A stretch of 64,000 bases of DNA from Marinobacter subterrani. Its GTDB lineage: Bacteria; Pseudomonadota; Gammaproteobacteria; Pseudomonadales; Oleiphilaceae. Made by a program: the position numbers and the translations under genes. Shown here one piece after another: positions 1-64,000 of this stretch. The stretch covers positions 2,790,001-2,854,000 of the forward strand of contig NZ_LFBU01000001.1 in the NCBI RefSeq assembly GCF_001045555.1. The letters run 5' to 3'. Below the pieces are notes generated by a model that saw nothing but the letters and a program-made list of their open reading frames with translations, ran no database searches and had not been told where the DNA came from. Position 1 is the first letter of the stretch. Each line of letters begins with the position of its first letter.

Positions 1-698
1 GTCACGTTCACCAGGTGCAGCAGTGCCTGGGACACCCGTTTTCGGTTGGCGCCGGCGCCGATCATGATCAGTGGGTGCCTGGCCTCGCGCAGCATTTCGC
101 AGGCCATGTCCAGGCTCTTCTGGCTGGCTGTGGGCCGGCGGGCGTCACTGGGTTTGAAGATATGCGTGTCGGCATCCGGGACCTCTTCGGCAATATCCTC
201 CGGCAACTCCAGATGCACCGCTCCGGGCCGCTCTTCGGCGGCCAGCCGGAAGGCCTCGCGCACTTTGGCGGGGATGGTATTGGCGTTGCTGATCTGCCGG
301 GTGTACTTGGTCAGTGGCCGCATCAGATCCACCACATCCAGGATCTGGAAAAGGCCCTGCTTGGAGGATTTGATGGGCTTCTGGCCGGAAATCATCATCA
401 TGGGCATGGCACCCAACTGGGCATAGGCCGCGGCAGTAACGAGATTGGTGGCACCGGGCCCAAGGGTGGAGAGGCAGACGCCCACCCGGCCGGTGAGTCG
501 GCCATAGGTGGCGGCCATGAAGCCGGCAGCCTGCTCATGGCGGTTGAGCACCAGGGTAATACTGGAGGTTCTCAGGGCTTCGAGGAAGGCGAGGTTTTCC
601 TCGCCCGGTACCGCAAAAATGTATTGAACGCCTTCATTTTCCAGTGCCCGGACAAACAGCTCGGCTCCGTTGCGGGCAGGATGATGTTCGTTAGCCAT
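1..698 (-). CDS. Thiamine-diphosphate enzyme, acetolactate synthase large-subunit-like (partial)
   Basis: The first 232 codons of a ThDP-dependent enzyme; the C-terminal part lies beyond the window edge. Translation from the ATG at 698 gives a TPP_enzyme_N domain. The motif RHEQAAGFMA (Glu near residue 55) is the conserved catalytic glutamate region, followed by a GRLTGRVGVCLSTLGPGATN segment typical of acetolactate synthases and related decarboxylases. An AGAGGAA ribosome site precedes the start. It follows the 674-residue protein by 48 bp on the same strand and is probably its operon partner. The reaction could be acetolactate synthesis or another pyruvate/2-oxoacid carboligation; the half seen does not decide. 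No ilvN-like small subunit is next to it. Confidence 0.85.
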   Translation of the reverse strand, partial: MANEHHPARNGAELFVRALENEGVQYIFAVPGEENLAFLEALRTSSITLVLNRHEQAAGFMAATYGRLTGRVGVCLSTLGPGATNLVTAAAYAQLGAMPMMMISGQKPIKSSKQGLFQILDVVDLMRPLTKYTRQISNANTIPAKVREAFRLAAEERPGAVHLELPEDIAEEVPDADTHIFKPSDARRPTASQKSLDMACEMLREARHPLIMIGAGANRKRVSQALLHLVNV

Positions 699-746
699 GG
701 ATTTCCTCTTGATCAATGATTTCCAGGTGATGAACAGGTTACCGGG

Positions 747-2771
747 TCAATCGTTTAGAGGAGGCTCCGCCTGCAGGGCATCGGCGGGCAGCCGATCTTC
801 ACCCCAACTGCGATAGACACCCTCTGTTACGCGACGAAGCTCGTCATCGCTCACTCCTGCCGGCTCACCCCGTTCCAGTGGATCGTAATGGAAGATGTAA
901 AGCCGTGAGGTGAACATTTCGAAAGGCAGTGATGACTCGCCGAAACGCTCGCCGCTACCGGAGGTGCTTACCCGCACACCGTCGCCCCAATTCTGGCCGC
1001 TGTCGTTGTTGGGGTTGAAGAAATACACCCGCATCTCACCTTCCGGATCCAGCGTCACCCGGAGAATGGTAATGGCGTGCCAGCCGATAAAACGGGCGGC
1101 ACTGTCGGTTACCGCGATGCCCGCCGGCTGAGGGTGTATCAGCGGCTGGTTGCCATTGTAATAGGGATGGTAACTGGCGTAGAAATGCCGGATGAACCCT
1201 TCCAGATCGGAGAGCTTGCCGGTGGCCACGTCCACGTTGATGGCAAACCCGCGGCCGGCAGACCAGCCGTGGAACTCGGGGTTCACCCATTTGTGGGGGT
1301 CACCCTCACGGCCGGCACACAGGCGCCCCATCTCGACGTAAATCCGGTCAAGGTGCGGGACCACCACCAGGGACACCGGGTCCAGGTCCAGGGTCACTTC
1401 CGAGGCCAGGCCACCGGCACTGCACGCCGAGGAAACCGGCTGGCCCTCGAAGTGCATGATGATTTCATTGTCCCGGGCCGCCCAGGCAACCATCTGCAGC
1501 AGGTAATCCGGATCGTTGTAGGCCCACATGGAAAGTGCACGGGCAGACTGGCAGGTGGGATTGTTGCCCTGGCCAACGCCCAGGGGCTGCCCCAGCATGT
1601 TCAGCACGCCCTGCATCAGCCAGGCGGCGGGCCGGGGCTGGTAGCCATAGGCAAACTGCAGACGCTCCCGGGCTTCCGGGCAGACCGAGAGGCGCACCTG
1701 GCGCCACAGCGCCGGCGCCACCGGCGGCTGGTAGAGAATGCCCCGCTCCAGCAGCAACGCGAGGCCGTAAAGACCCTGGGCGGTCTCGGGGAAGATGGCT
1801 TCCTCGATCAGGGTACGCACCAGTTCACTGTAGCAAAGCAGGCAGTCCCGCCCGGTGCTTGAAAGGCCGAGGGCGTCACTGAGCAGGGAATCCCGATCTT
1901 CGAGGATAAACCGGACAAAAGAAGCGTGGTAGGGCGACACCAGACCGGTGTCGTGCATGGAGCGGGCGAATCCGGTGGCTTCGTTCTGTAACGCAGCGCC
2001 GTCCATGGATTCCAGACGTTGCTGGTATAACGCGGTACCCGGATCTTCACTGCAGGCCCGGGTGGGGCCGTAGAGGCTGGAGATCAGCCGGTCTGCGCCC
2101 CGGCCGGCACTGCCCAGATCGGCGTCCGGGTCCGCCCGGCAGATCGCTATCTGGGTAATCATGCGGCGTATGTCACTGACACGAATGGGCCGTTGCTCAA
2201 GGATGCGCCAGATCTCCTCAATCAGGCTGTCGATGACGTGTTCGTAACCGATATGGCTGGCCACGTACTGAACCAGCGACTGACTGATCCGGGACAACTT
2301 GCCCTGCTCCCGTTCTGCCTCTCCGGTCATTCCGAACAGCAGCCCGAGGTTTATCGCCAGTACCTGGGTCAGGTAATGATGGGCCTGCTCCGCTGAGACA
2401 CTCGGATGCCGGTAACTGCCACGGGCCACCCGCAGAAGGCGCAGCTCACTGATCGCCTCGATTACCACGGTGTCGGCATTCTGGCTTTGCAGCGAGTGGG
2501 GGGTGAGCGAGGGCAGAAGAATGGCTGGGTCCGCCCAGTCGGTGCCTTCGAATACACCAGCCTCTTCCAGCCGCTGGGCCCGCGCGTCAATTGCCTGACA
2601 CCCATCCGGCTGCAAAAGCACACGCCGGGCAGTATCAAACAGCCTGGGGAGTTTGCCGGCCTTGGCGAAAGGCCGGCTTTCCTCCAGCGCCACGATGGAC
2701 TCGTCCAGTTTTTGCACCAGCTTGTCGAAGTTGACCGCCGATGCCTGACTGGCCGATTGCTGTTCACTCAA
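747..2771 (-). CDS. Uncharacterised 674-aa protein with papain-like Cys/His/Asn signature
   Basis: I do not recognise this family. The reading frame opens at a TTG (2771) six bases after GAGGAA. The N-terminal ~390 residues look helical with no motif. The C-terminal part has GQGNNPTCQSARALSMW (Cys407), FIGWHAITIL (His565) and RVYFFNPNND (Asn586 or Asn588), an order and context seen in papain-fold cysteine peptidases and transglutaminase-like enzymes. There is no signal peptide or membrane segment, so it is predicted cytoplasmic. It sits between an ATP-grasp protein (52 bp upstream) and a ThDP enzyme (48 bp downstream), all co-oriented, suggesting one pathway. The peptidase or acyltransferase role is inference from residue pattern only. 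Confidence 0.7.
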   Translation of the reverse strand: MSEQQSASQASAVNFDKLVQKLDESIVALEESRPFAKAGKLPRLFDTARRVLLQPDGCQAIDARAQRLEEAGVFEGTDWADPAILLPSLTPHSLQSQNADTVVIEAISELRLLRVARGSYRHPSVSAEQAHHYLTQVLAINLGLLFGMTGEAEREQGKLSRISQSLVQYVASHIGYEHVIDSLIEEIWRILEQRPIRVSDIRRMITQIAICRADPDADLGSAGRGADRLISSLYGPTRACSEDPGTALYQQRLESMDGAALQNEATGFARSMHDTGLVSPYHASFVRFILEDRDSLLSDALGLSSTGRDCLLCYSELVRTLIEEAIFPETAQGLYGLALLLERGILYQPPVAPALWRQVRLSVCPEARERLQFAYGYQPRPAAWLMQGVLNMLGQPLGVGQGNNPTCQSARALSMWAYNDPDYLLQMVAWAARDNEIIMHFEGQPVSSACSAGGLASEVTLDLDPVSLVVVPHLDRIYVEMGRLCAGREGDPHKWVNPEFHGWSAGRGFAINVDVATGKLSDLEGFIRHFYASYHPYYNGNQPLIHPQPAGIAVTDSAARFIGWHAITILRVTLDPEGEMRVYFFNPNNDSGQNWGDGVRVSTSGSGERFGESSLPFEMFTSRLYIFHYDPLERGEPAGVSDDELRRVTEGVYRSWGEDRLPADALQAEPPLND

Positions 2772-2823
2772 ACGTGATTCCTCAGGGTCTGCATCAAACC
2801 CTTTGTGTTAATGCATCCTCCGA

Positions 2824-4056
2824 TTATACATAGAAATCGAGTTCTTCCTGATGTTTGAGCAAATCACGCATGACATAGGGGTCATCGCCGAAGAAATAAA
2901 CCAGCCCCCAGTGGGTACCGAAGGCGGTACGCTTGGTGACCGTCTCTTCCAGTGGCGGTGTCAGTTCATGGGATTCGAAATACTCGTGGTTTTCGGTCTC
3001 CTCGGGGATTTCCAGCTTGCTGACTACCCGGCGGCGCGGATACACGCCGAAGCAACCGGCATAACCTTTCGCGTCCACCACTTCCGTCGGGAAGAAGGCC
3101 TTGATTTCCGCTTCGGTGGTTTTCGGATCGAAGGCCAGGATCATGCCCTGGTAGGCGTTAAAGCCGTAGGCACGCTCGAGCAGCTCGAACACCTTGAAAC
3201 CCGGCGGACGATACGCCACCTCGCCAAAGTACATGGTCCGGTCGCTGGTCACGAAGTATTCGGGATGAATGAACCCGAACTCGATATCGAAGGTCTTGAT
3301 CAGCTTCTCGATCTCACCCCGGATCTGGTCGCGGTACTTCTCCAGGTCCGGTGTTGCCGGAACAAACACGGAGTAACCCAGCGTCACGTACTCGGAAATA
3401 TTGAGGAAGGCAATCTTGCCGTTGTGGATCCAGGCCTCGACGGCAAACTCCCAGCCATCCAGGTGCGATTCCATAAGGACCGGGAACTCTTCTTCCGGAA
3501 TGGTATCGACCTCGTCCGGCGTACGGATGACCCGGTGGCCCAGGCAGCCTGCCTTGTCAAACGCCTTGAGGTGGATCGGGTCATTGGGGTCGCCGTCCAG
3601 CTTTAGCAGGGTCTGGTTCACCCGCTTCAGGAACCGGATAACGTCGCCTTTGTCATGGGCTTCCTCAAAAATACCCACGCGGATACCGCCGAGCTGGGCG
3701 CGACGCTTCATCAGGGCCTTGTCACGCAGCAGCATGGCCTGGCCGAACAGACGTGGCTTGTCCATCAACACCGAGTTGATGGCACCGGCCCACTCCACCG
3801 TCTCCTCAAACAACGGGATGGCGACATCAACGCCCATGTCCTTGAGGGTCTGCGCAATCTCCACAGAGCGGTCATTCAGGCGTTCAAAATTCCAGGGTAC
3901 ATAGGGAATATCGTGCTCCTGGCAGTAGGCTTCAGCCCAGTCCGGCGCCACGACAACATACCGACGATCAAACTTGTCGGCCGCTTCAACCGCATTCAGG
4001 CTCCAGCCCAACAGTGCGATGTACCCTTTCTCAGGATTGTACTTTTGCTCACTCAC
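2824..4056 (-). CDS. ATP-grasp domain protein, putative carboxylate-amine/thiol ligase
   Basis: A 410-residue protein starting at GTG 4056 behind AAAGGAGAG. The N-terminal ~110 residues look like a pre-ATP-grasp Rossmann region, followed by an ATP-grasp fold: FDKAGCLGHRVI around residue 165-176, FPVLMESHLDGWEFAVEAW as the nucleotide-binding strand/linker, and FGFIHPEYFVTSDRTMYFGEVAYRPPG as the metal-binding C-terminal part (acidic Glu and Arg in GEVAYRPPG). ATP-grasp ligases activate a carboxylate as acyl phosphate and join it to an amine or thiol. The substrate cannot be told from sequence. It is first gene of the apparent operon with the 674-aa protein and the ThDP enzyme; a terminator at 4139-4183 separates it from mqo, so it should have its own promoter in 4057-4138. 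Confidence 0.8.
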   Translation of the reverse strand: MSEQKYNPEKGYIALLGWSLNAVEAADKFDRRYVVVAPDWAEAYCQEHDIPYVPWNFERLNDRSVEIAQTLKDMGVDVAIPLFEETVEWAGAINSVLMDKPRLFGQAMLLRDKALMKRRAQLGGIRVGIFEEAHDKGDVIRFLKRVNQTLLKLDGDPNDPIHLKAFDKAGCLGHRVIRTPDEVDTIPEEEFPVLMESHLDGWEFAVEAWIHNGKIAFLNISEYVTLGYSVFVPATPDLEKYRDQIRGEIEKLIKTFDIEFGFIHPEYFVTSDRTMYFGEVAYRPPGFKVFELLERAYGFNAYQGMILAFDPKTTEAEIKAFFPTEVVDAKGYAGCFGVYPRRRVVSKLEIPEETENHEYFESHELTPPLEETVTKRTAFGTHWGLVYFFGDDPYVMRDLLKHQEELDFYV

Positions 4057-4138
4057 GGGCTCTCTCCTTTGCTAAGGGTTTCCTTATAACCCTACGCATA
4101 AGCTGAGAAATCGCAAATTTCGGCACCCTCCGAAACGC

Positions 4139-4183
4139 AAAAAGCACCGCGACCGGCTGGAGCGAGTCCAGCAGTCGCAGTGC
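4139..4183 (-). terminator. Rho-independent terminator downstream of mqo
   Basis: On the minus strand a long imperfect hairpin (arms 4144-4162 and 4168-4183, including GCAC..GCGAC pairing with GTCGC..GTGC) is followed by TTTTT (4139-4143). It lies just after the mqo stop and before the ATP-grasp gene. Confidence 0.7.
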
Positions 4184-4212
4184 CTTGCAGTTTCTTAGAT
4201 CGTTTGGGAATA

Positions 4213-5694
4213 TCAGCCCAGTTTCAGGGTCGACAGGGTCCTTTCGCGCACTCTGGTGAGCAGCGCTTCGTCGTCCACCAGGGATTGACCGTAGGACGGC
4301 ACCAGTTCTTTCATGCGCTCCTGCCACTCCGGCGTTCTGATTTTTTCCGGGAAACAACGCTCGATCACATTGATCATGGCATTGGCGGCAGTGGATGCAC
4401 CGGGAGAGGCCCCCAGCAGCGCGGCCAGGGTACCGTCTTTGGCGGCCACAATCTCAGTGCCGAATTCCAGCTTGCCGCCGCCACCCTCTGCCTGCTTGAT
4501 GATCTGTACCCGCTGGCCCGCCATGCGCAGCTCCCAGTTTTCCTCTCTCGCGTCCGGGAAAAAATTGCGCAGCGATTCAACCCGGTCGGTATGCGACTGG
4601 AACACTTCGCCAACGAGGTAGCGGGTCAGGTCCATGTTGTTCTTGCTCACCGAGAGCATGGGCTTGAGGTTGTTGGGCTTCACCGAGCCGAACAGATCGA
4701 AGACCGAGCCCTGCTTGAGAAACCGGGTGGTAAACCCTGCGAAAGGACCGAACAGCAGAGCCGGTTCACCATTGATGATGCGGGTATCCAGGTGTGGCAC
4801 TGACATCGGAGGGGCCCCGATCGGCGCCTTGCCATAAACCTTGGAGTGGTGCCTTTCAACGACGTCCGGCTTGCGACAGACCAGCCACTGGCCGCTGACC
4901 GGGAAGCCACCGTAGCCCCGGGCCTCCTCAATTCCGGATTTCTGCAACAGCGGCAGGGCTCCACCGCCGGCCCCCAGGAACACAAAGCCGGCTTCCAGCT
5001 TGGTCAGTTCACCGGTTTTCTGGTTTTTGACTCGAACCTTCCAGCGGCCATTTTCACGCTGGGCAAGGTAGTGCACGGGGCAACTGGTCATCAGCTCGAA
5101 GTTAGGCTGGGTTTCCAGCCACGTCACCATGCTTCGGGTGAGCGACCCGAAATCCACGTCCGAGCCGTGCCTGACCCGCGTGGCCGCCACCCGTTGCATC
5201 GGGTCGCGGCTGGACACCACCAGCGGCATCCACTCTTCCAGATCCTGCGCCGACTCGGTGTATTCCATGTCACGGAACAGGTGGTGCGCGCTCAGCCGTT
5301 CAAACCGGCGCTTCAGGAAGGCGACGTCTGCCTCGCCCCAGACAAAGCTCTGGTGCGGAGTGCGGTTAATGAATGTGGCGGGCTCCGGCAATATGCCCTG
5401 CTCCACCAGGTACGACCACAACTGCAATGACACCTCGAACTGGGCGTTGATGTTCAGGGCGCGCTCGATCGCCACATCACCATCGTCGGTTTCGGGGGTG
5501 TAGTTAAGTTCGCAATAGCCGGCGTGGCCGGTGCCTGCGTTATTCCATCCGTCGGTGCTTTCATGGGCAACGTGGTCAAGACGCTCCACCATGACGATGT
5601 CCAGGGACGGATCCAGTTGCCTGAGCATCATGCCGAGAGTGGCGCTCATGACGCCACCGCCGACCAGCACTACATCTGCCTGTCTAACGGCCAT
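4213..5694 (-). CDS. mqo: Malate:quinone oxidoreductase
   Basis: FAD-dependent peripheral membrane enzyme oxidising malate to oxaloacetate and reducing quinone, a bypass of NAD-linked malate dehydrogenase in the TCA cycle. The 493-residue product begins with the Rossmann FAD motif VVLVGGGVMSATLGMML (residues 8-24) and carries the family segments DGWNNAGTGHAGYCELNYTP and GSDVDFGSLTRSM. Its length is normal for the family. An AGGGTAA ribosome site precedes the ATG. It is divergent from nhaD across a 321-bp gap and ends in a terminator, so it is probably monocistronic. Confidence 0.96.
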   Translation of the reverse strand: MAVRQADVVLVGGGVMSATLGMMLRQLDPSLDIVMVERLDHVAHESTDGWNNAGTGHAGYCELNYTPETDDGDVAIERALNINAQFEVSLQLWSYLVEQGILPEPATFINRTPHQSFVWGEADVAFLKRRFERLSAHHLFRDMEYTESAQDLEEWMPLVVSSRDPMQRVAATRVRHGSDVDFGSLTRSMVTWLETQPNFELMTSCPVHYLAQRENGRWKVRVKNQKTGELTKLEAGFVFLGAGGGALPLLQKSGIEEARGYGGFPVSGQWLVCRKPDVVERHHSKVYGKAPIGAPPMSVPHLDTRIINGEPALLFGPFAGFTTRFLKQGSVFDLFGSVKPNNLKPMLSVSKNNMDLTRYLVGEVFQSHTDRVESLRNFFPDAREENWELRMAGQRVQIIKQAEGGGGKLEFGTEIVAAKDGTLAALLGASPGASTAANAMINVIERCFPEKIRTPEWQERMKELVPSYGQSLVDDEALLTRVRERTLSTLKLG

Positions 5695-6015
5695 TGGTTT
5701 TTACCCTAGCTAGTGTTGAGCTGTTTGCCCCCTCACGATCAGCAAGGAGGCCTGTCGGAAGCCGGCCAGGCGCGAGGTAAACGACGCCGCCGTCTGCTTC
5801 CGGTCTGAAATTGCGCGCAATTATCCCGATTTTCGCCGAAAGAATAAATTACCATTGTCAATCATCCGCATACACGTCCGCCTGCCGAGATGACCTGGCT
5901 CAACTTCGGGAAAACACGAACACTGGCCGGGCTCCTGCCAAAGGTCTAAAATCCTGCTCCACTTTGCCATGGGCCGGCCCCTGCCTTGCCCCAAATACCT
6001 ATACGGAAGGTCCCG
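5695..6015. other. Intergenic region between divergent mqo and nhaD
   Basis: About 320 bp holding the divergent promoters of mqo and nhaD. It is AT-richer around 5810-5870. I see no strong sigma-70 consensus, no repeat and no credible small ORF. Confidence 0.5.
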
Positions 6016-7266
6016 ATGTCTTTACTGGATACCGCTCTTATCATTCTCGCCGTCGTGGCGCTGCTAGGCGTCATTTTCGAAGAAGTCACCCGTATCAATA
6101 AAGCCAAGGTCACTCTGTTTTTCGGCACCCTGAGCTGGATCCTGCTGTTTCTGGCCAGTGATAATGACAGCGAAACCAATGCGGTTTCGGCAGGCCTGTC
6201 CGAAAGCATTGCCGAAATTGCCGGCCTCTGGCTGTTTCTGGTTGCAGCCATGACCTTCGTGGCCTACCTGAACAAAAAGGGAATGATCGAAAACCTGATC
6301 TACATGATCATGCCGAAACAGGTGAGCGAACGACGACTGTTATTTTTGACCGGTTTGTTTTGCTTCATTTTCTCCTCCCTTGCAGACAATATCACCGCCA
6401 CTTTAGTCTCATGCTCCCTGATTCTGTCCCTCGATCTTGACCTCAGAAAGCGCATCCAGTTCGCAACACTGGTGGTCTTCGCGGTGAATTCCGGCGGTGT
6501 TTCCCTGATTACCGGCGACGTGACCACACTGATGATATTCCTCGCCGACAAGGTGGAAATCCTGACTCTGCTGACTCTGGCGGTGCCGGCCTCGATGACC
6601 GTATTCATCCTCGCCATCTTCCTCTCCCGCGGCCTGGACGGCACCGTCACTATGCGCTCGCACAGCCACACCGTCCGGCCAGTGGACGCCGTCATCGGCG
6701 CCCTGTTTTTGTTAACAATCCTTTGCACTATTGTCGGCAATGTCCTGTTCAGTGTTCCGCCGGTACTCACCTTCCTGTTTGGCATGTCCGTGATGTTTCT
6801 GGTGTCGAGGTTCATGAGTGATGACTCCGAACTGGACCCGATCCTGGAATACATCCGCATTATCGAGTTCGAGACCCTGCTGTTCTTCCTGGGCATTCTG
6901 TTGCTGGTCGGCATGCTTAAAGAAATTCACGCTCTGGATTCACTGGTGGCAATCTACAATGTCATGCCGCCGGTTTACGCCAATTACCTGATGGGCCTGT
7001 TCTCTGCGGTGATTGATAACGTGCCCCTGACGGCAGCACTGCTCAAGTCCGGCATCAGCATGACAGAGGGCGAATGGATGGGGCTGACCTACGCCGTGGG
7101 GGTTGGCGGCTCATTGCTGGTGATCGGCTCCGCAGCGGGCATCGTAGCCATGAGCAAAATTCCGGGGCTGACCTTTGCAGCCTATATGCGGTATCTTGGC
7201 CACCTTTGGGCAGCGTATACCCTGGGCTATGCCGGGGTATTCATGCTTGGACGTTTCATCAATTGA
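6016..7266 (+). CDS. nhaD: NhaD-type sodium/proton antiporter
   Basis: Inner-membrane Na+/H+ antiporter of the ion-transporter superfamily, used for sodium extrusion in marine and halophilic bacteria. The 416-residue product has about 11-13 hydrophobic segments. Conserved charged stretches include SSLADNITATLVSCSLILSL and FSAVIDNVPLTAALLKSG, which contain the Asp-Asn pairs of NhaD proteins. The ATG at 6016 is preferred over an in-frame ATG at 5986 because GGAAGG lies five bases before it. The calcium/sodium antiporter gene follows after 9 bp, so the two are probably co-transcribed. Confidence 0.93.
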   Translation: MSLLDTALIILAVVALLGVIFEEVTRINKAKVTLFFGTLSWILLFLASDNDSETNAVSAGLSESIAEIAGLWLFLVAAMTFVAYLNKKGMIENLIYMIMPKQVSERRLLFLTGLFCFIFSSLADNITATLVSCSLILSLDLDLRKRIQFATLVVFAVNSGGVSLITGDVTTLMIFLADKVEILTLLTLAVPASMTVFILAIFLSRGLDGTVTMRSHSHTVRPVDAVIGALFLLTILCTIVGNVLFSVPPVLTFLFGMSVMFLVSRFMSDDSELDPILEYIRIIEFETLLFFLGILLLVGMLKEIHALDSLVAIYNVMPPVYANYLMGLFSAVIDNVPLTAALLKSGISMTEGEWMGLTYAVGVGGSLLVIGSAAGIVAMSKIPGLTFAAYMRYLGHLWAAYTLGYAGVFMLGRFIN

Positions 7267-7275
7267 GGTTTATCT

Positions 7276-8259
7276 ATGTTAATGGCAATTGCCGCCATTG
7301 TTGCCGGCCTGGTCCTGCTTGTCTGGAGTGCTGATAAATTCGTCGAGGGCGCGGCCGCCACCGCAAAACATCTTGGAATGCCAACACTGCTGATCGGCAT
7401 GGTAATTATCGGCTTTGGAACGTCAGCCCCGGAACTGGCGGTGTCCGCCATGGCCGCCGCCGATGGCAACCCCGGCCTGGCGCTGGGCAATGCCTATGGC
7501 TCCAACATCACCAACATCGCCCTGATCGTCGGCCTGACGGCGATCATTGCGCCGATCGCAGTGCACTCCCAGGTCATCCGCAAGGAGCTGCCCCTGCTGG
7601 TGGTCCTGACCCTGATTGCCGGCGCCCAACTGCTGGATGGCGATCTGTCACGGCTTGACGGATGGATTCTGCTGGGCGTATTCGCCGCGGTGATGGGCTG
7701 GTCCATCTATCAGGGCATGAAAGGCAGGGGCGACCCCCTGGCCGGTGAGACCGATGCGGAAATAATCGCCCACCCCATGCCCCTGAAAGCCGCCATCATC
7801 TGGCTGGTGATCGGCCTGATCCTGCTGATTGTAAGCTCTCGCATGCTGGTGTGGGGCGCCGTAACCATCGCCCAGAGTCTGGGCGTCAGCGATCTTGTCA
7901 TTGGCTTGACCATCGTGGCCGTCGGCACCTCCCTGCCGGAACTGGCCTCGGCACTGGCGGCGGTCAAGAAGAACGAACACGACCTGATCCTCGGCAACAT
8001 CCTCGGTTCGGGGATTTTCAATACCCTGGCCGTTGTCGGCTTGGCCGCCGTGATCCAGCCGTTGGCGGTCGACCCGGAAGTGCTCTATCGCGACTGGACG
8101 TTGATGCTGGCGTTAACGGTGGGGCTGTTCCTGATGGGCTTTGGCCTCACCGGCTGGCGCAGACTGGTCAGCCGGCTTGACGGGGCTATCCTGATGCTTG
8201 TCTACCTTGCCTACACCGGCTACCTGTTCTCTACCGTCGTGGGCGCGGCAGCGGCCTGA
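7276..8259 (+). CDS. CaCA-family calcium/sodium antiporter (YrbG-like)
   Basis: A 327-residue inner-membrane cation exchanger. It contains two inverted Na_Ca_ex repeats, each with the alpha-repeat signature: GFGTSAPELAVSAMAAADGNP...GNAYGSNITNIALIVG in the first half and VAVGTSLPELASALAAVKKNEHDLILGNILGSGIFN in the second. These glutamate-containing repeats form the ion site in the family. It likely exchanges Ca2+ for Na+ or H+. The start lies 9 bp after nhaD and a strong terminator follows its stop. Confidence 0.93.
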   Translation: MLMAIAAIVAGLVLLVWSADKFVEGAAATAKHLGMPTLLIGMVIIGFGTSAPELAVSAMAAADGNPGLALGNAYGSNITNIALIVGLTAIIAPIAVHSQVIRKELPLLVVLTLIAGAQLLDGDLSRLDGWILLGVFAAVMGWSIYQGMKGRGDPLAGETDAEIIAHPMPLKAAIIWLVIGLILLIVSSRMLVWGAVTIAQSLGVSDLVIGLTIVAVGTSLPELASALAAVKKNEHDLILGNILGSGIFNTLAVVGLAAVIQPLAVDPEVLYRDWTLMLALTVGLFLMGFGLTGWRRLVSRLDGAILMLVYLAYTGYLFSTVVGAAAA

Positions 8260-8274
8260 AGCCAGGCCTCAGGC

Positions 8275-8312
8275 AAACGCAACAGGGGGCGAGTGCCCCC
8301 TGTTGCGTTTTT
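8275..8312 (+). terminator. Strong Rho-independent terminator
   Basis: A 16-bp perfect stem (8275-8290 pairing with 8295-8310) with GAGT loop, followed by TTTTTT. It ends the nhaD/antiporter transcript and abuts the msrB stop, so it may also stop convergent transcription. Confidence 0.9.
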
Positions 8313-8737
8313 TAGCTATTTTCCTGGAACACCATTGCCACCGAATTAAGGCAGTAACGTTGGCCAGTCGGTGGTGGGCCGTCCGGGAAAACGTGTCCCA
8401 GGTGACTGTCGCACCGTGGGCACCGTATTTCCGTGCGGGTCATTCCCATACTGGTGTCCTCGATATAACGGAGGTGGTCAGAGTCAAAAGGCTGGAAGAA
8501 ACTCGGCCAACCGGTTCCTGAATCAAACTTGGAATTCGAGCTGAACAGTGGCAGATCACACAGCCGGCAGTGGTACACTCCCTCTTTCTTGTTATCCAGC
8601 AATGTGCCGCAGAATGGATGCTCGGTACCATGCTCGAGCAACACCCGCCGTTCATCAGCGGACAGATCCGCGGCCTTCTCCTCAACCTGTGCTTTGGTCA
8701 GTGGTGTCAGGTCATAACCTGCAGCGGAAACTCCCAT
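8312..8737 (-). CDS. msrB: Peptide methionine (R)-S-oxide reductase
   Basis: Repairs methionine-R-sulfoxide in proteins using thioredoxin. The 141-residue product from ATG 8737 has two zinc CxxC pairs (CRLC, CPRC), the motif FDSGTGWPSFFQP and the catalytic Cys in RYCLNS (about residue 129). The start at 8737 is chosen because AGGAGG lies six bases before it; an in-frame ATG at 8770 would overlap msrA and has a poorer site. It follows msrA by 10 bp, giving an msrA-msrB operon that handles both sulfoxide epimers. Confidence 0.96.
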   Translation of the reverse strand: MGVSAAGYDLTPLTKAQVEEKAADLSADERRVLLEHGTEHPFCGTLLDNKKEGVYHCRLCDLPLFSSNSKFDSGTGWPSFFQPFDSDHLRYIEDTSMGMTRTEIRCPRCDSHLGHVFPDGPPPTGQRYCLNSVAMVFQENS

Positions 8738-8747
8738 GTGCGCCTCC

Positions 8748-9401
8748 TCAGGCCGTATTGCCTGTGTCATTGTCGGTGTATTCCGGTTTCAGGCGATCAC
8801 CATAACTGCCCACCAGCTTCTCCATCTTCGGAGCAGCGACTGCCATAATGTAGGGCTGGTGCGGATTCCGGGCGGCAAAGTTCTGATGGTAATCCTCTGC
8901 CGGGAAAAACGCGTCCAGCCGCTCCAGCGTGGTTACAATCGGATCCGGATAGACACCGGCCTGATTGAGCTGATGGATGTAGGCCTCGGCCACCCGCCGC
9001 TGCTCCGGAGTTTCGTAGAAAATGGCGGAACGGTACTGGGGGCCACGATCATTACCCTGGCGATTGAGCTGGGTAGGGTCGTGCGCTACCGAGAAAAACA
9101 CCTTGAGCAGCTCACCAAAACCGACCCTGGCCGGATCATAGTGGACATCCACTACCTCGGCGTGGCCCGTGGTGCCGGTGCACACTGCTTCGTAGTTGGC
9201 CGAGCCCGGATGGCCACCGGCATAGCCGGAAACGACCCTGGTTACTCCGTTGATGGCAAGAAACACGGCCTCAACGCACCAGAAACAACCACCCCCCAGC
9301 ACAATCCGCTGTTCGCCCTGGCTCGCGGGGAGATCCTGTTCCGGATCCGGAAACCGGCTTCGGGGCACGTTCAGGCCCGGGATACTGCACGATGTTGTCA
9401 T
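8748..9401 (-). CDS. msrA: Peptide methionine (S)-S-oxide reductase
   Basis: Reduces methionine-S-sulfoxide. The 217-residue protein has the active-site motif GGCFWCVEAVF (catalytic Cys about residue 39) and the family segments GVTRVVSGYAGG and GTTGHAEVVDVHYDP. The ATG at 9401 follows AGAGGT by four bases and is preferred to an ATG six codons upstream. No export signal is seen, so it should act in the cytoplasm with MsrB from the same operon. Confidence 0.95.
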   Translation of the reverse strand: MTTSCSIPGLNVPRSRFPDPEQDLPASQGEQRIVLGGGCFWCVEAVFLAINGVTRVVSGYAGGHPGSANYEAVCTGTTGHAEVVDVHYDPARVGFGELLKVFFSVAHDPTQLNRQGNDRGPQYRSAIFYETPEQRRVAEAYIHQLNQAGVYPDPIVTTLERLDAFFPAEDYHQNFAARNPHQPYIMAVAAPKMEKLVGSYGDRLKPEYTDNDTGNTA

Positions 9402-9690
9402 GGTGACCTCTGCGTTCAATTTACTCTGCCTGTAGAGCCACGATTGTGGCTGGAAAACGGCGGCTTTGCCACCTGCCGTTCGCGTGTCAGCCGATCCGTC
9501 ACAGGTTTACGCTGGCCAGGGCTTCAGGATCACTCGCCCTGATCATTAACGGCTTCTTCGGTGTCCTCTGCATCAAACATGAACATTGTGTCGTTTTTGT
9601 TGCATCCCCCGGGGGCCCAACCATAATGGAAGACAGGGTTTGCCACTTTGCACATCGGCCATGCCCGGCTCGGCATATAAAGGAAGAAAA

Positions 9691-10665
9691 ATGACGGCAA
9701 GGGCTCGCTCACCGGATAACCAGGATGAACTCCTGGAATATCGCCTGAGCCTGAGACTTGGCCCCGTTCATGCCCGCCAGAGGCTCGGCATAGAGCGGGA
9801 AGCTGAAGCGAAGGTCTTCGGGCAAGATCACAGCTCCTTCCATCTGGAAAACTGGGCCACGGCGCCCGGCTTTATCCGTCTCTGCCTGAGAATGGCCGGC
9901 ATGTGGGGGCGCGGGCAGAGCAACAGCCGGCGCCTGCGCACCGTGCACAACCGCTTTCACCTCACAAACCTGCCCGCCGCCTTTGAAGGCTATCGCATCC
10001 TGCACCTGACGGACCTGCATGTGGATATGGACGAAGCCAACCTCCAGGCGGTTCTGCGCGAGATTGCGCCCCTCGACTACGATCTGTGTGTGCTGACCGG
10101 TGACTACCGCAAGCTCACCTGGGGCCCGATCGAAGAGGCCCTCGATGGCATGGCCCGGCTGCGCGATGGCATCCGGGGCCAGGCCTACGCGGTGCTCGGT
10201 AACCATGACAGTGTGCGCATGGTGCCAGCACTGGAAGACATGGGCTACCGGCTTCTGATGAATGAAATGGCACCCCTTGAACGGGAGGGCCAGACCCTCT
10301 ATCTGGCGGGCGTGGACGATGCCCACTTCTTCAAGGTACACAACCTGCACCGGGCCGGGGACGAGATCCCGGCCGGGGGAACCAGCGTTCTGCTCAGCCA
10401 TACCCCGGAGATCTGGCGCGAAGCCTCCCACGCAGGCTATGACGTGTTTCTCTGTGGCCATACCCATGGCGGCCAGATCTGCCTGCCCGGCGGCATTCCG
10501 GTTACCCTGGACTCTGATTGCCCACGCGCGCTAGGGCGTGGTTACTGGCGGATGAATGGCATGCAGGGCTATACCTCGCCCGGCTCCGGCACGTCGGTGG
10601 TGAATGCCCGGCTGAACTGCCCTCCGGAGGTGACTATTCACACCCTGACGCGGGGGCCGGATTAA
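9691..10665 (+). CDS. Calcineurin-like metallophosphoesterase (YkuE/YaeI type)
   Basis: A 324-residue protein with all five metallophosphoesterase blocks: LTDLHVD, LTGDY, VLGNHD, LSHTPE and CGHTHGGQICLPGG. These bind two metal ions. Membrane-associated homologues such as YaeI act on phospholipid-type substrates, but the substrate here is unknown. The ATG at 9691 follows AAGGAAGAAAA; an ORF start at 9586 is not supported. The stop overlaps the convergent CDP-archaeol-synthase-like gene by four bases. Confidence 0.85.
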   Translation: MTARARSPDNQDELLEYRLSLRLGPVHARQRLGIEREAEAKVFGQDHSSFHLENWATAPGFIRLCLRMAGMWGRGQSNSRRLRTVHNRFHLTNLPAAFEGYRILHLTDLHVDMDEANLQAVLREIAPLDYDLCVLTGDYRKLTWGPIEEALDGMARLRDGIRGQAYAVLGNHDSVRMVPALEDMGYRLLMNEMAPLEREGQTLYLAGVDDAHFFKVHNLHRAGDEIPAGGTSVLLSHTPEIWREASHAGYDVFLCGHTHGGQICLPGGIPVTLDSDCPRALGRGYWRMNGMQGYTSPGSGTSVVNARLNCPPEVTIHTLTRGPD

Positions 10666-11150
10666 TGGGGCTGACGGCGAATGCCGAGGCGGTAGAGCAA
10701 CGGTGAGGCGAAAATGTTCGACAGGGTGAAAAGCACCACCACCACAATTACTCCCCAGACACTGACGGGCAACCACCACATGGCCAGCAACATCGGCAGT
10801 AACGCTTCGGGGATCTGATCCAGGCCCACCGCCCGGGCGCTCGACGCCAGACCCAGCCGGCGCTTGATAAAACTGCTCAGCATGTCGCCTACGAGCCCGA
10901 GCACGCCGAATACTCCCCCGAACACAAACCCCAGCCCTGTAGCCAGGGAAAACAGGCCGCAGGCCAGGGAGCCGGATACCACCCCCCGCCAGGTCTTGCT
11001 TTCACCGAGCACAGGGCGACCGTCCTTCCACAACCGGCCGCCATCGACGGGCTCCGACCAATGCGCCTTGAACAGACCGGCCGCAACCACCGGGGCTCCG
11101 TTGGCGAGCACCAGCATGACAAACAGCTCCAGGCATAGCAGCAAGCGCAT
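10662..11150 (-). CDS. CDP-archaeol synthase family (DUF46/CarS) integral membrane protein
   Basis: A 162-residue protein with about four or five hydrophobic helices. It has the conserved features of the family: LANGAPVVAAGLF, GESKTWRGVVSG, GDMLSSFIKRRLGL and LDQIPEALLPM. Archaeal members activate unsaturated archaetidic acid with CTP. Bacterial members have an unproven role, presumably CTP-dependent cytidylyl transfer to a lipid phosphate. GAGGGAG precedes the ATG. It follows fumC on the same strand by 24 bp. Confidence 0.8.
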   Translation of the reverse strand: MRLLLCLELFVMLVLANGAPVVAAGLFKAHWSEPVDGGRLWKDGRPVLGESKTWRGVVSGSLACGLFSLATGLGFVFGGVFGVLGLVGDMLSSFIKRRLGLASSARAVGLDQIPEALLPMLLAMWWLPVSVWGVIVVVVLFTLSNIFASPLLYRLGIRRQPH

Positions 11151-11174
11151 CGGCTCCCTCTGAGTAAAGCCCGG

Positions 11175-12551
11175 TCAGGCCATTCCACCCCGGGTCAGCT
11201 TGAGCGGGTCCATGAGCCCTTCCAGCCTGCTTCGGCTCAGGCCGCTGCGCTCCTCGGCAACGTCAATCACCGGTCGCCCGGTGCGGTAGGCCTCCTTGGC
11301 AATATCCGCCGCCAGGTTATAGCCAATTTCCGGGTTCAGGGCGGTTACCAGCACCGGATTGCGGCCCACCCCGGCGTTCAGGTTATCAGCATTGACCGTA
11401 AAGCCCCGGATCGCCTTGTCCGCCAGTACCATGGCCGCATTGGACAGCAGGTCCGCCATGTCCAGCAGGTTGCCGCCCACCAGCGGCAGCATCACATTGA
11501 GCTGGAAGTTTCCGGATTGCCCGGCAATAGCCACCGCGCTGTCCAGGCCCATCACCTGGGCGCCCACCATGGCCACCGATTCGGGAATAACCGGGTTTAC
11601 CTTGCCCGGCATGATACTGCTGCCCGGCTGCAGGGCTGGCAGACTGATCTCGGCCAGGCCGTGGATCGGCCCGCTGTTCATCCACCGAAGGTCATTGGCA
11701 ATCTTGGTGAGCACAATCGCCAACCCCCGCATCTGGGCAGAGAGGGCCACCGGAGCATCCACCGCACTCTGGGCGGTGAACTTGTGCTCCAGTGAGGTGA
11801 AGGAATACCCGGTATTGGCCCGCAGAAACTTGACGAACTGGCCTGCGAACTCCGGCAGCGCGTTGATCCCGGTACCCACGGCGGTCCCGCCCTGGGGCAA
11901 CGCCAGCAGCTCGTCCGCAGCCGCCTCCAACCGCTTTTCCACCGCCAGAATCTGTTCCCGCCAGGTTCTCAGTTCCTGGCCCAGGGTAACCGGCATGGCG
12001 TCCATCAGGTGCGTTCGCCCGGTTTTCACCTGGTCCGAGAAGGCCGCCTCCTGCTCGTAGATCATGCCCCGCAAGTGGGAGAGCGCGGGTAACAGTTTTT
12101 CATGCACGGCGGCAACGGCGCTGACATGAATCGCGGTTGGAATCACATCATTGGAGCTCTGGCTCATGTTGACGTGATCGTTCGGATGCACCTCGTGGCC
12201 GGCCTTGAGCGCGATGGAGGCAATGACCTCGTTGACATTCATGTTGGTGCTGGTACCCGACCCGGTCTGGTAACGGTCCACCGGAAACTGGTCGGCATAC
12301 TTGCCGTCAACGAGGTTCTGGCAGGCCTCTGCGATGGCGTCCCGCCGATCGTTATCCAGAAGTCCGAGGCTGGTGTTGGCCTCCGCCGCCGCCCGTTTGA
12401 TCTGTGCGACCGCGGCAATAAACGCCCGGGGCATCGGCTGGCCGCTGACCGGAAAATTCTCGACCGCGCGCTGGGTTTGCGCGCCCCAGAGCGCGTCCGC
12501 AGGCACCCGGACCTCGCCAAGACTGTCGGTTTCGGTTCTGTATTCGCTCAT
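11175..12551 (-). CDS. fumC: Fumarate hydratase class II
   Basis: Iron-independent fumarase interconverting fumarate and malate in the TCA cycle. The 458-residue protein has the fumarase/aspartase signature GSSIMPGKVNP, the substrate segments TGSGTSTNMNVNEV and QSSNDVIPTA, and TGRTHLMDAMPV. Its length is normal. Class II enzymes lack the oxidation-sensitive cluster of class I. Confidence 0.97.
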   Translation of the reverse strand: MSEYRTETDSLGEVRVPADALWGAQTQRAVENFPVSGQPMPRAFIAAVAQIKRAAAEANTSLGLLDNDRRDAIAEACQNLVDGKYADQFPVDRYQTGSGTSTNMNVNEVIASIALKAGHEVHPNDHVNMSQSSNDVIPTAIHVSAVAAVHEKLLPALSHLRGMIYEQEAAFSDQVKTGRTHLMDAMPVTLGQELRTWREQILAVEKRLEAAADELLALPQGGTAVGTGINALPEFAGQFVKFLRANTGYSFTSLEHKFTAQSAVDAPVALSAQMRGLAIVLTKIANDLRWMNSGPIHGLAEISLPALQPGSSIMPGKVNPVIPESVAMVGAQVMGLDSAVAIAGQSGNFQLNVMLPLVGGNLLDMADLLSNAAMVLADKAIRGFTVNADNLNAGVGRNPVLVTALNPEIGYNLAADIAKEAYRTGRPVIDVAEERSGLSRSRLEGLMDPLKLTRGGMA

Positions 12552-12625
12552 GCTCCCTCCTGTTCGTCCTTTTACACGTTGGGCCTGCCAGCGTATACCC
12601 AGCGCCTCCGGCTATGTCTTGTCTC

Positions 12626-12910
12626 TCAGCCGTTATCCGGCGATTTCAGCCGGACATGGTCGCAAATCCCGGTGACCTGTTCAAAATCCAGGATCAGGGT
12701 ATGCACGGTATTGGTGTAGGTGTCGTGCAGGTGAAATTTGTACCTGCGCTGCTTTTCACCCTGCAGGAAACCATCGTATTCACGCACCAGCTCCCGCACA
12801 TCGCCCCCGGAATCCTGGCTCCAGGTGGCGTTGAATGGCCCGAGAACGGCACCGCCGGCCAGGCATATGGTGACTTCGTGGTTGGTCAGGCTGTTTTCCG
12901 GAACACTCAT
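12626..12910 (-). CDS. Conserved hypothetical protein, 94 aa
   Basis: A small soluble protein of unknown function. GGGAGG sits seven bases before the ATG, which supports a real gene. The sequence is acidic to neutral with an N-terminal strand-rich part (TNHEVTICLAGGAVLGPF) and no recognisable motif, signal or membrane segment. It lies between fumC and the ercS-like kinase, on the same strand as both. Confidence 0.6.
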   Translation of the reverse strand: MSVPENSLTNHEVTICLAGGAVLGPFNATWSQDSGGDVRELVREYDGFLQGEKQRRYKFHLHDTYTNTVHTLILDFEQVTGICDHVRLKSPDNG

Positions 12911-12970
12911 GGCTACCCTCCCTTCAGGTCTGCCTCAGGTAAGTTTAGTTCAGTGTAGTCCGGCGCACCG

Positions 12971-14770
12971 TTATTTGTGTGGCAAGCCCGGGTCAGCCAC
13001 CGGAGATTCTGCGGCCGAGGCAAGAAGGCTCGTCATCAGGGCCCTGAGCCGGTTGGGCTTGACCGGCTTGTTCAGGATGGGAAGGTACTGGGCCCGCAGC
13101 AGATTGCGGGTATCGTCACTGCGGTCGGCGGTGACAATGGCAGCGGGGATGTCCTGTCCGAGGAAGCGGCGCACCCCGTGAATGGCGTCGTAGCCGGTCA
13201 GCTCGTTGTCCAGGTGGTAATCGGCGATAATGAGGACCGGCCTCCGGCCGGCGTGCGCCAGTACCTCCAGAGCCTGGGCCTTGCTGCCGGCGGTCAGCAC
13301 CTCACAGCCCCAGCGCGCCAGCAGGACCTGCATGCTCTCAAGCACCGCCGGCTCATTATCGATGATCAGAACCGGCACACCGTCAAAGCCATCGGAATAC
13401 CCCGGAAGCCCGCCGGCGCGGGGCATTTCCTGCCGAGCCCGGGCCGGCTCCAGGGGCAGCGTCAACACAAACCGGGAACCGCGCCCGGGCCTGGACGACA
13501 CCGCAATGTCATAACCCAGAATCCGGACCATTCGCTCAACGATGGCAAGCCCGAGACCCACGCCCTGGCGGCCGCCAGTTCCCCTGGGCAGCAACTGATG
13601 GAATTCGGTGAAGATGTCCCGGAGCTTGTCTTCAGCGATGCCCACACCGGTGTCCCAGACCTCGATCCGGAGTTGCTCGCCCCGGGTTCTCAGGGCCATG
13701 ACCACCCCACCCTTGCGGGTGTAGCGAAAGGCGTTGCTGAGCAGATTACGGAGAATGCGGGTGAGCATGCGCTGGTCGGTTCTGACCACCGCCGGGACGG
13801 TGCGAATCCGGAAGGCCAGCCCCTCATTGGCGGCAACCGCCTCAAACTCTTCTGCCAGGGCCCTGGCCAGGGCGGCTACATCGGTGTATACCAGATCCGG
13901 TTTCATCGCCTGCTGGTCGAGCTTGGAGATATCCAGCAGATCCGCCAGCAGGTCCTCAGCGCCTTCCAGTGCCCGGTGCACCTGATGCACCATCCTGGCT
14001 TCCGGCGCCGGCAACCTGCTTTCCTGAAGCGCAGAAACCATTAACCGGGCAGCGTTCAGCGGTTGCAGCAGGTCGTGGCTGGCGGCCGCCAGGTATTTGT
14101 CCTTGCCGCGGTTGGCCTCTCTTGCCGCCTCCATGGCGACAACCAGCTCCCGTTCGACCTTCTCGCGCTCTTCAATCTGGTAGCGCAGGCCTACGTTGGC
14201 GTTCTGCAGCGCCTCGGTGCGCTCCTCCACCCGGCGTTCAAGTGACGCGTTCAGTTGCTCCAGCTTCTGCCGCGCCAGCACCCGCTCGGTGATGTCGGCC
14301 ACGAACGCTTCCACCACTTCGGGCCCGAGATCGGGCCGCCGCAACAGCGTAACGGCGACATGGACCGGCTTGCGGTCGGCCCGCTGAAAGCGGGTTTCCC
14401 GGGCGCTCAGGCTGCCCTCGTCAAGCAACTCCTGGCGAATGGCATCAAATTCACTGGCACTGCAGAACAGTTGCTCCCGCAGCCGAATCACCCGCTGTTT
14501 CAGGTCCTCGGCACTGTCATAGCCGCAGATTCTTGCCATGGCCGGATTACAGGCCAGAAAGCCGCCGCGAAGGTTGGCCTGAAAGATGCCGTGCAGGGCA
14601 TTCTCGAACAGCCACTTGTAGCGGTTGCGCTCCTGCTCCAGCTCGTCTATCCGCTCCTGCAGGGCCGGGTAGTAGTTCTTGCGGACGGACTGGCTGCCCA
14701 GCCCCAGAAGATCGCCGACTCCGTAGCCGGTGTCGTGGTCATCTTCCGGAACGTCAGAGTGCTTCTTCAT
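12971..14770 (-). CDS. ercS: PAS hybrid sensor histidine kinase, ErcS-like
   Basis: A cytoplasmic hybrid kinase of about 599 residues with a PAS domain near residues 40-160, a coiled-coil linker, HisKA with the phospho-acceptor in AAASHDLLQPLNAARL, an HATPase_c domain and a C-terminal receiver (IIADYHLDN). No membrane segment is seen. The ATG at 14770 overlaps the ercA stop by 17 bp, so the two are coupled. The order pqqH-ercA-ercS matches Pseudomonas aeruginosa, where these genes belong to the ethanol oxidation regulatory network. It is a paralogue of the kinase at 35325-37586, and assignment to ErcS rather than ErcS' rests on synteny. Confidence 0.8.
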   Translation of the reverse strand: MKKHSDVPEDDHDTGYGVGDLLGLGSQSVRKNYYPALQERIDELEQERNRYKWLFENALHGIFQANLRGGFLACNPAMARICGYDSAEDLKQRVIRLREQLFCSASEFDAIRQELLDEGSLSARETRFQRADRKPVHVAVTLLRRPDLGPEVVEAFVADITERVLARQKLEQLNASLERRVEERTEALQNANVGLRYQIEEREKVERELVVAMEAAREANRGKDKYLAAASHDLLQPLNAARLMVSALQESRLPAPEARMVHQVHRALEGAEDLLADLLDISKLDQQAMKPDLVYTDVAALARALAEEFEAVAANEGLAFRIRTVPAVVRTDQRMLTRILRNLLSNAFRYTRKGGVVMALRTRGEQLRIEVWDTGVGIAEDKLRDIFTEFHQLLPRGTGGRQGVGLGLAIVERMVRILGYDIAVSSRPGRGSRFVLTLPLEPARARQEMPRAGGLPGYSDGFDGVPVLIIDNEPAVLESMQVLLARWGCEVLTAGSKAQALEVLAHAGRRPVLIIADYHLDNELTGYDAIHGVRRFLGQDIPAAIVTADRSDDTRNLLRAQYLPILNKPVKPNRLRALMTSLLASAAESPVADPGLPHK

Positions 14771-15917
14771 AGACAACCTGGACATCCCGGAGCGACGACT
14801 TGCGGGGATTGGTAAGAATGCAGGGGTCCTGCAGGGCAAAACCGGACAGATAGGGAATGTCGGAAACGCTGACGCCCAACTGCGCCAGGCGTGCCTCCAG
14901 GCCCACCTTGCGCTTCAGCTCAACAATCCGGTTCATCAGGCGTTTCTTGATTTCCGGTTTGCTCATGCCCCGGGTATCAATGTCCATGGCCTCGGCCACC
15001 CGGCGGAAACGGTCTTCCGCAGACTGGAAGTTGTAGGCCACCACATGCTCCAGCAACAGCGCGTTGCACAGCCCGTGGGGCAGATCGAGAAACCCGCCCA
15101 GGCTGTGGGACATCGCATGCACCGCCCCCAAAATCGCATTGGAGAACGCCAGGCCGGCCTGCATGGAGGCCAGCATGATCTGCTCCCTGAGGTAAGGGTT
15201 GGCGATGTTTTCCACCAGGGGCTCCAGGTTCCGGTTGATCAGCCGGATGGCTTCCAGGGCATGGGTGTCGGTCAGCGGCCCGCTGCCGGTAGACACGAAC
15301 GCCTCAATAGCGTGAACCAGGGCATCCACGCCGGTGCAGGCGGTCAGGTAGGCATCCATGGTTTCGGTGACTTCCGGATCAATCAGGGAGACGTCCGGCA
15401 CCACGGCCTTGCTGATGATGGAGAACTTGAAGCGGCGGGTCGGGTCCGAAATAATCGCAAACTGCGATACATCCGCCGAGGTGCCCGCAGTGGTCGGGAT
15501 GAGGATGAGCGGTGGCGAGGGGTTGGTGATGGTATCTACACCCTCGAATTCCAGGATATTGCGGCCGTGGGTGGCCACGATACCGATCCCCTTGGCGCAG
15601 TCCATCGGGCTGCCGCCGCCTATGGCAACAATGACATCGCACTCGCTGGATTTGTACAGCTCCGCGCCCGCCATCACCTCATCCACCTTGGGATTGGGTG
15701 ACACCCCCGTGAAGACCGTGGAGCGGATGCCCGCGTCGGTCAGCAGCGTTACGATCTCATTGACCCAGCCGGCGGCAGCCACACCCGGATCAGACACCAG
15801 AAACACATGCCGGGCACCGAAGTTACTGGCGAAGTTGGCCACCGACTTCCGGGAGCCGGCGCCGAAAACAATTTCCGGTGATACGAACTTTCGCAAGGTG
15901 GATATATCGTGGCTCAT
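14754..15917 (-). CDS. ercA: Iron-containing alcohol dehydrogenase family protein ErcA
   Basis: A 387-residue group III (Fe-ADH) protein with the nucleotide motif GGGSPMDCAKG and the family signature region HAMSHSLGGFLDLPHGLCNALLLEHV carrying the metal-ligand histidines. In Pseudomonas ErcA is required for induction of the quinoprotein ethanol oxidation system and is thought to have a regulatory role, perhaps by sensing or turning over a signal aldehyde or alcohol. It lies 44 bp downstream of pqqH and overlaps ercS, all on the minus strand. Confidence 0.88.
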   Translation of the reverse strand: MSHDISTLRKFVSPEIVFGAGSRKSVANFASNFGARHVFLVSDPGVAAAGWVNEIVTLLTDAGIRSTVFTGVSPNPKVDEVMAGAELYKSSECDVIVAIGGGSPMDCAKGIGIVATHGRNILEFEGVDTITNPSPPLILIPTTAGTSADVSQFAIISDPTRRFKFSIISKAVVPDVSLIDPEVTETMDAYLTACTGVDALVHAIEAFVSTGSGPLTDTHALEAIRLINRNLEPLVENIANPYLREQIMLASMQAGLAFSNAILGAVHAMSHSLGGFLDLPHGLCNALLLEHVVAYNFQSAEDRFRRVAEAMDIDTRGMSKPEIKKRLMNRIVELKRKVGLEARLAQLGVSVSDIPYLSGFALQDPCILTNPRKSSLRDVQVVYEEAL

Positions 15918-15961
15918 CAGACTGAACTCGACCGGTTGTTGTTATAGGAATAACCGAGAGT

Positions 15962-17887
15962 TTAACTCAAGTTCTCCACCTGTTCATTGGCCTTTCGGCT
16001 ATGCTTCCGGTAAAAGCTGAACATCCATTCAAGCATGCCCGCCTGGTTGGCCTGCTGCCGGAAACCGTGGCCCTCCTGCTCGAACCAGTGCAGCTCCGGC
16101 TCGCGCCCAGCCGCTTTCATGGCATCGATCATGGCCCGGGTCTGCTCCGGCACCACCACCTCGTCTTTCCCGCCCTGGAAAAAGATCATCGGGGCGGTAA
16201 TCCGGTCGGCATGGTACAGCGGGGTTCTCGCCCGCCAGCGCTCGGGAAAAGCCTCCGGCGGGCCCAGCAGCCAGTCCAGGTAGCCGGATTCAAAACGATG
16301 GGTCATCGCCCGCAACCGCAACGGATCCGTCACGCCAAACAGGCTGGCGCCCGCGGTAAATCTCCGGCTCCGGATCATCGCCATCAGCACGGTGTAACCG
16401 CCGGAGCTGCGGCCCTGGATAAACACCCGGCGGCCATCCACCAGGCCAAAGGAGGCCAGGTGATCCGCGGCCCGCTCCATATCCTCAACGTCCACCTCAC
16501 CCCAGCGACCTTCCAGGGCCAGCCGGAAAGCCCGGCCAAAGCCACTACTGCCCCGGTAATTGACCTCAGCAACGGCAAAGCCTCGCTGGCACCAGTACTG
16601 GACTTGGGGGTTGAACGCCGGATAGGCGGCAGACGTCGGCCCGCCGTGGGCCACCAGGATCAGCGGCGGCAAATCCGGCGATGCCAGCCGGGGTGTGTAG
16701 AAGAAACCATGAACCGGCCATTCGCCGTGGTTGAGGGCCGGCACTTCAATGTCCAGTGGCAGCGCGGGCTTCAAGCCCGGCATGGGATCCTCCCCACCCG
16801 CCAGAATACGGAACTGACCGGTTCTCGCTTCAATTGCCAGGATCGCATCCAGTCGGGTGGCAGAGCGGGCAACGCAATACAGGTAGTCACCGGAAGCCCG
16901 GAGGTGCCGGAAATCGCTGAAATCCCGGGCGGCCCGAAACGCAGCGGCGCCGTCGGATGGCAGCAACCACAATTCTCCCGTGCCGTTGCGATACTGCACC
17001 CGGGCCCAGCCACCGCCGGCGAGCGGGCAGTGATGCAATTCCCCCAACTGCCAGGGTGCGTTAGCGTGGTCCAGTTCCGCCGACTGGCCCGAGTACCAGC
17101 GACCATTACCGGCCAGGGTATCGAGGTACCAGGGCTGCCACCAGCCGGCATGATCAGAGAGTACCCACAACCGGGTGCCGTCGAAAACCGGTTGTTGAAC
17201 GGAGGCTTCCGTGGGCGTTGGCCAGGGACGACAGTGGTCAAGACCACCGTCATCGTTCACGCCGGCGGTCCATAGCTGGCTGCGCACCCAGGGCATGTCC
17301 GGCAGTTGCCAGCTAGTCCAGGCCACCTTGCGACCATCGGCAGACACGGCGGGCGCACTGTAGAAATCCTGGCCGGCGTGCAGGACACGGAGCTCACCAT
17401 CGAGTGAGACCGCAACCAGTTGCTGTGCGCCGCCGGCCTCACGAACAGCCAGCACCCGATTCCGGGCGTTGTCGGCAACCAGCCCCCCGAACGCCGCGCC
17501 GGCATCGTCGGTCAGTGCAATGCAGGTGTCGCCGCGCAACCCGAGAAACCGGATCTGCTGGTCCTCCGCAACCACGAATACGCCGGTATCGGAGGCCGCA
17601 ACCGCACCGCCCCCGTAACCATTCACCCCGCTGCGGATCCCCAGGTGATCGGGCCCGAAGCGAACCGGCCGCTGCTCTGACAGGTGCCAGAGGGTATTAC
17701 AGCCTTCGGTGGGATCAGTTTGCAGCCAGAACAGGCCAGCGGAAGACACCGTCAGGTCACCACGCTGGATATGTGCCGCGCAGGCCTCATAGGCGCTCAG
17801 CAATGTCGGTTCGGAGCCAGATGCTTTGAGAGCAGGAACAGGAACGAGGCTTTCAGCCCCGGAAGAACAGTCGCGAGTTGTCCGCAT
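15962..17887 (-). CDS. pqqH: Prolyl-oligopeptidase family (S9) protein, PqqH-like
   Basis: A 641-residue cytoplasmic S9 family protein: an N-terminal beta-propeller-like region (~1-380) and a C-terminal alpha/beta-hydrolase domain. The catalytic Ser is in [12 protein letters not shown], Asp in [14 protein letters not shown] and His in EGHGFR. In P. aeruginosa the homologous gene closes the pqq operon. The operon lacks a pqqF protease here, so this enzyme may process PqqA-derived peptide, but that is inference. Its start overlaps the end of pqqE by 35 bp, indicating coupling. Confidence 0.85.
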
Positions 17888-19016
17888 TTCGGTAAACCAG
17901 TCCAGTCAGGCCGGCCGTGGCGTGATCGGCAGCTTTCCTCGCTGCCAGTATACGACCATGATACGACGATTTGCTACATACTGGATCTGCGTTATCGGCA
18001 TTACCGGTCAACAAATAGGCCTGGCAACGACAGCCGCCGAAGTCTTTTTCCTTCTCATCGCAGGAACGGCAGGGCTCCGGCATCCAGCTGTCGCCCCGGT
18101 AGTGATTGAACCCCGGGCTGTCGTACCAGATGCCTTGAAGATCCATGTCCCGGACGTTGGGGAAGCCGATGGGCAGTAACCGGGCGCTGTGGCATGGCAG
18201 CGCGGTGCCATCCGGGGCCACGGTGAGGAACAGGTTGCCCCAGCCGTTCATGCAGGCTTTTGGCCGTTCCTCGTAGTAATCCGGGGTGACGAAGATCAGC
18301 TTCATGGCCGAGCCGGATTGCTGCAGCCTTTCGCGGTACTCGTTCACTTCCTGTTCGGCCTTGACCAGTTGCGCTTTGGAGGGCATCAGCCCTTCCCGAT
18401 TCTCAAAGGCCCAGCCGTAGTACTGGCAGGTGGCCAGCTCGACGTAATCGGCCCCCAGGCGCTGGCACAAGGCCATGATGTCGTTCATCTGGTGGATGTT
18501 GTGGCGGTGGATCACGAAGTTGAGCACCATCGGGTATCCGGCTTCCTTCACCGCCCGGGCCATGGCCAGCTTCTGGTCAAAGGCCTTGCGGGAGCCGGCC
18601 ACGGCGTTGTTCAGCTCGGGGTCGGACGCCTGGAAGCTGACCTGGATATGGTCCAGCCCGGCCTCGGCAAAGGCATCCACCTTGGCCTCGGTCAGCCCCA
18701 GGCCGGAGGTGATCAGGTTGGTGTAGTAGCCCAGGTGCCGCGCCTCGGCAATCAGCTCCGCCAGGTCCTGGCGCACCAGCGGCTCACCCCCGGAGAAGCC
18801 CAACTGGGCGGCGCCCATTGCCCGGCCTTGGCGCAGCACACTCACCCACTGCTCGGTGGTCAGCTCCTGTTCGGTCTGGGCAAAGTCCAGCGGGTTGGAG
18901 CAGTAGGGGCACTGCAACGGGCAACGGTAGGTGAGTTCCGCCAACAGCCACAGGGGCGGCCCGGCGTTGTGGGGGTTGGCCGGCCTGATGGGTTCGGAGG
19001 CATCGAAGTGGGTCAT
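17853..19016 (-). CDS. pqqE: PQQ biosynthesis radical SAM peptide cyclase PqqE
   Basis: Forms the Glu-Tyr carbon-carbon bond in PqqA, the first step of PQQ biosynthesis, with PqqD as chaperone. The 387-residue protein has the radical-SAM CxxxCxxC in [13 protein letters not shown] (about residues 31-39) and a C-terminal SPASM domain with cysteines at [26 protein letters not shown]. The ATG overlaps the pqqD stop as ATGA. Confidence 0.97.
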
Positions 19017-19276
19017 GACAGTTCGATCCAGTGTTGGTGCCGGGCGTCCTGCAGAAACTCACTCACGTCCGTCTTGAGCGGCCCGGCGTCCGGGAACTGC
19101 TGTTCCAGACTGGCGACGATATCGGCCACGGTGCTCTGGCCGTCCACTTCCTTGAGAATCGCACCGGCGCTGCCGTTGAGCTTCACCATGCCTTCCGGGT
19201 ACAGCAGCACATAACTGTCCTGGGCCGGCTCCCACTGGAACCGGAACCCCCGGCGAAAACGCGGTACCTGATGCAT
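19013..19276 (-). CDS. pqqD: PQQ biosynthesis peptide chaperone PqqD
   Basis: Small PqqA-binding chaperone that presents the peptide to PqqE; it has a RiPP recognition element fold. The product from ATG 19276 has 87 residues ([14 protein letters not shown]...), preceded by GGAGG at good spacing. An upstream in-frame ATG at 19288 includes that GGAGG inside the codons, so it is less likely. It lies 11 bp after pqqC and overlaps pqqE by 4 bp. Confidence 0.95.
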
Positions 19277-19287
19277 GGCAACCTCCA

Positions 19288-20043
19288 TTACAGCCCCCGG
19301 TGCCAGACCTGGTCATCGGTCACGGAGTGGTACGGCGGGGTGTTGTGGCTGTAGGCCATGGTCATGGCATCCAGCATGGTCCAGAGGATATCCAGCTTGA
19401 ACTGCAGGATCTCAAGGGCCCGGGTCTGCTGGGCCTCGGTGGTGAAGTGATCCAGGGTAATAGTCAGGCCATGTTCGACATCCCGTCGGGCCTCCGACAG
19501 GCGCTTGCGAAAGTAACGGTAGCCAGCTTCTTCAATCCACGGGTAGTGCGCCGGCCAACTGTCCAGCCGGGACTGGTGGATCTCCGGGGCAAACAGTTCG
19601 GTCAGGGAGGAGCAGGCGGCTTCCTGCCAGGTCGCCCGGCGGGCGAAGTTCAGGTAGGCGTCCACCGCAAAGCGGACACCCGGCAGCACATGGCGCTGGT
19701 CAATCACCTCTTCCCGGGTCAAGCCCACGGCCTCGGCCAGGGACAGCCAGGCTTCGATGCCGCCAACATCGCCATCGTGGCCATCATGGTCCAGAATCCG
19801 CTGCAGCCAGAGCCGGCGGACACTTGCGTCCGGGCAGTTGGCCATGATCGCCGAGTCCTTCTGGGGAATCCTGATCTGGTAATAATACCGATTGGCCACC
19901 CAGCCGCGGATCTGTTCCGGCGTGCATTGCCCGCCGTACATGGCTTTATGGTACGGGTGGTGGATGTGGTAGTACTGGCCCTTGGCCCGCAGGGCCTGTT
20001 CAAAATCCGTGCGGTTCATGGCGGAGTTGGCTTTGGCATTCAT
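19288..20043 (-). CDS. pqqC: Pyrroloquinoline-quinone synthase PqqC
   Basis: Cofactor-free oxidase performing the last ring closure and oxidation to PQQ. The 251-residue protein contains the family segments [41 protein letters not shown] and the C-terminal helix with LDAMTMAY. The start overlaps the pqqB stop by 4 bp. Its length matches the family. Confidence 0.97.
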
Positions 20044-20969
20044 GGCGTCCCCGACAGGTCGATGTGCATGCCGTCCCAGGACACCTCAATGCCGTGGCGG
20101 GTTAGTTCCGCCCGCTCCGGCGAGTCCTCGTTCAGGATCGGGTTGGTGTTGTTGATGTGGATAAGAATCTTGCGCTGAGCCGGCATGGCATCGAGCACCT
20201 CGATCATGCCGCCCGGGCCACTCTGGGCCAGATGCCCCATGGCCTGACCGGTCTTGGTACCCACTTCCTGGCGGATCATTTCGTCGTCGTGCCAGACGGT
20301 GCCGTCGACCAGCAATACATCCGCTTTGTTCATCCAGTCCAGAATGCGCTGGTCCGGCTCGCCGAGCCCCGGCGCATACAGCACGGTCTGCCCGGTGCGA
20401 GTGTCCTTGAGGAAGATCCCGATGTTGTCGCCCGGGTGGGGATTATCCCGGCGCGGTGAATACGGCGGTGCGTTGCTCAGCAGCGGAATGGCAGTCAGCT
20501 CGATGGACGGCGCGCAGGGAATGGTAAAGGGCGTTTGCCCGGACGCCTCAATGCAGCGCCAGTTCAGGCCACCGCTCCAGTGCTTGAGCATGGTAAACAG
20601 GGGGAAGCCACCACTGAGATCCTCATGCACCTGCTCGGTACACCAGACATCCATCGGCAGCCCCTCGCGCAGGGAAAGCAGGCCGGTGGTGTGGTCCACC
20701 TGGCTGTCCATCAGCAAAATGGCATCAATACCGGTATCCCGCAGGGCCCTTGCCGGCTGCATGGCATCAAAGGCCGCCAACTGGGCGCGAATGTCAGGGG
20801 AGGCGTTGAACAGGATCCAGTGCTCACCGTCTTCACTGATGGCAATGGAAGACTGAGTGCGGGCCCGGGCGTTCAGGGTGCCCTTACGAAAACCGTTGCA
20901 GTTGGCGCAGTTGCAATTCCACTGGGGAAAGCCGCCGCCGGCGGCGGAGCCAAGAACGTGAATCAACAT
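20040..20969 (-). CDS. pqqB: PQQ biosynthesis protein PqqB
   Basis: Metallo-beta-lactamase-fold protein of 309 residues, thought to hydroxylate a tyrosine-derived intermediate. It begins [21 protein letters not shown], with the CxCxxC zinc site typical of PqqB, and has [10 protein letters not shown] as the metal-ligand region. GGAGTGATCC precedes the ATG. A hairpin separates it from pqqA. Confidence 0.97.
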
Positions 20970-20988
20970 GGCGGATCACTCCGGAAGT

Positions 20989-21015
20989 AAAACGGCCAGC
21001 TTCTGGCGCTGGCCG
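20989..21015 (-). terminator. Hairpin between pqqA and pqqB (probable attenuator)
   Basis: On the minus strand CGGCCAGC (21008-21015 side) pairs with its complement at 20993-21000, giving an 8-bp GC-rich stem with a 7-nt loop followed by TTTT. A short T-run suggests partial termination, which would give more pqqA than pqqB-E message. Confidence 0.6.
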
Positions 21016-21024
21016 CTTCAGCTC

Positions 21025-21096
21025 TCAGCGGTTGGCGAAGTACATGGTGACTTCGAAACCGATGCGCAGATCTTCGTAGGCTGGTTTGGTCCACAT
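21025..21096 (-). CDS. pqqA: PQQ precursor peptide PqqA, 23 aa
   Basis: The substrate peptide for PQQ. Translation gives [20 protein letters not shown] followed by ANR, with the conserved Glu-x-x-x-Tyr (GFEVTMY) whose side chains form PQQ. Length 23 is typical. GAGGTG precedes the ATG. It heads the pqqABCDE-pqqH operon and has a variant of the island's shared promoter element about 105-130 bp upstream. Confidence 0.97.
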
Positions 21097-21199
21097 AATG
21101 CTCACCTCTATTGTCATGATTGTTAGCGCATTGCGGGTGAATCAACGACATTGCCGATAACCCAGTTCCATCCTAATCGACGGAGGTAATACATCAATA

Positions 21200-21225
21200 T
21201 GGTACTTTGGGACTGTTTTGGTGCC
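21200..21225 (-). promoter_or_regulatory. Putative regulon element upstream of pqqA
   Basis: Reads TGGTACTTTGGGACTGTTTT then GGTGCC on the plus strand. It closely matches the site at 34288-34315 before the response-regulator gene (GTACTTTGG ... TTTTGGTGC in both). Likely an activator site for the pqq operon; the factor is not identified by sequence alone. Confidence 0.5.
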
Positions 21226-21275
21226 TCCATAGGTCGCACAATTCTGTGCCGCCGAGGCTACATTGGTCTGAAACG

Positions 21276-21297
21276 AAAAAAGGCCCTGGTAAGGGCC
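21276..21297 (-). terminator. Rho-independent terminator downstream of exaC
   Basis: On the minus strand GGCCCT-TACC-AGGGCC is followed by TTTTTT. It lies 133 bp after the exaC stop and before the pqqA promoter, insulating the two transcripts. Confidence 0.8.
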
Positions 21298-21429
21298 GAA
21301 AGAGAGTGACCGAAGCACCCGAACTCTCGTCGAGAGTCGCCCCGGCCAGATGCCGGGACTGAAGATACACATCCGATGTGCTGACTCACAGGCGGGCCCG
21401 TGTGGGAGGCCCGCTTACCGCTCATGGAA

Positions 21430-22950
21430 TCAGAAGAAACCCAGCGGGTTGGTGTCGTAGCTCACCAGCATGTTCTTGGTCTGCTGGTAGTGCTCAAGCG
21501 CCATCTTGTGGGTTTCACGGCCAACACCGGACTTCTTGTAGCCCCCGAAGGCGGCATGCGCCGGGTAGGCGTGGTAGCAGTTCATCCACACCCGCCCGGC
21601 CTGGATGGCACGGCCCATGCGGTAGGCACGGTTGGTGTCGCGGGTCCAGACGCCGGCACCCAGACCAAACTCGGTGTCGTTGGCGATGGCCAGGGCTTCC
21701 GCTTCGTCCTTGAAGGTGGTCACACCCACCACCGGGCCGAAGATTTCTTCCTGGAACACCCGCATCTTGTTGTCGCCCTTGAACAGGGTCGGCTGGATGT
21801 AGAAACCGTTGTTGAACTCCACCCCGAGGTCTTCACGGTCGCCACCGGTCAGCACCTGGGCGCCTTCTTCCTTGCCGATCGCCAGGTAGGACATGATCTT
21901 GTCAAACTGTTCCTTGGACGCCTGAGCACCCACCTGAACGTCGGTATCCAGCGGGTTGCCGCGTTTGATGGCCTTGGTGCGCTCAACAACCTTGGCCATG
22001 AACTCGTCATACATATCTTCCTGCACCAGCGCCCGTGACGGACAGGTACAGACTTCGCCCTGGTTGAAGAACGCCAGCACCAGGCCTTCCACGCACTTGC
22101 TGATGAATTCCGGCTCGGCCTTCATGACGTCGGAGAAGTAGATGTTCGGCGACTTGCCGCCCAGCTCCACGGTAGACGGAATGATGTTCTCCGCCGCGCA
22201 CTTGAGGATGTGGGAGCCAACCGGCGTGGAGCCGGTGAAGGCAATCTTGGCAATGCGCTTGCTGGTGGCCAGGGCCTGGCCAGCCTCAATGCCGTACCCG
22301 TTGACGATATTAAGGACACCCGGCGGCAGCAGATCACCAATAATTTCCATCAGCACCAGAATGCTGGCCGGCGTTTGCTCGGCAGGCTTCAGTACGGTGC
22401 AGTTACCGGCTGCCAGGCAGGGGCCCAGCTTCCACGCGGCCATCAGCAGCGGGAAGTTCCAGGGAATGATCTGACCAACGACACCCAGTGGCTCGTGGAA
22501 ATGGTAGGCCACGGTATTGGCATCAATTTCACCCAGATGACCTTCCTGGGCACGCAGGCAGCCGGCGAAATAACGGAAATGATCCGCCGCCAGAGGAATG
22601 TCGGCATTCAGGGTTTCGCGCACGGCCTTGCCGTTGTCCCAGGTCTCGGCTACCGCGAGCTTTTCGAGATTGGCCTCGATACGGTCGGCGATCTTGAGCA
22701 GGATGTTGGAACGCTCCTGGACAGACGTCTTGCCCCACGCAGGTGCGGCCTTGTGCGCGGCGTCCAGGGCAAGATCGATGTCTTCGGCACTGGAACGCGG
22801 AATTTCACAGATAACGTCACCGGTAACCGGTGTGATGTTCTCGAAATACTGACCTTTTACCGGGGCAACCCACTCGCCACCGATGTAGTTCTCGTATCGG
22901 GATTTGAAAGAAACGACGGAGCCATCCTTTCCTGGTTGTGCGTAGATCAT
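21430..22950 (-). CDS. exaC: NAD-dependent aldehyde dehydrogenase ExaC
   Basis: A 506-residue aldehyde dehydrogenase that oxidises acetaldehyde from ethanol oxidation to acetate in the cytoplasm. It has [16 protein letters not shown] for cofactor binding, the general-base region [12 protein letters not shown] and the nucleophile Cys in [17 protein letters not shown]-terminal [23 protein letters not shown] is typical of the ExaC/AldB group. AGAGGT precedes the ATG, and a copy of the shared promoter element lies about 100-130 bp upstream. Confidence 0.94.
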
Positions 22951-23048
22951 GATCTCGACCTCTTGTTGTGTTTGTCGCAGGGCAACGCAGCCTTTCGCGT
23001 TTACCCATTCAATGTAGACGCCAAACCCGGATAGTTGAATGATGCGAT

Positions 23049-23078
23049 AGGGGCGAAAAACTCATCCCTTGGTAGTAG
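23049..23078 (-). promoter_or_regulatory. Shared PQQ-regulon promoter element before exaC
   Basis: Plus-strand GGGGCGAAAAACTCATCCCT then TGGTAGTAG. It is nearly identical to the site at 27745-27771 before pedF and shares CTCATCnCTTGGTAGTA with the site before the quinoprotein gene. Confidence 0.6.
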
Positions 23079-23117
23079 ATGGCGGTAACGGCTTGTCTTT
23101 CGTGGCAACTTCAGCTG

Positions 23118-24017
23118 TCAGCTGTCTGAAACTGCCGCTTCTTTCTCAAGCAGGAGCTGCTTTCGGTTCAGGCCCCAACGATAGCCGCCGAGGGAACCGT
23201 CGCTTCGCAACACCCGATGGCAGGGAATGAGCACGGCGATTCGATTGCGGCCGCAGGCCGAAGCTACAGCGCGAACGGCTTTGGGCTCGCCCAGCCGCCT
23301 TGCCAGTTCCGTATAACTGACAACCTCGCCCTCTCGAACGCTTAACAGGAGTTTCCAGACCCGGGTCTGGAAAGCAGTGCCGCGGATATCCAGAGGGACG
23401 TCCGGGCGCGGGCGGTTCTGGCTGAGGTGGTCATCCAGCGCAGTCATCCAGGCGTCAAGCTCCGGAGAGTCAGTGGCCACTGAGGGGAGCAACCGGGCTT
23501 TTGGGAATTCCTTTTCAAGCTGCGCACGCAAAGACGCTTCATCAGCGCCGAATTCCGCGAAACACACGCCTTTATCGGTGGCGGCCATCATCAGCAGGCC
23601 GAGGCTGGTCTCCCGGCAGGCATAGGCAATACTCTCGTCTTTACCGCCCTTCTGGTAGCGTGTAGGCACCATACCAACCTTTCGTTCCGGCGTTCCGTAT
23701 ACCCGGCTGGAGGAGCCAAATCCGGCATCATAGATGGCATCAGTAACGCTCTGACCGGTTCGCAGCGCCTGCTTGAAGGCGCGCATCCGCAGGGCATCCT
23801 GATAGACTTTCGGGGATACCCCGAAAGCCTGCTTGAAAGCCCGTTGCAAACGGGAGGCGGAGAGGCCTGCTACGGCGGCAAGGTCGGCCAGCCGAAGGGG
23901 CTCCTCCGGGCGTGTCTCTATGTACCGGGCTACCGCCACCATCCGCTCGGCAACCGTCGAAGTCAGTTCGCGATTGCCAGTCGACGTTGGCTGGGGTCGG
24001 TGCTGTGATCTCGGCAT
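23118..24017 (-). CDS. Ada-like AraC-HTH/methylated-DNA cysteine methyltransferase
   Basis: A 299-residue protein with an AraC-type helix-turn-helix (about residues 30-115) fused to a DNA methyltransferase domain with the active-site motif IPCHRVL and VASACGRNRIAVLI. It lacks the N-terminal Ada zinc domain that senses methylphosphotriesters in E. coli Ada. The start at 24017 (ATG after AAAGGA) is preferred over a GTG nine codons upstream. It removes O6-methylguanine damage and may also regulate transcription. Its place between exaC and the alcohol dehydrogenase gene is odd for a repair gene. Confidence 0.88.
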   Translation of the reverse strand: MPRSQHRPQPTSTGNRELTSTVAERMVAVARYIETRPEEPLRLADLAAVAGLSASRLQRAFKQAFGVSPKVYQDALRMRAFKQALRTGQSVTDAIYDAGFGSSSRVYGTPERKVGMVPTRYQKGGKDESIAYACRETSLGLLMMAATDKGVCFAEFGADEASLRAQLEKEFPKARLLPSVATDSPELDAWMTALDDHLSQNRPRPDVPLDIRGTAFQTRVWKLLLSVREGEVVSYTELARRLGEPKAVRAVASACGRNRIAVLIPCHRVLRSDGSLGGYRWGLNRKQLLLEKEAAVSDS

Positions 24018-24098
24018 GGTCTGTGTCCTTTTATATCGCCCCACCGCTCACACTATGCCGCGATCCACCGGGTGCCGCCATCCGTTTGTTGCTGCTAT

Positions 24099-24130
24099 AA
24101 AAAAGGGGCCACCCGCAGGCAGCCCCTTTC
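24099..24130 (-). terminator. Rho-independent terminator downstream of the quinoprotein dehydrogenase gene
   Basis: Minus-strand AAAGGGGC and GCCCCTTT arms around a 15-nt loop followed by TTTTTT (24099-24104). Confidence 0.85.
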
Positions 24131-24159
24131 AGGCCGGCAGAAACCGGCTGCTTTATGGA

Positions 24160-25935
24160 TCAGTTGCTGGCAACCCGATCCTTCGGCAGCTTGAAGGTCC
24201 AGACCATACCGCCCTGGTTGAACTCCTTCACCACCCGGGCGACCTCACCACCCCAGAGCGGTACCGCACCGCCCCAGCCGGACGCGACGGAGACATACTG
24301 CTCACCGTCCATGGACCAGGTGACCGGGGTACCGACCACGCCGGAGCCTGTGTTGAACTTGTACAGCTCCTCACCGGTCCTGGCGTCAAAGGCCTTCAGG
24401 TAGCCTTCCGGTGTACCGGTGAAGACCAGGTTGCCGGCGGTGGTCATCACACCGCCCCACAGGGGTGCGGTGTTCTCGTAACGCCAGACTTCCTTGCCGG
24501 TTTTCGGGTCCATGGCCCGCAGAACGCCAATGTAGTCATCGTGGGCCGGCTTGATGGTAAAGCCGGCACCCAGGAAGGCGGCACCTTTCTTGTAGGATAC
24601 CGGCTCATTCCAGATCTCCATGGACCACTCGTTGGACGGCACGTAGAACAGGCCGGTTTCCTGGCTGTATGCCATGGGCATCCAGTTCTTGCCACCCAGG
24701 AACGCGGGCTGAGCAATCACCGGCTCGCCTTTGGTGCCCTGGGTGGCAGAAGGATCGCCCGGGCGACCACCCTCGGCGTAGATCGGGCGGCCGGTCTCCG
24801 GATCCAGGCCCTTGGCCCAGGTGATCTTGTCGACAAACGGGAAACCGCGGATAAAGTCGCCATTCTCACGGTTCAGCACGTAGAAGAACCCGTTACGGTC
24901 GGCAGTGGCCGCTGCCTGGATGGTTTTGCCGTTTTCCTCGTAGTTGAAGGAGATCAGCTCGTTGACACCGTCATAGTCCCAGCCGTCGTGGGGCGTGGTC
25001 TGGAAGTGCCACTTGATGCTGCCGTCGTCCGGATCAATCGCCAGACGGGAAGAAGAAAACAGGTTGTCGCCCGGGCGCAGATGCGAGTTCCAGGGCGCCG
25101 GGTTGCCGGTGCCGAAGAACAGGGAGTCGGTGCTCGGGTCATAGGTGCCGCCCAGCCAGGTGGCGGCGCCGCCGTTCTTCCACATGTCGCCGGGCCAGGT
25201 GACGCCGGCCTTGCCGCCGGAAATGCCGTTCTCGATGGCCTTGCCATCCTTGTAGACATAACCCATGTGGCCTTCAACCGTGGGACGGGTCCACAACAGC
25301 TCCCCGGTATTCGGATCGTAGGCCTCCACCTTGCCGACAATACCGAACTCACCGCCGGAAACCCCGGTAATCAGCTTGCCCTTAACCACGATGGGCGCGG
25401 CTGTGATGGCGTAGCCGGCCTGGTAGTCAGCCACCTTCTTGATCCACACCGGTTTGCCGGTGTCCTTGTCCAGGGCCACCAGCTTGGCATCGAGGGTGCC
25501 GAAGATGACCTTGTCGTCGTACAGGGCAACACCCCGGTTGACCACGTCACAGCAGGGCATTATGCCATCCGGCAGGCGGGCATCGTACTGCCAGATTTCC
25601 TCACCGGTCCTGGCGTCGATGGCGTAGACGCGGGAATAGGACGCGGTTACATACATCACGCCATCCTTGATCATGGGCTGGGACTCCTGGCCGCGCATTT
25701 TCTCGCTGCCGAAAGAGAACGCCCACACCGGCTGCAGGTATTGGATATTGCTGGTATTCAGGTCGTCCAGGGTGCTGAAGCGCTGGCCCTGGGTACCCAT
25801 GCCGTAACTGACGATATCGCCCGGCGTCTTGTGGTCGTTCATGATGTCTGCGTCGGTAACCGCCTGGGCTCCGACCGATACCGCCAGCGCCAGGGTGCTG
25901 GCGGCAATGCGAATCCCGAACTTGTTGGTTCTCAT
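24160..25935 (-). CDS. exaA: PQQ-dependent alcohol dehydrogenase (quinoprotein ethanol dehydrogenase), lanthanide-type signature
   Basis: Periplasmic quinoprotein oxidising ethanol and other alcohols, passing electrons to cytochrome c550. The 591-residue product has a Sec signal peptide (cleavage after VGAQA, about residue 25) and an eight-bladed propeller with PQQ repeats. The vicinal disulfide is in MPCCDVV (Cys128-Cys129). The metal ligands are Glu196 (GGEFG) and Asn278 (GNPAPWN), and the catalytic Asp320 lies in [10 protein letters not shown]. Asp322, two residues later, is characteristic of lanthanide-dependent enzymes such as PedH, ExaF and XoxF. The ATG at 25935 follows GGAG; a TTG five codons upstream is less likely. 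The regulon element lies at 26066-26087. Confidence 0.95.
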
Positions 25936-26065
25936 GGTTGCGCTCTCCAAATTCTCTTGTTTTCGGTTCTCTTGGTACCGCTTCTGGGCGAACCGGGAAG
26001 GTTTCCCGCCTCTGTTACGATTCTTCGCCCTGGGGGAAATACCAACAATTACCCCCCCGAACAGG

Positions 26066-26087
26066 TTTTCTCATCACTTGGTAGTAC
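26066..26087 (-). promoter_or_regulatory. Shared PQQ-regulon promoter element before exaA
   Basis: Plus-strand TTTTCTCATCACTTGGTAGT then AC, about 130 bp upstream of the dehydrogenase start. It shares TCATCnCTTGGTAGTA with the exaC and pedF sites. Confidence 0.6.
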
Positions 26088-26130
26088 GACCCGAAAAGAA
26101 AGCACCCGCATGGACTGGCGGGCAGCCGGG

Positions 26131-27087
26131 TCAGAGGTCCCCTTCGGCCCGGGCAATGGCTTGGTCATCAAGAAACTCGCGGTAGTAATCCGGTACGCTG
26201 TAACGCAAATCCTGATGGGCAAACAGCTCGTCGAGCTCGCCACTCTTGACCAGCCGATCGACGATCGCTTCCAGGGCATAGCCCAACTGCCGGTGGCTGT
26301 TCTTGACGGCCATGCCGACATCCCACACCTGTTTGCCAATGCCTGGAAACCCATTTCCCGCGGCCCTGAACTCCGCGTTTTCAGGCTTGGCCAGCTCATG
26401 GTCGATTTCGGCCCGCATGCCCATCACCGCGCTGACCTTACCCTCGCGCATGGCACCAAAGGCCTCCCGCACGTTGGCGTAATGCCGCACCTGTTCCCGC
26501 ATGCGGCCGCGCAGACCGGAGGTCAGATAGAAATCCGGCAGGGTATCGATCTCCACGCCAATCGGGTGGTACTGGAACACGGCGACGGTCTCGACTGAAT
26601 CGAGGGTGTCCGGATTGTAGGCAATCTGCCAGGTTTCCTGCTGGTAGGGGCCGAACAGCACCACCTGCTCGTTGATGTACTCTCCGGTGGAATCCTGCAT
26701 GTAGGCATATTGCTTGTCGTAGGGGACACGCAGCATGACATCGGCCAGCCGTTGCCTGGCCAGATAGTGCCCTTTCCAGACGTTGTTGCGAAGGTCATCC
26801 CCCAGAGTCTCATCGGGCACAATCCAGTGCACCTTGAATTCGACACCCATCGCCTTCGCAATCCGCCGCCCCAGCTCGATATCGATTCCGCGGGGTTCGC
26901 CGTCGACCTGATAGGAGTACGGGGGGAAGTTTTCATACACCCCCACTTTCAGATAGCCGGACTCAACAATAATGTCGTAGGTCCGGTCCGTCGGGCGGTT
27001 CAGGAGGGCATTGCCGTCATCAACTTCCTGGGCAATCGCCATTTGCGCAAACAGGATCAGGGCAAGGATTCGAGCCAGTATTTTCAT
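26131..27087 (-). CDS. MoxJ-like periplasmic solute-binding protein of quinoprotein dehydrogenase systems
   Basis: A 318-residue family 3 type extracellular binding protein with a short signal peptide (MKILARILALILFAQMAIAQ). The core has YLKVGVYENFPPYSYQVDGEPRGIDIELGRRIAKAMGVEFKVHWI, typical of the quinoprotein-dehydrogenase-associated binding proteins related to MoxJ. Its role is unknown; a part in dehydrogenase maturation or periplasmic ligand capture is proposed for relatives. It follows pedF by 76 bp with a T-less hairpin between, suggesting a joint transcript with differential stability. Confidence 0.82.
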   Translation of the reverse strand: MKILARILALILFAQMAIAQEVDDGNALLNRPTDRTYDIIVESGYLKVGVYENFPPYSYQVDGEPRGIDIELGRRIAKAMGVEFKVHWIVPDETLGDDLRNNVWKGHYLARQRLADVMLRVPYDKQYAYMQDSTGEYINEQVVLFGPYQQETWQIAYNPDTLDSVETVAVFQYHPIGVEIDTLPDFYLTSGLRGRMREQVRHYANVREAFGAMREGKVSAVMGMRAEIDHELAKPENAEFRAAGNGFPGIGKQVWDVGMAVKNSHRQLGYALEAIVDRLVKSGELDELFAHQDLRYSVPDYYREFLDDQAIARAEGDL

Positions 27088-27107
27088 TGTTATCTCCCAA
27101 CGACGAC

Positions 27108-27128
27108 GGGCCGGCGCAGGGCCGGCCC
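27108..27128. other. GC-rich hairpin between pedF and the MoxJ-like gene
   Basis: Perfect 8-bp inverted repeat GGGCCGGC/GCCGGCCC with a 5-nt loop and no T-run. It may shape mRNA processing or attenuate readthrough from pedF. Confidence 0.5.
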
Positions 27129-27163
27129 GGATTCATGGGCCTGAACCTCGTGGATGCCCGGCA

Positions 27164-27592
27164 TCACTGAGGCTTGGGCAGTGATTCCACATAGGTGCGG
27201 ATGGCCCAGATGGCGTTCTGGTCCAGCGTCTTCTTCCAGGACGGCATGCCCCGGTCGGTGCCGTTACGCACGCGGCCAATGTAGTACTCGTCATCCCATT
27301 CGGTGAGCTCGCGAAGGTCTGGCGTGAGCCCGCCGGACATGGCCCGGATGCCATGGCAGCCGGCGCAGTTGCCGGCATAGGCGCTCTCGCCAATCTTCAC
27401 CGCCTGGGCGTTGAATTCGTCATACTTGTTGCCTTCCCGGAACGGGTTCTGGGTAAGAACCTCTTCGCCAAGCTTGGGCAAGTTGCCGGTATCCACCGGC
27501 TGGGGGGTGACATTTCCGTGGGCGAAAACGATGCCGGCAAGGCCGAGCATCGCTGCGGCCAGCGTTACGTTGAGTGAAATGGACCTTGCCAT
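27164..27592 (-). CDS. pedF: Cytochrome c550, PedF/ExaB type
   Basis: A 142-residue periplasmic monohaem cytochrome that accepts electrons from the PQQ alcohol dehydrogenase. It has a signal peptide ending at FAHG. The mature start HGNVTPQPVDTGNLPKLGEE is typical of PedF. The haem motif is CAGCH (about residues 76-80), with an axial methionine likely in RGMPSWK. Two promoter elements lie upstream, at 27719-27732 and 27745-27771. Confidence 0.92.
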   Translation of the reverse strand: MARSISLNVTLAAAMLGLAGIVFAHGNVTPQPVDTGNLPKLGEEVLTQNPFREGNKYDEFNAQAVKIGESAYAGNCAGCHGIRAMSGGLTPDLRELTEWDDEYYIGRVRNGTDRGMPSWKKTLDQNAIWAIRTYVESLPKPQ

Positions 27593-27718
27593 TGGTGCTA
27601 CCTCTTTTTTTGGATTCCCCGTGGTTGGCTATTGGATTTGTCAGTGGCCAACTCGCTGAACACCAGTCTAGGAAGCCACCCGCCTGATCCGAATGCCACT
27701 TTGGGGTTTCTGGCCTAG

Positions 27719-27732
27719 TTCCTTGGTAGTAG
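27719..27732 (-). promoter_or_regulatory. Partial PQQ-regulon element (distal pedF site)
   Basis: TTCCTTGGTAGTAG, matching the right half of the shared element. Its TTGGTA is 41 bp from the TTGGTA of the second site in the divergent pedF/27853 region. Confidence 0.45.
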
Positions 27733-27744
27733 ATGGGAGGTCTC

Positions 27745-27771
27745 GGGGCGGAAAACTCATCCTTTGGTACT
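27745..27771 (-). promoter_or_regulatory. Shared PQQ-regulon promoter element in the divergent pedF region
   Basis: Plus-strand GGGGCGGAAAACTCATCCTT then TGGTACT, nearly the same as the exaC site. Because the region is divergent it may serve both pedF and the plus-strand ABC/beta-propeller operon. Confidence 0.6.
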
Positions 27772-27852
27772 GGCTGATTGCGACTTTGTGAATATTCCCG
27801 GGGCTTTTGTCGTTCTCTAAGCTGAAGCCACAACAACAACGCGGAGGAGCCC

Positions 27853-29037
27853 ATGGCTTTTCTAACCCACACAGCGGCCGCGACCGTGATTACCCTGGCT
27901 GCATTGGCGGTTGCCTCGGCACCCATCCATGCCGAATCGCTGAAGGTGCCCATCGGCTACCTGCAATGGGTTCCGGACCGGGGCCCGGTGCTTTCCAATG
28001 TGATCCCTGAGCCGGACGACGCCGGCCTGCGCGGCGCCGAACTGGCCATTGCCGATAACAGCACCACCGGCAAGTTCCTGGGCCAGAGCTACTCTCTGCA
28101 GAGTGCGGTGGCGGAATCAGAAGCGGCGGCCATTGCGGCATTTGACGCCATGCGCCAGCAGGGGATCGAGCTGTTCGTGGTCAATGCGCCAGCCCGGACC
28201 CTGAAAACACTGATCACCAGGTCCGGGGACACCACCCTCATCTTTAACGCCGGGGCCAGAGATGATGCCCTGCGTACCACCCAGTGCCACACCAACCTGC
28301 TGCACACCCTGCCCAGCTACGCCATGCTCACCGACGCCCTGGGCCAGTGGCTGAGCCAGCGACGCTGGAAGGAAGTATTCCTGATTACCGGGCCAACCGA
28401 CGCCGACAAAGGCTGGGCGAACGCCTTCCGCCGCTCCGCCAGGCGCTTCGGCCTGGAGATTGTTGAGGACAAGCCCTGGACCTTTGATGCCGACCTGCGC
28501 CGCACGGCCTCCAGAGAGTTGCCCCTGTTTACCCAGGCCGATGAATACGATGCCGTGGTGGTGGCCGATGTGCGCGGCGATTTCGGCGAGTACGTGCCAT
28601 TCAACACCTGGCTGCCAAGGCCGGTGGTAGGCACCCAGGGCATGACGCCGGTGGCCTGGCATTTCGTGGTTGAGAATTGGGGTGCCGCTCAGTTGCAATC
28701 CCGGTTCCGGGATCTGGCCGGCCGGGAGATGAACAGCGAGGACTACGCCGCCTGGGCGGCTATCCGCTCCATAGGCACCGCGGTAACCGCCATTGCCAGC
28801 GCGAACGCCGCCGACATCCGCCAGTTTCTGTTCAGCGACGACTTCCAGTTGGCCGCCTTCAAGGGCCGCAAGCTTACCTATCGCGACTGGAACGGCCAGT
28901 TGCGCCAGCCAATCCCGCTGGTGCATCCACGCGGGCTGGTGGCGCGGGCGCCGTTCGAGAGTTTCCTGCACCCGACCACCACCATGGACACTCTGGGCTT
29001 CGACCGGCCGGAGAGCCAGTGTCGGATCAACGGCTGA
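27853..29037 (+). CDS. PQQ-dependent-catabolism-associated ABC transporter substrate-binding protein (PedA2-like)
   Basis: A 394-residue periplasmic protein of the type I (branched-chain amino-acid binding-like) fold. It has a signal peptide ending at IHA (about residue 25), then LKVPIGYLQWVPDRGPVLSNVIPEPDDAG, typical of the PQQ-associated family. GCGGAGGAG precedes the ATG. It opens a four-gene operon with a beta-propeller protein and an ABC-2 type ATPase/permease pair. The substrate is unknown. An exporter ATPase combined with a binding protein is unusual; export or cofactor handling has been suggested for the ped equivalents. Confidence 0.88.
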   Translation: MAFLTHTAAATVITLAALAVASAPIHAESLKVPIGYLQWVPDRGPVLSNVIPEPDDAGLRGAELAIADNSTTGKFLGQSYSLQSAVAESEAAAIAAFDAMRQQGIELFVVNAPARTLKTLITRSGDTTLIFNAGARDDALRTTQCHTNLLHTLPSYAMLTDALGQWLSQRRWKEVFLITGPTDADKGWANAFRRSARRFGLEIVEDKPWTFDADLRRTASRELPLFTQADEYDAVVVADVRGDFGEYVPFNTWLPRPVVGTQGMTPVAWHFVVENWGAAQLQSRFRDLAGREMNSEDYAAWAAIRSIGTAVTAIASANAADIRQFLFSDDFQLAAFKGRKLTYRDWNGQLRQPIPLVHPRGLVARAPFESFLHPTTTMDTLGFDRPESQCRING

Positions 29038-29079
29038 ACGCCTCTCAAGCGCTTTTTCAAAACAGGTAGGACTTACGCC

Positions 29080-30054
29080 ATGACACCTCTGTTCAAGCAC
29101 ACGGCCCTGGCCGCCATGATTGCCCTCTCCAGCCCGGCAATGGCCAGCCTGGCCTATGTCTCGAATGAGAAAGACAACACGCTGTCAGTGATTGACACCG
29201 AAACCCTGGAAGTCGTCGACACCATTGACGTGGGCGCCCGGCCCAGGGGCATTTTGCTGTCGAAGGATCACACCAGGCTGTACATCTGCGCCAGTGACGA
29301 CGACGCCGTGCAGGTTCTGGACCTGGCCACCCGCAAGATCATCGATACCCTGCCCTCGGGCGAGGACCCGGAGCAGTTTGCGCTGCATCCGAACAACCGA
29401 CACCTGTACATTTCAAATGAAGACGACGCCATCGTGACCGTGGTCGACGTGAGCAGCGAGGAGGTGCTGGCCCAGATCGAGGTGGGGGTCGAACCGGAAG
29501 GCATGGCCGTGAGCCCGGACGGCAAGTGGGCGGTGAACACCACGGAAACCACCAGCATGCTGCACTGGATCAACACCGAGACCTTCAAGATCGAGAAAAA
29601 TATCGTTATCGGCCAGCGCCCGCGCCACGTGGAGTTCAGCAAAGACAGCAAGATCGCCTGGGCGTCGGCAGAAATCGGCGGCACTGTGCACATCATTGAT
29701 GTGGACAACCTGAGGCAGATCCATGAGCTATCTTTCAAGGTGCCCGGGGTTAACCAGGACCGGGTCCAGCCGGTCGGCATCGAGCTGACCTCCGATGGCA
29801 GATACGCCTTCGTGGCCCTCGGCCCTTCCAACCATGTAGCGGTGGTCGATGCCAGGACCTACGAGGTACTCGATTACCTGCTCGTGGGCGCCAGGGTCTG
29901 GCAGCTGGAGCTGGACAAGGACGAGAAGCACCTTTTCACCACCAACGGTGTCTCCGGTGATGTGTCTGTGATTGATGTGGAGGACATGAAGGTGATCAAA
30001 TCCATCAAGGTCGGCCGCTACCCCTGGGGTGTGGTCATTGATCCGTCGTCATGA
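29080..30054 (+). CDS. PQQ-dependent-catabolism-associated YVTN beta-propeller protein (PedB-like)
   Basis: A 324-residue secreted protein with signal peptide (cleavage near PAMA-SLAYVSNE). About seven YVTN-type repeats follow, e.g. AYVSNEKDNTLSVIDTETLEVVDTIDVGARPRGI and LYICASDDDAVQVLDLATRKIIDTLPSG. Such propellers are always linked to PQQ alcohol dehydrogenase clusters, but the activity is unknown. The stop overlaps the ATPase gene start as ATGA. Confidence 0.9.
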   Translation: MTPLFKHTALAAMIALSSPAMASLAYVSNEKDNTLSVIDTETLEVVDTIDVGARPRGILLSKDHTRLYICASDDDAVQVLDLATRKIIDTLPSGEDPEQFALHPNNRHLYISNEDDAIVTVVDVSSEEVLAQIEVGVEPEGMAVSPDGKWAVNTTETTSMLHWINTETFKIEKNIVIGQRPRHVEFSKDSKIAWASAEIGGTVHIIDVDNLRQIHELSFKVPGVNQDRVQPVGIELTSDGRYAFVALGPSNHVAVVDARTYEVLDYLLVGARVWQLELDKDEKHLFTTNGVSGDVSVIDVEDMKVIKSIKVGRYPWGVVIDPSS

Positions 30055-30773
30055 CCATTGAGGCTCGTGACCTCAGCTTCCGTTACGGCGACACGCCAGT
30101 GCTGCGGGAGGTCAGCTTCACGCTGCTCTCCGGCGGTTTCCACGCCCTGCTCGGTCCCAATGGTGCTGGCAAGTCCACCCTGTTCGGTCTTTTGACCCGG
30201 CTGCTGGCCTTGCAGCAGGGCGATATTCTGCTCGACGGCCAGTCCCTGAAAAAACAGCCCGCCGAGGCCATGCGCAAGATCGGCGTGGTGTTCCAGCAGA
30301 ATGCCCTGGATCTGGACCTGACCGTGCGCCAGAATCTGCAGTACCACGCCGCCCTGCACGGGCTGTCCCGCCGGGAAGCGCGGTTGCGGGGCGACCGGGA
30401 GCTGGAGCGCTTCGGGCTGCTGAACCGGGCCAGGGATCCGGTCCGCCAGCTCAATGGCGGGCATCGGCGCCGGGTGGAGATTGCCCGCGCCCTGCTCCAT
30501 GAACCGTCCCTGCTGTTGCTGGATGAGCCAACGGTTGGCCTGGATGTGGCCAGCCGCAAGGCGCTGAATGAGCACGTGCGCAGGCTGTGTGAGAAAGACG
30601 GCCTGACGGTACTCTGGGCCACCCACCTGATTGAAGAGGTTCGCGAGGACGACCGGGTGCTGATTCTGCATCAGGGCCAGCTGCTGGCCAACGGCGCCGG
30701 GCATGACATCTGCGAGGCCGAAGGCACCCGGGATCTGGCCGAGACCTTCCACGCCCTGACCGGAGCCGGATAA
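30051..30773 (+). CDS. ABC transporter ATP-binding protein, PQQ alcohol dehydrogenase system (PedA1-like)
   Basis: A 240-residue ABC-2 type ATPase with Walker A GPNGAGKST, Q-loop VFQQNALDLD, a variant signature LNGGHRRRVEIA in place of LSGGQ, and Walker B LLLLDEPTVGLD. It pairs with the permease three bases downstream. The signature deviation is seen in this subfamily and does not imply inactivity. Confidence 0.9.
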   Translation: MTIEARDLSFRYGDTPVLREVSFTLLSGGFHALLGPNGAGKSTLFGLLTRLLALQQGDILLDGQSLKKQPAEAMRKIGVVFQQNALDLDLTVRQNLQYHAALHGLSRREARLRGDRELERFGLLNRARDPVRQLNGGHRRRVEIARALLHEPSLLLLDEPTVGLDVASRKALNEHVRRLCEKDGLTVLWATHLIEEVREDDRVLILHQGQLLANGAGHDICEAEGTRDLAETFHALTGAG

Positions 30774-30775
30774 CC

Positions 30776-31582
30776 ATGAAAGCTGCGCATTACTGGCACT
30801 GTTTCGTCGGTATCCAGACCCGGGAGTGGCTGCGCTTCTGGCAGCAGCGCACACGGTTCGCCAGTGCCCTGGTGCGACCATTGCTGTGGCTGGTGGTGTT
30901 TGCCGCCGGCTTCCGGGCGGTACTGGGGATTTCCATCATCCCGCCCTATGAAACCTACATCACCTACGAGACCTACATCGCGCCCGGGCTGTGCGGGATG
31001 ATCGTTCTGTTCAACAGCATGCAGGGGGCCCTGTCGATGGTGTACGACCGGGAGCTGGGCAGTATGCGGGTGCTGCTGATGAGCCCCCTGCCCCGGCCGT
31101 TCCTGCTGGTGACCAAGCTGCTGGCGATGGGTGTGGTGTCGGTTGGCCAGGTGTATGTATTCCTGCTGCTGGCGCTGCTGGTGGATGTGGAGCCGCCGCT
31201 TTGGGGGTATCTTGCGGTGTTGCCGGCGCTGGTTCTGGCCAGTCTTATGCTGGGCGCCCTGGGCCTGCTGATCGCCACCTGGATCAAGCAGTTGGAGAAC
31301 TTTGCCGGGGTAATGAACTTTGTCATTTTCCCGATGTTTTTCATGTCCTCGGCGCTGTACCCGCTCTGGAAAATGAATGAAGCCAGCCCCTGGTTGTACT
31401 GGGTGTGCCAGTTCAATCCCTTCACCCATGCGGTGGAGGCGATCCGGTTCTCGCTGTACCTGGAGTGGAATCCGATGGCTTACGGGATTACCGCCGGGGT
31501 AACGGTGGTTCTGGCATTGCTTGCCACGGCAGGCTTCCGACCCCAGCGTACTAGGATACTTGGGACCTCCAAGCCGGCTTGA
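30776..31582 (+). CDS. ABC-2 type transporter permease, PQQ alcohol dehydrogenase system (PedC-like)
   Basis: A 268-residue membrane protein with six helices, of the ABC-2 exporter class. ETYIAPGLCGMIVLFNSMQGALSMVYDRELGSMRVLLMSPLPR is the conserved cytosolic segment. It forms the export pore with the preceding ATPase. The stop is 10 bp before a long inverted repeat (31593-31708) that can act as a transcription stop. Confidence 0.9.
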   Translation: MKAAHYWHCFVGIQTREWLRFWQQRTRFASALVRPLLWLVVFAAGFRAVLGISIIPPYETYITYETYIAPGLCGMIVLFNSMQGALSMVYDRELGSMRVLLMSPLPRPFLLVTKLLAMGVVSVGQVYVFLLLALLVDVEPPLWGYLAVLPALVLASLMLGALGLLIATWIKQLENFAGVMNFVIFPMFFMSSALYPLWKMNEASPWLYWVCQFNPFTHAVEAIRFSLYLEWNPMAYGITAGVTVVLALLATAGFRPQRTRILGTSKPA

Positions 31583-31592
31583 TTTGGTGTTC

Positions 31593-31708
31593 GTGGGCAG
31601 CGGGGAGAAGGTTTCCAAAACACGCTCCTTACGGCACGTCCATGTGACGCTTGGGCTCCGCCATCCCTGGCTCCGCACAGTTTTGGAAACCTTCTCCCCG
31701 CTGCCCAC
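31593..31708 (+). repeat. Long inverted repeat with conserved 60-bp core, copy 1
   Basis: Perfect 28-bp arms at 31593-31620 and 31681-31708 (inner ends ...TTTCCAAAA / TTTTGGAAA...) enclose a 60-bp core (31621-31680). The core starts CACGCTCCTTACGGCACGTC and ends GGCTCCGCACAG. The core matches copy 2 (61500-61559) at 58 of 60 positions, yet the arms are unrelated outside the inner CCAAAA/TTTTGG. It sits 10 bp after the permease stop. Confidence 0.9.
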
Positions 31709-31736
31709 CCGTATTCCATGCAAGCCTCAAATCTTT

Positions 31737-31767
31737 GTAGGTCGGATTAGCAAAGCGTAATCCGACA
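31737..31767. repeat. GTAGGTCGGATTA-type short palindromic extragenic repeat
   Basis: GTCGGATTA-(8 nt)-TAATCCGAC, a family dispersed in many proteobacterial genomes. Two more copies lie at 35207-35239 and 35279-35311. Confidence 0.8.
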
Positions 31768-31792
31768 GACGCCCGGACACCCGTCAATCAAC

Positions 31793-32464
31793 CTAAGAGC
31801 CCGTCAAATCCAGACCACGAAGCCGCCCAAGCAATCCATCGACCAACCCGGGTTCGCCCACCAGATCATCCCACTGCAGCCGGGCGGGCTTGCCATCCAG
31901 GTACCACAACCGATTCGCCAGGATCTCTGCATCCCCACCATCATGGGTAACACAGATCATCGCCATATTCGGATGCGAATCCAGAATCCCGGCAATCAGC
32001 GCTTTGAGCTCACTCGCCATTACCGGATCCAGCGAGGCAAACGGCTCGTCCAGCAACAGTAAATCGGGCTTAACCGCCAGGCAGCGGGCCAGGGCCGCCC
32101 TTCTGGCCATGCCCAGAGAAAGCTGGTCGGGGAAGTATTGGCCGTACCCGGAAAGCCCCACCTGACGCAGAAGAATCTCGGCCTCCCTGTCGCTGGCGCC
32201 GACCAGGCGCAGATTGGCACTCAAGGTTCGCCAGGGCAGCAGGCGGTGTTCCTGGAACAGATAACCCACCCGAAGTTTGTCACGTCCGATGACCGCTCTG
32301 TCCGGGACGGTTTTGTCGAGGCCGGCAATGGCGTTCAGCAACGTGGTTTTGCCGATGCCGGAAGGCCCCAGCAGGCAGATGTGGTCACCCTGGTTTATGG
32401 TGGCGAAGATTTTCCCGAGCACCGGCTGGCCGAAGTCGCGGCCGGTGAGTCTGAGTTCAAGCAT
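31793..32464 (-). CDS. ABC importer ATP-binding protein (nitrate/sulfonate/taurine type)
   Basis: A 223-residue ATPase with Walker A GPSGIGKTT, Q-loop LFQEHRLLPW, signature LSLGMARRAALARCLA and Walker B LLLLDEPFASLD. Sequence style matches SsuB/TauB. It overlaps the permease gene by 8 bp and forms an importer operon with it and the binding protein. The substrate is not identifiable from sequence. Confidence 0.88.
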   Translation of the reverse strand: MLELRLTGRDFGQPVLGKIFATINQGDHICLLGPSGIGKTTLLNAIAGLDKTVPDRAVIGRDKLRVGYLFQEHRLLPWRTLSANLRLVGASDREAEILLRQVGLSGYGQYFPDQLSLGMARRAALARCLAVKPDLLLLDEPFASLDPVMASELKALIAGILDSHPNMAMICVTHDGGDAEILANRLWYLDGKPARLQWDDLVGEPGLVDGLLGRLRGLDLTGS

Positions 32465-33233
32465 GGGCCGTCTCCGGCTGGCGCCAGCGGCTGGATCGGC
32501 GTTCGAGGGGCTGGAGGATGGCCAGTTCGATCAGCTGGACAACGGCAATAAACGCCAGGCTGTAGGCGAGGATGGCGGCGACGTCGAACACCTGGAAAGC
32601 CATGTGCAACCGGAAGCCGACGCCGCTGGAGCGGCCCAGCAGTTCGACCACCAGGACGATTTTCCAGATCAGGGCCAGGCCGCCCCGGATGGCGGCCATG
32701 AGGTAGGGAAACAGTTGCGGTACCCAGACTTCACGGAATCGCTGCCAGCGGGTGAGCTCATAGACGGTCGCCATTTCTTCGAGCCGGTAATCGAGGCTGC
32801 GGGCGCCTTCCCGGACGGTCACGGCGACGTTGGGCACTTTGTTGATGACCACGGCCATCACGGCGGCCACTTCCACCAGGCCGAACCAGACGTACATCAG
32901 GATGATGGTGACCAGGGCTGGCAGATTCAGTAACAGCACCAGCAGGGGGTCGAACAGGGCGTTGGTGGTTTGCGACCGGCCCATGACAATGCCGATGGTG
33001 GTGCCGAGCAGCATGGAGAGGATAAAAGCTACGACGACGCGCCCGAGTGTCGCGCCCAAATGGTGCCAGAGGTCGCCGGAGGCGGATTCCCGCAGCAGGG
33101 TATCCAGTACGTTCAGGGGTGTGGGCAGCAGGGGCGATTGAATCAGCCAGGCAATCAGCGACCACACCAGGACAAACGACGGCAATACCACCCAGTAGCT
33201 CCAGGCCGGCGGGCGACCTGAGCGAATACTCAT
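32457..33233 (-). CDS. ABC importer permease (nitrate/sulfonate/taurine type)
   Basis: A 258-residue inner-membrane protein with the BPD_transp_1 fold, about six helices. The EAA-like cytoplasmic loop is around EEMATVYELTRWQRFREVWVPQLFPYLMAAIRGGLALIWK. It overlaps the binding-protein gene by 4 bp and the ATPase gene by 8 bp, so the three are coupled. Confidence 0.88.
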   Translation of the reverse strand: MSIRSGRPPAWSYWVVLPSFVLVWSLIAWLIQSPLLPTPLNVLDTLLRESASGDLWHHLGATLGRVVVAFILSMLLGTTIGIVMGRSQTTNALFDPLLVLLLNLPALVTIILMYVWFGLVEVAAVMAVVINKVPNVAVTVREGARSLDYRLEEMATVYELTRWQRFREVWVPQLFPYLMAAIRGGLALIWKIVLVVELLGRSSGVGFRLHMAFQVFDVAAILAYSLAFIAVVQLIELAILQPLERRSSRWRQPETAHA

Positions 33234-34252
33234 GGCTGCCTCCGGTACAACAGGCGCGCCGGCATCAGGTTGCCCGGGTCCGCTCCGGTAAGCGCCAGCA
33301 ACTGCTGCAACTCGGCAATGCGTCGGTCGTTGAGCGGCGCAGGTGTGCCGGCAACAAAGCCTTCCCGCAGCGCGGTAAAAACGCCTTCTGCCGGGTCGCC
33401 CATCAGGGGCCGCAGCCGCTGCCAGTGGGTTGGGTTGTCGGCCAGTTCCTCTTTCGCCTGCTGCAGCGAGTTGGCAAAGCGGTCGATGAGTGGGCGATGG
33501 TTCCCGGCCCAGCCGGCCGGAAACACATAACCCAGAACCGGCAGGTTACGGTCCAGATCCATGGCGCTGAGCAGGTCCGCCATGCCAAAAGCGGAGCGCC
33601 AGCCGCCCGCCCCCTTGAGGCGGGCCGCAAAATGCCAGTAGGTAACGATGACATCGACCTGGCCGCGCTTCAGGGCCTGGCTCAACAGGGGTGGCGCCGC
33701 AAACTGTACGTCGGTGGCAGCTGACAGATTTATGCCCTGCCCGGCGGCAACCTTCTTCAGCAGTATCCAGCCCTTGCTGTCCGGCCCGCCGGCGACACCA
33801 ATGCGCTTACCGGCCAGATCGGCCACTGAGCGGATGCCGGAGTCCTCGGCCACCACGATATCGCCAATTTGGGAGGAGAATGGCACATAGAGATAGGGCG
33901 TGCCGGCCCGGAACCGGGACTGCGCCCACAGCAGGTCTGCCACCGCGCCGTTCACCGATCCGCTGGTCACCGCGAGGCGGGAGGCGGGCAGATTGGCGAC
34001 GAGCGTCAGCTCGAGCCGGTAACCGTTCTTACGATCCAGCCCACGATGCAGGATGTGGTTCAGTTCCCAGTGCGCGGTGCCGAACTGCAACACGCTGACA
34101 GACAGCGCTGGCAGGTTTCCGGGATCACCGTCACTGCTGTGTGCCGGAGCGGCCAGTACAGGCAGCAGCAGAAGTGCAACACCGATCCGTAAGAAACGGG
34201 CCACGGGCAGGAAGGATTGCAGAACGGTCTTTATTATTGGGTGCTGGTTCAT
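33230..34252 (-). CDS. ABC importer substrate-binding protein (SsuA/TauA/NrtA-like)
   Basis: A 340-residue periplasmic binding protein. The ATG at 34252 gives a signal sequence ending near AAPAHSSDGD; the ribosome site GGAAGG is unusually close. The mature core has VSVLQFGTAHWELNHILHRGLD and AGKRIGVAGGPDSKGWILLKK, as in nitrate/sulfonate/taurine binding proteins. It is divergent from the response-regulator gene, with the variant PQQ-regulon element in the shared 169-bp promoter region, which suggests co-regulation with alcohol oxidation. Confidence 0.82.
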   Translation of the reverse strand: MNQHPIIKTVLQSFLPVARFLRIGVALLLLPVLAAPAHSSDGDPGNLPALSVSVLQFGTAHWELNHILHRGLDRKNGYRLELTLVANLPASRLAVTSGSVNGAVADLLWAQSRFRAGTPYLYVPFSSQIGDIVVAEDSGIRSVADLAGKRIGVAGGPDSKGWILLKKVAAGQGINLSAATDVQFAAPPLLSQALKRGQVDVIVTYWHFAARLKGAGGWRSAFGMADLLSAMDLDRNLPVLGYVFPAGWAGNHRPLIDRFANSLQQAKEELADNPTHWQRLRPLMGDPAEGVFTALREGFVAGTPAPLNDRRIAELQQLLALTGADPGNLMPARLLYRRQP

Positions 34253-34287
34253 CCTTCCACGATACGAACCCGCCCGCCGGGCAAGAA

Positions 34288-34315
34288 TAGTACTTTGGTG
34301 CCTGTTTTTTGGTGC
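34288..34315 (+). promoter_or_regulatory. Putative regulon element in the divergent region before the LuxR regulator
   Basis: TAGTACTTTGGTGCCTGTTT then TTTGGTGCG. It matches the pqqA upstream site over GTACTTTGG and TTTTGGTGC. It could act on the regulator gene (autoregulation), the importer operon, or both. Confidence 0.5.
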
Positions 34316-34421
34316 GATGGTCGCATTCAACCCGGGATGCAGATGGCGTGTAATGGAATCATCACAATAATAAACAGAGGATCGGAACCGACTCCGGTGA
34401 TTCTCTGCACAGGAGGCCGCC

Positions 34422-35195
34422 ATGCTGAACGAGCTCGATGCCGCACTCTCTTCCGAAACCCGCTATCATGATTCGGAAGCCATTCCCGACACTGAAAACA
34501 GACAGGTAGAAACATCCATGGAGCCGGCTTACAAGATTCTGATTGCCGACGACCACCCGCTGTTCCGGGAAGCCATCAGCAGCGTGATCGCTTCCGGTTT
34601 TGCCGGCAGCGAAATCATCGAAACGGCGGATCTGGACAGCGCCCTGGAACTCACCCGCGAAAACGACGACCTGGACCTGATCCTGCTGGACCTCAACATG
34701 CCCGGCATGCACGGGCTGAACGGCCTGATCACCCTGCGTAATGAAGCACCCACCATTCCGGTGGTGATCGTGTCTGCCGAGGAAGACAAACAGGTGGTGC
34801 TGCAGGCCATCACCTACGGCGCCTGTGGCTTCATCACCAAGTCCTCACCCCGGGCCCAGATGACCGAGGCCATCCAGCAGATCCTCAACGGCAATGTGTA
34901 CCTGCCATCTGACATCATCCGCACCGGCAAGGAAAGCAGCAGCCGACGCAGCCGGCACGAAGACAACCCGATCTCGCCGGAACTGCTCAACTCCCTGACC
35001 CGCCGCCAGTTGCTGGTGCTGGAGCGCATGTCCAAGGGCGAATCCAACAAGCAGATCGCCTACAACCTGAACATCGCCGAAACCACGGTAAAGGCCCACG
35101 TCTCGGCCATCCTGCGAAAGCTCGGGGTGCACAACCGGGTGCAGGCGATTCTCTCGGCCAGCGATGTGGATTTCAGCCAGTATTTGAAGCGTTAA
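34422..35195 (+). CDS. erdR: LuxR-family (NarL-type) response regulator, ErdR-like
   Basis: A 257-residue response regulator. The receiver domain spans about residues 35-155, with DDHPLF acidic pocket, phospho-acceptor Asp90 in [13 protein letters not shown] and Lys in [12 protein letters not shown] GerE/LuxR DNA-binding domain at about 185-245 has [31 protein letters not shown] five bases before the ATG at 34422 supports the long start; an internal ATG at 34518 would give the bare receiver. Sequence style resembles ErdR, a regulator of ethanol oxidation in Pseudomonas. It is near the NahK-like kinase. Confidence 0.85.
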
Positions 35196-35206
35196 GGTAG
35201 CGTATT

Positions 35207-35239
35207 TGTCGGATTACGCCTTTGGCTAATCCGACCTAC
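35207..35239. repeat. GTAGGTCGGATTA-type repeat, second copy
   Basis: TGTCGGATTACGCCTTTGGC then TAATCCGACCTAC, just after the regulator stop. A degenerate half copy follows at 35241-35257. Confidence 0.8.
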
Positions 35240-35278
35240 ATTGCTAATACGACCTACCTTTTGAGCAATCATCCCCGC

Positions 35279-35311
35279 GTAGGTCGGATTAGGCGCAGCC
35301 GTAATCCGACA
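35279..35311. repeat. GTAGGTCGGATTA-type repeat, third copy
   Basis: GTAGGTCGGATTAGGCGCAG then CCGTAATCCGACA, opposite in orientation to the copy at 35207. The two face each other between convergent genes. Confidence 0.8.
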
Positions 35312-35324
35312 CCCATTGTCAATC

Positions 35325-37586
35325 TCAGCTTCTCAGCAAATGACTCAGCGCGCTGCGCAGCTTCAGCGGCTTTACCGGCTTGTTCATCAGTAGATGCCCG
35401 AGTTCCCGGATGTGCTGCTTGAGCTCGTTGGTGTAGTTGGCGGTAATCACCACCACCGGTGCCGGATAGCGGCGTCGACCGTTAATCCGGGCCACCAGGT
35501 CCACGCCATTCTCGTCGTTATCCAGGTGGTAATCCGCCAGAATCAGGTCCACGGCACTGCGGGCCGGGTCAAGCTGGCGCTCGAGGTCATCCAGCGACAC
35601 CGCGGTCACCACCTGGCAGTCCCAGCCTTCCAGCAGGGTTTTCATGCCCTGGCAGATCGCCCGGTCGTTGTCGATCACCCAGATCCGCGCGCCACCCAGG
35701 CCGCTGTCGAAGGAAACCGTGCGATTCTGATCCGACTCCGGTCGTCTGGGCTGCAGTCGGCCAATGGGCACACGCACGCTGAACACGGAACCCCGGCCTT
35801 CAACGGAAGATACCGTCACTTCATGGCCGAGCATGCGGGATATCTTGTCGACGATGGCAAGGCCGAGACCAAGCCCCTTGTCCGGTTGGGAGCCGGCCGG
35901 ACGGATCCGTTTGAATTCCTGGAAGATCTCGGTGAGTTTGTCTTCGGGAATGCCGGGGCCGGTATCCCACACCTGCAACAAAACATGATCACCACCGCGT
36001 CGGCAGCCCAACAGAATCCGGCCCCTCCCTGTATAGCGGATGGCATTAGTCAGAAAATTCCGGAGTATCCGCGCCAGCAACTGGGAATCCGATTTCACGA
36101 TCGCAGAACTGGCAACAAAATCCAGCCGGAGTCCCTCGGCCATGGCCATTTGCCGGAACTCCCGGGCGATATTGTTGAGCAGGTCCCGCAGGTCAAACGC
36201 CGTGACATCGGGCTTGATCACACCGGCGTCCAGCTTGGAAATATCAACCAGAGTACCCAGCAGGTTTTCCACATCATCCAGGGAGGTGCTGACCGAGCGC
36301 ACCAGGCCCTCGGCCTTGGGCCCGAAAGACTGCTCCAGCAGGGCACTGGTAAACAGTCGCGCCGCGTTAAGAGGCTGCAGCAGGTCGTGGCTGACCGCCG
36401 CCAGAAACTTGGTTTTGGACAGGTTGGCCCGCTCCGCTTCCAGCTTGGCGTCTCTCAGTCGCGCCTCCACTGCCGCCCGCTCGGTGATTTCCTGGCGCAG
36501 CTGGTTGTTCAGGCCGGTCAGTGCCGCCGTGCGTTCTTTCACCCGGCGCTCCAGGTTATCGTAGGCCTGCTCCAGGGCCAGCGCGGTCTTGCGCCGGTCG
36601 GTAATATCACGGATCAGCACGAAGAAACCGATGATATCGCCCTGCTCGTCGAAATTGGGCACGTAGGAGCGCAGCATGTAACGCACCCCGCCCTGCTCCC
36701 CGGTTTCCTCGAACTCGAAGGTGACGTTATGGCCATCCATGACATCCAGGATCTGGGGCAGCAGGCGCTGGTACAGCTCTGGCGAGTGCACATGATCCAG
36801 GCGCTTGCCCAGGGGCGACTCGCCCTTGCGGCCGTACCAGGCCTCGTACACCTTGTTGCAGAAGTGGATGGTCATGTCGGCACCGACGTAGGCAATCAGC
36901 GCCGGCACGTGGTCGGTGACCACGCGTATCCAGCGCTCACTCTCTTCAAGCGCCTTGATGCGGCGGGCCATTTCGCTGTTCTTGACCTCGGTGATGTCGG
37001 AATAGAGCACTACCAGCCCGCCTTCCCGGGTGGGTCTCTCTGTCATCTGCACCCAACGGCCATTGGACAGCAGGAACACCACGCCTTCGGAATCGGGGTG
37101 GCTGTGTTCTTCGGCAATCAACCCGGAGACAACCGCCTGGGATTTGACCTCGGCGATACTGGTACCGGGCCCGGGTACTGCCAGCCCGGCCTGGCGCCAG
37201 TAACTGCGGAACCGGCTGTTGCTCTGGATCAGGCAATGCCGGTGGTCAAACAGTACAAAACCGTCCGCGATGCTCTCAATGGCGTCACTCAGGCGCTGGC
37301 GGGTGGTTTCGGCTTCCTCCCTGGCGCGACTCAGGGCCTTGTTACTGCCCTTCAGTTCCTCCATGGCCTGGTTCAGGGCCTCGGTGCGCTCGCGCACCTG
37401 TTCGGCCAGCACCACGGAATGCTCGAACGCCGCATAGGGCTCGGGTTTATGGGCCGAGCCGGACTCCACCCGCACGATCAGTGCATCGCGAATCCGCCGC
37501 AGGCGCTCATTTTCCGCCTCAAGCTCGGCAATGCGCCGGTCCCGGTCGTCTGTCTCGGGGATGTCAGTCTTGTCCGGAACGGACAT
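35325..37586 (-). CDS. nahK: Hybrid sensor histidine kinase, NahK/ErcS'-like
   Basis: A cytoplasmic hybrid kinase of about 753 residues: N-terminal coiled coil (residues ~15-110), at least two PAS domains (one around ALNEATTRQRLSDAIESIADGFVLFDH, one around RWIRVVTDHVPALIAYVGAD), HisKA with AAVSHDLLQPLNAARLF, HATPase_c, and a receiver with LILADYHLDNDENG. ATG 37586 overlaps the NosP-like gene's end by 23 bp; a TTG four codons upstream is possible. NahK in P. aeruginosa is partnered with the NO sensor NosP encoded just upstream, the same arrangement as here. Confidence 0.85.
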   Translation of the reverse strand: MSVPDKTDIPETDDRDRRIAELEAENERLRRIRDALIVRVESGSAHKPEPYAAFEHSVVLAEQVRERTEALNQAMEELKGSNKALSRAREEAETTRQRLSDAIESIADGFVLFDHRHCLIQSNSRFRSYWRQAGLAVPGPGTSIAEVKSQAVVSGLIAEEHSHPDSEGVVFLLSNGRWVQMTERPTREGGLVVLYSDITEVKNSEMARRIKALEESERWIRVVTDHVPALIAYVGADMTIHFCNKVYEAWYGRKGESPLGKRLDHVHSPELYQRLLPQILDVMDGHNVTFEFEETGEQGGVRYMLRSYVPNFDEQGDIIGFFVLIRDITDRRKTALALEQAYDNLERRVKERTAALTGLNNQLRQEITERAAVEARLRDAKLEAERANLSKTKFLAAVSHDLLQPLNAARLFTSALLEQSFGPKAEGLVRSVSTSLDDVENLLGTLVDISKLDAGVIKPDVTAFDLRDLLNNIAREFRQMAMAEGLRLDFVASSAIVKSDSQLLARILRNFLTNAIRYTGRGRILLGCRRGGDHVLLQVWDTGPGIPEDKLTEIFQEFKRIRPAGSQPDKGLGLGLAIVDKISRMLGHEVTVSSVEGRGSVFSVRVPIGRLQPRRPESDQNRTVSFDSGLGGARIWVIDNDRAICQGMKTLLEGWDCQVVTAVSLDDLERQLDPARSAVDLILADYHLDNDENGVDLVARINGRRRYPAPVVVITANYTNELKQHIRELGHLLMNKPVKPLKLRSALSHLLRS

Positions 37587-38844
37587 CAGGCTGGCCAATG
37601 ACCACCCCCGTAAACGTCTGGTTTATGTGCATGCCGTCAAACTGCTCGCCGTAGGTGTTGAAGCCAATCACCTTGTGATGGCGCAGGAACTCCGAGACCG
37701 CTTCCACCTCCCCGGTCAGCTCCGCTTCCAACCGGCGCAGGAAGCAGTCGCAGCCAATGGTCACCAGCGGTGGCCCCACCACCCGTTCGGCCGCCTCGAT
37801 CTGGCTGCGCACGCTGTCGAGCAGGGATTCCGGCGCCATGGCCGTCATCACGATGCCGGTTTCCACCGCGCAGTAGAACGTCAGGCTCTTGTCCGGATTG
37901 ACCCGCTGCACGGAGCGGACAAAATAGTGGCCGCCGATCTTTACCCCCATGGGCCTGAGCGCGAAGATTCGGCGATCCAGGGCATCCACATCCACGCCAA
38001 CGGCCCGGGCATAGGCCTCGGCGGCAGGTTCCGCATTCAGTTCGTATACGGTCCGGCTTGCCGGGCAGGCCTCGGTCACCACCAGTTTTTCACTGCGCTC
38101 GACCATGTGGTGGGTGGAAAACACCCGGAAATCCAGCGGCGTGTTCACCAGCAACACGGTGGCCGCACCAGTATGGAACTGGCCGTCATAAAACACATGG
38201 GTATTGGCCAGGCGCTCATCATCGCCGGCCGAGCCGCCAAACTGGGGAATGCTGCCGAGGGCCGAGTTGAGGGTAGCCAGAACCAGTTCTTCGCGGCTCG
38301 ACAAGCCATCCAGCAGCGTGATGGCAAAGGTGTTGCCCTTGACCGGTGCCAACCGGGCATCCCGGCAGGTGGCAAGCAGGTCGTCGATCACCCCCTGGGC
38401 ATCCTGCAGGGTGAAACGTTCCAGCTCCCGGATCAGCGCGCAGTCGATGGCAAAGTAACGCCTATCAAACCCGATGGCGGTAATGCATCCGCGGCCGTAA
38501 CCCTCCGGCGTGATTTCTCCGGCGGATGTGCAGCCGCAAACCCGCACCCCCGGGAAGCTGTGCTCAAGGGCCTCGCCCAGCCAGCCCAGATCGTATTCCG
38601 CCGAACAGAAAAACAGCACACAGCCGAGATGCTCATGGCTGAGCTGGCTGGCAAGATTGGTGGCGGCCAACATCGGATCGCGAACGCTGGAGCTCGCTAC
38701 CCGGACCGCGGGCAGGGTCGTCGCTGGCTTCATAAACGCGGATCCCGGAAACGGATGACTTTTCACCGATTCTACGGCATCCGCAAACGCAGCCAATGCG
38801 ACTTCAGTGCTTTTAATCGGCGCGCCAAAATGATCGTAAGCCAT
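37564..38844 (-). CDS. nosP: FIST-domain protein, NosP-like nitric-oxide sensor
   Basis: A 426-residue protein with FIST_N (around SSVRDPMLAATNLASQLSHEHLGCVLFFCSAEYDLGWLGEAL and GCTSAGEITPEGYG) and FIST_C (around GIVMTAMAPESLLDSVRSQIEAAERVVG, FNTYGEQFDGMHINQTFTGVVIG). In P. aeruginosa NosP binds haem and NO and inhibits NahK. Here too it is encoded immediately upstream of, and overlapping, the NahK-like kinase. The ATG at 38844 follows AGGAGG at 11 bases; more distant in-frame starts lack a site. The haem ligand is not assigned from this sequence. Confidence 0.8.
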   Translation of the reverse strand: MAYDHFGAPIKSTEVALAAFADAVESVKSHPFPGSAFMKPATTLPAVRVASSSVRDPMLAATNLASQLSHEHLGCVLFFCSAEYDLGWLGEALEHSFPGVRVCGCTSAGEITPEGYGRGCITAIGFDRRYFAIDCALIRELERFTLQDAQGVIDDLLATCRDARLAPVKGNTFAITLLDGLSSREELVLATLNSALGSIPQFGGSAGDDERLANTHVFYDGQFHTGAATVLLVNTPLDFRVFSTHHMVERSEKLVVTEACPASRTVYELNAEPAAEAYARAVGVDVDALDRRIFALRPMGVKIGGHYFVRSVQRVNPDKSLTFYCAVETGIVMTAMAPESLLDSVRSQIEAAERVVGPPLVTIGCDCFLRRLEAELTGEVEAVSEFLRHHKVIGFNTYGEQFDGMHINQTFTGVVIGQPDVRSGQD

Positions 38845-38971
38845 TGATTGAACTGCCTCCTGAATCAATGTCTGGTGGCGCTGCCGGTTTCCATGGGCGC
38901 AAACCGGCACTTTAGTCTTAGGCAGACCGGCGCCAGGGGGGCTTCCTGGCTCCCCGGGCACCAGTCAATGC

Positions 38972-40075
38972 TCAGAACATGACGATGGCGCCGAGGGCGA
39001 TGGTGTCGGCCTCGGTGGTGGTTGCGCCGGTGGTGCTGTTGCTGTCTTGGTACATGTTGTATTCGGCAACCAGCTTGAAGTTGCTGTTTACATCGTGGAA
39101 GAACCCGAGCGTTGTGCTTTCCGTTTCCAGGTTCAGAATTTCAGCGTCGGTCTCGCCGTAGGACAGCACAACGCGATTGGGGCCAAAGGCGTAGGAGCCC
39201 TGAACCAGGAAGCCGTCCGCGTCGTCCTCGGCCACTGCGCCGTTGACGATCAGAACCGGGTTGTTACCTGTGGAGCTGAAGCCGGAAGCGGCCAGGGTGA
39301 GCCCGGCAACCGATGCTTTCACACCATAGCCCAAGCCCGTGCTATCAACGGTGGTTGCGCCGTTCTCCGCGGACTGGTAACGGCCATTCACCCAGCCGGT
39401 CAGCGCCACATTGTTGAGCTTGGCGTTGTAAGTCACCTCGGATTCAAAGCGCGGTGTAGGGTTTTCATCCGCCGGTGTTCCGGTAACCGTATCGGCCGGG
39501 TCCAGCACACCGGCTGCCACCTTGAGGCCACTCATATCCGGCGAGCGGTAGGTGATCTGGGCCGAGGGCGTGGGGTATGGATAGCCCGCGCGGATATTGC
39601 CGAAAGACACGCCACCGGCCAGGCCCGGGGACCCGAAGCCCATCAGGATCTCATCCAGGAAAATGTTGGAGCGGGCGTAGAGGCCGAAATCCTTACCGAT
39701 CAATACCTGGCCGAAATCGCCGTCCACCGTGGCGTAGAACTGCCGCACATCGATTGCAGTGGCGGTCGGTGAATCCAGGCTGTCATTGATGGTGGTCCAG
39801 AACGAAGACCGGCCACCCAGGGTCAGGTCCCCCATGTCCTTGCTGAAATTGAAGCCGATGGTGTTGGGCAGAAAGCCCATCTTGATACGGGAATCACGGG
39901 TATCCGCCAGCTTGTCTTCGCGATTGACATAGAACGCATTGAAGTAGCCATCCACGGAAAAGCTGGTGCCATCCTGGTTATACAGTTCAACAGCGGCGTT
40001 GGCGCCGGCACTCGCACCCATGGCCGCGGCCATGGCAAGCGCTAACCCTGACTTTCTGAAATTATTGTTGTTCAT
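38972..40075 (-). CDS. Outer-membrane porin (Gram-negative porin family)
   Basis: A 367-residue beta-barrel protein with signal peptide MNNNNFRKSGLALAMAAAMG...ANA (cleavage about residue 27). The mature N-terminus is VELYNQDGTSFSVDGYFNAFYV. It has alternating strands and the C-terminal aromatic end AIVMF required for barrel insertion. It likely allows diffusion of small solutes. A weak match to the regulon element lies at 40237-40255. Confidence 0.88.
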   Translation of the reverse strand: MNNNNFRKSGLALAMAAAMGASAGANAAVELYNQDGTSFSVDGYFNAFYVNREDKLADTRDSRIKMGFLPNTIGFNFSKDMGDLTLGGRSSFWTTINDSLDSPTATAIDVRQFYATVDGDFGQVLIGKDFGLYARSNIFLDEILMGFGSPGLAGGVSFGNIRAGYPYPTPSAQITYRSPDMSGLKVAAGVLDPADTVTGTPADENPTPRFESEVTYNAKLNNVALTGWVNGRYQSAENGATTVDSTGLGYGVKASVAGLTLAASGFSSTGNNPVLIVNGAVAEDDADGFLVQGSYAFGPNRVVLSYGETDAEILNLETESTTLGFFHDVNSNFKLVAEYNMYQDSNSTTGATTTEADTIALGAIVMF

Positions 40076-40236
40076 AGTTCCCCCGGTTGTTTTTGGAAAT
40101 CTGGGATCAGAGCAGCGGGTTATCCCGGCGCTCCAGGCGTGGTCTGTCGCCTGAATTCCATGGTCGGTGATGGAGGGAAAGGGGGAAATGCGCCCAGGGA
40201 GCAGGTTTTCTGCTTATTTGGGAGGCATTGAAAATC

Positions 40237-40255
40237 AAACTTTGGGATTACGACC
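40237..40255 (-). promoter_or_regulatory. Weak match to the PQQ-regulon element before the porin gene
   Basis: AAACTTTGGGATTACGACC, similar to CACTTGGTAGTACGACC at the exaA site. It lies about 170 bp upstream of the porin start, overlapping the extreme 3' side of the intergenic region. Confidence 0.25.
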
Positions 40256-40266
40256 AGCCGGAAAGA

Positions 40267-41670
40267 TCACCCGGGGAACTGGGCCAACTCCTGCAGGCAG
40301 TCGTTCAGGAAGTCTTCCGGGTCAGTCATGACGGCTTCATCCGCAACCACGCCAAACTGAACCTGGCCGGCGTAGCTGACAATACTGATGCCCAGGCCGA
40401 TATCACCGGCCTGGGGCACCCAGAACATCTGTTCGGTTATCCGGCAACCGGCAAGGTACCGAACGTCTGTGGTACCGGGCACGTTCGACACCACCGCACT
40501 GGCCTTGCGGTAGAACACATCGGCAACGGGGGTACGCCAGGTTTCCGGAATCACCGTGGCACTGGCCGCAAGCCCCCAGGCGATACCCGGCTGCCAGCTT
40601 TTCTTGAGGCGGCGGGTTTCATGCTTGATGCGGTACAGGCGCTCCAGCGGGCTTTCGCCATCCACCGGCAGGGGCACAAACACCGTCCCAAAATAGTTTC
40701 CCAGGGCGCCGGGTTCCGGTTGCAGCTCGGCTGGCAGTCGGCTGCGGATATCCACAGGGACCGCCGCGTGCAGAACCGCCTCGTCCAGCTCGTCACCCTC
40801 AATACCCAGCCGCACCCGAACCGCCGCGGCCACACAACTGAGCAAGACATCGTTGATGGTGACATTGGTGGCCCGGGCAATCGCCCGAAAACGGTCCAGC
40901 GGTACCGGATCGGACCAGCGACAGTGCCGCCGCCCCAGCAGCGGCCGCCGGAGATCCGTCACCGTATCTTCCGGCTCCACCAGAAACTCAGAGAATTCAT
41001 GCACCAGCTTCAGGCTCTTCTGGGCAACCTGCTCCAGTAAACGGCCTGCGTCCTGCCATTGATTGCCGCTGGCGTCACCGGCCCCCGGATCGCCACCGGG
41101 CACGTCCCGGGCAGGTTCGGTTGCCGCCAGTTGGCCCAGCCAGGCCCTGGCTGCGGAGGTCCAGCGGGCCAGCTCGGCGGTTTCCGGCGCACCGTAAAGG
41201 GCAGGATGCTGCTGGGGAGAGGGCGGGCACAGGCGATCAAAAATGCCCAGCAGGGACAAACCGTCGGCATAGCAATGATGAAGGCGCAGCAGCAATACCG
41301 CGCCACCCTCGGCATTGGGCGCCAGCCAGAATTTCCAGCGCGGCCGGTACATGGGCAAAGGCTGGTTCAGGCGCACCGATACCCAGTCCTGAAGCGTTTC
41401 CGGTGTGAACGGGTCGACCACCACATCGAGATGGTGCCGGACATCAAACATCGGGTCCGGTTCCCACCACCAGGCGGGCGAGCGCTTGACCGGCATGTAC
41501 CGGAAACGCTCCCAGGCCATCCAGTAAACCCTGAGGAATTCGCGAAAGCGCGGTGCCGTGAGGCCATCCACCCGCATCATAACGGTTATGGTCATGGGGT
41601 TTTCCGGGCGCTCCAGGGCCAGCCAGGCCGAATCCGCAGGTAGCAGGAGGTGCGATTGCTGGTGACTCAA
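40267..41670 (-). CDS. Wax ester synthase / diacylglycerol acyltransferase (WS/DGAT)
   Basis: Bifunctional acyltransferase making wax esters and triacylglycerols from acyl-CoA. The catalytic motif HHCYADG is at residues 131-137 when the start is the TTG at 41670. This is the usual position, and GGGGA lies upstream, so the TTG is preferred to a GTG at 41760. The DSAWLALERPENPM N-terminus and the C-terminal SNVPGT-type segment VVSNVPGTTDVRYLAGCRI are family features. The enzyme acts at the inner membrane and lipid droplets. The neighbouring alpha/beta hydrolase is on the opposite strand. Confidence 0.9.
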   Translation of the reverse strand: MSHQQSHLLLPADSAWLALERPENPMTITVMMRVDGLTAPRFREFLRVYWMAWERFRYMPVKRSPAWWWEPDPMFDVRHHLDVVVDPFTPETLQDWVSVRLNQPLPMYRPRWKFWLAPNAEGGAVLLLRLHHCYADGLSLLGIFDRLCPPSPQQHPALYGAPETAELARWTSAARAWLGQLAATEPARDVPGGDPGAGDASGNQWQDAGRLLEQVAQKSLKLVHEFSEFLVEPEDTVTDLRRPLLGRRHCRWSDPVPLDRFRAIARATNVTINDVLLSCVAAAVRVRLGIEGDELDEAVLHAAVPVDIRSRLPAELQPEPGALGNYFGTVFVPLPVDGESPLERLYRIKHETRRLKKSWQPGIAWGLAASATVIPETWRTPVADVFYRKASAVVSNVPGTTDVRYLAGCRITEQMFWVPQAGDIGLGISIVSYAGQVQFGVVADEAVMTDPEDFLNDCLQELAQFPG

Positions 41671-41992
41671 ACCCGAATGTCCCCGGAAGTATGGTGGTGG
41701 TAAGTAAAAACCGAACCCCGCATTGTGCCAGACAAGCCCAGCCGGCTCCATAGAAGGCACCGGCTCACGGTGTTACAAAAAATTACACGTGCGTAACTCT
41801 TCACTTCTATACTGGTTATAAGCCTTAATGCAATGGTTATTAAACAACCGGATCCGTCATCGATTGGCCCTGACCGTTCGTAAATACAGTGTCCAGCGCC
41901 AATAACTCAATGGTCCGATCGGGGTACAAAAGAGTCACCAGCACACTCAGATTCCCATAAAAGGCCATTGCCGTGCTGGGGGGAGAGCAGTA

Positions 41993-42916
41993 ATGAAAGC
42001 GAGCCATGTACGCAAGCTGATAAAACCGATTGAAAGCGCCTACTCGGAAATGTTTTCCGGGCAGGTCTATCGTGTCGGCAAAGGCGCTGTTTCCGTTCGC
42101 AATCACAGCGGCAAGGCGGAACAGACGGTTGTCGGGGTGCACGGCTTCCTGGAAAACCACTGTTATTTCACCCAGGCCTATGAAGCGCCCACCACCGAAC
42201 TGATTCTGCTGACCTGCAGCAATTATCATATTCCGGTAAACGGTGTGACGCCGGAAGTCCCGGGCTGGGAGCTGCCAATCAAGCAACTGGAAGGCACCAT
42301 CGAGTACGATGCCTGCATTCTGAACCAGGCGTTGTCGAACCTGCCCACCACCGATAACATTCGGGTGCATGGCCACTCCCGGGGCGGGGCGGTGATTCTC
42401 GAGGCCATCAAGCAATGGCCGGCGCTCTACGAGGATGTGGAAGTGGTGCTGGAAGCGCCGGTTCTGCCACAGGGCAAGCTGCACGCGCTGGTCACCACGC
42501 TGCTGGAGCCTGTCAGCCATGGCATGTGGCCCTGGCTGATCCGTCTGATCAACAGTGCACCCTCTTCAGCCTATGGCCAGACCTTCTTTGGCAAGATGAA
42601 CCCGCGCAAGAAGCAACTGCTGAGCAAGCTGTTTTCCGCCACCAAGGACCACCTGACCATCGTTCGCAACATCGAGAACATCATGGACTGGATGGCGCGC
42701 ACCGATACCGGTATCTACAACGATGTCCGCCAGGGCACCTTCCTGATTCCGGCGGTGGACCGCATTCTGGATCGTTCCTCCATGCTGGCCAGTGCCCGCC
42801 AGAGCCCGACCACCATGCGAATTGTGGAAACCGAGGCGCCAAGCCATTTCATCACCCTCGACAGCAGGGAGTGGGTACCCGGCTTTGAAACACTGCCGGC
42901 GGCCGCCCAGGGATAG
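41993..42916 (+). CDS. Alpha/beta hydrolase
   Basis: A 307-residue hydrolase. VGVHGFLENHCYFT is the oxyanion-hole region. The nucleophile elbow is GHSRGGAV (Ser129), with a likely Asp in the C-terminal half (VPGFETLP region not decisive) and His in APSHFITL. No export signal is seen. A GGGGGGAG-like site precedes the ATG. The substrate is unknown; lipid or ester hydrolysis is plausible given the adjacent WS/DGAT. Confidence 0.75.
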   Translation: MKASHVRKLIKPIESAYSEMFSGQVYRVGKGAVSVRNHSGKAEQTVVGVHGFLENHCYFTQAYEAPTTELILLTCSNYHIPVNGVTPEVPGWELPIKQLEGTIEYDACILNQALSNLPTTDNIRVHGHSRGGAVILEAIKQWPALYEDVEVVLEAPVLPQGKLHALVTTLLEPVSHGMWPWLIRLINSAPSSAYGQTFFGKMNPRKKQLLSKLFSATKDHLTIVRNIENIMDWMARTDTGIYNDVRQGTFLIPAVDRILDRSSMLASARQSPTTMRIVETEAPSHFITLDSREWVPGFETLPAAAQG

Positions 42917-43006
42917 CGCCCGGCCCGACCTTACTGCAAGACCTGACGAGCTCCGCTAAACTACGCCACTTTCCTCCGTTCTATCAGGTTTAGTGGAGCC
43001 AGCCCC

Positions 43007-43756
43007 ATGTACCGTGAGCGCCTTGTCGCTACCGAAGCCCGCTCTGAAAGCGCTCGCCGGCTGCAGCAGCTGTTGCTGGACTATCACGATTTCCGGCAGC
43101 TGAAAGCGGCGCACCCGTTACTGGACACCACCTTCCTGGTGGCCGAATGGCAGGCACAGCGCCTGAAGGCAACCCACTCTGACCTGCACCAGCACCCCGG
43201 TTATCACCACGGCCTGGAGTTCCTGCTGACCGATCTGTACGCGCCTGCCGGTATGACCCGCCGGGACGACAACATCGACCGGGTTTTTCCCAAGATGGTG
43301 AAGTGGTTGCCGGACAACCTGCTGGACACCTTCGCCGGGCTGGTCGAGCTCAACCTGATTACCCAACAGCTCGACCTGGAGCTGACCGAGCTTTTCCATA
43401 AGCAGGGCATCGCCGCCGATTCGCTGAGCACCGAACACTACTGCGCTGCCTACCGGGCCAGCGAGCGGCTCGATCAGAGGAAAAAGCAGATCACCCTGGT
43501 GTCGGAGGTCGGCCATCAGCTTGACCATTACGTCCGCAACCGGACGCTCGGCTGGTTACTATCCATGAGCCGCACCCCGGCAGAAATGGCCGATCTCACC
43601 GATCTGCACAGTTTCCTGCACCGGGGCTATTCAGCGTTCCGGAAAATGGAGGACGTAAACCTGCTGATCAACCGGCTGGTTACCCGGGAGCAGCAGGTAA
43701 TGCGCAATATACTGAGCGGTCACCCGGAGCCCTTCAGCCTGCCGGGTGACCTGTAG
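43007..43756 (+). CDS. FFLEELY-motif family protein
   Basis: A 249-residue helical protein. The GLEFLLTDLYAPAGMTRRDDNIDRVFPKMVKWLP segment corresponds to the named motif of the family. Its function is unknown. In Pseudomonas the equivalent gene lies near the PHA and ubiE genes, as it does here. No transmembrane segment. Confidence 0.75.
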   Translation: MYRERLVATEARSESARRLQQLLLDYHDFRQLKAAHPLLDTTFLVAEWQAQRLKATHSDLHQHPGYHHGLEFLLTDLYAPAGMTRRDDNIDRVFPKMVKWLPDNLLDTFAGLVELNLITQQLDLELTELFHKQGIAADSLSTEHYCAAYRASERLDQRKKQITLVSEVGHQLDHYVRNRTLGWLLSMSRTPAEMADLTDLHSFLHRGYSAFRKMEDVNLLINRLVTREQQVMRNILSGHPEPFSLPGDL

Positions 43757-43777
43757 GCGACTCAGGCAGCCTTTTGC

Positions 43778-44056
43778 TCAGGCCTTGCTGATCTGGTCCA
43801 ACTGGGAATGGATTTCCTGCTCGATACGGGATTTGAAGGGCCGCAGCATCATGCCCAGCTCGAGATGGATATGCAGATCCGTCGGGGTGATATTCAGGTG
43901 CCCCTTGACCCCGCTGCGTTTGAATTTCAGGTGATCGCCTTCCCACTGGTAATGCACGTCGAACTGTCTGGACAGATCCTGTGCCAGGGTTTCAGCAGCC
44001 TGCCTGGCATGGTCTTTATCCAGGGTATGCGGGCGGTGTACATCAATGACAGACAT
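43778..44056 (-). CDS. Polyhydroxyalkanoic acid system family protein
   Basis: A 92-residue protein of the PHA-granule-region family (residues MSVIDVHRPHTLDKDHARQA; FKRSGVKGHLNI; LHIHLELGMMLRPFKSRIEQEI). It binds or influences granules in relatives. It is encoded between the FFLEELY gene and ubiE, as in Pseudomonas, although no phaC is in this window. Confidence 0.8.
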   Translation of the reverse strand: MSVIDVHRPHTLDKDHARQAAETLAQDLSRQFDVHYQWEGDHLKFKRSGVKGHLNITPTDLHIHLELGMMLRPFKSRIEQEIHSQLDQISKA

Positions 44057-44180
44057 GAATCAGTTTTCTCTCGGATTTGGACAGATTTACAGTTTAGGGG
44101 GCTATTTAACTCACCGCCACCCTTGTAGCAACCCCGTCAGCGGTTAGAATACGGGGTTCAGATTCTGACAGGACACCCCC

Positions 44181-44972
44181 ATGAGCGAGCAGCAAACGCC
44201 AGCCAGCCCGGCCGCAAACAACAACGGCCAGGACGACGTCACCCACTTTGGTTTCCGCAATGTACCCAGGAGCCAGAAGGCAAGCCAGGTGGCCGAAGTT
44301 TTCCACAGCGTGGCCGGCAAGTACGACCTCATGAACGACCTGATGTCCATGGGCATCCACCGGCTCTGGAAACGCTTTACCATCGAGCTTTCCGGGGTAC
44401 GGCCCGGCCACCAGGTGCTGGATATTGCCGGCGGCACCGGGGATCTCACCATGAAGTTCTCGGACCTTGTGGGCCCCTCCGGCAAGGTGGTGCTGGCCGA
44501 CATCAATGCGTCCATGCTTCAGGTCGGCCGCAGCCGGCTGACCGATCGCGGCTACGCCGGCAACATCGAGTATGTCCAGGCGGATGCCGAACACCTGCCC
44601 TTCCCGGACAACAACTTCAACGCGGTATCCATCGCGTTCGGCCTGCGCAACGTTACCGACAAGGATCAGGCCCTCCGGGATATGACCCGGGTTCTCAAAC
44701 CCGGTGGCAAGCTGATGATCCTGGAATTCTCCAAGCCGACCAATCCGCTGCTGAGCAAGGCCTACGACACCTACTCGTTCTCCGCCCTGCCGCTGATGGG
44801 CCAGCTCATTGCCGGCGACAGTGAAAGCTACAAGTACCTGGCCGAGTCCATCCGCATGCACCCGGACCAGAACACCCTCAAGGGCATGATGGAAGACGCC
44901 GGCCTGGTGAACTGCAAGTACTACAACATGACCGGCGGCATTGTCGCCCTGCACGTGGGAATCAAGCCCTGA
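44181..44972 (+). CDS. ubiE: Bifunctional demethylmenaquinone/ubiquinone C-methyltransferase UbiE
   Basis: SAM-dependent methyltransferase of ubiquinone biosynthesis. The 263-residue protein contains [17 protein letters not shown], the SAM motif [12 protein letters not shown] and the downstream [12 protein letters not shown], all typical of UbiE. It overlaps the ubiJ start by one base and leads the ubiE-ubiJ-ubiB group. Confidence 0.97.
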
Positions 44973-45613
44973 TGTTTCCCGGCCCCACCCTGCTGTCTGA
45001 CGTTACCGCCATACTGGAAAGTGCCCTGAACCGGGCCCTGGAACTGGATCCGGCGGGACAGCGTGCATTGATGAAGGCACTGGCGGGCCCGGTACAGCTC
45101 AACATTACCGATCCGGTTCCACTGACCTGCACCCTGGACCGCGCCGGCAGCCGCATCCGGGTGGGCAGTCAGCCAGCCGAACAGCCGGCTCTGGAGATTA
45201 CCGGCAAAGCCATTGCCTTTGCAGCCCTGGCCACCGGTGATGATGGTGTCTTTGCCGGTGGCCGCCTTGAGGTAACCGGCGACGCCGCCCTGGCGCACCA
45301 GCTCCAGCGCGCCCTGAACCAGCTTGAGCCCGACTGGGAAGCCGCCATGGCCCGGCATATTGGCGATGTGCCCGCACACTTCCTGGGCCAGCGTGTTCGG
45401 GGTGCCATTCGCTGGAGCCGGCAGGCGTTTCAATCCCTCAACGCCAATATCGAAGAGTATGTGCACGAGGAAAGCCGCACCTTGCCCGGGCGACGGGAAC
45501 TGGAAGCCACCTTCGAGGACATCGACGAACTGAACCTGCGCACAGAACGGCTGGAGGCCCGACTGAACCTGATGGAAAACCGTGGCACGCCTGACCAACC
45601 GGAGAACCTGTGA
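44972..45613 (+). CDS. ubiJ: Ubiquinone biosynthesis accessory factor UbiJ (SCP2 domain)
   Basis: A 213-residue protein with an SCP2 sterol-carrier fold ([35 protein letters not shown]) and a C-terminal coiled coil ([27 protein letters not shown]). It binds hydrophobic ubiquinone intermediates and is part of the Ubi complex. It is tightly placed between ubiE and ubiB. Confidence 0.93.
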
Positions 45614-47253
45614 CCCGCCTGCAACGCCTGTTCCGTATTGTCTGGGTATTCTGCCGCTACCGGCTGGACACTTTCCTGCCAATTGCCGAACTCCCCGCGC
45701 CCCTGAAGGTGTTTTTCCTGCTGGCTCCGTGGCACCTGTTCCCACAGCCAAAACTCGATCGGGGCGATCGCCTGCGGCTGGCACTGGAAGAGCTTGGGCC
45801 GGTATTCGTAAAGTTTGGCCAGATACTCTCTACCCGGCGGGACCTGCTGCCGGACGATATGGCCGAATCCCTGAAAAACCTTCAGGACCGTGTGCCGCCG
45901 TTCCCGAGCGCTGAAGCCCGGAGCATTATCGAAACCTCCCTGGGCGCTCCGGTCGCGGAGCTGTTCGCCGAATTCAGCCCGGACCCGCTGGCCTCCGCGT
46001 CGGTCGCCCAGGTGCACGCGGCAACGCTGCGCAACGGCCAGAAAGTAGTGGTGAAAGTGCTGCGCCCTGGCATCGAAAAGGTGATCCGCCAGGACCTGGC
46101 CCTGATGTACCTGATGGCAGGCCTGCTTGAAAAATACTGGTCCGAGGGCAAGCGTCTGCACCCGGTGGACGTGGTTGCCGACTACGATTCCACCATCCAC
46201 GACGAGCTGGATTTACAGCGCGAGGCCGCCAATGCCAGCCAGCTGCGCCGGAATTTCGACAACTCCTCGCTGATCTACATCCCCTTTATTGACTGGGACT
46301 ACACCCGCAAATCGGTGCTGGTCATGGAGCGTATCCACGGCATTCCCATCGCCGATACCGCCGCCCTGAGAGCCGCTGGCGTCGATATGAAAGTGCTGGC
46401 CGAAAAAGGCGTCGAGATCTTTTTTACCCAGGTGTTCCGAGACAGCTTCTTCCACGCCGACATGCACCCGGGTAATATTTTTGTGGATATCTCCAACCCC
46501 GCGGACCCCCGATATATCGCCATCGATTTCGGCATTGTCGGCACCCTGGCACCGGACGACCAGAGCTATCTGGCCCGCAACCTGCTGGCCTTTTTCCGCC
46601 GTGATTACCGGCAAGTCGCGCAGTTGCACATCCAGTCCGGCTGGGTTCCACCCGATACGCCAGTGAATCAGTTTGAGGCAGCGATTCGTACTGTCTGCGA
46701 GCCCATATTCGAGAAGCCCCTGAAAGATATCTCCTTCGGTCACTTCCTCTTGCGCCTGTTCCAGACGGCGAGGCGGTTCAATATGGAGGTGCAGCCCCAA
46801 CTGGTGTTGCTGCAGAAAACCCTGCTGAATGTGGAGGGCCTGGGCCGACAGTTGTACCCGGACCTGGATCTCTGGAGTACTGCCCAGCCGTATCTGGAGA
46901 CCTGGATGCGCAAACGCATTGGTCCCTCGGGCCTGATCAAGTCTCTGCAATCCCACCTGCCCTCGTGGCTGGAGCAGTCACCGGAAATGCCGCAACTGGT
47001 GCACGATGCCCTGCTGCAACTGCGACAAGCCGGGCCCACCGAGCCCCAGAACCGGGCGACACTGGAGTTGCTCCGCGAGCAGCAGGTTCGCACCGAGCGG
47101 CGCTGGCGACGGGCTACACTTGCAGTGCTGCTGATTGTGGGGGGCCTTTTGGGCACCCAGCCGGAGAGCCGGCAGTGGATTGAAAGTGTGCCTGCCTGGA
47201 GCTGGGCACTGTTTGCCATTGCCGGCGGACTGATGCTCCGGGGCAGCCGATAA
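45610..47253 (+). CDS. ubiB: Ubiquinone biosynthesis kinase-like protein UbiB
   Basis: A 547-residue ABC1/UbiB atypical kinase family protein. The KxGQ motif region is [17 protein letters not shown], nucleotide loop [26 protein letters not shown], and catalytic HADMHPGN with AIDFGIVG. C-terminal hydrophobic segments anchor it in the membrane. It is thought to extract or present lipid precursors. The start overlaps the ubiJ stop by 4 bp. Confidence 0.97.
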
Positions 47254-47280
47254 CCGATAAAGATTTCAGGATTCACAAAA

Positions 47281-47697
47281 ATGCAAAACAGCTCGGATAA
47301 CGTCGAGAACCCTGACTGGCTCGAGACCATTCGCTGGACAGAGGAGGGCCTGGTGCCGGCTATCGCCCAGGATGCAGAAACTGGCGAGATTCTGATGATG
47401 GCGTGGATGAACCGGGAGTCACTCCGGTTGACCGCTGAAGAAGGCCAGGCCGTATACTGGTCCCGTTCGCGGGGCAAGCTCTGGCGCAAGGGCGAAACAT
47501 CAGGGCACCAGCAGGTGATTCGGGACATCCGGCTTGACTGCGACGAGGACGTCATCCTGCTGAAAGTGGAACAAAAAGGCGGCATTGCCTGCCATACTGG
47601 CAGACGCAGCTGTTTTTACCGGTCTCTGAAAGACGGTCAGTGGGTCAGTGTCGACCCGGTGATCAAGGATCCCGATACCATTTACGGCAGCAACTGA
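47281..47697 (+). CDS. hisI: Phosphoribosyl-AMP cyclohydrolase
   Basis: A 138-residue monofunctional HisI converting PR-AMP to ProFAR in histidine biosynthesis. The motifs [34 protein letters not shown] and [27 protein letters not shown] hold the zinc and magnesium ligands. hisE follows 12 bp downstream. Confidence 0.97.
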
Positions 47698-47709
47698 GGA
47701 GCACGGACG

Positions 47710-48039
47710 GTGAGCGATGTACTGGAAAACCTGGCCCGGGTTCTGGAAGCCCGCAAGGAAGCGGACCCGGAAACCTCCTATGTAGCCAGCCTGCATGCCA
47801 AGGGCCTGAACAAGATTCTGGAAAAGGTGGGCGAAGAGTGCACAGAAACCCTGCTGGCGGCCAAGGATGCGGAACACTCCGGTGAAACCCGGGACGTGGT
47901 CTATGAAACCGCCGACCTGTGGTTCCACAGCCTGGTGATGCTGTCCAGTCTCGGGCTTGGCCCGCAGGATATTCTGGACGAGCTGGCCAGCCGGTTCGAT
48001 CTGTCAGGTCTGGAAGAAAAAGCGTCGCGGAACAAGTAG
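47710..48039 (+). CDS. hisE: Phosphoribosyl-ATP pyrophosphatase
   Basis: A 109-residue HisE of the MazG-like fold. It starts at GTG ([21 protein letters not shown]) after GAGGAG, and [15 protein letters not shown] is the catalytic acidic helix. Works directly before HisI in the pathway, and is encoded separately from it. Confidence 0.96.
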
Positions 48040-48128
48040 CCGGAAGTACCCCTAACGGGGGTTTCCGAAAACCGGTTCTGGTAACGTACAATGTCATCAA
48101 AGAGAAACATTAAAACGAGGACCCCGTA

Positions 48129-48365
48129 ATGGGTATCAGCATCTGGCAACTACTTATCGTACTCGGCATTGTCATTCTGTTGTTCGGAACCAAGAAACTG
48201 CGCAACATCGGCAGTGATCTGGGCGGCGCCATTCGCGGCTTCAAGAAGTCCATGAGTGATGAGGACTCCAAGGCCGATGAGACCAAGGAGCCCCTGGAAG
48301 ACAAGGCCAACGAGCAGCCGCAAACCACGGCTGAAGACAAGCCCCGGGACAAGTCCCACAGCTGA
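48129..48365 (+). CDS. tatA: Sec-independent protein translocase TatA
   Basis: A 78-residue TatA: one N-terminal transmembrane helix ([16 protein letters not shown]), hinge [14 protein letters not shown], amphipathic helix, then acidic tail. Pore-forming subunit for folded proteins. First gene of tatABC. Confidence 0.96.
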
Positions 48366-48376
48366 GACCAGGCTGA

Positions 48377-48880
48377 ATGTTCGATATCGGCTTTCTTGAG
48401 CTGCTGGTCTGCGGCGTTATTGCCCTGTTGGTGCTCGGTCCTGAGCGCCTGCCCACGGCTGCCCGCGCGGCCGGTCGGTGGGTGGCGGGTGCCCGGCGCA
48501 TGGTCAGCCAGTTCACCTCGGAACTGGACCGGCAGTTGAAAGCCGATGAACTCCGCGAAGAGCTTCGCAAGGCGGGGGATGTCGGTCTGGACGACGTTCA
48601 GAAAACCGTGCGCGGCGCTCTGGATGAAGCCCGGAAATACGAACACATGGTCCTGCCGGAGAACGAATCCACAAAGTCCCGGTCCGCTCCGGCAACCCGG
48701 CGGGTGGCCGCCAGCCCGAAAGCCGGCGCCCCCGACGGCTCCGCTCCACCCGATAGCGGCAGTGCTTCGGCAGCCGGCCCTGCAGGTTCGGGCGAGGCTT
48801 CAAGCGCCTCAGGTGCCGGAGAAACGCACACTACCGAGCAGCCAGACACCCCGCAAAGTCCGCCGGATAAATCTTCATGA
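48377..48880 (+). CDS. tatB: Sec-independent protein translocase TatB
   Basis: A 167-residue TatB with N-terminal helix FDIGFLELLVCGVIALLVLGPERLP and amphipathic helix, then a long low-complexity Ala/Ser/Pro tail. It forms the signal-peptide receptor with TatC. Its stop overlaps the tatC start by 4 bp. Confidence 0.96.
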   Translation: MFDIGFLELLVCGVIALLVLGPERLPTAARAAGRWVAGARRMVSQFTSELDRQLKADELREELRKAGDVGLDDVQKTVRGALDEARKYEHMVLPENESTKSRSAPATRRVAASPKAGAPDGSAPPDSGSASAAGPAGSGEASSASGAGETHTTEQPDTPQSPPDKSS

Positions 48881-49662
48881 ATGCAAAGCCCGATGGCGAT
48901 CAGATGCCTCCGGAACATCAGGAGATGCCGCTTATCGAGCATCTTCTCGAGCTGCGTAACCGCCTGCTGAAAATGGTGTTGGCGGTTGTTATCTGTTTTG
49001 CTGCGATCTACCCCTTCGCCAACGAGCTGTATCTGTGGCTGTCCGAGCCTCTCCGGAGCCTGTTACCGGTCGGCCAGACCATGATCGCAACCGACGTTAC
49101 CTCGCCCTTCTTCGCACCTCTCAAGCTGGCACTGGTGCTGTCGGTGTTCGTGGCCATACCGATCATTCTCTACCAGCTCTGGAGCTTCGTCGCCCCGGGC
49201 CTGTATGCCCATGAGAAGCGGCTGGCGTTCCCGCTGCTGTTTACCTCCGTGTTGCTGTTTTACATGGGCGCGGCTTTTGCCTATTACGTGGTGTTCCCGC
49301 TGGTGTTCGGTTTTTTCACTGCCATCGGACCGGAAGGGATCGTTGAGCTGCCCGACATCAGCAGCTACCTGAATTTCGTGCTCAAGATGTTTTTTGCCTT
49401 TGGCGTGGCGTTCGAGATTCCCATCGCCACCATCCTGCTGATCCTGACCGGCGCTACTACGCCGGAGGATCTGGCGGAAAAGCGGCCTTACGTGGTGGTG
49501 GGCTGCTTTATCGTTGGCATGCTGCTGACCCCGCCGGATGTCATATCCCAGACTCTGCTAGCCGTGCCCATGTGGATCTTGTTCGAGATCGGCATTCTGT
49601 TTGGCCGGCTGGCAAGGCGTGAAGTGGACGAACGGGACAGCGACGAGCCTGCCGGCGAATGA
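48877..49662 (+). CDS. tatC: Sec-independent protein translocase TatC
   Basis: A 261-residue polytopic protein with six helices. The conserved LIEHLLELRNRLLK at the N-terminus and FEIPIATILLILTGATTPEDLAEKRPYVVVGCFIVGMLLTPPDVISQ are family features. It recognises twin-arginine signals. Confidence 0.97.
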   Translation: MNAKPDGDQMPPEHQEMPLIEHLLELRNRLLKMVLAVVICFAAIYPFANELYLWLSEPLRSLLPVGQTMIATDVTSPFFAPLKLALVLSVFVAIPIILYQLWSFVAPGLYAHEKRLAFPLLFTSVLLFYMGAAFAYYVVFPLVFGFFTAIGPEGIVELPDISSYLNFVLKMFFAFGVAFEIPIATILLILTGATTPEDLAEKRPYVVVGCFIVGMLLTPPDVISQTLLAVPMWILFEIGILFGRLARREVDERDSDEPAGE

Positions 49663-50378
49663 ATCTGGCGTTACTGTTCGACGACGATTTTGTCAGCCCG
49701 GACCGGGTGATCCTGCGCGGCCGCCGCCTCAGCCACTTGCAGTCCGTTATCAAGGTCGCCGAAGGTGACGCCATTCCGGTTGGCCGGGTTAATGGCGACA
49801 TGGGCAGTGGCGAGGTTCTGAGACTTACCGATACCGAAGCGGAACTGCTGATCCGGCTGGACCAGGCCCCCCCTGCCCCGCTGGCGCTGACATTGATCCT
49901 GGCCATGCCCCGGCCAAAGATGTTTCGCCGCATCCTGCAAACCTGCGCGACCCTGGGCGTCAAGGACATCTGGCTGATCAACAGCTACAAGGTGGAGAAA
50001 AGCTTCTGGCAAACCCCCTGGTTGTCCGACGAACACCTGCGGGAAAATCTCACACTGGGGCTGGAACAGGCCATGGATACCCGGATGCCCCGTGTGCAGG
50101 TCCGGAAGCTGTTCAAGCCGTTCGTGGAGGACGAACTGCCGGCCCTGCTGGCAGGCAAACAGGCGCTGGTGGCTCACCCCGGAACCAGCACCCCCTGCCC
50201 GGTGCACCTGAACCGGCCGGCAGCCCTGTGTATCGGCCCGGAAGGCGGCTTTACCCCCTACGAAGTCGACAAACTGGAAGAGGCCGGCTGCCTGGGCGTT
50301 CACCTTGGCCCGCGCATCCTGCGCATGGAAACCGCCGTGCCGGTGCTGGTCAGCCGGCTGTTCGACGCCTGCCTCTGA
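49659..50378 (+). CDS. rsmE: 16S rRNA (uracil-1498-N3)-methyltransferase
   Basis: A 239-residue SPOUT methyltransferase. ALTLILAMPRPKMFRRILQTCATLGVKDIWLINS begins the catalytic domain, and CIGPEGGFTPYEVDKLEEAG with HLGPRILRMETAVPV forms the SAM knot. It overlaps the tatC stop by 4 bp. Confidence 0.96.
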   Translation: MNLALLFDDDFVSPDRVILRGRRLSHLQSVIKVAEGDAIPVGRVNGDMGSGEVLRLTDTEAELLIRLDQAPPAPLALTLILAMPRPKMFRRILQTCATLGVKDIWLINSYKVEKSFWQTPWLSDEHLRENLTLGLEQAMDTRMPRVQVRKLFKPFVEDELPALLAGKQALVAHPGTSTPCPVHLNRPAALCIGPEGGFTPYEVDKLEEAGCLGVHLGPRILRMETAVPVLVSRLFDACL

Positions 50379-50384
50379 CGCCCC

Positions 50385-51302
50385 TCAGGCGGATGATCGT
50401 GTCTGCCACCACCGGGTCAGCGGGGTAATCAATGCAACCAGAATGGCCCCGGCCAGAACGCCGAACAGCCCGTTGGCAACGTTTGGTATCAATGCCTCAG
50501 CCATGCCGCTGAATTGCTCGGCAAAATGATGGATGGCGTCGTAAACCGGCGTGAATCCGTGCGTTAGAATACCGCCGCCCACCAGGAACATGGCGAGGGT
50601 GCCGAGCACGGAAAGCGTTTTCATCATGTACGGGGCCAGCCAGAGAATGCCGCGGCCAAGCCTCTGCAGCATCGGGCTGTCGGTCTGAGTCATATACAGC
50701 CCGGCATCGTCCAGCTTGACAATGCCTGCAACCAGACCATAAACCCCGACGGTAACCAGCACCGCCACCAGCGCAAGAACCATGAACTGCGTACTGATGC
50801 TCTCGGTGGCTACCGTGCCCAGGCTGATGGCAATAATTTCGGCCGAGAGAATGAAGTCGGTCCTCACCGCGCCCTTGATTTTGTCCTTTTCCACCGCTCG
50901 CAGGTCGGTCTCGGGGTTCTCCAGAGCCTCGTGCAGTTCTGCCCGGTGCTGCTGATCCTCCTCCCGGTGAAGAAACTTGTGCACCAGTTTCTCGAACCCC
51001 TCGAAACACAAGAATGCCCCGCCCACCATCAGCAGGGGCGTAACGAGCCAGGGCATGAAGAAACTGATGGCCAGGGCCGCCGGCACCAGGATCGCCTTGT
51101 TGACCAGCGAGCCCTTGGCCACGGCCCACACCACCGGCAGTTCCCGGGCGGCTTTTACGCCGGACACCTGCTGGGCATTCAGTGCCAGGTCATCACCCAG
51201 GACACCCGCGGTTTTTTTGGTGGCGGCCTTGGTCATCAGTGAAACATCGTCAAGCATGGAGGCGATGTCATCGATCAGTAAGAGCAGACTGCTTCCCGCC
51301 AT
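50385..51302 (-). CDS. DUF808 family inner-membrane protein (YedI-like)
   Basis: A 305-residue multi-pass membrane protein. It begins [20 protein letters not shown] and has [21 protein letters not shown], both standard for DUF808. Function is unknown. AAGGGAA precedes the ATG, and a perfect 15-bp tandem duplication lies just upstream of it. Confidence 0.9.
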
Positions 51303-51315
51303 GGGTCATTCCCTT

Positions 51316-51345
51316 ATGTTGGCAATTCAGATGTTGGCAATTCAG
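51316..51345. repeat. Perfect 15-bp tandem duplication in the DUF808 leader
   Basis: ATGTTGGCAATTCAG twice without spacer, 14 bp upstream of the DUF808 start codon. Confidence 0.9.
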
Positions 51346-51375
51346 GTCATAAAAACGTTAGAGCAGGGCGCCGGA

Positions 51376-52599
51376 TCAGGCCTTCAGCCCCATGGCCTCT
51401 GCGGCAATACGGTTTTTCACCGGGCCAAGCTGATCGAGCCAGCGCATGCCGGTATTGCGCAACCACCGCACTGGCAATTCGTCACGGCCAAAGAGCTGCT
51501 TGAAGCCTTCCATGGCCGCCATCATGGTCAGGTTTTCACCTTTGCGACGGCGCTGATAACGCTGCAGAACCAGCTCGTTGGACGGAGACAGACCCGCCTG
51601 TCGGGCTCGTGACAGCTCCTCCAGCAGTGCGCGGACATCGCCATAACCCAGGTTGGCGCCTTGCCCGGCCAGCGGATGTATGGTGTGGGCGGCATCCCCC
51701 ACCAGGGCGAAGCCTGGCGCAATATAATCCTTGGCATGGCGCTGGCGAAGCGGAAACGCGAACCGGCGGGAAACCGCCTCAACGGTGCCCAGCTCCCGCT
51801 CTATGGCCTGCTCAAGTTCAACTGCAAACGCCGCATCGTCGAGCGCCATCAACCGGCGGGCCTCTGCGGTATCCTGGGACCAGACAATGGAGCAGAAATG
51901 GTCGTCGCCGGATTCGTTCAGCAGCGGCAGAAACGCCAGCGGCCCGGTCAGCGAAAACCGCTGCCAGGCCGTAAACCGGTGGCTCTGGCTGGTTCGTACC
52001 GTGGCCACAATGGCCTGCTGATCGTAATCCCATTCCCGCGTCGGCAGGCCGACCCACTGACGCAGGCGGGAATTGGCGCCATCACAACCAATCACCAGCG
52101 CGGCAGACACGACCCGGCCTCCCTCCAGCTCGAGGACCGAGTGATCGCCAGGTCGCCGGCACCCGGTTACGGCAGCGCCATCGATCAGTTCCACCTGGCT
52201 TTGCGCCAGGGCCGAGAACAGGGCCCGCACGATGCCGCGGTTCTCGATAATGGTGCCCAGGGCCCGGGCCTGGAGCTCGGCCGCGTCAAACTGAATGCGG
52301 CCGGTGCCGTCGCCATCCCAAACGGTCATGGTCTGGTACGGACAATGGCGCCCGGCGGTAATATCCGCCCACACCCCGAGCTGCTCGAGAAGTTTCTGAC
52401 TGGCCACCGAGATGGCGCTGACCCTAGGCTCAAAGTCCGCCACTGTGTCCGCCGGATCGGGCGCCTGAACCAGCGTCTTGCGATCAAGGCCTTCAACCAG
52501 GCCCACCTGCCAGCCCTGCCGGGACAGGCCCAACGCCAGTGCCGACCCGATCATACCGCCACCGGCCACCAGAATATCGAAGCTTTGCGACTCACTCAT
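51376..52599 (-). CDS. ubiI: FAD-dependent ubiquinone hydroxylase (UbiI/VisC-like)
   Basis: A 407-residue UbiH/UbiI/UbiF/COQ6 family monooxygenase. N-terminal FAD motif ILVAGGGMIGSALALGLSRQGW, second flavin motif ALVGDAAHTIHPLAGQGANLGYGDV, and CDGANSRLR. It hydroxylates the ubiquinone ring. Its place after ubiH in a pepP-ubiH cluster favours UbiI; UbiF-like regiochemistry cannot be excluded. It overlaps ubiH by 8 bp. Confidence 0.8.
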   Translation of the reverse strand: MSESQSFDILVAGGGMIGSALALGLSRQGWQVGLVEGLDRKTLVQAPDPADTVADFEPRVSAISVASQKLLEQLGVWADITAGRHCPYQTMTVWDGDGTGRIQFDAAELQARALGTIIENRGIVRALFSALAQSQVELIDGAAVTGCRRPGDHSVLELEGGRVVSAALVIGCDGANSRLRQWVGLPTREWDYDQQAIVATVRTSQSHRFTAWQRFSLTGPLAFLPLLNESGDDHFCSIVWSQDTAEARRLMALDDAAFAVELEQAIERELGTVEAVSRRFAFPLRQRHAKDYIAPGFALVGDAAHTIHPLAGQGANLGYGDVRALLEELSRARQAGLSPSNELVLQRYQRRRKGENLTMMAAMEGFKQLFGRDELPVRWLRNTGMRWLDQLGPVKNRIAAEAMGLKA

Positions 52600-53875
52600 G
52601 GCGTGTCACTTCCCTGTTCAGTTGACCCGGCCGGCCTATGGCTGCCCGCCGGCCGCCCAGCCCCATGGCTTTGCGGGCAAACCAGCGTTTTGCGCCGGGC
52701 AGAAGATCCAGACCAACCAGCCCGGCATCCCGGGCGGCCGTAACCGGTGGCATGGACTGCCCGAACAGACGCACCAGGGAATCGGAAAACCGGACGGTTT
52801 GCTGCCAGTCTTCCCGGTGCCGCTTCTGATACTCGCCCAGCACCTCCAGATCACCGATCGACCTGCCCTGCTCCGCCGCCAGCCGGAACTGTTCGACCAG
52901 CGTCATCAACCCCCGCAAGGCGAGATTGAAGCCCTGCCCCGCCACCGGGTGAAGCGCATGTGCGGCATTGCCCACCAGGGCAACGCCGGGCCGGACCGGC
53001 TCGGCCACCGTGGTCAGTGTCAGGGGGTAATGATGGCAGCTGCCGATTCGGGTGAACCGCCCCAGGCGCCAGCCAAACCGCTCCTGAAGCCGACGGCATT
53101 TGTCCTCATCCGACAGCTCCAGAACCTCTGCCAGTGCCTCGTCGGCCAATGTCCACACCAGTGCGGACTGATGGCTGGCGCGGGATGGCGAGCCATGGGG
53201 CAACAGCGCCATGGGACCGGCCTCGGTGAATCGCTCAAAGGCCGTGAAGCCATGGCTGTCGCTGGTAGAGACGTTGGCAATCAGGGCGTTCTGGCCGTAG
53301 CTCTGGTAGCTCGACTGGAAACCGAGTCTCTCACGCAATCCGGACCGGCCGCCATCGGCTACCACCAGGCAACGGGCGGTCAGTTTCCGGATGCCGTTTT
53401 CACCGGAGGCCAACTCGACCTGAACGCCGCCGGGCATCGGAGTCATGTTCCTGACCTCCGCCGGTGCCTGCCACTGCACATTGGTAGCCAGCAGCTCCCG
53501 CATCAGGCACAGGCCCATCCAGCGGTTATCGGCCACATAGCCCAACGCTTCCTGGCCATGCTCCGAGGCGTGCAACCGGGTCGCCCCGAAGTGGCCCCGA
53601 TCAGACACATGGATATGGTGGATCGGCGTTGCATGCTCCGCCAGCCGATGCCAGAGCCCAAGTTCCTCGAAGATCAGCCGGGAGCCCCAGGCCAGCGCCG
53701 TGGAGCGGGCATCGTAGCTGGGCTGGTAGCTCTCCGGCAGGGCGTCGGGCGAGAGCGGGAATGCCTCCACCACCGTCACCCGAAGCGAAGGCACCATCCG
53801 GGCCACAGCAAGGGCAAGCGTGGCCCCGGCCAGGCCACCACCAGCAATGATCAGATCGGTATCGGGCTTGGTCAC
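52592..53875 (-). CDS. ubiH: 2-octaprenyl-6-methoxyphenyl hydroxylase UbiH
   Basis: A 427-residue flavin monooxygenase paralogous to the next gene. It has LIIAGGGLAGATLALAVARMVPS, DARSTALAWGSRLIFEELGLW and VALVGNAAHALHPVAGQGFNLALRGLM. The synteny pepP-ubiH is conserved across gammaproteobacteria. It follows pepP by 6 bp. Confidence 0.9.
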   Translation of the reverse strand: MTKPDTDLIIAGGGLAGATLALAVARMVPSLRVTVVEAFPLSPDALPESYQPSYDARSTALAWGSRLIFEELGLWHRLAEHATPIHHIHVSDRGHFGATRLHASEHGQEALGYVADNRWMGLCLMRELLATNVQWQAPAEVRNMTPMPGGVQVELASGENGIRKLTARCLVVADGGRSGLRERLGFQSSYQSYGQNALIANVSTSDSHGFTAFERFTEAGPMALLPHGSPSRASHQSALVWTLADEALAEVLELSDEDKCRRLQERFGWRLGRFTRIGSCHHYPLTLTTVAEPVRPGVALVGNAAHALHPVAGQGFNLALRGLMTLVEQFRLAAEQGRSIGDLEVLGEYQKRHREDWQQTVRFSDSLVRLFGQSMPPVTAARDAGLVGLDLLPGAKRWFARKAMGLGGRRAAIGRPGQLNREVTRHE

Positions 53876-53881
53876 TGGTTG

Positions 53882-55201
53882 TCAGTCCGCCATCAGCGCT
53901 TCAATATCGGCAATGGTTTTGGGAACCGCATCGCTCAGAACCCGGCAACCGTCTCTGGTCACCACAACATCGTCTTCAATGCGGATACCGATACCACGCC
54001 ACTTTTCATCGACTTCGGTGTTATCCGGTGCAATATACAGCCCGGGCTCCACGGTCAGAACCATGCCAGGCTCCAGCTGGCGCCAGGCATCGCCTACCTT
54101 GTAATCCCCCACGTCATGAACGTCCAGCCCCAGCCAGTGGCCGGTGCGGTGCATGAAGAAGGGCTTGTAGGCCTCATTGGCAATGGCATCCTCCAGGGAA
54201 CCGGACAACAGCCCCAGATCGATCAGGCCCTGGGTCAGCACCTTCAGCGCTGCCTCATGGGGCCGGTTCCAGTGGTTTTCCGGCGAAACCGCTTCAATGG
54301 CCTGATACTGCGCCGCCAGAACCACTTCGTACAGGGCCCGCTGCTCGGCACTGAACTTGCCACTGACCGGAAAAGTCCGGGTGATGTCGGAGGCGTAGCA
54401 CTGATACTCGCATCCGGCATCGATCAGCACCAGGTCGCCTGCCTTCAGCGGAGCGCTGTTCTCGATGTAATGCAGAATGCAGCCGTTGGCGCCGCCACCA
54501 ACAATCGACGGATAAGCCGTTGACCGCGCCCCGTGCTCCATGAAGGTATGGATCAGTTCGGCCTCCAGATTGTATTCGAAGCCGCCTTTACGGGCGCGCC
54601 TCATGGCCCGGCAATGGGCTTCGGCACTGATTTCACCGGCCTTGGCCATGATCTTGATTTCATTGGCGCTTTTGTAAAGCCGCAGATCATGAAGCAGGTG
54701 CTCCAGGGCCACGAACTCACCGGGCGGGTGGGCCCCACTGCGAACCTTGCTGCGAATCATCTTCACCCAGTCCATCACCCGGGCATCGAAATGGTCGTCC
54801 TTGCCCAGCGGGTAATAAACCCGGCTGCGCCCCTCGATCATGCCCGGCAGAATGTCATCGATGTCGGAAATCGGGAAGGCATCGTCCAGACCATAACGCT
54901 CAATCGCCCCCTCGGGGCCCACCAGAAAGCCGTCCCACAATTCTTTTTCCGGATTCCGCTCCTTGCAGAACAGCACGGACTCGCCGTGCTCGCGCCCGGG
55001 AATCAGCGCCAGCACCGCCTCCGGCTCAGCAAAGCCGGACAGGTAGTGAAAATCGCTATCCTGGCGAAAAGGGTGCAGCACGTCCCGGTTGCGCACACGC
55101 TCGGGCGCTGCCGGAATGATGGCAATGCTGTCCGGCGCCATCCGTTCCATCAACTTGCGACGGCGCTCGGCAAATTCCTTCACGGGTATCATGGAGGTCA
55201 T
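53882..55201 (-). CDS. pepP: Xaa-Pro aminopeptidase P
   Basis: A 439-residue metallopeptidase removing N-terminal residues before proline. The pita-bread fold metal ligands are in LVLIDAGCEYQCYASDITRTFP, HRTGHWLGLDVHDVG and TVEPGLYI, with IRIEDDVVVT. The ATG at 55201 follows AGGAG by five bases. Confidence 0.96.
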   Translation of the reverse strand: MTSMIPVKEFAERRRKLMERMAPDSIAIIPAAPERVRNRDVLHPFRQDSDFHYLSGFAEPEAVLALIPGREHGESVLFCKERNPEKELWDGFLVGPEGAIERYGLDDAFPISDIDDILPGMIEGRSRVYYPLGKDDHFDARVMDWVKMIRSKVRSGAHPPGEFVALEHLLHDLRLYKSANEIKIMAKAGEISAEAHCRAMRRARKGGFEYNLEAELIHTFMEHGARSTAYPSIVGGGANGCILHYIENSAPLKAGDLVLIDAGCEYQCYASDITRTFPVSGKFSAEQRALYEVVLAAQYQAIEAVSPENHWNRPHEAALKVLTQGLIDLGLLSGSLEDAIANEAYKPFFMHRTGHWLGLDVHDVGDYKVGDAWRQLEPGMVLTVEPGLYIAPDNTEVDEKWRGIGIRIEDDVVVTRDGCRVLSDAVPKTIADIEALMAD

Positions 55202-55227
55202 ACACTCTCCTGCAGTCATTGGCCTGC

Positions 55228-55827
55228 TCAGTGCAGGGTCGGCGCTTCAGACGCCGGCTTCTCCGGAGCATTGAATTCGGTAAACACCGCCAGCGCTCCC
55301 AGTCGAATATATTCGGTAATCTCCAGCAGTTGCTGTTCGCTCTCGTCATCCGCGTCTTCATCGCTGGAAAGCTGGCTGATCGCCACCATATCCTCGATCA
55401 GCTCGCGAATCTCGTCCGGAGCCTGCCCCAACGATTCGCCGGCAGACAGGGCCATCCCTTCCAGGAACCCCCGCACCCAGGCAACCAGGGCCTCAAGGCG
55501 TTGCTCAATGGCATAATCGTCGTCGGGCAGTAAAGGATGGAAACTCATGTCTGCCGATTTCAAGAGCGCCAGGGTCTGTTCGTACGCTTTATTCATGAAC
55601 GGGGCGAGATCGTCCGAGTCTTCGGCGGCGCTTTCCGGCAAGCCCATGTGCTCACAGGCCATTGCCAGCCAGTCCGGTTCGTCAATGCGGGATCCCGCGG
55701 CCAGCCGACCGCACAGGGCTCCGTGCAGTTCGGAGGGGTGGCTGAACGCCTTGTGGGCAGTAAAGACATTGGCCCAGCGCTCGAATTCAGCGGCCCGGGC
55801 GGCACCGGAAGTGTCGGTTTCTGACAT
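55228..55827 (-). CDS. ygfB: UPF0149 family protein (YgfB-like)
   Basis: A 199-residue acidic, helical protein of the UPF0149/YgfB family, with WVRGFLEGMALSAGE and LVAWVRG-type cores. It lies upstream of pepP, as in E. coli and Pseudomonas. In Pseudomonas YgfB influences transcription of a peptidoglycan-recycling-related gene; here function is inferred only by family. The chosen ATG (55827) is the first with family-like sequence after it. Confidence 0.88.
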   Translation of the reverse strand: MSETDTSGAARAAEFERWANVFTAHKAFSHPSELHGALCGRLAAGSRIDEPDWLAMACEHMGLPESAAEDSDDLAPFMNKAYEQTLALLKSADMSFHPLLPDDDYAIEQRLEALVAWVRGFLEGMALSAGESLGQAPDEIRELIEDMVAISQLSSDEDADDESEQQLLEITEYIRLGALAVFTEFNAPEKPASEAPTLH

Positions 55828-56046
55828 GAAACAGGCGAATCCTGTGTTGTTGAATGAGGTCTCTATCCTAGCATTCAGGCGCCCCCAAGGCACTTGTTGA
55901 TGTGGCTGGCAGGACCGGGTTGGGGGTGATGGGCAATGAGTGATCTGCATCACGCGGGCGCCGCAATGACAACCCTGTAAATTGACCGACTTAGAGTCCA
56001 CACTTATAGTTACTTGCAATTACCTCAAACCACTGTTGGGCACCTC

Positions 56047-56253
56047 ATGGAACAGTCCGAAGTACAGGCATTAGCGGACAAGCTGGACAGGCTGATAGAG
56101 CACTGCCAGAAACTGGAGCGGGACAACGCCATACTGCGCGACCTGCAGGATGACTGGAACAGGGAACGGGCCCAGCTAATGCAGAAAAACGATCACGCAA
56201 AACACAAGATCGAAGCCATGATCAGCCGCCTTCGGGCCCTGGAGCATCACTGA
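56047..56253 (+). CDS. TIGR02449 family / ZapB-like coiled-coil protein
   Basis: A 68-residue, largely coiled-coil protein (EVQALADKLDRLIEHCQKLERDNAILRD). It is always found before zapA in gammaproteobacteria. It probably takes part in cell division with ZapA, but this is inferred from context. Its stop overlaps the zapA start by one base. Confidence 0.82.
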   Translation: MEQSEVQALADKLDRLIEHCQKLERDNAILRDLQDDWNRERAQLMQKNDHAKHKIEAMISRLRALEHH

Positions 56254-56549
56254 TGGCACAGCAATCCACCACCCTCGAGGTGAAGATTCTCGACAAGGAA
56301 TACCTGGTTGCCTGCCCTGAGGAAGAACAGGAGGCCCTGATCAGGGCCGCACGGCACCTGGACAGCAAGATGCGGGAAATCCGCTCGGGCGGCAAGGTAT
56401 TCGGCACCGAACGCATCGCGGTGATGGCCGCCCTGAACATCACCCATGAAATGCTTGAGCGGGACACCATGTCCGACGCCACCAGCACAATACTGCGAGC
56501 GATGGACAACAAACTGGACGGCGCCCTGGGCAATGGCTCCGGCCAGTAA
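56253..56549 (+). CDS. zapA: Cell division protein ZapA
   Basis: A 98-residue FtsZ-ring stabiliser. The N-terminal globular part TTLEVKILDKEYLVACPEEEQEALIRAARHLDSKM is the ZapA signature. The C-terminal helix forms the coiled-coil tetramer. It is immediately followed by the 6S RNA gene. Confidence 0.95.
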   Translation: MAQQSTTLEVKILDKEYLVACPEEEQEALIRAARHLDSKMREIRSGGKVFGTERIAVMAALNITHEMLERDTMSDATSTILRAMDNKLDGALGNGSGQ

Positions 56550-56574
56550 ATCCGCAGAGAATCTCAGACAGGTG

Positions 56575-56605
56575 TTGCAATCGGCCCCGACCCTGCCCGT
56601 ATAAT
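56575..56605 (+). promoter_or_regulatory. Sigma-70-type promoter of 6S RNA
   Basis: TTGCAA (56575-56580), 19-bp spacer, TATAAT (56600-56605), placed seven or so bases before the 6S RNA 5' end. Confidence 0.7.
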
Positions 56606-56611
56606 GGATCA

Positions 56612-56770
56612 ACTTCCTGGGCTGTTCGCTATGGTCGGATACGTCCTCGAGCCGATGCGCATTACCCAGGTGGCTACTTCAGGGCATTGTGAGCACGTCC
56701 CCGTCAGGGGAAAGCCTAATATGTCACAGCGGCCACCGACCTTGAACTTTGGGTTCAAGGGCAACATCCG
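56612..56770 (+). ncRNA. ssrS: 6S RNA
   Basis: Global RNA polymerase sigma-70 holoenzyme regulator. The closing arms pair around CTTGGGC-like termini: 5' ACTTCCTGGGCTGTTCGCTA and 3' GACCTTGAACTTTGGGTTCA. Internal GGTCGGATACGTCCTCGAGCCGATG and CCACCGACC give the long bulged duplex. Position between zapA and fau is diagnostic. Ends are approximate. Confidence 0.85.
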
Positions 56771-56796
56771 ATAACGGCAGCCCGGGAAGCTTTATT

Positions 56797-57432
56797 TTGA
56801 GCCAGTTTATCGAGCCCCAACCGTTTCAATCCCATCCGGACACCCTCTCACGCAGTGAACTTCGCAAACGTCTGCGCCAGCACCGACGCGCGCTAAGCTT
56901 CGAGCAGCAACAGCAGGCCGCCGAGAACCTCGCCCTGAACCTGCTGAAGAACCCGGATCTGCACCGTGCCCGGCACATTGCCCTCTATCTGCCCAATGAC
57001 GGCGAGATTGATCCGCACGTTTACCTGGACATCGCGCGGCGCAAGGGCATCCAATTCTACCTGCCGGTCCTGCACCCGATTCACGAAGGCAGGCTGGTGT
57101 TCAGCCCCTACTACGACGACGTGGAACTGACCGCCAACCGCTTCGGCATTCCCGAGCCAGCATTCAGCAAAGGCCTGCGACGCCCGGCATGGGCTTTGGA
57201 TGCGGTACTGTTTCCGCTGGTGGGTTTTGACGAGCAGGGCGGAAGGCTGGGAATGGGCGGCGGCTTCTACGACAGGACGTTCGCCTTCAGCCGCATACGG
57301 CCAAGGCTGGCGCCCAAGCTGATTGGTCTGGCCCACGACTTCCAGAAGCTAAAAAGGCTGCCGGTGGCGCCCTGGGATGTGCCCCTGCACAGCGTGGTCA
57401 CCGATAAGCAGCGCTACCGGTTCAGGGGCTGA
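56797..57432 (+). CDS. fau: 5-formyltetrahydrofolate cyclo-ligase
   Basis: A 211-residue enzyme converting 5-formyl-THF to 5,10-methenyl-THF, often co-transcribed with 6S RNA. Motifs: SRSELRKRLRQHRRALS, HIALYLPNDGEIDPHVYL, and VGFDEQGGRLGMGGGFYDR, the ATP and folate region. The TTG at 56797 is preferred because an ATG at 56749 lies inside the 6S RNA and GGGAAG sits just before the TTG. Confidence 0.92.
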   Translation: MSQFIEPQPFQSHPDTLSRSELRKRLRQHRRALSFEQQQQAAENLALNLLKNPDLHRARHIALYLPNDGEIDPHVYLDIARRKGIQFYLPVLHPIHEGRLVFSPYYDDVELTANRFGIPEPAFSKGLRRPAWALDAVLFPLVGFDEQGGRLGMGGGFYDRTFAFSRIRPRLAPKLIGLAHDFQKLKRLPVAPWDVPLHSVVTDKQRYRFRG

Positions 57433-57575
57433 TTCGCCACCTGGGCGGAGCCAACAACGGCGTTATTGCTCGCCGCCTGGTCGTCAGGAGCGCGAATGGA
57501 TGTGAAACCCGTTATCACAAGGCCTATCGCAAAAATCAGCATGATAGCGCGAATGATATCCGGCTTGCCGCCCAT
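57414..57575 (-). CDS. Small single-pass membrane protein, 53 aa (putative)
   Basis: Minus-strand ORF of 53 codons: MGGKPDIIRAIMLIFAIGLV is a basic N-terminus followed by a single hydrophobic helix, and then a polar tail. AGGA lies ten bases before the ATG. It overlaps the fau end by 19 bp and lies convergent to it. I do not recognise it. Confidence 0.45.
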   Translation of the reverse strand: MGGKPDIIRAIMLIFAIGLVITGFTSIRAPDDQAASNNAVVGSAQVANQPLNR

Positions 57576-57724
57576 GACGCATAATCCTGTTTCAGATGAA
57601 GGTAAATATCAGGTAAATCAGAGAGCTATTCTTGACATCAAGAATCAGACGAAAGACTAACACCTATCCGGGTTTTTACAATTTTTGACAGGTTAAATTT
57701 CAGTAAGCTTTTGCAAGACTCACC

Positions 57725-57754
57725 GAACCGGGGAGGCAGGCCCCTCCCCGGTTC
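57725..57754 (-). terminator. 12-bp perfect hairpin downstream of ilvA
   Basis: GAACCGGGGAGG and its complement with a 6-nt loop, 10 bp after the ilvA stop on the minus strand. There is no clear T-run, so it may stop RNase progress rather than terminate by itself. Confidence 0.55.
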
Positions 57755-57764
57755 CCGCACCCAA

Positions 57765-59300
57765 CTATGACGACCTGGCGTTGCCCTGCCCCAGAAACAG
57801 CTGATAAGCCTCGTTGTCCGTCATGTTCTCGTAGCGGAAACCGACCTTATCAAGCATCTTCTCAAAGTCCGATACCTCGTCATCCTCGACCTGGGCACCC
57901 AACAGGACGCGGCTGTACGCCGCACCATGATTGCGGTAGTGGAACATGGAAATGTTCCAGCGGGTGCCCAGTGACATCAGGAACTTCAGCAACGCCCCGG
58001 GGCGCTCCGGGAACTCGAACTGGAAGACCTTTTCGTTGGTGATGCTCGGGGCGTGGCCACCCACCATGTGGCGTATGTGCTGTTTGGCCATATCGCTGTC
58101 GGTGAGGTCGACCACCGAATAGCCCGTTTCGCGCAGGTCCTGGACCAGTTCCTCACGGCCATGGCCGCCCGCCGCAATCTGGATACCGACAAAAATGGTG
58201 GCATTGCTGGCATCGGCATAGCGGTAGTTGAACTCGGTGATACTGCGCTTGTGCAGGGCATTGATGAAGGTCTTGAACGCGCCCGGCTTCTCTGGAATGG
58301 TCACCGCCAGGATGGCTTCACGCCTCTCACCCACCTCTGTGCGCTCAGAAATATAGCGCAGGCGGTCAAAGTTCATGTTGGCACCGCTCAGGGTGGCAAC
58401 CAGGTTTTCGTTCTCGATCTTCTCCCGCTCGATGTACTTCTTGATGCCTGCCACACCCAGCGCACCGGCCGGCTCAGCAATGGAGCGGGTATCCTCGAAC
58501 ACATCCTTGATCGCCGCGCAGATTTCATCGGTGGAGACGGTGATCACCTCATCCACATGGTCCTTACAGATTTCCCAGGGGTACTTGCCGATCTGTTTGA
58601 CTGCCACGCCGTCTGCGAAGATGCCCACTTCGTCCAGCACTACCCGTTTGCCCGCCTTCATGGCAGCCTGCAGGCAGTTGGAATCCTCCGGTTCAACGCC
58701 GATCACCTTGATTTCCGGGCGAAGATACTTGATGTAGGCCGCCATGCCGGCAATCAGACCGCCACCACCAACGCAGATAAAGATGGCGTGGATCGGCTTG
58801 CTGAACTGCCACATGATCTCCATGGCCACCGTGCCCTGGCCGGCGATCACATCCGGGTCATCATAGGGCGGAATATAGGTATAACCGTGTTTCTGGATCA
58901 GCTCCTGGGCATGGGCGGCGGCTTCGTCAAAGGCATCGCCCCTGAGAACCACCCTGGCACCATGATCCCGCACCGAGCGCACCTTGATTTCCGGCGTGGT
59001 CTGGGGCATCACGATCACCGCCTTGATGCCCAGTTTTTTCGCCGCCAGAGCCACGCCCTGGGCATGGTTGCCCGCCGAGGCACAAATCACGCCCCTGGCT
59101 TTCTGCTCTTCGGAAAGCTGGGCAATCCGGTTGTAGGCGCCGCGAATCTTGAAGGAAAACACCGGCTGAAGGTCTTCGCGCTTGAGCAGAATATTGTTGC
59201 CAAAGCGCTTGGACAGACTACGGGCTTCAGTCAGGGGTGTTTCGATGGCCACGTCATAGACGCGCGCATCGAGTATCTTCTTGATGTAGCGTTGCGGCAT
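57765..59300 (-). CDS. ilvA: Threonine ammonia-lyase, biosynthetic
   Basis: A 511-residue PLP enzyme deaminating threonine to 2-oxobutyrate for isoleucine biosynthesis. The PLP lysine is in VFSFKIRGAYN, with SAGNHAQGVALAA and VGGGGLIAGMAAYIK for phosphate binding. Two C-terminal ACT-like regulatory domains (~330-511) show it is the feedback-regulated biosynthetic form. The ATG at 59300 starts MPQRYIKKIL; upstream extension is not credible. Confidence 0.96.
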   Translation of the reverse strand: MPQRYIKKILDARVYDVAIETPLTEARSLSKRFGNNILLKREDLQPVFSFKIRGAYNRIAQLSEEQKARGVICASAGNHAQGVALAAKKLGIKAVIVMPQTTPEIKVRSVRDHGARVVLRGDAFDEAAAHAQELIQKHGYTYIPPYDDPDVIAGQGTVAMEIMWQFSKPIHAIFICVGGGGLIAGMAAYIKYLRPEIKVIGVEPEDSNCLQAAMKAGKRVVLDEVGIFADGVAVKQIGKYPWEICKDHVDEVITVSTDEICAAIKDVFEDTRSIAEPAGALGVAGIKKYIEREKIENENLVATLSGANMNFDRLRYISERTEVGERREAILAVTIPEKPGAFKTFINALHKRSITEFNYRYADASNATIFVGIQIAAGGHGREELVQDLRETGYSVVDLTDSDMAKQHIRHMVGGHAPSITNEKVFQFEFPERPGALLKFLMSLGTRWNISMFHYRNHGAAYSRVLLGAQVEDDEVSDFEKMLDKVGFRYENMTDNEAYQLFLGQGNARSS

Positions 59301-59451
59301 AACAGTTCCGGCTTTTGGTTGATTTGTGGTTGATGGTCGGCTGGGAAAAACCCACAGTGTAGAAAGTTTGCACGGCAGCCGTCTATAAGCATACTGCCCG
59401 ATAGCGCTATAATGAGTAACACACCAGCCAGAATTGCAGAGGGAACTTCCC

Positions 59452-60132
59452 ATGACTCAGGACGAACTGAAAAAAGCCGTCGCCAAAGCCGCCATTGACT
59501 ACATCGCGCCCCGCCTTGATAGCGACAGCATTATCGGAGTTGGCACCGGAAGCACGGCCAACTTTTTCATCGACATGCTCGCCGACCTGAAGACCGACTT
59601 TGACGGCGCCGTGGCCAGTTCCGAGGCCAGTGCCCAGCGCCTTAAAAGCCATGGCATTCCGGTATACGACCTCAACAGCGCCGGCAACCTGGAGTTCTAT
59701 GTGGATGGTGCCGACGAAACCAACGAACGCCTGGAGCTGATCAAGGGCGGCGGCGCTGCACTGACCCGGGAGAAAATCGTGGCGGCGGTGGCGAAAACCT
59801 TCATCTGCATTGCCGATGACTCCAAGATGGTGGGCATTCTGGGCAAGTTCCCCCTGCCCGTGGAAGTCATCCCCATGGCCCGCAGCTATGTGGGCCGGGA
59901 GATCGTCAAACTCGGTGGCGACCCGGTCTACCGCGAGGGTGTCACGACCGACAATGGCAACGTTATTCTCGATATCCACAACATGGACATCTCCCAACCG
60001 ATCCGGGTTGAGGAAAGGCTGAACAACATAGTCGGCGTGGTCACCAACGGGCTGTTCGCCCGCCGCCGCGCTGACTTGCTGTTGCTGGGCACCAAAGACG
60101 GCGTCAAGAGCATCAGCGCCAGGGGCGCCTGA
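59452..60132 (+). CDS. rpiA: Ribose-5-phosphate isomerase A
   Basis: A 226-residue isomerase of the pentose phosphate pathway. Motifs: [40 protein letters not shown] and [18 protein letters not shown] precedes the ATG. A TATAAT at 59408-59413 is a probable -10. A terminator follows the stop. Confidence 0.97.
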
Positions 60133-60162
60133 TCCGCCAGGAAGACAGGAATCGTCCGGCAG

Positions 60163-60188
60163 AGCTGGCCTTTCGGGCCAGCTTTTTT
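60163..60188 (+). terminator. Rho-independent terminator downstream of rpiA
   Basis: AGCTGGCC-TTTC-GGGCCAGC with TTTTTT, 30 bp after the rpiA stop. Confidence 0.9.
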
Positions 60189-60207
60189 ATTGCCTGAAGA
60201 CTTACAT

Positions 60208-60225
60208 ACCAAGCGCTTGCTTGGT
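60208..60225. promoter_or_regulatory. Palindromic operator-like site upstream of the acyl-CoA dehydrogenase
   Basis: ACCAAGCGCTTGCTTGGT: outer ACCAAG/CTTGGT arms plus an inner 10-bp palindrome CAAGCGCTTG. Its position about 55 bp before the start and its form fit a TetR-family repressor of acyl-CoA catabolism, but the regulator is unknown. Confidence 0.45.
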
Positions 60226-60279
60226 GCCAGAAATTGCGCGACACTGCTCCCAATGATTCCGATCGCAGGGAGTTTCACC

Positions 60280-61419
60280 GTGTCCGATTACTTCAACGAA
60301 ACCCACGAACAGGTGCGCCAGGCCGCCCGAAAGTTCATCGGCACTCATGTTCTGCCCCACATCGACGACTGGGAAGAAGCGGGTGAATTCCCCCGGGAGC
60401 TCTACAAGAAGGCCGGTGACGCTGGCTTGCTGGGCATCGGCTTTCCCGAGGCCCTGGGAGGCATTGGCGAAGGCGATATTTTTCTGAAGGTGGCCGTTTC
60501 CGAAGAGCTGATGCGCTCCACGTCGGGCGGTCTGGTTGCCGGCCTGGGCTCCCTAGATATTGGCCTGCCGCCAGTCGCCAAATGGGCAAAACAGGAAGTC
60601 CGCGAGCAGGTGGTCCCGCCCGTGCTGAGGGGCGAAAAAATCGTGGCCCTCGCCGTCACCGAACCCGGCGGCGGTTCCGATGTGGCCAACCTCAAAACCC
60701 GGGCCGTGCGGGAGGGCGATCACTACACCGTCAACGGCAGCAAGACGTTCATCACCAGCGGCATGCGCGCCGATCACTACACCGTTGCCGTACGCACCGG
60801 CGGCGAAGGCCATGGCGGCATCAGTCTGCTACTCATCGACCGTGACATGCCGGGCTTCTCCAGGGGCCGGAAGCTCCGGAAAATGGGCTGGTGGGCCAGC
60901 GACACCGCCGAGCTGTTCTTCGAGGATTGCCGAGTCCCTGCAGACCGCCTGATCGGAGCTGAAAACGCCGGCTTTATCGCCATTATGAGCAACTTTCTGG
61001 CCGAGCGCCTGAGCCTGTCCATCATGGCCTACATGACTGCCCAGCTCGCCTACGAGGCCGCTCTCGACTACAGCAAGCAGCGCCAGGCCTTTGGCCGGAG
61101 CATTGCCGGCTTCCAGGTGACGCGGCACAAGCTGGTGGATATGGCGACCCAGATCGACATCGCCCGGGAATACACCTACCGTTGTGCCGCCCTGATGCAG
61201 GCCGGCACGAACCCCATCAAACAGGTGGCCATGGCCAAGAATTTCTCAGTGGATGTCTGCGAAAAGGTCACCCGGGAAGCCGTGCAGCTGTTCGGTGGCA
61301 TGGGGTATATGCGGGAAACCGTGGTTGAACGGCTCTACCGGGATGCCAGGATTCTCTCCATCGGCGGCGGCACCACGGAGATCATGAAGGAGCTGATTGC
61401 CAAGCAGCTCCGGCTGTAG
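60280..61419 (+). CDS. Acyl-CoA dehydrogenase family protein
   Basis: A 379-residue FAD enzyme. It has the signature segments LAVTEPGGGSDVANLKTRAV, GSKTFITSGMRAD, and LAYEAALDYSKQRQAFGRSI, and the C-terminal GGMGYMRETVVERLYRDARI. GTG 60280 with GGGAG is preferred over an ATG at 60253. It probably performs alpha-beta dehydrogenation of an acyl-CoA. The exact substrate is unknown; the catalytic base is not obvious. Confidence 0.88.
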   Translation: MSDYFNETHEQVRQAARKFIGTHVLPHIDDWEEAGEFPRELYKKAGDAGLLGIGFPEALGGIGEGDIFLKVAVSEELMRSTSGGLVAGLGSLDIGLPPVAKWAKQEVREQVVPPVLRGEKIVALAVTEPGGGSDVANLKTRAVREGDHYTVNGSKTFITSGMRADHYTVAVRTGGEGHGGISLLLIDRDMPGFSRGRKLRKMGWWASDTAELFFEDCRVPADRLIGAENAGFIAIMSNFLAERLSLSIMAYMTAQLAYEAALDYSKQRQAFGRSIAGFQVTRHKLVDMATQIDIAREYTYRCAALMQAGTNPIKQVAMAKNFSVDVCEKVTREAVQLFGGMGYMRETVVERLYRDARILSIGGGTTEIMKELIAKQLRL

Positions 61420-61473
61420 TTGCTCTGCCTGGGAGATATACTTGGGCGCTGATAGCCCGATAGCTTCGAGTAT

Positions 61474-61585
61474 GGGACTGTCGGGAACCTCTCCCAAAAC
61501 ACGCTCCTTGCGGCACGTCCATGTGACGCTTGGGCTCCGCCATCCATGGCTCCGCACAGTTTTGGGAGAGGTTCCCGACAGTCCC
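61474..61585 (+). repeat. Long inverted repeat with conserved 60-bp core, copy 2
   Basis: Perfect 26-bp arms at 61474-61499 and 61560-61585 around a 60-bp core (61500-61559) differing from copy 1 at two positions. Beyond the inner CCAAAA/TTTTGG the arms are unlike those of copy 1. It lies 54 bp after the acyl-CoA dehydrogenase stop. Confidence 0.9.
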
Positions 61586-61693
61586 CTGATGAGCTCTCGA
61601 CATGATTATCCAAAAGCTCAGGATTGACACCTTCCCAGGCATCAGCAAATTACAGTAATCAATCGGTTCGCATATCTCATAAGTTCGGGCGGG

Positions 61694-61794
61694 TATCTGG
61701 CAGGGCTTTCCGAAAACGTGGAGCGCCAGGGATGGCGCGACCGAGCCCTACACGGACGTATTTATGGGCGTTTTTCGGAAAGCCCTGCCAGATA
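61694..61794 (-). repeat. Long inverted repeat, diverged inverted copy 3
   Basis: Perfect 23-bp arms (61694-61716 and 61772-61794; a 4-bp outer extension after one mismatch) around a 55-bp core. The reverse complement aligns with the copy 1/2 core over ACGTCC.TGT, CT.GG and CGCCATCC.TGGC. Confidence 0.8.
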
Positions 61795-61887
61795 GCCGCT
61801 TGCACCAAACTGAAAGACCAACCGATACCGGCAACAAAGCCAAAAACCAACGACCAAGGTTTAGTTTCGAACTGCAGGATACTCCCG

Positions 61888-61893
61888 TATAAT
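61888..61893 (+). promoter_or_regulatory. Probable -10 element of the ppa promoter
   Basis: TATAAT about 60 bp before the ppa start. The -35 match (TTTCGA, 17-bp spacer) is weak. Two near-repeats TTAAACGTAC and TTTAACGTAC follow in the leader. Confidence 0.5.
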
Positions 61894-61951
61894 TGCGCCC
61901 ACTTTTTAACCGCAGTTAAACGTACCTTTAACGTACAAGGAAGGATCGCAC

Positions 61952-62479
61952 ATGCAATTCGACAACATCCCCGCAGGCAAGAACCCGCCTGAAGACATCT
62001 ACGTTGCCATCGAGATTCCGGCCAACAGCTCCCCGGTCAAGTATGAGCTGGACAAGGACATGGGCGCCCTGCTGGTAGACCGCTTCATGGCCACGCCGAT
62101 GTTCTACCCGGCCAACTACGGCTTCATTCCCCACACCCTGGCCGACGACGGCGACCCCCTGGACGTGCTGGTGGTTACCCCCTACCCGGTACAGCCCGGC
62201 TGCGTGATTCGCTGCCGCCCGGTGGGTGTTCTGAACATGGAAGACGAAGCCGGTGGTGACGCCAAGCTGGTGGCGGTTCCTCACGACAAGTTGACGACCA
62301 CCTACCACAATGTTCGAGAAATCACCGATCTGCCCGAATTGCTGCGCGACCAGATCAAGCACTTCTTCGAGAACTACAAAACCCTCGAGCCGGGCAAGTG
62401 GGTCAAGGTTCAGGGCTGGGACAACGCCGAAGCGGCCAAAAAAGCCATCGTGGATTCCGTGAACGCCTACAAGGGCTGA
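61952..62479 (+). CDS. ppa: Inorganic diphosphatase (family I)
   Basis: A 175-residue soluble pyrophosphatase driving biosynthetic reactions. The active-site signature [10 protein letters not shown] is present with [13 protein letters not shown] and [19 protein letters not shown] precedes the ATG; a terminator follows. Confidence 0.97.
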
Positions 62480-62498
62480 ACCGGACATTCCACGGCAG

Positions 62499-62530
62499 AA
62501 AAAACCGGGCATCACCGCCCGGTTTTTTTT
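62499..62530 (+). terminator. Rho-independent terminator downstream of ppa
   Basis: ACCGGGC-ATCACC-GCCCGGT stem with TTTTTTTT, 20 bp after the ppa stop. Confidence 0.9.
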
Positions 62531-62560
62531 ATGCCTGTCCACCCGGGGGCAAGCGACGGT

Positions 62561-63613
62561 TCAGCCGCGAGACAGCAGGTCGCGCATGTTGCTCACTGCA
62601 GCGCTGGCACGGGAGATATAGGCCGCCATGGTCAACGAATGGTTGGCCAGCACGCCAAAGCCACTGCCGTTGAGAATCACCGGGCTCCAGATCTCCCCCA
62701 GGGCGCCCTCCAGTTCAATGATGACCTGCTGCACACTGGCCGTGGCGTTCTTGTCCTGGAGCACCGTCCGGAAATCAACTTCGATAGCCCGGAAAATGTG
62801 TAGCAGGGCCCAAGCGCTGCCACGCGCCTCGTAGAACACATCATCAACTTTCGTCCAGGGCGTTTTCACGTCGGCACCCTCGGTTTCCTCGACCATCGGA
62901 TCACCTGCATCCATGTTCACCACAGCGTCAGATACCGTGGCCTTGCCCACGCTCTCACCAAGGGTGCGGGACAGGCTGCCCAGCCGGGTTTCCAGATCGG
63001 CCAGCCAGTTGTTGAGGTTATCGGCCCTGGCGAAGAATTGGGCATTGGCCTGCCCCGGGTTCGACAGCCGGTTGAGATAGCGCTTCAGGGCTGCGATACC
63101 GCGGCGATATTCCGCCTCGGTGGAGGGAATGGCCCAGCTTCCGCTGTCAAAATGGAACTGCGGCTCGGCAATGGTCAGGTCCGGATCTTCTGCGGACTGG
63201 CTCTGGGAGCGGGCGATATCGCGGCGCATGGCCCGGGACAGGTCCCGCAGTTGCACCAGCACGCCGAATTCCCAGTTGGGCATGTTATCCAGCCATACGC
63301 CCGGGGGAAATATGTCGTTGGAAATGTACCCACCCGGCTTTTCAAGCAGGGTCTCGGCGATACGGATCATGGTCACCGTGGTGGCAAAACCGGTAACGGG
63401 TTCGCGCTCCATGGCGTTGGCCACGGATCGGGTATAGTCGCGCACCGAAAAGGTATCAGGCTCGCTGCTCCAGTAAATACCGACGACAACCGAGACCAGG
63501 AGGTACACCACCAGCAGCGCCAGGATGAACTTGCCAATGAAACCGCTGCCGCCGGCATAATCCTGAACATCGTCTTTCCTGTCCCTGAAATACTGTCTGA
63601 TTTTGCCTGGCAT
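62561..63613 (-). CDS. DUF2333 family protein
   Basis: A 350-residue protein with one N-terminal transmembrane helix (IGKFILALLVVYLLVSVVVGIYW, residues ~26-48) and a long periplasmic helical domain with EPVTGFATTVTMIRIAETLLEKPGGYISND and FPPGVWLDNMPNWEFGVLVQLRD, typical of DUF2333. Function unknown. It follows the EAL-domain gene by 7 bp. Confidence 0.9.
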   Translation of the reverse strand: MPGKIRQYFRDRKDDVQDYAGGSGFIGKFILALLVVYLLVSVVVGIYWSSEPDTFSVRDYTRSVANAMEREPVTGFATTVTMIRIAETLLEKPGGYISNDIFPPGVWLDNMPNWEFGVLVQLRDLSRAMRRDIARSQSQSAEDPDLTIAEPQFHFDSGSWAIPSTEAEYRRGIAALKRYLNRLSNPGQANAQFFARADNLNNWLADLETRLGSLSRTLGESVGKATVSDAVVNMDAGDPMVEETEGADVKTPWTKVDDVFYEARGSAWALLHIFRAIEVDFRTVLQDKNATASVQQVIIELEGALGEIWSPVILNGSGFGVLANHSLTMAAYISRASAAVSNMRDLLSRG

Positions 63614-63620
63614 ATGACTG

Positions 63621-64000
63621 TTATTCCCCTGTCAGTTGATTGTCGGCAGCAAACGGCCGTCCAAGATGGTAACCCATGGCCCCGTCGATACCCAGCTCAC
63701 AGAGTACCGAGTATTCCGCCGCCGTTTCCACTCCTGTGGCAAACACCCGCACACCCCGGCTGTGGGCAATGGCCACCACCGACTCCAGATAGAAACGGTT
63801 ATCCTCGTGGCTGTCGATGTTGTGAACGAAGCTGTGATCGATACGCACGCCCTGAAATCTCAGATTTCTCAGGTAGCTGAATGGCACGCCCCCGACGCCG
63901 AAGCGATCAACCAGTACTGGCACGCCCAGCCGTCCCAGCGCCCGGACCAACAAGCCGACGGCCGTGCGATGGTGGTGGATCGCCAGTTCCGAGATTCCGA
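63621..64000 (-). CDS. EAL-domain protein, C-terminal part (partial, probably degenerate)
   Basis: The last 126 codons of a protein cut by the window edge. IHHHRTAVGLLVRALGRLGVP, DRFGVGGVPFSYLRNLRFQG, RIDHSFVHNI, FATGVET and GAMGYHLGRPF align with the second half of EAL domains. The usual DDFGTG is DRFGVG and the Glu of the E-GVE motif is Thr, so cyclic-di-GMP hydrolysis is unlikely from this half; a binding or signalling role is possible. The EAL triad itself is outside the window. Confidence 0.75.
   Translation of the reverse strand, partial: GISELAIHHHRTAVGLLVRALGRLGVPVLVDRFGVGGVPFSYLRNLRFQGVRIDHSFVHNIDSHEDNRFYLESVVAIAHSRGVRVFATGVETAAEYSVLCELGIDGAMGYHLGRPFAADNQLTGE

What the first reader, a model, noticed from the sequence alone, without database searches (positions are those of the whole stretch)
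31593..61585. Repeat family with a conserved 60-bp core and unrelated, perfectly self-complementary arms
Copies at 31593-31708 and 61474-61585 share the core at 58 of 60 bases, but the 28-bp and 26-bp arms differ completely apart from the inner CCAAAA/TTTTGG. Each arm is a perfect complement of its own partner. The arms therefore co-vary, as expected if the stem is selected or is rebuilt at each insertion, while the core is kept. Ordinary REP or terminator repeats conserve the stem, not the loop. Both copies sit just downstream of a stop codon on the plus strand. The element may be a non-autonomous mobile unit that writes its own arms, or a structured 3'-UTR RNA.
Basis: partly seen in the sequence, partly recalled or inferred. 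Interest (0 to 1): 0.8.

Follow-up and report, generated by a model that had tools for sequence, protein, structure and literature searches.

The report
Self-rewriting hairpins carrying CsrA-like sites
This marine bacterium carries about a hundred scattered copies of a hairpin-shaped element that shows two docking sites typical of the gene regulator CsrA and sits on a long stem whose two sides keep changing yet still match.

Summary
The two window copies, and a third it missed (61690-61800), belong to a family of 110 places (60 bits or more) in this Marinobacter genome. Related copies occur in 69 of 369 gammaproteobacterial genomes sampled. Each copy is a near-perfect 27-28 bp stem of variable sequence around a 52-58 nt core. 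The core holds two hairpins whose loops read CANGGANG on one strand only, like CsrA/RsmA sites and Rfam's TwoAYGGAY family (RF01731, function unproven). In a core-blind scan 232 of 253 inverted repeats had exactly two such loops on one strand; none had any on the other. Stem mismatches are G.T rather than A.C (54 to 1, 28 others, in 106 own-genome copies), so the fold of the CANGGANG strand matters. At orthologous sites stem pairs change on both sides, at about the flank rate and spectrum, pointing to replication template switching plus selection on the fold. All 16 close pairs here are divergent. Best reading: a dispersed, probably CsrA-binding RNA element of TwoAYGGAY type. Transcription and CsrA binding are untested; mobility is not shown.

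The parts
31593..31708 (-). Element 1: arms 31593-31621 and 31680-31708, core 31622-31679 (type A). Informative (CANGGANG) strand is minus
   Evidence: model R1 hit at 31597-31704 minus, 105.9 bits; RF01731 hit 32.0 bits minus, below cut-off
31660..31671 (-). Element 1 hairpin 1, GCCAGGGATGGC on the minus strand (loop CAGGGATG, 31662-31669)
   Evidence: sequence; alignment A1
31635..31646 (-). Element 1 hairpin 2, CACATGGACGTG on the minus strand (loop CATGGACG, 31637-31644)
   Evidence: sequence; alignment A1
61474..61585 (-). Element 2: arms 61474-61500 and 61559-61585, core 61501-61558 (type A). Left partner of a divergent pair with element 3
   Evidence: R1 hit 61476-61583 minus, 105.6 bits; RF01731 35.2 bits minus, below cut-off
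61539..61550 (-). Element 2 hairpin 1 (loop CATGGATG, 61541-61548)
   Evidence: sequence
61514..61525 (-). Element 2 hairpin 2 (loop CATGGACG, 61516-61523)
   Evidence: sequence
61690..61800 (+).
   Evidence: I1; z -8.8; R1 hit 61692-61796 plus, 91.6 bits; no RF01731 hit, 31.1 bits in the smaller search
61586..61689 (.). Spacer between the divergent elements 2 and 3
30776..31582 (+). ORF ending 10 bases before element 1 (ABC-transporter permease by recall, not searched)
31793..32464 (-). ORF converging on element 1 (ABC-transporter ATPase by recall, not searched); element 1's CANGGANG strand is the sense downstream strand of this gene
60190..61419 (+). ORF ending 54 bases before element 2 (acyl-CoA dehydrogenase by recall, not searched)
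61952..62479 (+). ORF starting about 150 bases after element 3 (inorganic pyrophosphatase by recall, not searched)

Best explanation
A dispersed structured-RNA element of the TwoAYGGAY kind. A long near-perfect stem holds two hairpins, 23-25 nt apart, each showing a CANGGANG loop that fits one binding surface of a CsrA/RsmA dimer. Shown here by sequence: the architecture, its multiplicity, the strand asymmetry, paired change of stems at fixed loci, strong keeping of the loops. Inferred: the CANGGANG strand is transcribed; the RNA binds the cell's CsrA/RsmA (two genes present) and acts as a distributed decoy or local landing pad; stem complementarity is restored largely by replication template switching (one arm copied from the other), with selection keeping the loops and removing stem changes that the folded strand cannot tolerate.
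For: Core-blind scan: 232 of 253 inverted repeats have exactly two CANGGANG on one strand, 0 of 253 have any on the other; about ten core types with rewritten hairpin stems keep both loops. Alignment A1 (75 sequences, picked by long arms and two loops): all 25 outer pairs change on both sides, covariation score 0.650 against 0.157 shuffled, 0 of 500. G.T above A.C: 108 to 13 in 185 copies, 54 to 1 in 106 own-genome copies, 74 to 10 in 136 copies of loci L291-L439, which include more Marinobacter; 20 to 0 in the 46 own copies where no called neighbour reads that strand. RF01731 finds 48 own-genome places, all 48 at R1 places and on the same strand (compared by eye), and passes its cut-off on locus L293 of this family. 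Two CsrA genes. Loop spacing 23-25 nt in 106 of 106 (14-40 allowed) lies within the 10-63 nt over which one CsrA dimer bridges, optimum above 18 (PMC7652899, passage). SELEX consensus RUACARGGAUGU (same paper, passage) matches hairpin 2. CsrA was proposed for TwoAYGGAY in PMC4333381 (passages). Template switching: in 26 one-per-site orthologue pairs 43 of 416 stem positions changed on both sides (10.3%) against 208 of 1928 flank sites (10.8%); transversions 18 of 43 against 96 of 208; core inverted between like arms in L177, a kind of change described in PMC8794818 (passages).
Against: No transcript data. No excess of sigma-70-like promoters on the 5' side (best score above 9 in 10 of 106, against 13 of 106 on the 3' side), and orientation to neighbouring genes is near even, so it is unclear what would transcribe the antisense copies. 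CsrA co-occurrence is weak: 64 of 69 element-bearing genomes have a CsrA hit against 313 of 369 overall (read by eye); the five without are G144, G205, G236, G332, G479, of which G332 is 98% complete. No own-genome copy reaches the RF01731 cut-off (best 42.6 of 43), and on element 1 a plant miRNA hairpin model scores as well on the other strand (35.2 bits), so the long stem alone earns much of such scores. A type-A variant lacks the second CANGGANG (L073, L096, L174, L175, L178). The core inversion changes which strand carries the loops at a fixed site. In the closest orthologue pairs 32 of 75 changed positions were one-sided (16 G.T, 2 A.C, 14 other), so intermediates exist. Pooled, non-independent pairs at 88% flank identity or more show fewer transversions in double changes (51 of 135) than in flanks (295 of 604). 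The G.T excess does not by itself separate RNA from single-stranded DNA.
Confidence: 0.6

Rival explanations
1. A mobile single-stranded-DNA hairpin (REP or MITE-like): a transposase or recombinase recognises the folded CANGGANG strand; loops are its signature, stems are rebuilt by copying, and close pairs are divergent because insertion is oriented.
For: 110 places in the genome; orientation to genes near even; 16 of 16 close pairs divergent, as inverted REP pairs are (recall); weak same-direction motifs CTCCAAAGTT and CACCAAA outside both arms; the G.T excess would also suit a single-stranded DNA hairpin.
Against: No clear empty site seen at the two window sites; most shorter alleles carry remnants (L222 shows none that I recognise). 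Copies keep stem complementarity at sites shared by species, which an element folding only when it moves need not do. Of the two Y1-transposase hits in the genome one lies among 8 GTAG-type REPs, a foot these elements lack, and the other has neither within 1.5 kb. No replication-strand bias (47 of 92 on plus on C1, 9 of 18 on C2). The match of the loops to the CsrA consensus is unexplained here.
Confidence: 0.2
2. Selection alone: each stem is under strong selection for RNA pairing and compensates by ordinary double mutations; no template switching.
For: G.T tolerated, A.C not; loops and the two junction pairs nearly invariant; one-sided intermediates exist in the closest pairs (32 of 75 changed positions); transversions 51 of 135 double changes against 295 of 604 flank changes in the pooled close pairs.
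Against: Double changes run at or above the flank per-site rate (43 of 416 against 208 of 1928; 132 of 480 against 462 of 2221; 103 of 288 against 229 of 917) and their transversion share (42, 49, 60%) is near the flank's (46, 56, 67%), positions 7-22. Compensation through G.U should be slower and transition-rich. Core inversion (L177) is a template-switch type event. Caveats: no tree; flank stretches that aligned badly were skipped (14, 15, 17); pairs with unalignable arms (4, 10, 9) were dropped.
Confidence: 0.12
3. Mutation only: palindromes kept perfect by template switching, with no function; copies spread as selfish or accidental repeats.
For: Near-neutral rate and spectrum of pair changes; frequent partial loss.
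Against: Does not explain loops kept in about ten core types, core divergence of 38 in 1407 against 208 in 1928 in flanks for the closest orthologue pairs, or G.T 54 to A.C 1, which arm copying alone would leave even.
Confidence: 0.06
4. Bidirectional transcription terminators.
For: Very stable stems; in the multi-genome set 20 of 74 loci lay between convergent genes against 4 between divergent ones.
Against: No T-run on either side in the flank profile; the own-genome set shows no convergent excess (22 against 20 divergent of 106); loop conservation is unexplained.
Confidence: 0.02

Closest known systems
TwoAYGGAY RNA (Rfam RF01731, clan CL00106; Weinberg et al. 2010, PMC2864571, one table row seen)
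   Same: External stem enclosing two hairpins with AYGGAY-type loops on one strand; RF01731 finds 48 places in this genome and passes its cut-off on a copy in another gammaproteobacterium (L293; 1 of 20 loci given, 3 more below cut-off). Its own listed hits over the class are often several per genome, and 4 of 4 listed pairs within 350 bp are divergent (G405 two, G294, G499; 7 places scored per genome).
   Different: No Marinobacter copy passes the cut-off; the outer stem is a uniform near-perfect 27-28 bp; 110 places in this genome; joints and core types differ from the Rfam model (alignment).
CsrB/RsmZ-type CsrA-sequestering sRNAs
   Same: Hairpin loops with the CsrA consensus, spacing fit for bridging by one dimer (PMC7652899, passages).
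   Different: Two sites per unit spread over 110 places instead of many sites in a few regulated sRNAs (the latter by recall); no promoter signal found.
Stems maintained by template switching (Monttinen and Loytynoja 2022, PMC8794818; abstract, passages and section 8 read)
   Same: Perfect stems kept by double substitutions, and loop inversion.
   Different: They studied RNA genes, rRNA above all; here many short dispersed loci can be compared with their own flanks.
REP/BIME and RAYT systems (recall)
   Same: Interspersed intergenic palindromes, inverted pairs.
   Different: No GTAG foot in the flank profile, stems not conserved, loops conserved; the genome has a separate GTAG family.

Membership tests
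TwoAYGGAY RNA (RF01731) | Covariance-model score at or above the gathering score (43 bits) | tested here: not met
   Own genome: 0 of 48 hits over it, best 42.6 (control genomes 1 of 14 with a hit, none over); window elements 1 and 2: 32.0 and 35.2. Met by L293 of the same R1-defined family (45.2), so the family touches RF01731 but the Marinobacter copies lie below.
TwoAYGGAY RNA (RF01731) | Two hairpins with AYGGAY-type loops inside an external stem | tested here: met
   the loops are CANGGANG, a looser form of AYGGAY
TwoAYGGAY RNA (RF01731) | Same strand as the model | tested here: met
   48 of 48 hits are at R1 places on the same strand (compared by eye)
CsrA/RsmA-binding RNA | ANGGA in hairpin loops matching RUACARGGAUGU / CANGGANG | tested here: met
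   232 of 253; RUACARGGAUGU from PMC7652899; the CANGGANG form by recall
CsrA/RsmA-binding RNA | Binds CsrA | not testable with these tools
   needs a binding assay or CLIP
CsrA/RsmA-binding RNA | Host has CsrA | tested here: met
   2 genes in G000; 64 of 69 element-bearing genomes
CsrB/RsmZ-type sRNA gene | Own promoter | tested here: inconclusive
   no excess of sigma-70-like sites upstream; other promoter types not scanned
REP/RAYT | GTAG foot and flanking RAYT gene | tested here: not met
   no GTAG in the flank profile; of two Y1-transposase hits one sits among GTAG REPs, another family, with one element about 1 kb off; the other has no element within 1.5 kb
Transposable element | Clean empty sites and target-site duplication | tested here: inconclusive
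   only the two window sites were examined (60 loci, 4 of them with one flank only); remnants in most short alleles, none recognised in L222; flank motifs are not perfect duplications
Intrinsic terminator | T-run after a G+C-rich hairpin | tested here: not met
   flank profile of 185 copies

The most novel reading that the evidence does not exclude
Gammaproteobacteria carry a distributed CsrA/RsmA buffer: about a hundred twin-site RNA hairpins in this genome and related ones elsewhere, often as divergent pairs transcribed outward, whose long stems are continually rewritten by arm-to-arm copying during replication while the protein-binding loops are kept; cores are exchanged and inverted between stems as cassettes.
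Probability: 0.3. Interest if true: 0.85.

Novelty: new variant of a known kind. Interest (0 to 1): 0.66.

Why it matters
If transcribed, the 110 places would offer about 220 ready-made CsrA-type hairpins in one genome, to a regulator known mainly for a few dedicated decoy RNAs (recall); that would change how Csr/Rsm titration is modelled in these bacteria. Rfam's TwoAYGGAY family, reported in 2010 without a function, would gain a high-copy relative with a testable partner protein. And many independent stems beside neutral flanks give a direct natural test of a long-standing question: how perfect RNA stems keep pairing, by two-step compensation or by single template-switch events.

Tried and rejected
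Rejected: a 3'-UTR element of the upstream plus-strand gene (wrong strand, orientation near even); intrinsic terminator; RAYT-driven REP; arms made only at insertion (orthologues change in place). Led nowhere: promoter scan, replication-strand bias, text search for the core sequence (0 papers), literature on Marinobacter palindromes or a CsrA-binding repeat (listings only, nothing on point in the rows shown). I saw nothing in print on dispersed TwoAYGGAY or CsrA-site repeats in the searches in one open-access library; two searches showed 15 of 130 and 12 of 248 papers, and subscription papers are not in it.

Flawed or limited steps: the gene-context count let reading frames run open at the cut beside the element and is replaced. 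disagree on an excess at convergent genes (20 to 4 of 74 loci against 22 to 20 of 106 copies); I trust neither far, since genes were called by length and codon GC only. Circularity: the non-type-A rows of alignment A1 and the sets were picked by two CANGGANG and by arms, so loop keeping must rest, whose loci were themselves gathered by likeness to the type-A core. Of its 21 repeats without two motifs I read by eye 6 as spans between two neighbouring cores, 6 as another repeat family (GTAGGTCGGATTAG), 7 as type-A variants, 1 as a relative with a changed loop (L006), 1 as unrelated (L148). One search printed 12 loop clusters; at least two (L122, L208) are known types with a shorter-called stem, hence 'about ten'. 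In one search I printed only repeats with at least one motif. In one search, 35 of 124 exact hairpin-2 pattern hits did not meet my criteria for arms plus two loops, and 21 motif pairs had no arms.
Full report
WHAT IS THERE. The two copies are as described: perfect 29- and 27-nt arms around cores that differ at two positions, folding with z-scores of -9.4 and -10.4. A third element, 61690-61800, lies about 100 bp beyond the second, in the opposite orientation and with another core. The genome (G000, two contigs, 4.45 Mb) gives 42 BLAST matches to the core; 37 of the 40 loci fetched have complementary arms, L026 has arms around an enlarged core, L029 and L033 have none. A covariance model built from 75 copies (R1) finds 110 places of 60 bits or more in the genome (118 matches in all at E up to 0.1).

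ANATOMY. Read on the strand that carries the loops: a 27-28 bp outer stem; hairpin 1 closing on CANGGANG; a joint with AGC; hairpin 2 closing on CANGGANG; a return with GCG; the stem again. In 185 copies pairing is above 96% up to position 19, about 85-95% to position 26, 76% at 27 and 43% at 28, so the stem has a rather fixed length. The outer stem is not free of sequence preference: CTTTCCAAAAC nearest the core and a GGG block at positions 16-18. Weak, same-direction motifs follow on both sides (CTCCAAAGTT left, CACCAAA right). In a core-blind search for inverted repeats over the 228 loci then held, 232 of 253 had two CANGGANG on one strand, 6 had one, 15 none, and none had any on the opposite strand. 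About ten core types result, e.g. hairpin 1 as GGGCCA..TGGCCC, GCATTGCCA..TGGCAATGC, CAAAATCA..TGATTTTG. The loci were gathered by likeness to the type-A core, so other types are under-sampled there; among 106 own-genome copies 47 cluster with type A.

THE STRAND. Mismatches in the arms are not symmetrical. With all mismatches penalised alike in finding the arms, G.T on the loop strand against A.C is 108 to 13 in 185 copies (orthologues counted more than once), 54 to 1 with 28 other mismatches in the 106 own-genome copies and 74 to 10 with 55 others in 136 copies of loci L291-L439, some of them Marinobacter. A change that is G.T on one strand is A.C on the other, so the fold of the loop strand is what is tolerated or kept. 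The excess holds where no called neighbouring gene reads that strand (antisense tandem and divergent contexts, 20 to 0 in 46 copies, crude gene calls). This fits RNA made from the loop strand everywhere, or single-stranded DNA; it does not fit a plain mRNA 3' UTR. That A.C is rarer than even the other mismatches is not explained.

CHANGE IN PLACE. Orthologous copies, found by flank similarity, keep complementarity while the stem letters change, and so do the two window sites across the genus. In one-pair-per-site comparisons (positions 7-22) at 88-99% flank identity (26 pairs, 4 more dropped for unalignable arms), 43 of 416 stem positions differ on both sides, 16 by G.T, 2 by A.C, 14 by other mismatches; flanks differ at 208 of 1928 sites. 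At 82-88% (30 pairs, 10 dropped): 132 of 480, with 13 G.T, 1 A.C, 3 other, against 462 of 2221. At 70-82% (18 pairs, 9 dropped): 103 of 288, with 9, 2 and 9, against 229 of 917. Transversions make up 42, 49 and 60% of double changes against 46, 56 and 67% in flanks. In the pooled, non-independent pairs they are 51 of 135 against 295 of 604 (flank identity 88% or more) and 316 of 620 against 748 of 1420 (less). If each stem mutation is either undone or copied to the other arm, the pair rate should equal the neutral site rate with the neutral spectrum, close to what is seen; compensation through G.U should be slower and transition-rich. The G.T excess says selection also acts. The cores differ at 38 of 1407 sites in the closest group.

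CASSETTES AND LOSSES. At the element-2 site some species have core type A and others another core (type C) between related arms (L201, L202, L205-L207, L209, L210, L218 against L199, L200, L203, L204, L211-L216). At the element-1 site L177 has the core turned round between arms equal to those of L175, the loop inversion that template switching predicts (PMC8794818; abstract, passages and section 8). L026, L181 and L185 carry an extra hairpin-rich insertion inside the hairpin-2 loop. Several species retain only fragments (e.g. L179, L180, L182, L184, L190-L195, L221, L223, L225, L226, L228), which I read as deletions; L222 shows no remnant that I recognise. Four of the 60 loci gave one flank only.

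PAIRS. All 16 neighbouring pairs within 350 bp in this genome are divergent, loop strands pointing outward (13 on C1, 3 on C2). Between 350 and 1600 bp on C1 orientation is mixed (6 divergent, 4 convergent, 2 tandem). In loci L291-L439: 4 divergent, 1 tandem, 1 convergent. The listed RF01731 hits over the class show 4 of 4 pairs within 350 bp divergent (G405 two, G294, G499), and one tandem pair in G226 at 357 bp (read from the table, 7 places scored per genome). No promoter signal was found on the 5' side.

RANGE AND KIN. In a first search with a 72-nt core, 24 of 24 same-genus relatives and 0 of 13 genomes of other families had matches. R1 matches 69 of 369 gammaproteobacterial genomes and 62 of 272 genera (at most 10 places scored per genome). 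Copies there have cores such as CGTCGGCAGCAGGGATGCTGCCGCCGAG and stems of 18 to 43 bp. Of Rfam, RF01731 is the family that fits: window elements 2 and 1 score 35.2 and 32.0 bits, below the cut-off of 43; 48 own-genome places, best 42.6; 45.2 on L293, the one of 20 loci over the cut-off, with three more below. Other models that only ask for a long hairpin, such as plant miRNA precursors and Ysr224, also score weakly on some copies, below their cut-offs. Over the class RF01731 itself is found in 24 of 369 genomes, 15 over the cut-off, and six of the 24 are R1 genomes (G000, G209, G322, G354, G427, G437). So this is a branch beside the described TwoAYGGAY RNAs, for which CsrA binding was proposed and called work in progress (PMC4333381, passages).

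MECHANISM. Most likely a CsrA/RsmA-binding RNA module: the loops equal the CsrA consensus, two per unit at 23-25 nt (106 of 106), and CsrA bridges sites 10-63 nt apart (PMC7652899, passage); the genome has two CsrA-family genes. Co-occurrence adds little: 64 of 69 element genomes have CsrA, 313 of 369 overall. Whether the RNAs act as decoys or locally is open.

Noticed in passing
window 35207-35311 and 31737-31768: A second interspersed palindrome, GTAGGTCGGATTAG...CTAATCCGAC, with a GTAG foot like REP sequences; it also surrounds a Y1-transposase-like gene in this genome (L496).
   Followed up: partly
window 56611-56792: 6S RNA, 91.1 bits.
   Followed up: no
window 30671-31723 minus and 61246-61557 minus: Open reading frames that run into the elements and share the peptide GWRSPSVTWTCRKERV; likely spurious proteins that gene callers may annotate from these repeats.
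   Followed up: no
L026, L181, L185, L033: A hairpin-rich insertion (with GCCGAGCGCTTATGAAGCG or its like) in the hairpin-2 loop of several elements: an enlarged core or a nested repeat.
   Followed up: partly
L329, L333, L350, L356, L360, L368, L393, L395: Metagenome bins titled Klebsiella pneumoniae hold copies of the pattern; I suspect the titles are wrong.
   Followed up: no
own-genome pairs; RF01731 pairs: Close element pairs are divergent in 16 of 16 cases in this genome; cause unknown.
   Followed up: partly
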